A stretch of DNA of 27,956 nucleotides. Source: a virus. Positions 1 through 27,956 of this stretch are shown in pieces. The translations under genes were made by a program, and so were the position numbers. The stretch is from IMG/VR virus record IMGVR_UViG_3300035145_001945, positions 1 through 27,956 of that record. One strand, given 5' to 3'. Each line of letters begins with the position of its first letter. Position 1 is the stretch's first letter. The notes beneath the pieces were generated by a model, which was given only the letters and a program-made list of their open reading frames with translations, searched no databases and had not been told where the DNA came from.

Positions 1-2
1 CT

Positions 3-1025
3 GTAAAAGAAGGCGGTGCAGAGTTTGATGTAAATCCAGAATACTTAGAAGTGTCATTTGGCAACGAGTGCAACTTCCGTTGTGGATACTGTCATCCAAA
101 AGCCAGCAGCAGATATTATCAAGAAATCAAACAACATGGCCCTTATACTAATGTGCGTAATCATAGATGTGATATTGATTGGTTCCAAATATTTGAAGAA
201 GAAAACAATCCGTATTTAGATGCATTTTGGCGTTGGTGGCCTGAGCTTAGTAAAGAACTGCATATTCTGCGTATTACAGGCGGCGAGCCGACAATACAAC
301 AAAGCACATACAAACTGTTTGATATGTTGGACGCAGATCCTAAGCCAGAACTTGAACTCAATTGTAACAGCAACTTAGGTGGCAAACCAAAGCAGTTAGA
401 AAAGTTTACAAATCGTGTAAATGATTTGTTAACAAACAATAAGATTAAACGCTTTAAAATGTTTACAAGTATTGATACTTGGGGTAAACGTGCAGAATAC
501 ATACGTGACGGATTAGACATTGAAGTGTTCGAACGTAACCTAGATTATTTTATGCGCAACTGTGAAGCACCTATGGTGTTGATGATTACTTTTAACATAT
601 TCAGTGTGACAACATTCCGTACACTATTAGAAAAAATATTAGAATGGCGTGCAAAATACAATGACGTAGAAACACATAGATGGCAGCGTTTGGGTTTTGA
701 TACACCGCACCTTAAAGAGCCACTACAATATGATATTAACATTTTGCCAAACAACTATATGACCTATATGCGTGATCATTTGCAGTTTATTAAAGAAAAT
801 GTAGATGACAATCGCAAAGATGCATTTAGCACTATTGAGTATGAAAAGTTTAGACGTGTTGTTGATTATATGGATACAACAGAATATCCATTAGACAAAG
901 TTATACAAGGACGTAGAGATTTCCACAACTTTTTTGAAGAACAAGGACGCAGACGCGGAGTTGACCACAAACAAGTGTTTCCGGAAATGTCAGACTTTTT
1001 TGAGTTGTGCAGCAAATACGTCTAG
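3..1025 (+). CDS. Radical SAM protein, 5' end outside the window
   Basis: The reading frame is open from the first bases, so the start lies upstream. The GTG at 51 falls inside the first beta strand of the fold and is unlikely to be the true start. The visible chain shows the 4Fe-4S/SAM motif CNFRCGYC (C-x3-C-x2-C, about residues 23-30 of the visible part), then RITGGEP, the SAM-binding GGE(P) loop, near base 280. It ends with RRRGVDHKQVFPEM, a version of a C-terminal signature shared by many radical SAM proteins downstream. The chemistry is expected to be SAM cleavage to a 5'-deoxyadenosyl radical; the substrate is unknown. Any N-terminal auxiliary cluster would lie outside the window. The 3' end overlaps the converging GNAT-like gene by 36 bases, leaving no room for an intergenic terminator. 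Confidence 0.88.
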   Translation, partial: VKEGGAEFDVNPEYLEVSFGNECNFRCGYCHPKASSRYYQEIKQHGPYTNVRNHRCDIDWFQIFEEENNPYLDAFWRWWPELSKELHILRITGGEPTIQQSTYKLFDMLDADPKPELELNCNSNLGGKPKQLEKFTNRVNDLLTNNKIKRFKMFTSIDTWGKRAEYIRDGLDIEVFERNLDYFMRNCEAPMVLMITFNIFSVTTFRTLLEKILEWRAKYNDVETHRWQRLGFDTPHLKEPLQYDINILPNNYMTYMRDHLQFIKENVDDNRKDAFSTIEYEKFRRVVDYMDTTEYPLDKVIQGRRDFHNFFEEQGRRRGVDHKQVFPEMSDFFELCSKYV

Positions 1026-1604
1026 TACTGCTTTTGATTCGGGCCATTGCACTTTAGACAAATCACTTAACCAATGTTCAACATCAACTTTCCAAAATGT
1101 TTGAAATGCACCTTTGTACTCTAGTTCAAATGGATCTTTTAGGTATCCGTGTCTATGCATTATCTTTGCCCAAGTCCTATGCACTTTACGTTGACTTGCT
1201 GTTTCCAAGTTGTTTGTGCTTACATACATAGGTTTTTCTAACCCTAAGTAATAAAAACAAGCAGGCGTTAGCATTTGGCTTGTGTGATGATTCATAGGGC
1301 TGCGATCATTGTTGTGTACTTTGTGTCCGCGGACATCGTCTACACGTTCAATAAGCAATGCTGTACGTGCCGCAATACGGTGTGCATCCTTGCCTAATAT
1401 TCCGAGTTGACGCAAACTGTGTGTGATTGTTGTGCCTATTACTCTGTCTTTATAATACAAAAGTATCAGTGTAGCATCTTCGTGCTTATCAATGTAATCA
1501 ATAAGCACTGTTTTGTTATGGTTGTTGTAAAAGCCTCTAGCAGCAGCACCTTCGTACCAGTCTTCTAAATCCTGTGTACCGTTGTAAACTTCTAGTCTAT
1601 ACAA
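990..1604 (-). CDS. GNAT-like acyltransferase (tentative)
   Basis: A 204-residue protein. The stretch ATLILLYYKDRVIGTTITH (residues 44-62) reads as the paired beta strands that begin a GNAT acetyltransferase core, followed by LLIERVDDVRGHKVHNND (83-100), where GNAT proteins place the strand and turn before the acyl-CoA loop. The classical Q/RxxGxG/A loop is not clear, so the family call is tentative. The start is read as TTG at 1604, with AGGA nine bases upstream on the minus strand; it overlaps the end of the adenylation gene by eight bases, so the two are probably translationally coupled. An adenylation enzyme followed by an acyltransferase suggests that an activated carboxylate is passed to an acceptor (inference). 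The 3' end overlaps the radical SAM gene on the other strand. Confidence 0.55.
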   Translation of the reverse strand: MYRLEVYNGTQDLEDWYEGAAARGFYNNHNKTVLIDYIDKHEDATLILLYYKDRVIGTTITHSLRQLGILGKDAHRIAARTALLIERVDDVRGHKVHNNDRSPMNHHTSQMLTPACFYYLGLEKPMYVSTNNLETASQRKVHRTWAKIMHRHGYLKDPFELEYKGAFQTFWKVDVEHWLSDLSKVQWPESKAVLDVFAAQLKKV

Positions 1605-2586
1605 AAACTTGTGTCCTGTCGATCTTACGCAGATTATCGTCTACTTTGATTTCATCTACTTTTTTTGCTTTGATTTCATATGCGCATTTGTGTTGTTTTG
1701 TAAACTTCGTAATATCCAAATCGCCTGTGTAATACACAACACATTCATGTGCAACTTTTCTACATAATGCTAAACTCGCACCATTCTCAATAGCAACTTT
1801 TTCTATCTGTTCTGGATATACTCTGTCACCGCAGTTTTCCATTTTGAACGCATTAAATCTGCGTCCTGATAATGCAAACTCACCATCTTCAGTTATTTCT
1901 ATAAGATCACCACTATGCCAATATTCTGATTGGTCTCTGTATTTACAGGCAAATTCTATTGTTCCATCATCGTGATTAATAAACTTGTAATCAATGTTAG
2001 GATTGATGTTATTAAAATGATATATGTCTTGTTTTTCTGTTGACATAATAATAGGAGGAACCTCAGTGCTGCCATAGCCGGTGTTAACCTGTTGCGCACC
2101 CCTAGCTCTTAAATCCTCCATAAGTCCTGTAGGAGTAATGTCACTACCTACTTGCATTTGCTTCATACAACTTAAATCTAGATTTTGCCATTTCTTGTGT
2201 CTATGCCAAGTTTTCCAAACATTAGGCAAAATAAGCATATTTGTTGGTTGTACTTCTTTAATCCTATCTGGTAGATTAGCAACGGTGGTTTCAATAAATG
2301 TATCACAGTTTGCAACGTGACAAGGATACAAACTCATACTTGTAAACCCAATACCTCTAGGATTGTACAATGCCATCATACTACTTTTTGAATCAAGCAT
2401 AAAATATTCTGCATTGTATTCTGCAACTTTGCGCATTAGTTCTGCACTGTGTTGATATGTTTTAGGATTACCAGTTGTTCCGCTGGTAGTTACTGTAATA
2501 TTCCAGTTTTCAAGATAGTTAATAACTGCTGATCTTACGTGATCATTATCACTTTCTAGATATTCTATTCCATCAATATAGATCAT
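1597..2586 (-). CDS. Minimal AMP-forming adenylation enzyme (ANL superfamily)
   Basis: The hallmarks of acyl/aminoacyl-adenylate-forming enzymes appear in order: A3 phosphate loop TSGTTGNPKT (34-43), A5 GYGSTE (170-175), A7 HSGDL (224-228), A8 hinge region from GRRFNAF (241 onward) and an A10-like NLRKIDR near the C terminus whose Lys321 is placed as the adenylation lysine. The chain is only 329 residues against roughly 500 or more for typical family members. It lacks the usual N-terminal segment of about 150 residues, beginning almost directly at A3, yet keeps the whole catalytic set, so it is a compact enzyme and not obvious debris. No carrier-protein domain is attached. The start ATG at 2586 has a perfect GGAGG ten bases upstream. 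The acid it activates cannot be read from sequence. The GNAT-like gene follows with an eight-base overlap. Confidence 0.85.
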   Translation of the reverse strand: MIYIDGIEYLESDNDHVRSAVINYLENWNITVTTSGTTGNPKTYQHSAELMRKVAEYNAEYFMLDSKSSMMALYNPRGIGFTSMSLYPCHVANCDTFIETTVANLPDRIKEVQPTNMLILPNVWKTWHRHKKWQNLDLSCMKQMQVGSDITPTGLMEDLRARGAQQVNTGYGSTEVPPIIMSTEKQDIYHFNNINPNIDYKFINHDDGTIEFACKYRDQSEYWHSGDLIEITEDGEFALSGRRFNAFKMENCGDRVYPEQIEKVAIENGASLALCRKVAHECVVYYTGDLDITKFTKQHKCAYEIKAKKVDEIKVDDNLRKIDRTQVFV

Positions 2587-2614
2587 TCTGAAAACACCTC
2601 CAAATCTTTAGTTT

Positions 2615-2625
2615 TTATTATAACA
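2615..2625 (-). promoter_or_regulatory. Candidate promoter for the adenylation/GNAT pair
   Basis: Read on the minus strand, the 44-base gap between the fibre stop and the adenylation start contains TGTTATAATAA. This is a perfect TATAAT -10 hexamer (2622-2617) with an extended -10 TG. The predicted transcript start near 2610 leaves a short leader carrying the GGAGG ribosome site. No convincing -35 was identified. Promoter calls in AT-rich DNA are weak, but the position is right. Confidence 0.4.
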
Positions 2626-2630
2626 TAGAT

Positions 2631-4082
2631 TTAGTGTAAGTCAACCCAAGAACTACCTGTATAGCCTTGGAATTTGTTTGCACTTGTGTTAAAAATAATC
2701 ATACCAGCTTCTGCTGTCATGCTATCTCTTTGTGCAAAGGTTTGACCTCTTGGTTTAAATACTGGTGCAGATAGTGTTCCTTTGTTATCAAACTCTAAGT
2801 TTTGAGAACCAAACACATTTGCTTGAGCATTATTATCAGCTAGTCCGAGAACAAATTTTGCTGGCATACCTGTGCCTGTTGCACTCGGAGTACCGTCTAC
2901 AACAAATGCTAATCCGCCTGCAGATACATAACCGTTTCCATTATAACCTTCTATTTGCAATGTGCCTATAACATCGTTATTATTCAAAGCAGCCTTAGAG
3001 TCTACAGATCCTCTATATGCTTGCATCATTTGTATAGGACCGCTGTTGTCATCATCTGCAACGACTGCACACATGGTTAAATCGTCACTATTGATTATAA
3101 CTTCGGATGCAGGATCGTTGTACATACCAATGTGTATATTTCCGTTAATAGCATGTAAAACTGAGCCATGATTTGCTGCACTTACTACATATGGAGTAGA
3201 ATCTTCTGATCCATCATCGTAAACAACACTACCTTCTACTACACCTTTAAATGTTGCTCTGTGAGGCAATGAAGTGTCTGTATGAAGTTCTAAAACATTT
3301 GTGCCGTCATAATGATTAATATTTGCCCTAAGATTTGTACTTGCTCTATTGTCACCAATATCAATCACAGGACCTTTTGCTACATCGCTAACAGGAGGAT
3401 TATGCGGAGTACCTATTCCGCCTCTGTATTCATGCTGTGCGTAATCTTCATTCCAGGCTGTAATATTCACAGGCCCAGTGCTATCATCCCAAGTTGCTTG
3501 TAGATCTCCGTGCAAGTTACCAGTGATATTACCTGTGACGTTACCAGTTACGTCTCCAACTACTTCACCAGTATGTGTACCTGTTACATCGCCAAAAAAA
3601 TCGCCATATGCTGTACCATTAAAGTCGCCATTGAATGTACCGTAAATAACACTTTCACTTGTAATACTACCGTTTACATCACCGTAAAACGTGTCTGCTG
3701 TAATAGTATCTGCTGTAATGCTTCTTGTAGCAGTGTTTAAGATTTGGTCTCCGTCTGCATCAACAATGTTACCTACTAAGGTTGCAGTGACCTTGCCAGT
3801 CAACGCATTGAAAGCTAAGTTGCCGTTTGCGTCATATACATTACCACGCAAACTACCGTTAAGTCTTCCTGATGTATAATCTAATACAGTATTGCCTTCT
3901 CCATCTTCTACATCACCAACAAATACACCAAATAGTGTTCCTGTGCTAACATCTACAAGTATTGAGCCATTGCTTGCTACAACATCTGCTTTTAGTGTCC
4001 CCTGCCAACTATCAACTATGATACTTTCGTCAGCTGTGATAATGTCTAATCTATATGATTCACCTGGTATAAAATCTGTCAT
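2631..4082 (-). CDS. Phage tail fibre / virion structural protein with repeats
   Basis: A 483-residue protein of low-complexity structural type. Residues about 33-128 hold four tandem repeats of about 24 residues of the form VxDxxGNxxLxxxTGxLxGxLxG. They are followed by many short GDVTG/GNVTG/GDFNG units (about 134-193), as in triple-stranded beta fibre shafts. A globular middle follows, and the C-terminal end GMIIFNTSANKFQGYTGSSW (460-479) is a tip motif frequent in marine phage fibres. No catalytic motif is visible. It probably trimerises and contacts the host surface. The start ATG at 4082 is preceded by GGAGG at 4092-4088 and a late-type promoter octamer. It is the only clearly structural gene in the window and the main evidence for a tailed phage. 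Whether it is a long, short or accessory fibre cannot be decided. Confidence 0.85.
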   Translation of the reverse strand: MTDFIPGESYRLDIITADESIIVDSWQGTLKADVVASNGSILVDVSTGTLFGVFVGDVEDGEGNTVLDYTSGRLNGSLRGNVYDANGNLAFNALTGKVTATLVGNIVDADGDQILNTATRSITADTITADTFYGDVNGSITSESVIYGTFNGDFNGTAYGDFFGDVTGTHTGEVVGDVTGNVTGNITGNLHGDLQATWDDSTGPVNITAWNEDYAQHEYRGGIGTPHNPPVSDVAKGPVIDIGDNRASTNLRANINHYDGTNVLELHTDTSLPHRATFKGVVEGSVVYDDGSEDSTPYVVSAANHGSVLHAINGNIHIGMYNDPASEVIINSDDLTMCAVVADDDNSGPIQMMQAYRGSVDSKAALNNNDVIGTLQIEGYNGNGYVSAGGLAFVVDGTPSATGTGMPAKFVLGLADNNAQANVFGSQNLEFDNKGTLSAPVFKPRGQTFAQRDSMTAEAGMIIFNTSANKFQGYTGSSWVDLH

Positions 4083-4100
4083 GGCTTCCTCCGTACAAAG

Positions 4101-4108
4101 TATTTATC
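4101..4108 (-). promoter_or_regulatory. T4-late-type promoter octamer for the fibre gene
   Basis: On the minus strand the sequence is GATAAATA, matching the T4 late consensus TATAAATA at seven of eight positions. Transcription would begin around 4095, giving a leader of about a dozen bases that starts at the GGAGG ribosome site of the fibre gene. A late promoter suits a virion gene. Confidence 0.55.
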
Positions 4109-4119
4109 TGATTCTGTTC

Positions 4120-4148
4120 TTGACTCTAGAATTAAAATATGTTATAAC
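4120..4148 (+). promoter_or_regulatory. Strong sigma70-like promoter at the head of the rightward run
   Basis: TTGACT (4120-4125), a 17-base spacer and TATAAC (4143-4148) with an extended -10 TG at 4140-4141. The expected transcript start falls at about 4154-4155, on the ATG of the next gene, and no Shine-Dalgarno sequence precedes that ATG. TATAACTA (4143-4150) also matches the T4 late octamer at seven of eight positions, so early or late use is open. Confidence 0.6.
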
Positions 4149-4154
4149 TATTAT

Positions 4155-5486
4155 ATGTATGATATATTTTTTATCGGCGACCGATCTTTCTATGAATCAC
4201 AATGGCAAAAGTTAAAAAACAGTTATCCAACTGTAAAAAATGCTAGTACACTTGATGAAGCAAAACAAAAGTGTTTTACTAAGTTTTTTTGGATAGTGTG
4301 GCCTGATCTTGATGTAGTTGAAGATTTTAACTTTGATTACACTCCAGACGAATGGAGTCAAGATTACATACACGTTTTTAAAAACAATGACGAATATGAT
4401 GGAATAGTTTTGTTTCCAAGAAAAGCAGAAGTTACAAAACGTGAACTTGACCACAGATTTTTTCTAACAAAGAAAGAAGTTAATATAATTGCAAGTATGC
4501 CTACAAAATATGAAATTTTTTATGTTGATACATATGAAGAATATACACATGCACTAGAATCATCAAAATATGATATGTTTTGGGTTGTACCACCAACTGT
4601 AAAAGTTTTAGAAGATTTTAAGTTTGATACATATTTTACACATCATAACTCTTATGATAGAAGAATAAATCATATGTTTCTAAACGGACAGTATCATGAT
4701 GGCGTTATGCTGTGTAGTAAAAAGTTAAAAATAAGTAAAAGAGAATGGTTGTTCAAGTTTATTGCTGGTAAGAAAGAACACGATGATATAGCAAGCATGC
4801 CACATCCTTATGATGTTGTTTTTATTAGTTATCAAGAACCCGATGCTGATATAAACTATGAAAACTTGAAAAAGAAAGTACCTAACGCAAAACGAGTACA
4901 TGGAGTAAAAGGCATTCATAATGCACATATTGAAGCAGCAAAACTGTGCAATACTCCTATGATTTGGATTGTAGACGGAGATGCAACTATTGTAGATGAT
5001 TTCAACTTTGACTATCAAGTGCCAGCATGGCAATATAATCATGTGCATGTTTGGCGTAGTAAAAATCCTGTGAATGGACTTGTGTATGGATACGGTGGCG
5101 TTAAACTTTTTCCAAGAGAACTTACAGAAAATATGGATACAAGTAAACCTGATATGACAACTAGTATTAGTGACAAGTTTGTTGCTGTAAAAAAAGTTAG
5201 TAATATCACAGGATTTAATACAGGCGAGTTTGAAACTTGGAAAAGTGCATTCAGAGAATGTTGTAAACTAAGTAGTAAGGTTATTGACAGACAAAAAGAT
5301 GATGAAACTAACATGCGACTTAAAATATGGACAAGTATAGGAAAAGATAAACCGTTTGGAGAATATGCAATAGCTGGTGCTCGTGCAGGAATGGCATATG
5401 GTTCTGCAAATAAAGACCATAAAGAAGCACTAAAACTTATCAATGATTTTGATTGGCTTAAGGAACAGTTTAATGGAAATTTATAA
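4155..5486 (+). CDS. Glycosyltransferase-like protein with three tandem domain copies
   Basis: A 443-residue protein built from three related segments, about 1-117, 118-218 and 219-325. Each opens with a YDIFFIGD/YEIFYVDT/YDVVFISY strand, has a central FWIVWPD/FWVVPPT/IWIVDGD strand followed by a (E/D)DFxFD turn, and closes with a G(I/V)xLxxRK/KK-like strand. Only the third copy has an intact DGD (274-276) of the kind that binds metal-nucleotide-sugar in GT-A enzymes, plus a VHGVKGIHNAH segment. I infer that copy three is catalytic and the first two are degenerate or binding copies. The C-terminal 120 residues are extra. It heads the rightward run; the start ATG lies at the predicted transcript start with no visible ribosome site. 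Known relatives in marine phages are mostly unnamed or annotated as glycosyltransferases, so the enzymatic call is moderate. Confidence 0.65.
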   Translation: MYDIFFIGDRSFYESQWQKLKNSYPTVKNASTLDEAKQKCFTKFFWIVWPDLDVVEDFNFDYTPDEWSQDYIHVFKNNDEYDGIVLFPRKAEVTKRELDHRFFLTKKEVNIIASMPTKYEIFYVDTYEEYTHALESSKYDMFWVVPPTVKVLEDFKFDTYFTHHNSYDRRINHMFLNGQYHDGVMLCSKKLKISKREWLFKFIAGKKEHDDIASMPHPYDVVFISYQEPDADINYENLKKKVPNAKRVHGVKGIHNAHIEAAKLCNTPMIWIVDGDATIVDDFNFDYQVPAWQYNHVHVWRSKNPVNGLVYGYGGVKLFPRELTENMDTSKPDMTTSISDKFVAVKKVSNITGFNTGEFETWKSAFRECCKLSSKVIDRQKDDETNMRLKIWTSIGKDKPFGEYAIAGARAGMAYGSANKDHKEALKLINDFDWLKEQFNGNL

Positions 5487-6513
5487 AATATTAGACAGAT
5501 TTGAACTATTGTATCCAAACGATGAAAGATTTGCTGATTTACGTAGAGCATATATTGATAGAGATTTAAACAGTGTGTTTAGATTAGTTGATAAAGAAGA
5601 ACTACGTAAAGCAATAGTTGAAAAAAATATTCACAGTATTTTTAGATGTATTGATAATCAACGTGTGGTTGGTGAAATAGAAGATTTTAGAAAAGCTGTA
5701 ATGGAACAAAATCTTCATAGTTTATTTAGATTACTACCAGGCAATGAAGATTTACGAAAAGCTGTTACTGAAGATAATGAACACAGCATATTTAGATTGA
5801 TTGATAATGACGATCTAACAGGTTTAATCTTATACGATAACATTTATAGTCTTTGGAGGTTGATTAAATCTTATATTGATACACATTTTGTATACGCTTT
5901 TAAGTTTATGAATGAGCAAGGCATCAACTTTGACGAAGATTGTTTTAGCAGAGGACAACTACAAAGTAAGATTTGGCTAGTAAATGAACTTAAACGTGTA
6001 GGTGTCGATTTAGGAACTGTATTTTTATGTGCAGGGTGGTATGGTACACTTGCGGTAATGCTATTTGAATCAGGTATAAGTTTAGAAAAAATCAGAAGTT
6101 TTGACATTGATGAATCTACTGAAGATATTGCAGAGGTGTTTAACAGACATTGGGTGATTAATGATTGGAAGTTCAAACCAGTTGTGCAAGATATACATGA
6201 CATTGACTTTAATGAGCATTGTTATATTGTAAAGAAAAGAGGCGATGATTTTGAAAGATTATGGGATACTCCAGATACTATAATAAACACAAGTTGTGAA
6301 CACATAGAAAATTTTGATACATGGTATGAAAAAATACCTAGTGGAAAACTTGTTGTCTTACAATGTAATGATTATGAAGAGATTGAAGAACATGTAAATA
6401 CACATGCAACAATAGATAGTTTTGCAGAACAAACTCCAATGGATGTAGAACTGTATAGCGGTGAGTTACAACTAGACAAATATAAAAGGTATATGCGTAT
6501 TGGATATAAATGA
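5473..6513 (+). CDS. Repeat-bearing class I SAM-dependent methyltransferase
   Basis: The first 135 of 346 residues are five imperfect repeats of about 22 residues, each (L/F)RKAVxExNxHSIFRLIDN, at about 21-42, 44-62, 72-90, 93-111 and 115-131, predicted helical. The rest is a Rossmann-type methyltransferase core: VFLCAGWYGT (183-192, SAM-binding motif I), SFDID (209-213, acidic end of strand 2) and INTSCEH (271-277, strand 4). The ATG at 5473 is chosen because AAGGA lies nine bases upstream and it gives the 14-base overlap typical of this operon; an ATG at 5443 is in frame but would overlap more. The methyl acceptor is unknown. The repeats probably bind a partner or substrate (inference). Confidence 0.75.
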   Translation: MEIYKILDRFELLYPNDERFADLRRAYIDRDLNSVFRLVDKEELRKAIVEKNIHSIFRCIDNQRVVGEIEDFRKAVMEQNLHSLFRLLPGNEDLRKAVTEDNEHSIFRLIDNDDLTGLILYDNIYSLWRLIKSYIDTHFVYAFKFMNEQGINFDEDCFSRGQLQSKIWLVNELKRVGVDLGTVFLCAGWYGTLAVMLFESGISLEKIRSFDIDESTEDIAEVFNRHWVINDWKFKPVVQDIHDIDFNEHCYIVKKRGDDFERLWDTPDTIINTSCEHIENFDTWYEKIPSGKLVVLQCNDYEEIEEHVNTHATIDSFAEQTPMDVELYSGELQLDKYKRYMRIGYK

Positions 6514-6724
6514 TTTAGAAGTTAGACAACTACAAACTGAAAGTGCTAGAGCACTAAGTACAATGCAAGCTACAAATAATAATATTTGGCAGTTTAACAA
6601 AAAAGCACATCACAATAGTCAAAACTGGTATAAGGCTGTTATCGAATGGTATATTGATCAGTATGGAGACTTGCCTAGCAAAGTAGGTCCTGGTAAGGAT
6701 GTAAAATTAATATACGATGTATAA
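6500..6724 (+). CDS. Small protein of unknown function, 74 residues
   Basis: I do not recognise this protein. It is polar, rich in Asn, Gln and aromatic residues (NNNIWQFNKKAHHNSQNWYK, 26-45), with no cysteine, signal peptide or membrane segment. The start is read as TTG at 6500 with AAAGG eleven bases upstream; the first in-frame ATG is 21 codons in. It overlaps the methyltransferase by 14 bases and the next radical SAM gene by eight, so it is clearly part of the operon. Small genes next to radical SAM-SPASM genes can be peptide substrates or their chaperones, but nothing in the sequence proves that here. Confidence 0.65.
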   Translation: MDINDLEVRQLQTESARALSTMQATNNNIWQFNKKAHHNSQNWYKAVIEWYIDQYGDLPSKVGPGKDVKLIYDV

Positions 6725-7796
6725 GTATGAAAATATAAAAACAATACATTTAGAAAACACACAAAACTGTCAAGCAAGTTGTCCTATGTGTGATCGGAAT
6801 CAAAACGGCGGCGCTTTAAATCCACATATTGATTTGAGTGAACTTACTCTCGATGATTGTAAAACAATATTTGAACCAGATTTTATTGCACAACTAGAAA
6901 CTATGTATATGTGTGGCAACTTAGGTGATCCTATCGTTGCACGTGACACGCTTGATATATTCAAATACTTTAGAGAGCATAACGCAGACATGTGGCTTTC
7001 TATGAATACAAATGCAGGAGCAAAAGATGAAACATGGTGGCGTGAACTTGCCCAAGTCTACGGTAGAATGGGCACTGTTATTTTTAGTGTGGATGGTCTT
7101 AGTGACACTAATCATCTATACAGGCAGGGTGTTGTCTGGGACAATGTAGAACGCAACATGCGAGCATTCATAGATGCTGGCGGCAGAGCACGTTGGGACT
7201 TTTTAATCTTTGAACACAACCAACATCAAGTTGAAGAAGCAGAAGCATTAGCAAATGCTTGGGGATGTGAAAAGTTTATCAAAAAGAAAACAGGTAGATT
7301 TGTTACAGCTAGTAGCGAAAAGAAAGAATCTCATCAAGCAGTAAATCGCAAAGGCAAGGAAACACAAAAGTTATCCAAGCCAAAACAAGAGTTTCAAAAT
7401 GATGCTATAAAACAGTACGACAAAGTAAAAAGCAAACATGGTAGCATGGATGCATATTATGATAGAGCAGAAATCCAATGCAAAGTAAAAGATGAAGGCA
7501 GCTTGTTTATTACAGCAGAAGGACTTGCTATGCCTTGTTGCTGGACTGCTGGACGTATGTACAAATGGTGGCATAAAGATCCTAAGGTAGAACAAGTGTG
7601 GGACTTTATTGATGACGTAGGCGGCAAAGACGCGATCAGTGCTAAGACTCATGGATTACGTGCAGTGTTTGATACAGGTATATTTGATAACATAGAAGCC
7701 AGTTGGAGCAAGCCAAGTTGTGCAGATGGCAAGTTAAAAGTATGTAGTATGAAGTGCGGTAAAGAGTTTGATCCGTTTGGAGCCCAGTTTAAGTGA
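6717..7796 (+). CDS. Radical SAM protein with C-terminal SPASM-like cluster domain
   Basis: The core begins at once: CQASCPMC (C18, C22, C25), then CGNLGDP (C66 onward), which takes the place of the GGEP loop in this subfamily. A long lysine-rich segment (about 185-240) links the core to a C-terminal auxiliary domain with C255, PCC at 273-275, C335, C343 and C347, a pattern expected to hold one or more extra Fe-S clusters as in SPASM/twitch enzymes. The length is 359 residues. The gene at 10053 and the split pair 21633/22295 share the same plan. SPASM-type radical enzymes often act on peptides or proteins, but the substrate is unknown. The ATG overlaps the preceding stop by eight bases and the end overlaps the next gene as GTGA. 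Confidence 0.88.
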   Translation: MYKYENIKTIHLENTQNCQASCPMCDRNQNGGALNPHIDLSELTLDDCKTIFEPDFIAQLETMYMCGNLGDPIVARDTLDIFKYFREHNADMWLSMNTNAGAKDETWWRELAQVYGRMGTVIFSVDGLSDTNHLYRQGVVWDNVERNMRAFIDAGGRARWDFLIFEHNQHQVEEAEALANAWGCEKFIKKKTGRFVTASSEKKESHQAVNRKGKETQKLSKPKQEFQNDAIKQYDKVKSKHGSMDAYYDRAEIQCKVKDEGSLFITAEGLAMPCCWTAGRMYKWWHKDPKVEQVWDFIDDVGGKDAISAKTHGLRAVFDTGIFDNIEASWSKPSCADGKLKVCSMKCGKEFDPFGAQFK

Positions 7797-10060
7797 AATG
7801 TATTTTAACATACGAAGAGGTAGACTTTTCTAGACCTTATGCAAGTCCTTGTTGTCATATTATGCCACAAGACGAGAACTTGCATATTGAAAAAATAACA
7901 AGTTTAAATGATTTGCTACATACAAACTTGTATAGCGATTTAAGAAAAAACATGTCGCAAGGAAACAAAGATCCTTTGTGTAAAGTGTGCTGGAATGATG
8001 AAAAAAATCTTGTGATGAGTGATAGGGTTTTTGAAAATCTTATTAGAAAAAATCGTGATACCGTTGAACTACGTAGTTTGAAAATTGCATTGGATTATAC
8101 TTGTAATATGATGTGTAGGATTTGTACACCTACATGTAGTAGCAAATGGTCAAGCAGTAAGTTAGCAAAAACAAGTTTGTCTAACTTTGATGAATACAGT
8201 TTAGAATATGACAAATATGATATTGTAAAAATTGTAGAAAACAGCGATTTAAGCAAACTAGAAAGAATAAAAATATTAGGCGGCGAACCTTTTTATAGTA
8301 AAAAACTAAACTGGTTTATAGATTATTTACAAGAGCATACTGATTTCGAAAATCTTAGAATGTATATAACAACAAACGGAAGTGTATTTCCTTCTCAAGA
8401 CCTTTTAGATAAAATGTTGCAATGTGATAACTTGTATATTGAACTAAGTTTAGACGCTGTAGGAGATCTTACAAAGTTATGTAGGTGGGGTGTAGATTGG
8501 GAACCTATACACGAAAATATACAAAAATGGCTTACACTTGACAGAAAGAAAGTAAAAATAAGTTCGCATTGTACAATGAGTGTGTATAATGCAAATAAAA
8601 TGAAAGATTTATTAGATTACGTTGAAAAATATAAAATACATTTACATATAAACAAGTTACGTAGTCCTGCTCATTTAAGTCTTGATATGATTGATATTGA
8701 TACAAGAAAATCTTGGTTGTTACCTGGAGATACACCTCATGAAAAGTTAGTAAATCAAAGATTATTACAAGTAGAAACTATACCATTAAAGGCAAAAAGC
8801 AAGTTTATAACCTTTAATAAAATTTTAGACGACTATCAAAAAGAATCTCTAAAAGATTTAAATAGAGAAATTTATGATTATTTTTACGAGAAGCCTATTT
8901 TAAGTAAAACATTTTGTTATTCTCCTTTTAATCAAGTATATATTGGAAAAGACCAAGAAGTAAAACCATGTTGTGCTGCTATACAATCTTTTGGACATTA
9001 TGATAAATCTATTAAAGAAGTTGTAAACAACAAAACTGCACAAGATGCTAGGCAAAGTTTTTTGTTTGGACAATTTCCTAAAGATATTTGTAAAGGTTGT
9101 TCAAACTACTTCAAAGATACAGGAACTTTACACGATGTACAAAAAAACAACAATCTTATTGCACTAGAACATTATGGATTAAGTAAACAAGTTTTACAAA
9201 AAGATTTACAAAAACAAAAACCTGTGTTTTTAGATCTGCTAGTTAGTAACAAATGTAATTTTGCATGTTTAGGTTGTGAATCTAGTTTAAGTTCAACTTG
9301 GGCAAACAACTATACAGATATAGAACAAGAACGTGATAAAGGTGTAAAGCCTGTAAACATTTCGCAGGAATGGCAAAATGATATACAACCTGTTATTGAA
9401 TATATTTTAGAACACAGAGACACAATCAAGTTATTGCATTTAAACGGCGGTGAGCCCTTTATGCAGGAAGGATTTTACAAACTTTTTGATGCGCTTATAG
9501 AACACAAACTGTTTGATATTGAAATAGTTAGTCATACAAACGGCAGTGTTAATACATACAAAGGCAAAGACATTATAAATGAATATTTGTCAAAGTTTAA
9601 CTTTAGTATCATTATGAGTCATGATCATTATGGTGATAGAGGATATTACATGCGATATCCGTTAAATGAAACCAAATGGTTAGACAACTATAAGAGGTTA
9701 CAAAAAGTTGCGCATATTAGTGTGCAAACAAGTTATAATGTTTTCAATGCACTTACACTTGACAAACTAGAACAATGGTATATAGATAATGGAGTTGATT
9801 TGAGTAACTGGGTGTTAAGTCCTTGGCATGGACCAAAATGTTACACAACTAGAATACTAACAGATCAACATAGAGAACAAGCACACAAAGTTTTAGATTC
9901 TTTAACTCACAAGCGTGACTTGCACAGTTTGTTAAATATATCGGATAAAGATCCTTTGTTGTTAAGAAACTTTAAAACAACTATTGCTATGTTTGATAAA
10001 AAAAGGAACACTAACTTTGCCGATACTTTTCCAGAGTTAGCAGAATATTTGAATGATTAA
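7793..10060 (+). CDS. Double-module N-terminal-twitch radical SAM protein
   Basis: Two complete modules head to tail in 755 residues. Module one: Cys domain with C20-C21, C63 and C66; radical SAM motif CNMMCRIC (C104, C108, C111); LGGEP (162-166). Module two: FCYSPF with C375, PCC at 392-394, C433 and C436; CNFACLGC (C488, C492, C495); NGGEP (551-555). The C terminus carries KKRNTNFADTFPEL, the signature also found on single-module relatives. Single-module proteins here run from about 380 to 466 residues, so this is a fusion or internal duplication. Both radical sites and both auxiliary sites look intact. Translation starts at GTG (7793), sharing four bases with the previous stop. Whether the two halves act on one substrate in series or are alternative sites is unknown. 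Confidence 0.9.
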   Translation: MKCILTYEEVDFSRPYASPCCHIMPQDENLHIEKITSLNDLLHTNLYSDLRKNMSQGNKDPLCKVCWNDEKNLVMSDRVFENLIRKNRDTVELRSLKIALDYTCNMMCRICTPTCSSKWSSSKLAKTSLSNFDEYSLEYDKYDIVKIVENSDLSKLERIKILGGEPFYSKKLNWFIDYLQEHTDFENLRMYITTNGSVFPSQDLLDKMLQCDNLYIELSLDAVGDLTKLCRWGVDWEPIHENIQKWLTLDRKKVKISSHCTMSVYNANKMKDLLDYVEKYKIHLHINKLRSPAHLSLDMIDIDTRKSWLLPGDTPHEKLVNQRLLQVETIPLKAKSKFITFNKILDDYQKESLKDLNREIYDYFYEKPILSKTFCYSPFNQVYIGKDQEVKPCCAAIQSFGHYDKSIKEVVNNKTAQDARQSFLFGQFPKDICKGCSNYFKDTGTLHDVQKNNNLIALEHYGLSKQVLQKDLQKQKPVFLDLLVSNKCNFACLGCESSLSSTWANNYTDIEQERDKGVKPVNISQEWQNDIQPVIEYILEHRDTIKLLHLNGGEPFMQEGFYKLFDALIEHKLFDIEIVSHTNGSVNTYKGKDIINEYLSKFNFSIIMSHDHYGDRGYYMRYPLNETKWLDNYKRLQKVAHISVQTSYNVFNALTLDKLEQWYIDNGVDLSNWVLSPWHGPKCYTTRILTDQHREQAHKVLDSLTHKRDLHSLLNISDKDPLLLRNFKTTIAMFDKKRNTNFADTFPELAEYLND

Positions 10061-11099
10061 AAAAGTAGAACTAGAAATAACAAGCGATTGTAATGCTGCA
10101 TGTCCTGGTTGTGCTAGGACACTGAATAGCGACCTTTTACAAATTAATAGTTTTTCATTTGAAGATCTACAGCGTATTTTTCCATCACAAGATTATACTG
10201 GAGTAGAGTTTAAGTTTTGTGGAGTATTAGGCGATCCGATTGTAAATCCTGACTTTTTGCACATGATTGAATATTTAACGGATCTAGGAGGTTATTGTGA
10301 AGTTAGTACAAACGGAGGATATAACACAGCAGATTGGTGGCGCAAGTTAGGTGCTATTGCAGCAAAACATTCTGGTCTTGTACATGTGCATTTTTGTATA
10401 GATGGACATAAAGAAACCAACCACATCTATCGTGTAAACACAAAGTGGAATATTGTAGAACGTAATATTGCTGCATTTGCAGAAACAGCACCTGAACACA
10501 ATGCAACATGGGTGTATATTGTTTTTGATCATAACGAACACGAACTCGAAACAGCAAAAACACATGCAACTGTGTTAGGGTTTGACTTTGCAACTAGAAC
10601 AGGAATGCGTAACAGTTATCATGATTGGATTGCAAAGTTAGGTAAAAAAGACAAAAAAGTTGAAAAGAAAATTACAACCACAGGCAAAAAAGAACACAGC
10701 AAAAAAAATGTTATACAAGATTTAGATAGATTTATTGCTGAATACAAATCTAATAAAGCAGATGAAAATGAAACCACAGAAGTTTTGAAAACAGTAGTTT
10801 GCAAATACATACACGAAGGTGAAATATTTATTGCCAGTGATCAAACCATGTGGCCTTGTTGTTTTTTGTGGGACAGTGCATTTAAAAATAGAGAAAACAT
10901 AATCAATCGACTGAATCATTTTGATCCTGGATGGAATAGTTTAAAAGAAAACAGTATAGAAGATATACAAAGACATGAATGGTTCACTGAACTTCTTGAA
11001 GCAAGTTGGGAACCTACACACCCATTGCATTTCACAAGATGTATTCGTACTTGTGCTAAAAACAAAGCATATCATAATGAGATAAACTATGAAGCCTAA
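10053..11099 (+). CDS. Radical SAM protein with C-terminal SPASM-like cluster domain
   Basis: Radical SAM motif CNAACPGC (C13, C17, C20) directly at the N terminus, then CGVLGDP (C56 onward) in place of GGEP. A lysine-rich insert (about 195-220, KKDKKVEKK and GKKEHSKK) separates the core from a C-terminal cluster domain with C250, PCC at 268-270, C330 and C334, and a DPGWNSL segment at 291-297. It shares its architecture with the gene at 6717 and, in its last hundred residues, aligns by eye with the separate small gene at 22295 (DPGWNSL against DPDWNNL). The length is 348 residues. The ATG overlaps the preceding gene by eight bases. The substrate is unknown. Confidence 0.88.
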   Translation: MIKKVELEITSDCNAACPGCARTLNSDLLQINSFSFEDLQRIFPSQDYTGVEFKFCGVLGDPIVNPDFLHMIEYLTDLGGYCEVSTNGGYNTADWWRKLGAIAAKHSGLVHVHFCIDGHKETNHIYRVNTKWNIVERNIAAFAETAPEHNATWVYIVFDHNEHELETAKTHATVLGFDFATRTGMRNSYHDWIAKLGKKDKKVEKKITTTGKKEHSKKNVIQDLDRFIAEYKSNKADENETTEVLKTVVCKYIHEGEIFIASDQTMWPCCFLWDSAFKNRENIINRLNHFDPGWNSLKENSIEDIQRHEWFTELLEASWEPTHPLHFTRCIRTCAKNKAYHNEINYEA

Positions 11100-11841
11100 A
11101 ATAGGAATATTAGGAAGCAGCCATAGCTATGGATGCAATCACGTTGGAAGTGACAAAACTACCCCCTTGATTGTAACATTACAAAACAGTTTTCCTGATT
11201 ATGACTTTGTTACAACAGCATTTCCTGGCATGGGCAGCGATAGATTTTTACATTGCTTGACTTATCTTAAAACACAACATGACATACAGTATGCCTTAAT
11301 AGAAAACGTTGAAGATCGAAAATGGAAAACTGTGCATCATAATAATGCACATGCAAACAGTTATAAAGAAAAAGTCACAGCCAATCGTGGTGTAATGGAT
11401 GATGAAACTTTACAAAAGTTTATATATGATTATAATCATATGTATACTCAATGTGTTCTCAATCATTATGATGAATCTGATAGTATATTTAAAGGTATCC
11501 CGGCAAAAAAGTTGTCAGCATGGAAAGACGTGTCTTATATTGTAATGAAAAGCACCCGGAGTAAAATAGAAGGTGTTTACAATGTAAATATGGCTGAAAA
11601 ACTGTGTGAACAGCTCAACATTACTCCAATGCATTGGACGTTTGAATGTTATCCTGGAAGAAAGAGCAGTCATAAAGAAATCAAAAGTTGCTGGCATTAT
11701 TTTGAATCAATGCGAGGCTGGGATAAAGAACAGTTTATAGGACCTGACGGTGGACATCTTAGTCAGAAAGCACAAGATATTTTTGTAGACAAGTACCTCA
11801 AGTCAATAATCAGTGAAACAGTAAAAATAGGTAATAAGTAG
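11089..11841 (+). CDS. SGNH/GDSL-like hydrolase
   Basis: A 250-residue protein with the SGNH layout: block I is GILGSSHSYG (6-15), with Ser11 placed as nucleophile in the GxSxS context, and block V is GPDGGHLS (218-225), the DxxH pair Asp220/His223. MGSDRF (48-53) may supply the block II glycine. No signal peptide is visible, so it would act in the cytoplasm. Such hydrolases remove or transfer acyl groups, often acetyl on sugars, which would fit with the glycosyltransferase-like and acyltransferase genes nearby (inference). It overlaps the upstream radical SAM gene by 11 bases and is followed by the only intergenic gap in the run, four bases. Confidence 0.68.
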   Translation: MKPKIGILGSSHSYGCNHVGSDKTTPLIVTLQNSFPDYDFVTTAFPGMGSDRFLHCLTYLKTQHDIQYALIENVEDRKWKTVHHNNAHANSYKEKVTANRGVMDDETLQKFIYDYNHMYTQCVLNHYDESDSIFKGIPAKKLSAWKDVSYIVMKSTRSKIEGVYNVNMAEKLCEQLNITPMHWTFECYPGRKSSHKEIKSCWHYFESMRGWDKEQFIGPDGGHLSQKAQDIFVDKYLKSIISETVKIGNK

Positions 11842-11845
11842 TAGT

Positions 11846-13246
11846 ATGAGCAAAGTAAGCGATACATTTTGCATCCTGCCTTGGGTGCATCTAAGCACAA
11901 GGCCAGATGGCAGTATGAGAGTTTGCTGTACAGCAAATGCATCAAGTGTTGGCCCAACTAACGACAAAGAACACGGTGGACAAGTTGGCATTCTTAAAAC
12001 TGACGACGGCAAACCTAATAACCTAAATGTAACAGATTTTCAAACTGCATGGAATAGCAAGTACATGAAAAACGTTCGTAAGCAAATGATGAACGGTGAG
12101 CAACCTCCTAGTTGTTTAAAATGCTATAAAGAAGAAGCAGCAGGACATAATAGTAAACGCATGTGGGAAACAGCATATTGGAGTCAAAGAACTAATGTTG
12201 ATGAACTTATTGCTAACACAACAGAAGATGGAGAAGTACCACCACAACTTGCATATATTGATTTGCGTTTTGGTACAAAGTGTCAACTAGCATGTGTTAT
12301 GTGTAGCCCACATGATAGCTCGGGATGGATAAAAGATTATAAAAAGATATTTCCAGCAGTCCAAAATGAATCTCTTAAAGAAACTATGCAATGGCAAGAT
12401 AAAGGCAGCACAAATGGTAGCAGTTATAACTGGCATAAACAGAATGATGTGTTCTGGGAACAGTTTTATGAGCAAATGCCAAGTATGCAACAGATTTATT
12501 TTGCAGGCGGCGAAAGTCTTATTATTGAAGAACACTATGAAATACTTGAACATGCTATCAAAATGGGATATGCAAAAGATTTAGAACTACGGTATAACTC
12601 AAACGGAGTTGAATGGCGTGAAGATTTATTTGATTTATGGAAAGAGTTTAAACTTGTACGTTTTCATTATTCAGTAGATAGCATACACGAAATGAATGAT
12701 TATATACGTTATCCTAGTAAATGGAAACGCACAGAAGAAGTGTTTCATATATTAGATAAAGAAACAAGCAACAATGTTGAAATAACAGTTGCTTGTGCTG
12801 TACAAGCACTCAATATATATTATTTGCCTGATTTTATAAAATGGAAACTTACACAAAACTTTAATAAAATCAACATGTGGCCATTTGGTGCAGGAGGTAT
12901 AAACTATCACTTTGTGTATCATCCTCCACACCTTAATGTAAAAGTTTTGCCAGAATGGTTTAAAACAGAAGTGCGTAAAAAGTATGAGGAGTTTTATCCT
13001 TGGTGGGAAGAAAACTGGGAACTAGGTGTACCTGTTTGGCACAAAGGTAAAGTTACAAAAGAAATGTTTGATGCTGCACCGTATGGTATAAAACGTTTAA
13101 AAGGTATGTTAAGTTTTATGGAAAGTGAAGATTGGAGTAGACGTTTGCCAGAGATGCAAGAGTTTTTACAAAGATGTGACGGACAGCGTGGTAATAACTT
13201 TGCTGAAGTTTTTCCTGAGATGCGAGACATATTTGATGGACGATAA
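11846..13246 (+). CDS. N-terminal-twitch radical SAM protein
   Basis: Architecture: N-terminal SPASM/twitch-like Cys domain FCILPWVHLSTRPDGSMRVCC (C9, C27-C28) closing with CLKC (C90, C93) and an EEAAGHNSKR helix; radical SAM motif CQLACVMC (C146, C150, C153); AGGES (220-224), where serine replaces the usual proline; C-terminal GQRGNNFAEVFPEM signature. In well-known SPASM enzymes the extra cluster domain is C-terminal; here it precedes the core, as in the family annotated as twitch domain-containing radical SAM proteins. The length is 466 residues. The start follows a four-base gap and has only a weak ribosome site. Its end overlaps the first QueC-like gene by 11 bases. Confidence 0.9.
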   Translation: MSKVSDTFCILPWVHLSTRPDGSMRVCCTANASSVGPTNDKEHGGQVGILKTDDGKPNNLNVTDFQTAWNSKYMKNVRKQMMNGEQPPSCLKCYKEEAAGHNSKRMWETAYWSQRTNVDELIANTTEDGEVPPQLAYIDLRFGTKCQLACVMCSPHDSSGWIKDYKKIFPAVQNESLKETMQWQDKGSTNGSSYNWHKQNDVFWEQFYEQMPSMQQIYFAGGESLIIEEHYEILEHAIKMGYAKDLELRYNSNGVEWREDLFDLWKEFKLVRFHYSVDSIHEMNDYIRYPSKWKRTEEVFHILDKETSNNVEITVACAVQALNIYYLPDFIKWKLTQNFNKINMWPFGAGGINYHFVYHPPHLNVKVLPEWFKTEVRKKYEEFYPWWEENWELGVPVWHKGKVTKEMFDAAPYGIKRLKGMLSFMESEDWSRRLPEMQEFLQRCDGQRGNNFAEVFPEMRDIFDGR

Positions 13247-14072
13247 ACAATATTTACAGCACTTAGAACTGCTGTATAAGGCACACAAACGTAAATATGA
13301 AAATATGTGGAATATTAAATATCCGGATATATTTCATGTAAATGGATTGCCTATTCATTTTGATTCTAGAGCAAAGAAAATACTTATAGCCTTAAGTGGT
13401 GGTGCTGATAGCACTATGGTTACATATATGTTATGTAAACTTATAGAGGAGCAAGGATTTGACACTAAAATAAGTTGTTTTACAATGGTAAGATTTTGGG
13501 ATGTAAAACCTTGGCTAGAACCAATGGCAAAAGATGTGTTTACATATTTAAAAAACACATTTCCTAATATAATAGATGAACATCATTGGGGATTTTTGCC
13601 TCCTCAGTTAGAAGTTGTACCATTGTTAAAAGCAGGTATTGTTGAAGACTTGCCTCCAACAGCATCGTGTGATGTACTGTGTACAGTAGAATATCAAAAA
13701 TATCTCCTTAAAACAAAAGGATATCAATACACATATTCGGGTAATACAATGAATCCGCCAACTGGTCATAGCGAAGCGCCGCAGTTTAGAAATATCGATA
13801 AGATAAAAAATGACATAACTTTTGTCATAAGTGGACCGTCAATAAATCCATTTGGTTTACTACATAAAAACTTTACTATGGCACAATATATTAACTATGG
13901 ATTAAATGATTTGTTGGCTCTTACTCGTAGTTGTGAAGGCAGCATTGTTGAGTTTGGCGAAGAATATCTACACAACAACGATTACCCACCAGAGTGTGGA
14001 AAATGTTTTTTCTGTGAAGAAAAAACTTGGGGTTTTAACAACGCCGAAGGATATTTGTTGGAGAACTTATGA
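13236..14072 (+). CDS. QueC-like PP-loop ATPase, copy 1
   Basis: Residues 51-59 contain the N-type PP-loop IALSGGADS, which binds ATP and releases pyrophosphate while adenylating a substrate. The C-terminal third has TRSCEG (C233) followed by CGKCFFC (C254, C257, C260), the four-cysteine zinc site arrangement of QueC, the enzyme that makes preQ0 from carboxy-deazaguanine. YSGNTMNPP (167-175) sits where QueC has its substrate-loop strand. Bacterial QueC is about 230 residues; this one is 278 with an N-terminal extension, and the usual FDYGQRH and VPGRN motifs are not seen, so a changed substrate is likely. The ATG at 13236 is chosen because the protein is colinear from there and it overlaps the prior stop by 11 bases. 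No QueD, QueE or FolE is visible in the window. Confidence 0.72.
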   Translation: MDDKQYLQHLELLYKAHKRKYENMWNIKYPDIFHVNGLPIHFDSRAKKILIALSGGADSTMVTYMLCKLIEEQGFDTKISCFTMVRFWDVKPWLEPMAKDVFTYLKNTFPNIIDEHHWGFLPPQLEVVPLLKAGIVEDLPPTASCDVLCTVEYQKYLLKTKGYQYTYSGNTMNPPTGHSEAPQFRNIDKIKNDITFVISGPSINPFGLLHKNFTMAQYINYGLNDLLALTRSCEGSIVEFGEEYLHNNDYPPECGKCFFCEEKTWGFNNAEGYLLENL

Positions 14073-15403
14073 GCTTACCTTGTTATTATGCATTAGGCGG
14101 ACTAAACTATAAAAATGGCTTTGTAACAAGTTGCCCTCAGCAACACGAAAAGTTTCAAACTATTGCCGACGAACACTTGCCAAGCAAGTTTTTTAACAAC
14201 GAAAATCTTCGCAATCATAGAAAGCAACTAATGTCTGGTGAATGGTGCAAAGGTTGCGATATGTGCGAGCATGTTGAAAAAGAAGGTGCAGGTAAAAGTA
14301 TGCGCCAAGAAGATCCAGTTGATTTACAATACTATAATCACGAAACTGGAGAAACAGACTTTGCAGGACTAAAGACTATTGAAATGCGTTTTAGTCATAG
14401 CTGTAACATGGCATGTTTGCATTGTAGTAGAGTCTTTAGTAGTGGATGGCTAAGCAAACTTAAACGTTACGAACCTACACAAGAGGATTATGATCATAAA
14501 CTGATACAGTTGACAGGACAAATGCATAGAAGCAGTCCTGATGACGATTACACAATGAGTATAAGCACCGAACGTGCTTTAGAAATATTTGAAGATTTAA
14601 ATAAAAACTTTCCTAACTTAGAACGTGTTGATTTTGCCGGAGGCGAAGTACTATATCAAAAGCAGTTTTTTCCTGCACTAGAAAAACTTGCAGAACATCC
14701 TAATGCAAAACATATGAAGATTATTTTTCACAGCAACTTCAATGCAGATTTTGATCCAGTTAGATTAAGCGAGTTATTACATAACTTTGGTAATGTACAC
14801 ATACAAATAAGTGTAGACGCAGGTCCACGTATATATGCATATTTTAGAGATGGCGATTGGGAAAAGTTAAAAAGCAACATTGCTGCCTTTAAAGCAGCAG
14901 ATAACAATCATTGTGAACTTAATATTGTATACACAACTGGCACATATCAACTTATGGAAATAAAAGATGCCATGTTGAACTTCTTAGAGCTTGACATTAA
15001 CTATATTGATGCTAGTATAATATATACACCCTCCTATCTAAATCCTAGTGTTATGATGCTGAAACATAGATACAAGGTGTTAAATGATATTGAGGAAACA
15101 CGCAACGAAATAATAAAAGTTGATAAGCAGCGTAGACAAAACTTAGAAGAAACAAGCAAGTTATGCAGCTATCATGTTATGGAAGAAGTAAAGGAGTATC
15201 CACTTTGGAGTGATACAATGAGTGCTATAAAAAGTTTAGAAACCATTAGATCTTATATTCTAAATCACGATAGCAACTCGCAAGATTGGAAAAGTTTTAT
15301 GAAGTATATTGAGCGCACTGACGAACTTTGGCAACAAAGTTTTAACGAGCATTTTGTAAACTATCAATATGTAAATGGAGAAGTTGTACGTGTTTCAAGT
15401 TAA
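14069..15403 (+). CDS. N-terminal-twitch radical SAM protein, variant Cys set
   Basis: The radical SAM motif is CNMACLHC (C112, C116, C119) and the SAM loop is AGGEV (190-194), valine instead of proline. The N-terminal auxiliary domain is unusual: the first region has C5 and a single C22 rather than the CC pair of its relatives, and the closing motif is CKGCDMC (C60, C63, C66), one cysteine more than usual. The C-terminal FPEL signature is not clear; only SFNEHF remains. It lies between the two QueC-like genes, with ATGA at its start and a 14-base overlap at its end, so it may be the radical partner of one or both. The length is 444 residues; the substrate is unknown. Confidence 0.88.
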   Translation: MSLPCYYALGGLNYKNGFVTSCPQQHEKFQTIADEHLPSKFFNNENLRNHRKQLMSGEWCKGCDMCEHVEKEGAGKSMRQEDPVDLQYYNHETGETDFAGLKTIEMRFSHSCNMACLHCSRVFSSGWLSKLKRYEPTQEDYDHKLIQLTGQMHRSSPDDDYTMSISTERALEIFEDLNKNFPNLERVDFAGGEVLYQKQFFPALEKLAEHPNAKHMKIIFHSNFNADFDPVRLSELLHNFGNVHIQISVDAGPRIYAYFRDGDWEKLKSNIAAFKAADNNHCELNIVYTTGTYQLMEIKDAMLNFLELDINYIDASIIYTPSYLNPSVMMLKHRYKVLNDIEETRNEIIKVDKQRRQNLEETSKLCSYHVMEEVKEYPLWSDTMSAIKSLETIRSYILNHDSNSQDWKSFMKYIERTDELWQQSFNEHFVNYQYVNGEVVRVSS

Positions 15404-16211
15404 TAATAACATGTATAAAACTTTAGATAACGTTTTGTTAACAAATGTTTCAAAACTTGATATTCCTTTTGATCAACGTTGGAAACGTATAGGTGTAAAT
15501 CTAAGTGGCGGCGCTGATAGTGCATTACTTACATATTTGCTATGTAAAATTATCCTAGATAATAAACTAAAGACACAAATAGACATTATTACATACCAAC
15601 GTTGTTGGGAAACAAGACCGTGGCAAGGATACGTAGCACAACAAGTTTACATGTGGTTGTTAAACAAGTTTCCTAAAATATTATATAAAAGACATTTAAC
15701 ATACATACCACCTGAACTTGAGCATGGTGTTATAGGACCAGTAATAAATGGCAAAAGCGGAGATCAAATAATAGTGGGCAGTTACAACAAGTTTGCTGCA
15801 TGGCAGTATAACTTAGATGCAGTATACAATGCAACAAGTAAAAACCCAGATGATTTGCGTGAAGACCGTATGACCAACAGAGACAAAGATGCAGAAGATG
15901 GTAATCTTACAGATCTGTGGTTTTACAGCGGTAAAGTAAATGCAACATTTGTGCATCCTTTTAGATTTGTAAAAAAAGATTGGATAGTTGCACAATACCA
16001 CATACATGAGATTTTAGATTTATACAACACAACACGTAGTTGTGAAGGAGATATTAATCATCACGATAATGTAAAAGAAGCATGTGGACATTTTAAGGAT
16101 TATAAAGAAGGTATGCATATTCCTATTTGCGGACAATGCTGGTGGTGTGAAGAAAGATCGTGGGCAGAAAAGCAAGTACCAGATGTTATAAAGGAAATAC
16201 ATGAGTTTTGA
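15390..16211 (+). CDS. QueC-like PP-loop ATPase, copy 2
   Basis: Paralogue of the gene at 13236, sharing VNLSGGADS (36-44), RPW (77-79), PPELE (107-111), TTRSCEG (214-220) and CGQCWWCEERSW (247-258). The zinc-type cysteines are C218, C247, C250 and C253, with an added C232. It has a large insert between the PP-loop half and the zinc site containing NRDKDAEDGN, absent from copy 1. The chosen start is GTG 15390 because GGAGAAG lies six bases upstream and the 14-base overlap is typical of the run; ATG 15411 (no ribosome site) and ATG 15375 are alternatives, and none alters the domain. QueC-like proteins are also known from anti-phage systems (Qat, type IV CBASS), where they serve roles other than queuosine synthesis. 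Confidence 0.72.
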   Translation: MFQVNNNMYKTLDNVLLTNVSKLDIPFDQRWKRIGVNLSGGADSALLTYLLCKIILDNKLKTQIDIITYQRCWETRPWQGYVAQQVYMWLLNKFPKILYKRHLTYIPPELEHGVIGPVINGKSGDQIIVGSYNKFAAWQYNLDAVYNATSKNPDDLREDRMTNRDKDAEDGNLTDLWFYSGKVNATFVHPFRFVKKDWIVAQYHIHEILDLYNTTRSCEGDINHHDNVKEACGHFKDYKEGMHIPICGQCWWCEERSWAEKQVPDVIKEIHEF

Positions 16212-17355
16212 TACAATAGATCTCTTAACAGGAAAAGTATTTCAAGTCACGTGGGATTTAGGCAGACGTTGTAACTACGATTGTTCATATTGTCCTGCAC
16301 ATAGACATGACAACTTTAGCAAACATGCTACGTTAGAACAACTAAAAAATAACGTGGATTTTCTATTTGAATATACAGATCTGTATATGACTTATAGAAA
16401 GTTTAAAGAAGCAAACTTTGGATTCACAGGAGGGGAACCTACAGTCAATCCAAACTTCATTCCATTTGCAAAATACTTGCGTGAATCATACGAAGAAAAA
16501 TATGCAGATAAATGGGAAGCAGGATTTGCACTTACAACAAATGGCGCAATGAGCGAAAAAATGGGTTATGCAGTAATGGAAAACTTTGGCCATGCTACTG
16601 TAAGTTACCATGCTGAAAGCGACAACAAACTAAAACAGCAAGTTAGAGACAGAATATTACAGTTTCATTATACAGGAGAAATGTTTGATTTTACTGTTAG
16701 CGTTAATGTAATGTTTCATGCAGAATATTTTGACGAATGTGTAGAACTTTGTGAGTTCTTAAGACAACACGAAGTAGACTTTGTACCAAGAGTTATTGGT
16801 GAGGAGCCTGATAGTAAACCTACATTTGCACACAAGTATAATGAAGAACAACTTGCATGGATGAAAAACTACTGGAAACAAAAAAATGATGCATTGTATG
16901 CAAATAGTGCAGCAGGTGATGTGGTAAAAAACGCTAAAAAACTTGGTAACAGTATTGGACGTCCGTGTTGTGGAAGCAGAGACATGATGTTGTTTAATGG
17001 CACAGATAGTAAAAAAAGCACATTTGTAGATTTTAGAGAGTTCAAAGATTGGGATTGTAGTGTGAACTGGTTTTTCCTACACTTAGAACAGCAAACAGAT
17101 CAAATTTTTCACCATCAAACGTGCCAAGCAAGGTTTGATTATAAGCGTGGTGCTATTGGTAGAATAAGTGAAGGTAAAGAACTAGTTGCAAAACTTAGAG
17201 AACAAATGGAAACAGGAACTTTACCAGTTATCAAATGCCCAAAACAAACATGCGGTTGCGGATTATGCGCACCAAAAAGCATGTATAACGACAAACTAAT
17301 GAATATTTTACATAATCATATCGATACAGGAGTATTAGATGTTAATAGTAGGTAA
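16201..17355 (+). CDS. Radical SAM protein with extended C-terminal cysteine set
   Basis: Radical SAM motif CNYDCSYC (C24, C28, C31) and TGGEP (76-80), with LTTNG (111-115) on the next core strand. The C-terminal half carries many cysteines: CC at 256-257, C286, C308, C346 and a tight CGCGLC (351-356), enough for one or two auxiliary clusters in a SPASM-like domain. This plan, N-terminal core and GGEP loop with a large C-terminal Cys set, differs from both other radical SAM types here and resembles the partial gene at the left edge in its motif region. It has 384 residues and overlaps the second QueC-like gene by 11 bases with AAGGA upstream. The SDR-like gene follows with a 17-base overlap and may act on the same substrate (inference). 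Confidence 0.87.
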   Translation: MSFDTIDLLTGKVFQVTWDLGRRCNYDCSYCPAHRHDNFSKHATLEQLKNNVDFLFEYTDLYMTYRKFKEANFGFTGGEPTVNPNFIPFAKYLRESYEEKYADKWEAGFALTTNGAMSEKMGYAVMENFGHATVSYHAESDNKLKQQVRDRILQFHYTGEMFDFTVSVNVMFHAEYFDECVELCEFLRQHEVDFVPRVIGEEPDSKPTFAHKYNEEQLAWMKNYWKQKNDALYANSAAGDVVKNAKKLGNSIGRPCCGSRDMMLFNGTDSKKSTFVDFREFKDWDCSVNWFFLHLEQQTDQIFHHQTCQARFDYKRGAIGRISEGKELVAKLREQMETGTLPVIKCPKQTCGCGLCAPKSMYNDKLMNILHNHIDTGVLDVNSR

Positions 17356-17893
17356 TAAAAACGAAGGGTTGGCAAAGGCATTGTACAAGTTATATCCAGA
17401 TGCAGAGTTTTGCAGCAGAGCTACTGGTTACGACTTTGGTAAAAAAGCTGACATGGAGCGTTGTGCAGAAGCAGCAGTAATGCATGATGTTATTATCAAC
17501 TGTAGTGCTTTGTTTAGATTTCATCAAACAAGTTTATTAGACATTATCTACAAAAAATGTCAAGTAGAAAAACATAGACCGCACATTATTAACATAGGTA
17601 GCACAACTGACCGTGTTAAGAAAGGCGGATCGTGGTTGTACAATGCTGAGAAAAAAGCATTAAGAGACTATAGTAACACACTTGGCTTAACAGGTGTATG
17701 GAGTCAAGCACCGAAAGTAAGTTATATTAGTTTTGGAACACTAAGTAACAAACAAGATAAGCATCCAGATAGAAAAGTAATGGATATGCACGAAGCTGCT
17801 GAGTATATCAAATGGATTATTGATGCACCTAAGCATCTCAATATCAATGAACTTAGCATTGATCCAATGCAATCGGAGTTTTGGTATGGCTAA
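17339..17893 (+). CDS. Short SDR-like NAD(P)-binding protein
   Basis: A 184-residue protein that keeps the catalytic signature of short-chain dehydrogenases: Ser88 in INIGSTTD (85-91), Tyr101 and Lys105 in YNAEK, and a VIINCSA strand (51-57) where the NNAG motif sits. The N-terminal nucleotide loop is GNKNEGLAKA rather than the classical TGxxxGxG, and the chain is about 60-70 residues shorter than a typical 250-residue SDR, so the dinucleotide site may be altered. An NAD(P)-dependent oxidoreduction is the likely reaction; the substrate is unknown. GGAG lies upstream of the ATG. Confidence 0.72.
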   Translation: MLIVGNKNEGLAKALYKLYPDAEFCSRATGYDFGKKADMERCAEAAVMHDVIINCSALFRFHQTSLLDIIYKKCQVEKHRPHIINIGSTTDRVKKGGSWLYNAEKKALRDYSNTLGLTGVWSQAPKVSYISFGTLSNKQDKHPDRKVMDMHEAAEYIKWIIDAPKHLNINELSIDPMQSEFWYG

Positions 17894-19034
17894 AATGCCC
17901 AAATATGGATGTGTAATGCCATTTCATCACATGGCTATACGTCCTGACGGGCAAATATTTCCTTGTTGTGTTTTTAGACAAGAAGAAGTGCCTGAAGATT
18001 TAAATGTAAGTCATCCGGATCCATTTAATCACGAGTATATGAACTATCTAAGACAAAAAATGTTGAAAGATGAGTATGTGCATGGATGTCGCAAGTGTTA
18101 TGAGGACGAAGCAACCAGTGCAAGGAGTATGCGCACCGACTTGGTTGCACCTTGGATGAACAGTTTAGGACTTCCAAGCAAAGACGAAGGCTTAGGAAGA
18201 GTAAAAAAGCTCACAAACATTGATTTAGCCTTGTCAAATGTGTGTAATAACAAGTGTCGGATGTGTATGCCTGAACTAAGCACACATTGGTATGGTGATG
18301 CAAAGAAACTTGGCTGGGATATACCCAAGGGTATCGTAACAAACAATACTATTATTGACGATTATGATCTAAGCGACTTGCGATTCATAAAACTACTTGG
18401 CGGTGAGCCAATGATGGAGCAAGAAAAGCTCACTAAAGTGTTACAAAAATGTACACTTGAGCAACTTACTGTGTTACTTGTAACCAACACAAGTTTACGT
18501 CCTAATGATGAACTGTTAGGACTTCTAAAAAAATGTAATAATGTAAATATTACACTTAGCATAGACAGTTGTGGCAAACTTAATGAGTTTTTACGCAAAG
18601 ACAGTGTTTGGGACACTGTTGAAAGTAACATGAAATGGTATAAGCAGCACTTTGATAACATCAATGTACATAGTGCAATAAGTATCTACAATGTAAATCG
18701 TGTTCATGAGATTATTGATTGGTGTGCAGATAACGAACTGTATCACGAGTGTGTGCTTATTGACGGTCCTAAATATATGCAGCCAAGAAATCTGCACGAG
18801 GATATAAAACCTTGGGTAATCACTTACTTAGAAGAAAAAGAAAAAGATTACGATGTGCGTTATAGGAAAATATTTAAACTGTTACGTACTGAAGTAGAAC
18901 AACCTGGCGATTTTGGATTGTTTTTACGCAACGATGCACAAATGAATAAAATACGTGACGAACATATTATGACGTCAAATCCTGAACTTTGGGAAAAACT
19001 AGAAACTGTTATTACTGCGGAGAGCTATGCATGA
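17886..19034 (+). CDS. N-terminal-twitch radical SAM protein
   Basis: Start ATG at 17886, with GGAG seven bases upstream and an eight-base overlap with the SDR-like gene; the frame is open further upstream, but that would run through the SDR-like gene. N-terminal auxiliary domain: GCVMPFHHMAIRPDG (C9), PCC (C27-C28), CRKC (C68, C71) and an ATSARSMR helix. Radical SAM motif CNNKCRMC (C120, C124, C127), LGGEP (171-175). At 382 residues it is the shortest member of this architecture in the window, and its C terminus lacks a clear FPEL signature, ending in SNPELWEKL. The substrate is unknown. It ends in ATGA with the next gene. Confidence 0.9.
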   Translation: MAKMPKYGCVMPFHHMAIRPDGQIFPCCVFRQEEVPEDLNVSHPDPFNHEYMNYLRQKMLKDEYVHGCRKCYEDEATSARSMRTDLVAPWMNSLGLPSKDEGLGRVKKLTNIDLALSNVCNNKCRMCMPELSTHWYGDAKKLGWDIPKGIVTNNTIIDDYDLSDLRFIKLLGGEPMMEQEKLTKVLQKCTLEQLTVLLVTNTSLRPNDELLGLLKKCNNVNITLSIDSCGKLNEFLRKDSVWDTVESNMKWYKQHFDNINVHSAISIYNVNRVHEIIDWCADNELYHECVLIDGPKYMQPRNLHEDIKPWVITYLEEKEKDYDVRYRKIFKLLRTEVEQPGDFGLFLRNDAQMNKIRDEHIMTSNPELWEKLETVITAESYA

Positions 19035-20344
19035 TAAAAGGTGAAAAAACATTTTGCCCTATACCTTGGATATTTCAAGCTGTGCGTAGCAACGGAGATA
19101 TACGTGTATGTTGTCAAGCAAACGTAACAAAAAATAGAGGAGTTGTACGCAAAGAAGATGGCACAGCGTATAATGCAGGTGTAGACGATCTAAGCGAAGC
19201 ACGTAATGCTAAACTTATGAAGGATATTCGTAGGAACATGATGAGCAGTAAATGGAGTGACGAGTGCGGACGTTGTATGCAAGAAGAAGAAGCTGGACTT
19301 ACTAGTCGTAGACAATACGAAAGAGTTCAATGGAAGTTTGGTATGCTTGATGCTTTAAAAAGCACAAAGTTAGACGGCAGTATTGATGTCGAGAAGTCTC
19401 CTGTACAATATTATGACTTACGTTTTGGTAACTTTTGTAACTTAAAATGTAGAATGTGTGGTCCGAGTGATAGTAATGCATGGTTTGAAGATTGGATAAA
19501 ACTTACAGGCAAACAAAGTTTTATGGACACTAGTGGCGAAGTTACAATCGAAGAAGTTAATGGTAAACTTTGTGCTGCTGACTTTGATTGGCCAAACAGT
19601 GAAATGTTTTGGACACAAATGGAGCGCAATATACAACACATGGAACATGTATATTTTGCAGGTGGTGAACCAATGCTTATAGAAAGGCATTACGAGTTTT
19701 TGCAAAAATGCATAGATAGCGGATATGCTGAAAATATCATGCTTGAATACAATACCAACGGAACTACATTACCTCCTAGAGTTGTCAAGTTATGGGAACA
19801 GTTTAAGGAAGTTAGACTAGGAGTAAGTGTAGACGGCATGGATGCAGTTTTAGAGTACCAACGTTATCCAGTTAAGTGGAGCAAAGTGTTAAAGAATCTA
19901 AAAACTATTGATGCATTACCTAACAACATAAAAGCATGGCTTGCATTTACAGTTACAGCATACAATGTTGAACATATGATTGATTTTATGAAATGGAAAG
20001 TCGAAGAAAGTGGATTTAAAAAAATAAACAATGGAGGTGTAAAACCTATTATTACTCATCATGTTGCACACAATCCTCCGCATTTAAATATTAGAGTTCT
20101 ACCTGATGAATATAAAAAAGAACTTACACAAAAGTTTGACGACTTTGTTGAATGGTCAAAAGATTATGATAAAAAATATCAAATAGCTGCACTTGGTATA
20201 CGCAACGGTGTTTGTAAGTACATGAATGATTATAGTTATAACAACACACATTGGGCAGAGTTTATACAATACACAAAAGATTTAGACCGTATTAGAAATG
20301 AAAATATTTACGATGTAGTACCGTCATTAGGAAGGTACATATGA
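19031..20344 (+). CDS. N-terminal-twitch radical SAM protein
   Basis: Start ATG at 19031, with GGAG eight bases upstream and an ATGA overlap; an in-frame TTG at 18989 would add an unconserved stretch. Auxiliary domain: FCPIPWIFQAVRSNGDIRVCC (C9, C27-C28) and CGRC (C79, C82). Radical SAM motif CNLKCRMC (C136, C140, C143), AGGEP (210-214). C-terminal signature DRIRNENIYDVVPSL. The cysteines up to the radical SAM motif have exactly the same numbering as in the gene at 22584, and the DLRFGN(F/L)CNLKC block is shared, so these two look like the most closely related pair in the array. It has 437 residues; the substrate is unknown. Confidence 0.91.
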   Translation: MIKGEKTFCPIPWIFQAVRSNGDIRVCCQANVTKNRGVVRKEDGTAYNAGVDDLSEARNAKLMKDIRRNMMSSKWSDECGRCMQEEEAGLTSRRQYERVQWKFGMLDALKSTKLDGSIDVEKSPVQYYDLRFGNFCNLKCRMCGPSDSNAWFEDWIKLTGKQSFMDTSGEVTIEEVNGKLCAADFDWPNSEMFWTQMERNIQHMEHVYFAGGEPMLIERHYEFLQKCIDSGYAENIMLEYNTNGTTLPPRVVKLWEQFKEVRLGVSVDGMDAVLEYQRYPVKWSKVLKNLKTIDALPNNIKAWLAFTVTAYNVEHMIDFMKWKVEESGFKKINNGGVKPIITHHVAHNPPHLNIRVLPDEYKKELTQKFDDFVEWSKDYDKKYQIAALGIRNGVCKYMNDYSYNNTHWAEFIQYTKDLDRIRNENIYDVVPSLGRYI

Positions 20345-21636
20345 CAACTCTAGTTGAAATGAAAACCAAGTTACAAGATTTAGGTGTAAATCCTGATACT
20401 TTTTGTTTTGCTCCATATATAAATGTTGACCTAGATCAAACAGGCGAAACATATGTGTGTTGTGCAAGTAAACAAAGTATCGGTAACTGGAAAACAGATA
20501 AAATAAAAAATCAATATAATAGTTCACAGATGCAAGAGCTACGTAGTAGTCTGTACAATGGAGAAAAACATTCTTCGTGCAGAAGTTGCTGGTTTGCAGA
20601 AAGTAAAAACAGTAAATCCACACGTTTAGATAGTTTTAACGATGCCATTGAATACATTGATGATTTGCAAAACTTTGTAGGCGATATCAAACAAAATGTT
20701 GATATGTCATCTACAGACAATATCAAACGTATGGAAATAAGATTAAGTGCATTGTGCAACTTGAAATGTGCGCATTGCAGTCCAAAGTATAGTACTCAAT
20801 GGATAAACACTCTTACTGAAAAAAGCAACTTTGACTTTTTTAAAGATTATGACGAGTTTGAAGACAACTTATCTCATGACAATATAAACAAGTATTTTAG
20901 CACAAGTCTACACAGTAACAGTAAGCACGAAAATGACATCAAAGAAATGTTATCAAATACTAACTTAATACAGTTTGCAGGCGGAGAGCCATTGTTAAGT
21001 CCAGAACATGTTTCTTGGTTAGAATACTTAGTAAACGTAGCAAAAACATCTAAGACGCAAACAATAGAATACAATACTAACTTGATGATTAAAGATATTG
21101 AAAAGTTTTTTGATTTATGGAGACAATTTAAATCAGTTACTTTGAGATCCAGTATAGATACAGACTTAGATAGTATAGAATACTTTAGAGCTAACAGCGA
21201 TAAAAACTTGTTAAAAAATAACATAAAGAAAATACATCAGTTAGAAAATGTTGATAACATTGGTACTGTAACTTTTAACATGACATCGGCACTTAGATAT
21301 AAAAATATTATGCATGATTGGATTGAACATGATTTAAACTTTCATTGTAGTATTGTGCATAACCATCCGTTTAGTTGTTTAGAACTACCTACAAATCTTC
21401 ATAGACAATGTGTTGCAGATATGCAATGGTGTAAAGACAATGTACACAAGTATACAGACAATAATAAGTTTGTTAAACGTTTTAAAAAATACACAGACTA
21501 CTGTTTAAACTTTATTACAAATCATACACCAAAAACACATATGTCTAAAAGCACAATAGAATATATAAAATTTTATGATAAGGTCACAGATAAAAATATA
21601 TTAGATTTTTTTCCAGAACTTGAGGAGTATGTATGA
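20341..21636 (+). CDS. N-terminal-twitch radical SAM protein
   Basis: A 12-residue N-terminal addition precedes the auxiliary domain: FCFAPYINVDLDQTG (C22), CC at 40-41, CRSC (C80, C83) and a KNSKSTR helix. Radical SAM motif CNLKCAHC (C139, C143, C146), AGGEP (213-217). C-terminal DKNILDFFPELEEY. The length is 431 residues. It starts and ends with four-base ATGA overlaps. Codon use looks the same as in its neighbours, with no sign of recent transfer relative to them. The substrate is unknown. Confidence 0.91.
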   Translation: MTTLVEMKTKLQDLGVNPDTFCFAPYINVDLDQTGETYVCCASKQSIGNWKTDKIKNQYNSSQMQELRSSLYNGEKHSSCRSCWFAESKNSKSTRLDSFNDAIEYIDDLQNFVGDIKQNVDMSSTDNIKRMEIRLSALCNLKCAHCSPKYSTQWINTLTEKSNFDFFKDYDEFEDNLSHDNINKYFSTSLHSNSKHENDIKEMLSNTNLIQFAGGEPLLSPEHVSWLEYLVNVAKTSKTQTIEYNTNLMIKDIEKFFDLWRQFKSVTLRSSIDTDLDSIEYFRANSDKNLLKNNIKKIHQLENVDNIGTVTFNMTSALRYKNIMHDWIEHDLNFHCSIVHNHPFSCLELPTNLHRQCVADMQWCKDNVHKYTDNNKFVKRFKKYTDYCLNFITNHTPKTHMSKSTIEYIKFYDKVTDKNILDFFPELEEYV

Positions 21637-22295
21637 AAATAGACTGGGCAAAAGACTGGCAAGGTTTTGAACTAAGCATTACGACATATTGTCAAGCCAA
21701 TTGTCCTTTGTGTGTGCGTACAGATAGACAAACTGGTAAGTTAAAAAGTTATGTTAGATTAGAGCATTCTAATATTGATACAATAATAAAAACTATAAAT
21801 GATGTTGCTAAGTATACCTCTTGTGAAAAGATACAACTATGTGGTGATTACGGAGATCCATTAATGCATCCACACATAGAAGATATTATATATGAAGTCG
21901 AAAAAGTAGGTTTATGGACAAGTATACATACAAACGGTGGCTTAAGAAATCCAGGGTTTTATAAAAAGATCGCAATGACAACTGAAACTGTGTTTGTCTT
22001 TGGTATTGATGGTATTGACGAAAAAACTAATTCTAAATACCGCATAGGTGTAAACTTTGATAAAGCAATGGAAAACATGAAAACATTTGGAGCATATGCA
22101 AAAAAATATTATTCAGAGTGGGATTTTTTAATCTTTGATTATAACTATGAACAACTTGACGAAGCAATAGAAATAGCAGAATCTAATAATATTAAGTTAA
22201 ACTTTCGTATTAATACAAGAGATTGGAAATATAAAATAACAGACAAAAAACTTATTGAGCATATAAGATCTAAGTATAAAGAAAGGTTGTTGTAA
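21633..22295 (+). CDS. Radical SAM core, stand-alone (split from its cluster domain)
   Basis: A 220-residue protein with CQANCPLC (C20, C24, C27) and CGDYGDP (C70 onward), the same plan as the first 190 or so residues of the genes at 6717 and 10053, with the DFLIFDYN strand also shared. It stops exactly where those proteins have a lysine-rich linker, and the C-terminal Cys domain is encoded by the next gene in a different frame. The junction is TAATG, a one-base overlap, and the next gene has its own ribosome site. I read this as a natural split enzyme whose two chains probably assemble, although an older frameshift that became fixed would look the same. Confidence 0.85.
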   Translation: MKIDWAKDWQGFELSITTYCQANCPLCVRTDRQTGKLKSYVRLEHSNIDTIIKTINDVAKYTSCEKIQLCGDYGDPLMHPHIEDIIYEVEKVGLWTSIHTNGGLRNPGFYKKIAMTTETVFVFGIDGIDEKTNSKYRIGVNFDKAMENMKTFGAYAKKYYSEWDFLIFDYNYEQLDEAIEIAESNNIKLNFRINTRDWKYKITDKKLIEHIRSKYKERLL

Positions 22296-22600
22296 TGCCA
22301 ACATTCTATTTTGACGAAAAAGATAAGCCTAGAAAAATAAAATGCAGAAGTTGGGGATTTATTAATGACGAACAAGGTAGAGTATGGCCTTGTTGCCATG
22401 TTTGCACTACAAATGTAAATCATAGTCCTTACTTAAAAAAACTTAATGAAGAAGATCCTGATTGGAATAACTTGAATGTCAAATCTTTGAAAGAAGTTAT
22501 AGAACATGAAGCATACCAAAAGCATTTTAATCAAGAGCACTTTGAAGATCATGATAAAGTAGATATTATTTGTTGGAACGATTGTGGACACGAAGAATAA
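22295..22600 (+). CDS. Stand-alone SPASM/twitch-like Fe-S domain protein
   Basis: A 101-residue protein with C17, PCC at 32-34, C37, C93 and C97. It aligns by eye with the C-terminal third of the radical SAM gene at 10053: GRVWPCC against QTMWPCC, DPDWNNL against DPGWNSL, and a closing CWNDC against CIRTC. It therefore looks like the auxiliary cluster-binding half of the radical SAM enzyme just upstream. The start ATG overlaps the upstream stop by one base, with AAAGG shortly before. An additional cysteine (C37) is not present in the relative. It has no radical SAM motif of its own. Confidence 0.78.
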   Translation: MPTFYFDEKDKPRKIKCRSWGFINDEQGRVWPCCHVCTTNVNHSPYLKKLNEEDPDWNNLNVKSLKEVIEHEAYQKHFNQEHFEDHDKVDIICWNDCGHEE

Positions 22601-23867
22601 CTCATTTTGTGTGATACCTTGGGTGGGTGTTGCAAGTAAACCTAATGGAACTGCACGTATATGTTGCTTAATGCATCAGTACGGCAATGGCGGTGTGTTA
22701 GAAGATAACAAAGGCAAACCTTACAATTTTAGAAATGCAGATTTTGACAATATTTACAACAGTAAACTTTATAAAGATGTAAGATTAAGTATGCTGAATA
22801 ATCAGCGACATGAACTATGTAAGACTTGTTGGATAAGAGAAGATTCAAATAACAGTACAAGTAGCAGAAGAATACATAGCAATAAAATGTATAAAGAGTT
22901 TGACATTGAGTATGCTAAACAAGTGACAGACGAAGACGGTTACAGTTCACATGTTCCGTCATATTACGATTTACGTTTTGGTAACTTGTGTAATCTCAAG
23001 TGTGTAATGTGTCATCCTAGTAGTAGTAACATGTGGTATGAAGATTTTATTCTGTTAAACAACAAAACAAGTTACAACGATAGTGGAACACAAGTAAACC
23101 TTACTCGTATAGGCAAAAAGCTCAGTGACGGAGGTGCATATAGTTGGTGGCAAAGTGATGTTTTTTGGCAAAACCTTGAAAATAAAATGCACAACATAAA
23201 GCATTTGTATTTTGTAGGCGGAGAGCCTATGTTGATAGAACCACATTATGATTTCCTACAAAAACTAGTTGATGCAGGATTAGCAAAAAACATAAAGTTA
23301 GAATACGACACTAACCTAACAAATATACATCAACGTGCAATCGACTTGTGGAAAAACTTTGAGCATGTAGAACTTAGAGTAAGTTTAGAGGATTTCGGTG
23401 AACAAAATAACTACATTAGATTTCCTAGCAAGTGGCATATTATTGATAGGAATATCAAACGTATAGAAGCACTTAACCTTCCAAACTTTTATTTGGCTTT
23501 TAGCATTACCTGGCAAGTTTTAAACAGTTTTACTATTACTAACTTGTTAGACTATCTTCGTAAATATGAAGAAAGTGCTATAAGAATATTAAGCGAACCT
23601 GAAGAATTTGATGTTGCATTTTTGCCAAAATGTGCTAAAATAAAATTAGTAGAACATTACAATAACTGGGCCGGCGATGATCGTTGGAAGCAGAAGAAAG
23701 TTGCACCGTTAATAAAATATATTAAAACAAATATGGATAACTATACTAGCAAATGGTATAAACAGTTTTTTGTCACTGTAGAAAAACTAGATAGTGCAAG
23801 GAACACAAACTGGAAGCAAACATTCCCAGAGTTGAATAAGGAGATAAGTAATGAGCACATGGACTGA
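22584..23867 (+). CDS. N-terminal-twitch radical SAM protein
   Basis: GTG start at 22584, with GGAAC a few bases upstream and a 17-base overlap. Auxiliary domain: FCVIPWVGVASKPNGTARICC (C9, C27-C28) and CKTC (C79, C82). Radical SAM motif CNLKCVMC (C136, C140, C143), VGGEP (211-215). C-terminal DSARNTNWKQTFPEL. The cysteine positions match the gene at 19031 exactly through the radical SAM motif, indicating a recent paralogue within the array. It has 427 residues; the substrate is unknown. The amidinotransferase follows with a 17-base overlap. Confidence 0.91.
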   Translation: MDTKNNSFCVIPWVGVASKPNGTARICCLMHQYGNGGVLEDNKGKPYNFRNADFDNIYNSKLYKDVRLSMLNNQRHELCKTCWIREDSNNSTSSRRIHSNKMYKEFDIEYAKQVTDEDGYSSHVPSYYDLRFGNLCNLKCVMCHPSSSNMWYEDFILLNNKTSYNDSGTQVNLTRIGKKLSDGGAYSWWQSDVFWQNLENKMHNIKHLYFVGGEPMLIEPHYDFLQKLVDAGLAKNIKLEYDTNLTNIHQRAIDLWKNFEHVELRVSLEDFGEQNNYIRFPSKWHIIDRNIKRIEALNLPNFYLAFSITWQVLNSFTITNLLDYLRKYEESAIRILSEPEEFDVAFLPKCAKIKLVEHYNNWAGDDRWKQKKVAPLIKYIKTNMDNYTSKWYKQFFVTVEKLDSARNTNWKQTFPELNKEISNEHMD

Positions 23868-24909
23868 GTTTCAACCATTGAAAGAAACTATTGTCGGAAA
23901 AGCATTTAGTCCTGACGATTTTGATAAAGTCGAAGATCAAGAAGCAAAAGATCTTTTAAAACGCATTTGTGAAGAAACAAATGAAGATATTGAAGACTTG
24001 GTAAAAATATTAGAAGATGCAGGTGTAAAAGTTCATCGTCCTAACAATCTCTTTGCATATGAAACATATGAATCTATACAAACACCTTGGTTTAATGCAA
24101 CATTTCCTAATCATCCACTTATGCCACGAGATGTATTAGGTGTCTTTGGCAACACTATCGTAGAACATTTTACAGCTCAAGGTGGTAGATTTTTTGAAAA
24201 CTTAGCATATCAAGATATTAGTCGTGAAATGTACGATAATGGTATGCGATGGTTGTCAATGCCAATGCCAAAAGTAACAAGTCAAAACTCTGCAAATGTT
24301 AAACCACCATATCACACAGATAATCAAATTCTTTTTCATGCTGCTAACATTGTCAAATGTGGTAAAGACTTGTTTCATAGTCAATCGGGCAATAAAGATA
24401 TTAAAAAAGGTAAAGGCACTGAAGTTGGACTTGAATGGCTTAAACGTGAACTTGGAGACGAGTTTAGATGGAACGAAGTTCCTGTAGGTGGTCATTGTGA
24501 TGGTAAAATAGCATTATTAAAGCCAGGTGTACTAATGACTTGGAATAAAGATTGGGTGCCAGATAGGTTAAAAAACTGGGATATTATTGAAGCTGATAGC
24601 GAAACAGATTTACCTAAAGAGTTTGAGAATATGCGTAAACAAAGATTTTATAAAGATTTTATTGATGAATATTTTTCTCATTGGACTGGACAAATTGAAG
24701 AAACAGTATTTGATGTAAATGTGTTTAGCATATCAGAAGAAGCAGTGATTTGTACAGGCACAAATAAAGATGCATTTCGCAGAATGGAAAAACAAGGTAT
24801 TACTCCTATATTTTGGAAGTTTAGACATCAGTACTTTTGGGACGGAGGAGTACATTGTCTAACACAAGATTTAGTTAGAGAAGGAGAACAAGAAGATTAC
24901 TTTGGATAG
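23851..24909 (+). CDS. Amidinotransferase (glycine amidinotransferase-like)
   Basis: A 352-residue guanidino-group enzyme of the AGAT/StrB1 type, which moves an amidino group from arginine to an amine through a cysteine intermediate. Visible motifs are PRDVLGVFGNTIVE (92-105), GGHCDGKIALLKPGVL (213-228) with His215 and Asp217, and WDGGVHCLTQD (330-340) with the catalytic Cys336. In AGAT and StrB1 the segment FDAADxxRxGxDxF supplies a catalytic aspartate; here it reads FHAANIVKCGKDLF (162-175), putting His163 at that place. The ribosome site AAGGAG is excellent. The acceptor amine is unknown; neighbouring PLP and radical SAM genes could make or use it (inference). Confidence 0.85.
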   Translation: MSTWTEFQPLKETIVGKAFSPDDFDKVEDQEAKDLLKRICEETNEDIEDLVKILEDAGVKVHRPNNLFAYETYESIQTPWFNATFPNHPLMPRDVLGVFGNTIVEHFTAQGGRFFENLAYQDISREMYDNGMRWLSMPMPKVTSQNSANVKPPYHTDNQILFHAANIVKCGKDLFHSQSGNKDIKKGKGTEVGLEWLKRELGDEFRWNEVPVGGHCDGKIALLKPGVLMTWNKDWVPDRLKNWDIIEADSETDLPKEFENMRKQRFYKDFIDEYFSHWTGQIEETVFDVNVFSISEEAVICTGTNKDAFRRMEKQGITPIFWKFRHQYFWDGGVHCLTQDLVREGEQEDYFG

Positions 24910-26224
24910 AAACAAATGGGCAGATACTATTCCTGCTCCTTTATGTATAGCACCTTGGAAAGCTCTTAGTATTGATTTCAATGGTAATGTTTCTCCTGAT
25001 CAGATATTCAAAGGTGTTATGGGTAATCTTAACACACAAACTCTTGATGAAATATGGAACAGTGAAGAATGGAAAAGTTTAAGACAATCTCATATAAACT
25101 TCCACAATGACACTAGATGTAGAAAATGTTTTCATAAAGAAGAACTAACTGGGCATAGCAGGCGTAGATTTTTTGAATCATTTTTTGGAAGTAGACTACC
25201 AAAAGAGGATCTTGAGGAAATTATATATCCTGATCGTAAAGGTAATCTTGATCCTGCAAATGCATCCAATCGTCCTAAAATAAGAAACTACGATGAACCA
25301 GATTTTATATACTTAGATATAAATGGATCAAATAAGTGTAATCTAAAATGTATTCATTGTAGCAGCAGTGCAAGTACAGGATGGATTCCTGATGAAAAAA
25401 AGATAAAAAAATATTTGGATAAGAATCCAGAAGCGTGGCCTATAGGAACTTCATGGCCTTATATGGCTGTTGATAGTAATGTTGTAGATAACTTATTTGA
25501 TAATAAAGAATATTTTGAAAACTTGCAGTTTGTTGCACTAAGAGGCGGTGAACCTTTTTACGAAAAGAAAAACTTGTATGTTTTGCAAAAACTTATATCA
25601 CTTGGCTGGAACGAAAGAATAACATTAGATATTAGCACTAATGCTACTGTTTTAGATCCAGCTTTTTTAGATTTGTTAAAACAGTTTAAAAGAGTTGTTT
25701 TATATATCAGTTTAGAAGGAATAGGCAAACTTTATAGTTATTGTAGAGGCGGCAAAAACTTTGATCAAGGACATCTTGATAAAGCAGTTGAATATTTTGC
25801 TAGTATTGATAATGTTGAACTTTGTTTAGCATACACAACAATGGCTCCTAATATTTTTAACGTTAGAAGCACATGGGATTGGTTTCAACAATATAAAGAC
25901 ATTTCTTCTATCACTTTTAGTAATACTGTCTCTGAACCAAGGTATTTGAGTTTAGATGTTTTATCTAATGAAATAAAAAAAGAAGCATATGATATGATAA
26001 AAGACATTGATGACGATTTAGAATGGCCTTTTGATAATGCTGACTTTGTTTATAGTGCAGGTATATGGAAGTTGTCACAAACATTATCTGAGGACACAGA
26101 AGAAAAAGACATACAAGAAAATCTTTGGAATAACTATGTAAACTTTACAAACTATTTAGATAGTATTAGAGGTACTAACTTTTTAGAGGCAGAACCTATG
26201 TACAGGAAATATTGGAATGAGTAA
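24902..26224 (+). CDS. N-terminal-twitch radical SAM protein lacking the CC pair
   Basis: Start read as TTG at 24902, an eight-base overlap with the amidinotransferase stop; no ATG lies near the expected N terminus. The auxiliary domain begins LCIAPWKALSIDFNGNV (C15), but where all single-module relatives except the gene at 14069 have CC it reads SPDQ (31-34), so two cluster ligands are missing; CRKC (C73, C76) is kept. GNLNTQTLDEIWNSEEW is a very canonical twitch-domain helix. Radical SAM motif CNLKCIHC (C146, C150, C153), RGGEP (214-218). C-terminal DSIRGTNFLEAEPM. The auxiliary cluster may be absent or have another ligand set. It has 440 residues. Confidence 0.89.
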   Translation: MDRNKWADTIPAPLCIAPWKALSIDFNGNVSPDQIFKGVMGNLNTQTLDEIWNSEEWKSLRQSHINFHNDTRCRKCFHKEELTGHSRRRFFESFFGSRLPKEDLEEIIYPDRKGNLDPANASNRPKIRNYDEPDFIYLDINGSNKCNLKCIHCSSSASTGWIPDEKKIKKYLDKNPEAWPIGTSWPYMAVDSNVVDNLFDNKEYFENLQFVALRGGEPFYEKKNLYVLQKLISLGWNERITLDISTNATVLDPAFLDLLKQFKRVVLYISLEGIGKLYSYCRGGKNFDQGHLDKAVEYFASIDNVELCLAYTTMAPNIFNVRSTWDWFQQYKDISSITFSNTVSEPRYLSLDVLSNEIKKEAYDMIKDIDDDLEWPFDNADFVYSAGIWKLSQTLSEDTEEKDIQENLWNNYVNFTNYLDSIRGTNFLEAEPMYRKYWNE

Positions 26225-27143
26225 AGAGTTCGAACATTTATATAAAATTTATTTAGGTAATACTGGAAACAGTGTAAAAGTACGTCCTATATATAAATTT
26301 TTATTCAATCATGCCAACAATAATGGTTGGTTTAATGATGATTATGATGTACAAGATGAGTATTTGGATTATTATCCAAAATGGATTCAATCTTCTAAAA
26401 GTTGCAGTGTAAATGGTTTAGAAATGTTTCCTTACAAATTTGTAAGTTTAGGAGTTACACAAACACTTGATTGGTTTCATTTTGAATGTATGAAAAATGG
26501 ATGGCGAATGAGATTGTTAAGAGGCGAATATCCTTATAACAGAGATGTTTTTGACTCCGATGGTAGATTTGATCATTATATTGACGATTTGCCATTAGAA
26601 AAAGGCGATGCAGTAATCATTAGTTTTCCATTTAGTGCTACTGGTGATAAGCATCCCGAATATGAAAGTGTGTTAGAAACTTGTGATAAACTCAATATTC
26701 CAGTTATGATAGATTGTGCATGGTTTGGTACATGTTATGATTTAAATTTTGATTTAAGTTATGATTGCATCAAGTTAGTAGCATTTAGTACCACAAAAGG
26801 ATTACAAACAGGATCTTGGAGATCAGGTATTTGTTTTAGCAAATGGAATCACGGTCCTTTAGCTATTCAGCATGAATGGCATCATGGAATACATATGAAT
26901 ACATATGTAAGTTTGTTATTGATGAAAAACTTTTCACCAGACTATGCACCTGAAATGTATAAACAAATACAAAAAGAAGTTTGTGAATATTTTGATTTAC
27001 AGCCAAGCAAAACAATACATATTGCAACAGGTGACGATAGATGGAAATACTTTTCTCGAGATGGAAAGTTTAACAGGATAAACTTGAGACTTCCTTTGTT
27101 TGACCATCTACAAGGCGAGTTTTTTGATAAGGTAAAAAAATGA
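26217..27143 (+). CDS. PLP-dependent fold-type-I aminotransferase-like protein
   Basis: Motifs of the aspartate-aminotransferase fold are visible: a GVTQTLD segment (79-85) for the phosphate site, SFPFSATGD (136-144) where classical enzymes have NPxNPTG, PVMIDCAWFG (162-171) with Asp166 for the pyridine nitrogen, STTKGL (191-196) with Lys194 for the Schiff base, and WRSGI (201-205) for the cofactor phosphate. At 308 residues it is about 80-100 shorter than usual; the small C-terminal domain appears reduced. It is probably an aminotransferase or related amino-acid enzyme; the substrate is unknown. The ATG overlaps the previous gene by eight bases. Confidence 0.76.
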   Translation: MSKEFEHLYKIYLGNTGNSVKVRPIYKFLFNHANNNGWFNDDYDVQDEYLDYYPKWIQSSKSCSVNGLEMFPYKFVSLGVTQTLDWFHFECMKNGWRMRLLRGEYPYNRDVFDSDGRFDHYIDDLPLEKGDAVIISFPFSATGDKHPEYESVLETCDKLNIPVMIDCAWFGTCYDLNFDLSYDCIKLVAFSTTKGLQTGSWRSGICFSKWNHGPLAIQHEWHHGIHMNTYVSLLLMKNFSPDYAPEMYKQIQKEVCEYFDLQPSKTIHIATGDDRWKYFSRDGKFNRINLRLPLFDHLQGEFFDKVKK

Positions 27144-27898
27144 AATACATAGATTGTTGTGAAAAATATAGAACTGATATTATTGAAAGATTTTCTGTTG
27201 CCCAAAAAATTGATAACTTTTTCACAGAAGAAGAAGTTGACCAAATCAGGTTATATCAGTTTCAAAACGCAACAAAAGTAAAATTTCAACCATCTGCAAG
27301 TAACATACAGCCTTTGGTAAATCCTAATGCATTAATATATGATTTGGATTTTATGTATAATAAGTTTAAAGAGCTATTAGGCGATTTCTCAAAGATGCAC
27401 ACAGGTAATTATTTTATATCTAGTAAACCGCATGATATACACACTGATTTAGTGACAGAGGACGAAAATGATATATCCGAAAATCTAATACCTTATAAAA
27501 GTATTATAATACCTCTATTTTTAACAAAAAATGCACAAGCACATACTGCTTTTATGCATCAGAGGCGTATTGGATATAGTGTGATATTTGACAGAGATTA
27601 TATGTCTCCTGATGAAAGTAGTTGTTATGAAATATTAAGAGAGTACAATGGACTTATAGATATAAACGGTAATCCTACAGATCCTGATTTAGAACCAGAT
27701 GATTGGACTATTGAAAAATACCCGCAGGTTACACGAAACAACTTTATTGGATTTAGCGAAGAAAACGTTTTTGAGCAAACAGTTAGATCTATACTCGTAT
27801 TTGATTCTTGTCAGTTACATTCTAGTGTAATTATAAATAAAAAGCCGTGGATGAAAAATGCTATTAACTTACAGTTTTATAAAGAGCACATTGAATGA
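27140..27898 (+). CDS. 2-oxoglutarate/Fe(II)-dependent oxygenase-like protein
   Basis: A 252-residue protein with the iron-binding facial triad of the double-stranded beta-helix oxygenases: PHDIHTD (97-103) giving the HxD pair His101/Asp103, and SCQLHSS (223-229) giving the distal His227, followed by KKPWMKN, where a basic residue would hold the 2-oxoglutarate carboxylate. Such enzymes hydroxylate or otherwise oxidise a substrate and are very common accessory genes in marine T4-like phages. It starts and ends with ATGA four-base overlaps. The substrate is unknown. Confidence 0.72.
   Translation: MKYIDCCEKYRTDIIERFSVAQKIDNFFTEEEVDQIRLYQFQNATKVKFQPSASNIQPLVNPNALIYDLDFMYNKFKELLGDFSKMHTGNYFISSKPHDIHTDLVTEDENDISENLIPYKSIIIPLFLTKNAQAHTAFMHQRRIGYSVIFDRDYMSPDESSCYEILREYNGLIDINGNPTDPDLEPDDWTIEKYPQVTRNNFIGFSEENVFEQTVRSILVFDSCQLHSSVIINKKPWMKNAINLQFYKEHIE
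27832..27839 (+). promoter_or_regulatory. Possible internal late promoter octamer
   Basis: An exact TATAAATA, the T4 late promoter consensus, lies inside the end of the oxygenase gene, 55 bases before the next start codon. It is in AT-rich coding DNA (it encodes part of IINKK), so a chance match is quite possible. Confidence 0.22.
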
Positions 27899-27956
27899 CA
27901 TTTGAAGAGTTCAAACAAAAATTTTTAGATTGGACAGTTGAAAACATTGAAAAAGG
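27895..27956 (+). CDS. Start of an unidentified gene, cut by the window edge
   Basis: An ATG overlapping the previous stop as ATGA opens a frame of 20 visible residues beginning MTFEEFKQKFLDW, predicted helical and charged. The continued four-base overlap indicates that it belongs to the same operon. Too little is present to assign a family. Confidence 0.6.
   Translation, partial: MTFEEFKQKFLDWTVENIEK

Follow-up and report, generated by a model that had tools for sequence, protein, structure and literature searches.

The 27,956-nucleotide stretch of viral DNA analysed here (IMG/VR record IMGVR_UViG_3300035145_001945, positions 1 to 27,956; hereafter the window) is, judged by sequence comparison, a member of an ordered core cluster common to many T4-like phages and dominated by radical SAM (rSAM) genes. 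A constant core gives way to a 3' half that is exchangeable, ORF20-27 being variable (Table 1). A sequence-only reading had held a pathway built from such an array to be undescribed, a claim of novelty that is only half right: T4-like phages with rSAM arrays were described in 2010 (PMC2853527), in 2017 (PMC5332604) and in 2020 (PMC7029224). What is new here is the array as a defined pathway with an ordered, co-evolving core. The phage origin of the window is drawn from the IMG/VR record and from relatives; no capsid or terminase gene was found in the window.

Table 1. Open reading frames of the window and their assignment
ORF	Position	Strand	Assignment
ORF1	3..1025	+	N-twitch rSAM; NF033640 212.8 bits; 5' end cut by window edge
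ORF2	990..1604	-	Acyltransferase-like, island border; weak FeeM similarity, PF21926 E=0.029, below cut-off
ORF3	1597..2586	-	AMP-dependent acyl/amino-acid ligase-like; PF00501 E=1.5e-13
ORF4	2631..4082	-	Tail-fibre-like, left border of core; repeats, fibre-type C-terminus
ORF5	4155..5486	+	GT-A-like glycosyltransferase, core; predicted structure and DGD motif
ORF6	5443..6513	+	Core; N-terminal helical repeats of about 19 aa, conserved Rossmann/methyltransferase-like C-terminal domain
ORF7	6500..6724	+	Core; conserved phage-specific protein of 74 aa
ORF8	6717..7796	+	Core rSAM, C-terminal SPASM-like cysteines; PF04055 30.4 bits
ORF9	7793..10060	+	Two fused N-twitch-rSAM modules; NF033640 410.6 bits, two stretches
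ORF10	10053..11099	+	Core rSAM, C-terminal SPASM-like cysteines; PF04055 24.8 bits
ORF11	11089..11841	+	SGNH-hydrolase-like accessory gene, by sequence pattern (GSSHSxG start)
ORF12	11846..13246	+	Core N-twitch rSAM; NF033640 427 bits
ORF13	13125..14072	+	QueC-like PP-loop enzyme with C-terminal CxxCxxC; core, often present
ORF14	14069..15403	+	Core N-twitch rSAM; NF033640 199 bits
ORF15	15375..16211	+	QueC/Cap9-like PP-loop enzyme, core; SGGADS, TRSCEGD, CxxCWWCxER
ORF16	16201..17355	+	Core rSAM with different C-terminal cysteines; PF04055 37.9 bits
ORF17	17339..17893	+	Short-chain dehydrogenase-like, core; PF00106 and NF007829 matches weak
ORF18	17820..19034	+	Core N-twitch rSAM; NF033640 237.9 bits
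ORF19	18989..20344	+	N-twitch rSAM, exchanged independently of core; NF033640 381 bits
ORF20	20341..21636	+	N-twitch rSAM, variable part; NF033640 235.9 bits
ORF21	21633..22295	+	rSAM half of split rSAM/SPASM pair, variable part; PF04055 44.3 bits
ORF22	22295..22600	+	SPASM half, separately encoded; PF13186 20.4 bits, just under cut-off 21.5
ORF23	22584..23867	+	N-twitch rSAM, variable part; NF033640 355 bits
ORF24	23851..24909	+	Amidinotransferase, variable part; catalytic Cys motif GGVHC by sequence
ORF25	24902..26224	+	N-twitch rSAM, variable part; NF033640 239.9 bits
ORF26	26217..27143	+	PLP-dependent enzyme-like, variable part; Lys194 invariant in alignment
ORF27	27140..27898	+	2OG-Fe(II)-oxygenase-like, by eye only (HxD pattern); variable part

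Radical SAM genes of the window

Fourteen CxxxCxxC motifs were found over 13 ORFs, ORF9 carrying two, versus a mean of 0.14 motif genes and a maximum of 2 when the residues of every ORF were shuffled (500 trials). A SAM-binding motif (GGEx or GxxGDP) was present in all 14 domains, and the 13 genes and 14 domains counted previously were thus confirmed. Catalytic motifs were kept throughout, and by these sequence features the domains are apparently distinct and intact. The PF04055 cut-off was passed in hmmscan by 10 ORFs; ORF1 and ORF20 fell slightly below it and above that of NF033640, and ORF10 had support below cut-off (E=2.7e-5). On the IMG/VR record itself 13 PF04055 matches were obtained, and ORF8, which also matched TIGR04317 below cut-off (5e-12), was fitted as well. 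NF033640 (N_Twi_rSAM, a twitch domain-containing rSAM family with a curated cut-off of 170 bits) was passed by nine ORFs (ORF1, 9, 12, 14, 18, 19, 20, 23 and 25), or 10 of the 14 domains when both matched stretches of ORF9 are counted, and was not reached by ORF8, 10, 16 and 21 (29.6-39.1 bits). No characterised member of this family was found in the literature searched.

The division into three architectures also holds: an N-terminal twitch followed by rSAM (the 10 NF033640 domains), rSAM followed by a C-terminal SPASM (ORF8, ORF10 and the ORF21/ORF22 pair), and ORF16 alone. The twitch of ORF25 has a cysteine layout without the CC pair, and ORF1 has a C-terminal motif of FPE type. Since other, independent loci from phages (L034, L016/L074 and L015) have this split between ORF21 and ORF22 too, it was taken as genuine, and a frameshift error was discarded. 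The absence of obvious redundancy had been rightly noted, rSAM paralogues inside the window being at most 34% identical; as core orthologues reach 74-97%, recent tandem duplication was rejected.

Core order, co-evolution and exchange

Over 46 non-redundant loci the core gene set was near constant and its order fixed. The order common to related contigs was ORF5-6-7-8-10-12-(13)-14-15-16-17-18, plus 16b, a second ORF16-like rSAM (CNYRCSYCWPYARSD) that is a core member in relatives, is absent from the window and is predicted to lie downstream of its right end. ORF8, ORF10 and ORF16 were present in 45, 43 and 42 of the 46 loci, respectively, ORF12 was the most conserved cluster gene (median identity 82%, 46 loci), and 25 relatives of the bracketed ORF13 were found among the loci. 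ORF7, with 463 relatives in viral contigs, served as the marker gene of the core. Every core rSAM included in the tree sat in its own orthologue clade, that of ORF14 being likewise separate. Mirror-tree analysis showed co-evolution of the core genes (Spearman 0.47-0.89; 0.65-0.89 for ORF17) and none of ORF19 with them (0.08-0.41). No orthologue of ORF20 at 40% identity or more was found among the loci compared.

Order and co-evolution argue that the rSAM core is one pathway, as had been supposed, and independent gain and loss without co-occurrence is refuted for it, whereas for ORF19 and the genes of the 3' half it is accepted. The two earlier suggestions, successive steps on one scaffold or a panel of related modifications, both apply, the first to the constant core and the second to ORF19 and ORF20-27. 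The papers of 2010 and 2017 favoured general auxiliary metabolism or Fe-S support, genes piling up without a single pathway: a metabolic advantage at low oxygen was proposed for phages CP220 and CPt10 (PMC2853527), and 12 rSAM genes were tied to Fe-S metabolism (PMC5332604). Such accumulation is quite improbable here, given the fixed order, the co-evolution, the near-constant gene set and the separate clades of the core rSAMs.

At the left border, orthologues of ORF1 (89-90% identity) lie just upstream of the core in L066 and G021, where ORF2 has an equivalent position. Relatives of ORF3 were found in 35 viral loci, several sharing a contig with the core. In many relatives a gene like ORF4 adjoins ORF5 and is encoded on the other strand; PHROG matches of ORF4 were weak and to families of unknown function. 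Accessory genes comparable with ORF11 also occur in relatives.

The first 25 kb of the window had no nucleotide match in INPHARED, protein searches with ORF5, ORF15 and ORF16 also found nothing, and those with ORF8, ORF12, ORF19 and ORF25 gave weak matches only. Viral-contig scans with ORF23 and ORF24, a weak search seeded with short exact peptides, returned no relatives.

Comparison with known arrays

The 2010 report on the Campylobacter phages CP220 and CPt10 (PMC2853527) describes T4-like phages in which 11 and 12 rSAM proteins, respectively, share an interchangeable module with an amidinotransferase. Like the window, they combine a divergent T4-like phage, an rSAM array and an amidinotransferase, and GT-A type genes stand alongside rSAM genes in a single block exchanged as a module. 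In CP220, 11 PF04055 matches were counted, accompanied by the amidinotransferase and two NDP-sugar transferases. Its rSAMs differ in being of the C-SPASM kind (ORF8/10/21-like): identity did not exceed 28%, so that they are not orthologues, and none passed the NF033640 cut-off (best E 7e-9). No relatives of ORF5, 6, 7, 12 and 15 were found in the CP220 proteins tested.

In pelagimyophages, host-recognition islands holding tail fibres and LPS glycosyltransferases acquire 'radical SAM cassettes' (PMC7029224). These are comparable in being hypervariable, beside baseplate and tail-fibre genes of T4-like phages, and in joining glycosyltransferases with rSAMs; the cultured HTVC008M differs, with one rSAM and no NF033640 match, and its capsid shares just 34-35% identity with the capsids of the relatives analysed. 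The 183-kb environmental T4-like genome TARA_ERS488813_N000010, set beside the window by description only, has 12 rSAM genes, reported as Fe-S-related in a passage that gives neither their order nor their partners (PMC5332604). Vibrio phage K566 and its relatives also hold a group of N-twitch rSAM genes (six NF033640 matches), but these are fewer and more divergent, and relatives of ORF5/6/7/15/16/17 were not found in the K566 proteins tested.

Partner genes of the rSAM enzymes

Several partners that bear on function, ORF5, ORF13/15, ORF24, ORF26 and ORF3, had not been mentioned in the sequence-only reading. ORF5 contains a repeated domain whose number differs among phages. For ORF6 no family scored above cut-off, and its repeat half matched designed repeat proteins only; these PDB profile matches, and those of ORF7 to designed helical proteins, were judged spurious, being to simple helices. 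Database searches gave no support for ORF27 as a 2OG-Fe(II)-oxygenase.

ORF15 resembles the PP-loop enzymes QueC, Cap9 and QatC in fold, SGGxDS loop and metal-site cysteines, the ATP loop and the C-terminal metal-site cysteines being fully or almost fully conserved across 29 sequences; the best PDB folds for its model (pLDDT 93) were QueC 3bl5 (TMt 0.65) and Cap9-CdnD 9nto (TMt 0.62). ORF13 carries SGGADS and CGKCFFC and matched a QueC-like PHROG (E=2.5e-4). Scores nonetheless stayed below the Pfam QueC cut-off (PF06508; 14.1 bits against 22 for ORF13, no match for ORF15), and the partner genes are unlike those of queuosine, CBASS or qat operons. These two enzymes could point to a nucleic-acid modification that shields phage DNA, of preQ0 type and placed on a hypermodified DNA base or on tRNA, and thymidine hypermodification in phages is known to involve rSAM and PLP enzymes. 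This is nevertheless very improbable: none of the genes of the window was identified as QueD/FolE/TGT-like, thymidylate synthase was found in only three of nine relatives (incomplete) and never within the conserved core, and the cluster sits in a fibre island rather than in a replication module.

ORF24 showed amidinotransferase homology over the catalytic domain, with phmmer matches to StrB1 (1bwd, 1.8e-28), SxtG and HsvA, and was 28% identical to CPT_0086 of CP220 and 27% to the glycine amidinotransferase of phage S-SCSM2R. As its nearest relatives all belong to small-molecule pathways, and as a PLP enzyme (relatives of ORF26 matched PF00282/PF00155 weakly), PP-loop ligases, an SDR and an AMP-ligase are typical of such clusters, a diffusible, guanidinylated aminocyclitol- or nucleoside-like compound acting on the host or on competitors, without surface polymer, may be considered. 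It appears improbable, for ORF24, ORF26 and ORF3 are not part of the core, neither a transporter nor a scaffold synthase was identified, and the ORF24 homologue of S-SCSM2R is surrounded by LPS/glycan genes (GT2, GT11, KdsA and KdsB).

Nature of the product

The reading that we favour, with somewhat less than an even chance, is that the window comes from the host-recognition island of a divergent T4-like phage, where its genes would specify a pathway for building and tailoring an unusual surface or virion glycan, which by analogy would resemble an O-antigen locus in its constant core and variable tail. Core order and co-evolution contribute to this reading, as do the content of the pelagimyophage island and the position of the cluster: in the T4-like relatives G021 and G013, whose contexts were both mapped, the core follows gp25/gp6 baseplate and fibre-type genes, an arrangement that the window is too short to show (gp23 was found in 9 of 26 contigs). 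The model of ORF5 (pLDDT 87) had the glycosyltransferases RmlT, SunS and ManGT as best Foldseek matches (E 4e-6), and the aspartates of its DGD/DxD motif (D274 and D276) are invariant. A UDP-glucose dehydrogenase is encoded inside the G021 cluster, and accessory genes of relatives include a DegT aminotransferase, an FkbM methyltransferase and GT2. Neighbourhoods in other phages agree, namely those of CP220, of S-SCSM2R and of K566, where PagP is annotated 9 kb from the rSAM genes and glycosyltransferase-like genes were seen nearby by eye; rSAM, glycosyltransferases and RmlD are also co-enriched in Tasman Sea phages (PMC7150976).

Bacterial data point in the same direction. In Bdellovibrionota, ORF8, ORF12 and 16b make up a module on the chromosome, in many cases adjoining glycosyltransferases; at ORF12 loci ORF8 and 16b are usually kept and ORF5/6 often, orthologues being 38-47% (ORF8) and 52-63% (ORF12) identical, and GT2 was the commonest Pfam family beside these modules (13 of 82 proteins). 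A bacterial origin was rejected for three loci (L099, L113 and L114), which show the phage arrangement, ORF7 included, and look like mis-binned phage contigs.

In such a glycan pathway, ORF5 together with ORF6 would transfer a sugar, which ORF8, 10, 12, 14, 16, 18 and 16b may oxidise, epimerise, deoxygenate or cross-link by 5'-deoxyadenosyl-radical chemistry, the twitch and SPASM clusters presumably relaying electrons. ORF13/15 could use ATP to activate a carboxylate, yielding an amide or a conjugate, and strain-specific decorations would come from ORF19, the split rSAM 21+22, amidinotransferase ORF24, PLP enzyme ORF26 and others elsewhere. The product might coat either the infected host, where it would mask receptors from superinfecting phages, or the fibres of the phage itself.

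Several observations weaken this reading. Among the genes of the window, none was identified as an NDP-sugar synthase, flippase or polymerase, ORF5 passed no Pfam model and its TM-scores were low (0.13-0.40). We know of no sugar substrate for QueC-like enzymes, the closest fold matches acting on deazaguanine or protein N-termini, and peptides are the most frequent substrates of SPASM/twitch rSAM enzymes. The only PDB profile match of ORF12 was the peptide maturase SkfB, and Asp/Asn hydroxylases and 2OG oxygenases, also among the accessory genes of relatives, fit amino-acid substrates as well.

The main rival is a RiPP-like modification of a protein or peptide, with ORF7 as candidate substrate or scaffold: rSAMs would cross-link or epimerise it, ORF5 would glycosylate it as SunS does, and ORF13/15 would conjugate a group to its N-terminus like Cap9. 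We regard this as rather unlikely. It draws on the similarity of ORF12 to SkfB, on the Foldseek matches to SunS and Cap9-CdnD, on weak HMM matches that include many peptide maturases, and on the fact that QueC-family enzymes act on proteins in type IV CBASS, as they probably also do in qatABCD (PMC13279940). ORF7 itself is highly conserved (20 invariant columns) and fixed between ORF6 and ORF8, its neighbours being nearly always ORF6 (80/80), ORF5 (75/75) and ORF8 (56/57). Yet its conservation runs end to end without a leader/core pattern, it starts with MD/ME and not MG, and none of the 12 Bdellovibrionota genomes with the rSAM module contains it. Moreover, neither a RiPP leader-binding domain nor a leader peptidase was identified, and since ORFs tile the window, ORF7 being the only small one, there is no other precursor candidate. 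Slightly less probable again is the fuller proposal that ORF7 is a ribosomal scaffold on which about seven core rSAMs act jointly with a glycosyltransferase and a conjugating enzyme of QueC/Cap9 type, the decorations being exchangeable; the cluster would then be a large rSAM natural-product pathway of T4-like phages, and its product a new class of phage-made modified protein.

Biological significance

The rSAM arrays of T4-like phages have been unexplained since 2010, and the ordered core with ORF7 as marker now makes them a testable pathway. Specific leads for biochemistry come from the split rSAM/SPASM pair and from the QueC-like partners, and the ORF8-ORF12-16b module of Bdellovibrionota offers a possible cellular system for finding the product. 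If that product is a protein, modified phage proteins would gain a new class; should it prove to be a surface glycan, phages would be remodelling envelopes or fibres to a substantial extent by radical chemistry, a route that has received little recognition.

Radical SAM genes and their partners

Fourteen CxxxCxxC motifs were present in 13 of the mechanically called ORFs, where residue shuffling would predict 0.14 genes, and Pfam and NCBIfam family searches corroborated these radical SAM (rSAM) genes, bearing out the thirteen genes and fourteen domains claimed by the sequence-only reading. A SAM-binding motif was retained in all 14 domains. The largest group, NF033640 (rSAM with N-terminal twitch), comprised ORF1, both halves of ORF9, and ORFs 12, 14, 18, 19, 20, 23 and 25. 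A C-terminal SPASM-like region characterized ORF8 and ORF10; ORF21 shared this architecture, its SPASM part forming a separate gene (ORF22), and ORF16 was of another type. This split recurred in independent phages (contigs L034, L016/L074 and L015), with rSAM domains of about 220–240 aa and SPASM-like domains of about 96–123 aa. Window paralogues were at most 34% identical, compared with up to 74–97% for core orthologues in other phages, so that the set is old and diverse; a recent expansion was rejected.

Coordinates of features in the window and in related contigs
Feature	Location	Remark
ORF5	window 4155-5486	GT-like domain
ORF6	window 5443-6513	N-terminal repeats
ORF21/22 split rSAM enzyme	window 21633-22600	adjacent genes
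Split rSAM/SPASM pair	L034:13362-14413	
Split rSAM/SPASM pair	L016:12464-13460	
Split rSAM/SPASM pair	L015:5128-6134	
PP-loop (SGGADS) gene	L035:14925-15593	exchangeable part
PP-loop (SGGADS) gene	L048:18914-19660	exchangeable part

The predicted model of ORF5 was GT-A-like, its leading PDB matches being RmlT, SunS and other glycosyltransferases at low TM-scores, and DGD was invariant in its alignment. The N-terminal repeat number of this domain differed between phages (about 224 to 629 aa). Family, alignment and repeat searches assigned no family to ORF6, the N-terminal half of which carried tandem repeats of about 19 aa (LRKAVLEDNLHSLFRL type) in one phage subgroup only. The ORF15 model (pLDDT 93) best matched QueC and the Cap9-CdnD deazaguanylation complex. 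Judged by sequence, ORF24 is clearly an amidinotransferase; ORF26 may, on weak support, be PLP-enzyme-like.

Conserved core and exchangeable part

Viral contigs were scanned with three queries, ORF19, ORF15 and an alignment of ORF7, which yielded 45, 53 and 463 relatives, respectively (80 of the 463 were kept). Related loci showed a recurrent order: (ORF4, opposite strand)-5-6-7-8-(9)-10-12-(13)-14-15-(19)-16-17-18-(19). Among 46 loci non-redundant by ORF12, ORF8 occurred in 45, ORF10 in 43 and ORFs 15, 16 and 6 in 42 each (raw counts, uncorrected for contig ends). Co-evolution of ORFs 5, 6, 7, 8, 10, 12, 14, 15, 16, 17 and 18 was seen in pairwise distances correlating at 0.47–0.89, shared phage ancestry included; ORF19, the internal contrast, reached just 0.08–0.41 with core genes. 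A second ORF16-like rSAM gene, 16b, was found in nearly all relatives but not in the window, probably owing to the contig end; IMG/VR contigs are fragments, and the absence of a gene from one of them is therefore no proof.

The rSAM genes ORF20, 21, 23 and 25 had no orthologue of at least 40% identity in related loci, and ORF24 and ORF26 were rare there, indicating that the 3' half is exchangeable. Accessory genes of relatives included Asp/Asn hydroxylases, nitroreductases, QueC, Asn synthase, DegT, UDP-glucose dehydrogenase, FkbM methyltransferase and GT2. Additional PP-loop genes in L035 and L048 (see table) suggest that QueC-like enzymes were recruited repeatedly.

Dense rSAM arrays are already known. 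The T4-like Campylobacter phages CP220 and CPt10 encode 11 and 12 rSAM proteins, with an interchangeable block in which an amidinotransferase accompanies five rSAM genes (PMC2853527); the CP220 stretch also contained two NDP-sugar transferases. Its amidinotransferase was 28% identical to ORF24, and its rSAM proteins (ORF8/10/21-like, up to 28% identity) lay outside NF033640, unlike ten window domains. Another study reports 12 rSAM genes in one T4-like Tara genome (PMC5332604). Vibrio phage K566 had six NF033640 matches, with genes judged by eye to be glycosyltransferase-like in the vicinity and PagP at a distance of about 9 kb; in S-SCSM2R an ORF24 homologue stood among GT2, GT11, KdsA and KdsB, and rSAM, glycosyltransferase and RmlD genes are co-enriched in Tasman Sea phages (PMC7150976). 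The novelty proposed earlier thus does not hold for the array. Of the ordered core, no account was found in the literature searched; this covered few subscription-journal papers and preprints, and an earlier description could exist.

Viral and cellular carriers

Each of 26 long related contigs had 6–22 PF04055 matches, and nine carried a T4-type major capsid (PF07068). In G021 and G013, the two relatives mapped for context, the cluster followed gp25 baseplate and large fibre-type genes, and several of gp20, gp21, gp23, gp43, gp46/47 and gp55 were 25–37% identical to those of Pelagibacter phage HTVC008M. Pelagimyophages have their host-recognition cluster at this position, and rSAM cassettes have been noticed in it (PMC7029224). 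NF033640 scored above cut-off in 14/14 related contigs tested versus 0/14 control genomes; an NF033640 search of HTVC008M gave no match. Contigs L099, L113 and L114, labelled as Neisseriaceae, Rickettsiales and Gammaproteobacteria MAGs, showed the phage-type arrangement with ORF7 and are probably phage contigs binned into MAGs.

Bdellovibrionota MAGs contained ORF12 relatives (52–63% identity), usually together with relatives of ORF8 and 16b and often of ORF5 and ORF6; many of them lay among housekeeping genes on long contigs. In one order, the ORF12 profile matched strongly in 23 of 141 genomes, at ORF12 grade (over 700 bits) in about a dozen. The phage ORF12 clade was nested among Bdellovibrionota sequences, some more distant viral sequences falling outside, in a midpoint-rooted tree whose bootstrap values had not fully settled. 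The nesting points to gene exchange without identifying the host. In L108, L101 and L105, the flanks of the Bdellovibrionota rSAM genes contained small proteins of the Tat-signal type and membrane-protein pairs that looked HTTM-like by eye. Two contigs from Chloroflexi and Acidimicrobiaceae MAGs, L119 and L122 respectively, carried AT-rich, rSAM-rich islands with relatives of ORFs 12, 14, 15 and 16, and in L119 of ORF24 (40%); whether of phage or bacterial origin, these islands would form a further branch of the system.

Possible function

ORF7 (74 aa) was conserved end to end and had ORF6 as a neighbour in 80/80, ORF5 in 75/75 and ORF8 in 56/57 loci with enough flank. It would be the scaffold if the cluster modified a protein, ORF15 then acting like Cap9. 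This chief alternative is rather unlikely, its main weakness being that Bdellovibrionota have the shared rSAM module but lack ORF7, which was not found in 12 module-bearing genomes. GT2 was the most frequent Pfam family near the Bdellovibrionota rSAM genes (13/82 neighbours).

The best reading, a tentative one, is that of glycan building and tailoring in a host-recognition island. The data establish the genes with their intact motifs, their order and co-evolution, and their position in two relatives. Sugar would be the substrate and the rSAM enzymes may perform radical steps on it; the place of the glycan product is likewise presumed. As in O-antigen loci, a constant core would be combined with exchangeable decorations.

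Follow-up and report, generated by a model that had tools for sequence, protein, structure and literature searches.

Roles of the QueC fold have recently widened beyond queuosine precursors, one example being the joining of a nucleobase to a protein in anti-phage defence. Canonical QueC (PF06508 cluster 1; 3bl5, 2pg3) combines an SGGxDS ATP loop and four zinc cysteines with the 7-deazaguanine-reading motifs YPDC, VPxRN and YxQxHxxE. In type IV CBASS, Cap9 (9nto) conjugates a nucleobase to a protein (PMC13329287, PMC11996544), and QatC of qatABCD (9y01/9y02) lacks the Y/D clamp (PMC13279940). In WbpG and other N-acetyl sugar amidotransferases (PF06508 cluster 5), PP-loop amide/amidine chemistry is tied to surface glycans (PMC13329287). 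Host-recognition clusters of pelagimyophages include cassettes of radical SAM (rSAM) genes and glycosyltransferases (PMC7029224).

We analyzed a 27,956-nt stretch (the window) of the viral record IMGVR_UViG_3300035145_001945, in which two QueC-like genes, QcA and QcB, lie among rSAM genes. The features were as follows; the N-twitch rSAM profile NF033640 has a curated cut-off of 170 bits.

5482–6513, + strand: methyltransferase-like protein (fold recognized only by eye), directly before SP; no family match
6500–6724, + strand: SP, conserved protein of 74 aa; its TTG start overlaps the preceding gene's end; 58–95% identity in close relatives
6717–7796, + strand: rS1, short-type radical SAM protein, usually after SP (paralogy, synteny)
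7793–10060, + strand: 755-aa protein with two N-twitch radical SAM units in tandem (the double rSAM); NF033640 matches in two stretches, 411 bits
10053–11099, + strand: rS3, short-type radical SAM protein, syntenic paralogue of rS1
11846–13246, + strand: rS4, N-twitch radical SAM protein, 466 aa; NF033640, 427 bits
13236–14072, + strand: QcA, QueC-like PP-loop/zinc protein, 278 aa (alignment; model pLDDT 90; fold QueC 3bl5, Z 13.4)
14069–15403, + strand: rS5, N-twitch radical SAM protein, 444 aa, partner of QcB by linkage to Qc in 29/35 loci; NF033640, 199 bits
15390–16211, + strand: QcB, QueC-like PP-loop/zinc protein, 273 aa, GTG start (alignment; model pLDDT 81; fold QueC 3bl5, Z 14.1)
16201–17355, + strand: rS6, radical SAM protein of a different type, 384 aa (PF04055, 37.9 bits; synteny)
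17339–17893, + strand: small SDR-like protein after rS6 (adh_short 15.7 bits, sub-threshold; syntenic)
17886–19034, + strand: rS7, N-twitch radical SAM protein; NF033640, 238 bits
19031–20344, + strand: rS8, N-twitch radical SAM protein and the paralogue closest to rS4; NF033640, 381 bits
23851–24909, + strand: StrB/SxtG/HsvA-type amidinotransferase (phmmer E 1.8e-28 to 1bwd, 1e-26 to 6u1r, 4e-26 to 5wpi)
26217–27143, + strand: PLP-aminotransferase-like protein (by eye); no database match

The alternation of rSAM and QueC-like genes proposed in the original prediction was confirmed: rS4, QcA, rS5, QcB and rS6 are five open frames on the + strand (11846–17355), each overlapping its neighbour by 4–14 nt, and are enclosed by a run of about 14 rSAM units. 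The order rS4–QcA–rS5–QcB was found in the window and about 23 other viral records, several of them near-identical, and is therefore not a matter of chance. About 11 additional viral records had rS4–rS5–QcB without QcA. QcA genes in relatives were located by synteny; single-sequence patterns were too specific and gave no match in viral contigs. The GTG start of QcB coincides with the start position in its relatives. rS4 ranks among the best-conserved cluster proteins (76–96% identity over QcB-type records), and rS6 directly follows QcB or an rS5–QcB fusion in many relatives.

QcA and QcB are paralogues, as had been supposed (hhalign probability 100, 32% identity). Both carry an SGGADS ATP loop (approximately 13395–13412 in QcA and 15504–15521 in QcB), and QcB has NATSKNP at approximately 15828–15848. 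The predicted zinc cysteines, invariant in alignments, are C233, C254, C257 and C260 in QcA and C218, C247, C250 and C253 in QcB. Against the PF06508 profile (cut-off 22 bits), QcA scored 14.4 bits and QcB gave no match. A search of PDB sequences with Qc proteins returned just P-loop-level noise. The AlphaFold models nevertheless have the QueC fold: QueC was the top match for QcA, and QueC, Cap9 and QatC were among the best for QcB (Z 14.1, 13.0 and 11.5 to 3bl5, 9nto and 9y02, respectively), with other PP-loop proteins scoring close behind QueC. The QueC assignment, below the Pfam cut-off by sequence, is supported by this fold and by a clade member, L176, that passes PF06508 with 31.5 bits; other clade members are near or above the cut-off.

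Qc proteins share with QueC the predicted fold, SGGxDS, four zinc cysteines and a lysine after the P-containing strand, but identity in structural alignments is 15–18%, and queD and queE neighbours are missing from the fragment records. YPDC, VPxRN and YxQxHxxE are all absent from QcA and QcB, and the canonical TxSCY reads TRSCE, with Glu for Tyr. The zinc loop is longer: 20 residues (QcA) or 28 (QcB) follow the first cysteine, compared with C(x)8CxxCxxC in canonical QueC. The earlier statement that key QueC motifs were not seen thus holds for the three 7-deazaguanine-reading motifs and fails for the P-loop and the zinc cysteines, which are present. Cap9 resembles Qc in predicted fold (Z 11.7 to QcA), in the CE at the zinc site and in PF(x)4K; CxxCxxC is also common to both, at a longer spacing in Qc than the CE(x)6CxxCxxC of Cap9. 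Qc differs from Cap9 in lacking the Y.DC clamp, in its rSAM neighbours and in length (~275 aa vs. ~185 aa); no CD-NTase partner gene was noticed in the window. QatC (~400 aa) is similar in predicted fold (Z ~11.5) and in loss of the clamp, but its long N- and C-terminal extensions and ST[RK]TTH stretch are absent from Qc, and the gene neighbours differ. WbpG-type enzymes, likened here by description only, are a possible functional analogue with a different cysteine pattern, CxxC(x)6CxC.

QcA and QcB fall within a coherent clade with 120 dereplicated members, encoded on contigs of uncultivated aquatic viruses. The tree omits Cap9, because its sequence, taken from a PDB alignment, has a gap. Loose patterns for the missing motifs matched few clade members: Y.DC (anywhere) and VPxRN two of 120 each, YxQxHxxE one. 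No matches to QcA, QcB and three divergent Qc proteins were obtained among 50,697 cultured-phage records. Among the matches listed, the sole one from a genome collection lay on a contig that carries phage-like genes and had been binned with a MAG. Qc is thus a branch of QueC-like, ATP-using enzymes not described before, carried by T4-like marine phages that are uncultivated. It adds another widespread branch to the fold, this one belonging to phages, which lacks the deazaguanine clamp and is sometimes physically joined to rSAM.

The original prediction had also suggested that an rSAM–QueC two-gene module was duplicated; the rSAM genes spoke against this, and we rejected it. rS4, rS5 and rS6 all exceed the cut-off of Pfam Radical_SAM and carry CxxxCxxC (CNMACLHC in rS5). 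The NF033640 cut-off is exceeded by rS4, rS5, rS7, rS8 and the double rSAM but not by rS6, rS1 and rS3 (30, 39 and 31 bits). The closest in-window paralogue of rS4 is rS8 (251 bits) and not rS5 (71 bits), and rS6 is similar to no other rSAM in the window. The rSAM neighbours are thus not sister genes, and QcA was gained or lost alone, being absent by itself from several phages. Of the supposed module, the Qc gene alone is duplicated.

An rSAM gene lies within four genes of 109 of the 120 Qc genes and is adjacent or fused in 91; about one-tenth of Qc relatives have none within four genes. Because rSAM density in the region is high, adjacency by itself is weak evidence. Viewed from rS5, 35 distinct loci could be assessed after dereplication at 80%, and Qc adjoins or is fused to rS5 in 29 of them, compared with 14% Qc among the other ORFs at these loci; the remaining six had no neighbouring Qc. 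Natural rS5–Qc fusions of 827–873 aa occur on contigs of several metagenomes. No natural fusion of an NF033640 rSAM to a QueC-like domain was found in the literature searched, and rS5 had no solved relative in the PDB at E 0.1. This linkage, together with the fusions, indicates that rS5 and QcB very probably act together.

Tentatively, and with a confidence that stops just short of even, we interpret Qc as a novel QueC-like clade of ATP pyrophosphatases that would form an amide, with rS5, on a common substrate other than 7-deazaguanine, within a larger phage pathway. The interpretation builds on the family, predicted fold, motifs, missing clamp and rS5–QcB linkage read from the sequences. By general QueC-fold chemistry, the SGGADS loop would split ATP, the substrate carboxylate would become an acyl-adenylate, and an amine or ammonia would displace AMP to give the amide. 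rS5 and QcB would work as one unit, in some phages as a single polypeptide. The larger pathway would comprise many rSAMs, the amidinotransferase, an AMP-binding enzyme and the aminotransferase-like protein. In other phages, relatives of the last immediately precede Qc, and O-FucT and aminotransferase genes also occur near Qc elsewhere; L176 has an NTP-transferase-like domain fused to Qc (weak match). Genes starting at 4155, 5482, 26217 and 27140 gave no distinctive family match. In T4-like genomes, baseplate and tail-fibre genes precede the cluster, placing the unit in or near the tail-fibre/host-recognition region. The association of Qc with rSAM points to a pathway of a biosynthetic or decorating kind, probably distinct from the known queuosine one. 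In our view, virion fibres or the host surface would most likely display an unusual group, resembling a sugar or an amino acid, that this pathway builds or trims. More speculatively, a dozen or more rSAMs and the rSAM–QueC bifunctional ligases may modify SP, the tail fibres or the host surface with a novel chemical group, which we consider doubtful; if true, this would be a novel phage-encoded radical-SAM modification system reusing the QueC scaffold for a different reaction.

A RiPP-like system, in which rSAMs and Qc modify SP or a tail-fibre protein, is a possible though rather unlikely alternative. Qc would then activate a peptide carboxylate or, like Cap9, which couples a nucleobase to protein and has CE and PF(x)4K in common with Qc (PMC13329287, PMC11996544), join a group to a protein N-terminus. 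SP matched 506 viral stretches and is found between the methyltransferase-like gene and rS1 in most phages, with the former upstream in 62 of 68 loci. SP belongs to the cluster and is a candidate substrate or scaffold. Twitch/SPASM rSAMs commonly modify peptides, which would favour a protein substrate and count against a small-molecule reading. SP, however, has no variable core or cysteine-rich segment, Qc lies within 4 kb in just 3 of 80 SP loci (short flank), and the amidinotransferase, AMP-binding and aminotransferase-like genes suit small-molecule chemistry better.

A role for Qc enzymes in making or using 7-deazaguanine by way of divergent recognition residues, whether for preQ0 synthesis, for DNA modification or for deazaguanylation, is improbable. 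The fold is QueC-like and QatC too has lost the clamp, but all three reading motifs are missing and the partner of Qc is an N-twitch rSAM, not QueE. The rest of the preQ0 pathway, reported missing from the sequence alone, proved incomplete in related records as well. FolE, encoded by 8 of the 34, and QueD, limited to two distant records, speak for a deazaguanine role, but none of the QcB-type records (fragments) had QueD above cut-off; TGT/DpdA was absent from all 32 records searched, and seven long records (fragments) had no QueE-type motif. Taken together, these counts make preQ0 an unlikely product of Qc. The missing clamp, TGT/DpdA and QueE-type motif and the fusions in several phages agree with the earlier proposal of non-queuosine QueC-like enzymes working with rSAM.

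Comparably improbable is a role in nucleic-acid modification of the TilS/TtuA/MnmA kind in place of carboxylate amidation: the TilS_N profile weakly matches all 24 QcB-family members (best E 1.4e-6) and TilS, NcsA and TtuA chains reach Z 10–12, but the match on the window protein spans only the generic P-loop region (residues 34–88), and PF(x)4K and the zinc site near the C terminus resemble QueC/Cap9/QatC. That Qc proteins are non-catalytic partners regulating or holding rSAM enzymes is very improbable, although one lineage has SSGADS in QcA plus a truncated rS5: a profile search gave 389 complete Qc ORFs, of which 371 keep SGGxDS and many of the others read SGGxDT, which argues for selection on ATP chemistry. 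A defence system was rejected, PADLOC matches for the QcB family being just weak or scattered; its QatC model touched one of 24 members (E 0.037).

Single-chain rS5–Qc fusions offer one testable protein, through which the excess of rSAM genes noted in T4-like marine phages becomes experimentally approachable. A separate fusion of 624 aa joins a short rSAM to Qc, and in a third variant rS5 is reduced to its C-terminal half with an intact QcB still downstream.

Over most of the 27,956-base viral fragment, genes on the plus strand overlap by a few bases. Five of them alternate between radical SAM (rSAM) enzymes and QueC-like PP-loop/zinc proteins, as originally predicted:

11846–13246, plus strand, rS4, rSAM protein, first of the five alternating genes
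13236–14072, plus strand, QcA, QueC-like protein, second
14069–15403, plus strand, rS5, rSAM protein, third
15390–16211, plus strand, QcB, QueC-like protein, fourth
16201–17355, plus strand, rS6, rSAM protein, fifth

The QcB start codon at 15390 is GTG; relatives carry ATG at this position. ORF calling was mechanical, and the whole analysis is based on fragments of uncultivated viruses. The window contained 14 rSAM units with CxxxCxxC. A 755-aa protein (7793–10060) was a tandem pair of N-twitch radical SAM units, and a short-type radical SAM gene (21633–22600) was apparently divided into two ORFs (220 and 101 aa), with the C-terminal cysteines on the second.

Single-sequence searches yielded a sub-threshold QueC Pfam match for QcA and none for QcB. 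Profile comparison revealed that the two are paralogues (probability 100, 32% identity, 238 columns); the canonical QueC profile aligned over most of QcA (probability 71, E 3.6e-5 for a single comparison) and weakly with the C-terminal region only of QcB. Another member of their clade, Qc, from viral locus L176 exceeded the PF06508 cut-off (31.5 bits). The top structural match of both predicted structures (pLDDT 81 for QcB and 90 for QcA) was QueC 3bl5 (Z 14.1, rmsd 3.1, 173 residues for QcB; Z 13.4, rmsd 3.9, 183 residues for QcA), followed by Cap9 (Z 13.0 and 11.7, respectively) and QatC (Z about 11.5 for both). Since matches no more than 1 Z apart were counted as ties and other PP-loop enzymes (TilS, NcsA, LarE) scored just below QueC, the fold alone does not prove identity, and placement was decided by the zinc site and motif order.

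Compared to the published QueC-family signature (PMC13329287), Qc proteins keep SGGxDS and all four zinc cysteines. The original prediction that key QueC motifs are missing is correct for YPDC, VPxRN, and YxQxHxxE, judged by this signature and the Cap9/QatC pocket residues (PMC13279940), but not for the P-loop and zinc site. In place of the missing motifs, clade members carry GxTxNP or a variant close to it, along with PF(x)4K, T(R)SCE, and CxxC[WF]xCxERxW. Among 120 Qc domains selected on P-loop and zinc patterns and dereplicated at 90%, Y.DC and VPxRN-like motifs occurred in two each. In a profile search without the P-loop/zinc requirement, 371 of 389 complete ORFs had SGGxDS and 10 of the other 18 had SGGxDT (redundant counts). 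In L176 (5944–7332), a short Qc was joined in one protein to an NTP-transferase-like domain (weak match, 21.6 bits vs. 27). A different QueC-like protein outside the Qc clade (L030, 17970–18830; FFSGGMESS, CGKCFNCQQR) was located two genes downstream of an rSAM gene.

Of the QueC/QatC/Cap9 phylogeny initially proposed, QueC and QatC were covered and Cap9 was not included. In this FastTree reconstruction, Qc domains formed a single clade separate from both (SH-like support 0.889), although its deep branches are tentative because it relied on 238 columns with very low identity to outgroups. QcA (0.998) and QcB plus fusions (0.91) were sister groups (0.957), and short Qc proteins (~200–240 aa) branched outside them; the QcA/QcB divergence is therefore old. 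Copying of an (rSAM, Qc) module, as was suspected, would leave rS5 and one of its rSAM neighbours, rS4 or rS6, as each other's nearest paralogue. The best window match of rS4 was rS8 (251 bits), then rS11 (199 bits); rS4 vs. rS5 scored 71 bits, approximately as rS5 vs. rS12, and rS6 had no significant paralogue among the window rSAMs compared. A subset of relatives lacked QcA alone, with rS4 immediately before rS5. Module duplication was rejected, and by these comparisons duplication was limited to the Qc gene.

QcB is linked to rS5. Among 80 rS5 loci, collected independently of Qc, a Qc gene was immediately downstream in 57 and fused in seven. After dereplication at 80% identity, this held for 29 of 35 assessable loci (25 adjacent, 4 fused), which represent fewer than 35 independent events given common ancestry; 14% of the other ORFs of these loci were Qc. 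The rS5–Qc fusions (827, 830, 832, 843, and 873 aa), from several metagenomes, retained the iron-sulphur motif and P-loop. In the tree, their group also contained three unfused proteins, which makes one or two fusion events likely. In L381, a 624-aa protein joined Qc to another, short-type rSAM. In three loci (L020, 8507–9966; L024; L027), only the C-terminal half of rS5 remained (190 aa, profile columns 241–438), beside an intact QcB, and QcA carried SSGADS. Adjacency, both kinds of fusion, and the shortened rS5 beside intact QcB argue for rS5 and QcB being a physical or metabolic unit.

More widely, rSAM genes were no more than four genes away from 109 of the 120 Qc domains and adjacent or fused in 91; labels came from profiles or single window-protein sequences, and some rSAMs were missed, e.g., the one beside Qc in L162. 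Other Qc loci contained relatives of two window genes, the aminotransferase-like 26217–27143 and the amidinotransferase 23851–24909 (akin to StrB, SxtG, and HsvA by sequence match), as well as Asp/Asn hydroxylase, TauD, and O-fucosyltransferase families. In one relative (L004, record G004 69593), an asparagine-synthetase-like protein (424 aa, by eye) was immediately upstream of rS4. The long relative G022 was T4-like, with portal, major head, baseplate wedge, and tail-fibre proteins (PHROGs); its portal most resembled those of large phages, Sinorhizobium phage Phosso among them (54%), and baseplate and fibre genes preceded the cluster. Other long records had the same size pattern. The abundance of rSAM in such phages is not new, since the literature already describes rSAM cassettes and glycosyltransferases in the pelagimyophage host-recognition cluster (PMC7029224) and 12 rSAM genes in one T4-like genome of marine origin (PMC5332604); no description of the Qc clade or rSAM–Qc fusions was found in the published literature searched. 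In the window, a short AMP-binding (adenylate-forming) enzyme (1597–2586, minus strand, 329 aa; about 90% identity in several relatives) adjoined a tail-fibre-like gene.

The remaining preQ0 genes, noted as absent from the window, were sought elsewhere. FolE was detected in 8 of 34 related records, and QueD passed the cut-off in just two, both distant; TGT/DpdA occurred in none of 32 records and the QueE-type motif CxxxCxxCD[TS] in none of seven long records. Absence of the pathway from these phages is provisional because no record is rated complete.

By analogy with QueC, we infer that QcB would adenylate a carboxylate and then form an amide, and that this substrate would also undergo radical chemistry by rS5, earlier or later than the QcB step. 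The genomic surroundings point to fibres or the host surface carrying a decorated sugar- or amino-acid-like group. A serious alternative to such small-molecule decoration is RiPP-like protein modification, in which the rSAM and Qc enzymes would act on a tail-fibre protein or on the product of a gene filling the sole large gap in the window gene calls (6514–6716):

6500–6724, plus strand, SP, 74-aa protein, TTG start

SP could be a substrate or scaffold. It was conserved in length and sequence, with 506 matching viral stretches; a methyltransferase-like gene (5482–6513 in the window) lay upstream in 62 of 68 loci and the rSAM gene rS1 downstream in most. It had no convincing PHROG match and no relative among cultured phages. 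Upstream of SP in L450 and L452, and in L459 and L463, genes 4155 and 5482 were apparently fused (854–869 aa), or the 5482 homologue was lengthened to 1222 aa.
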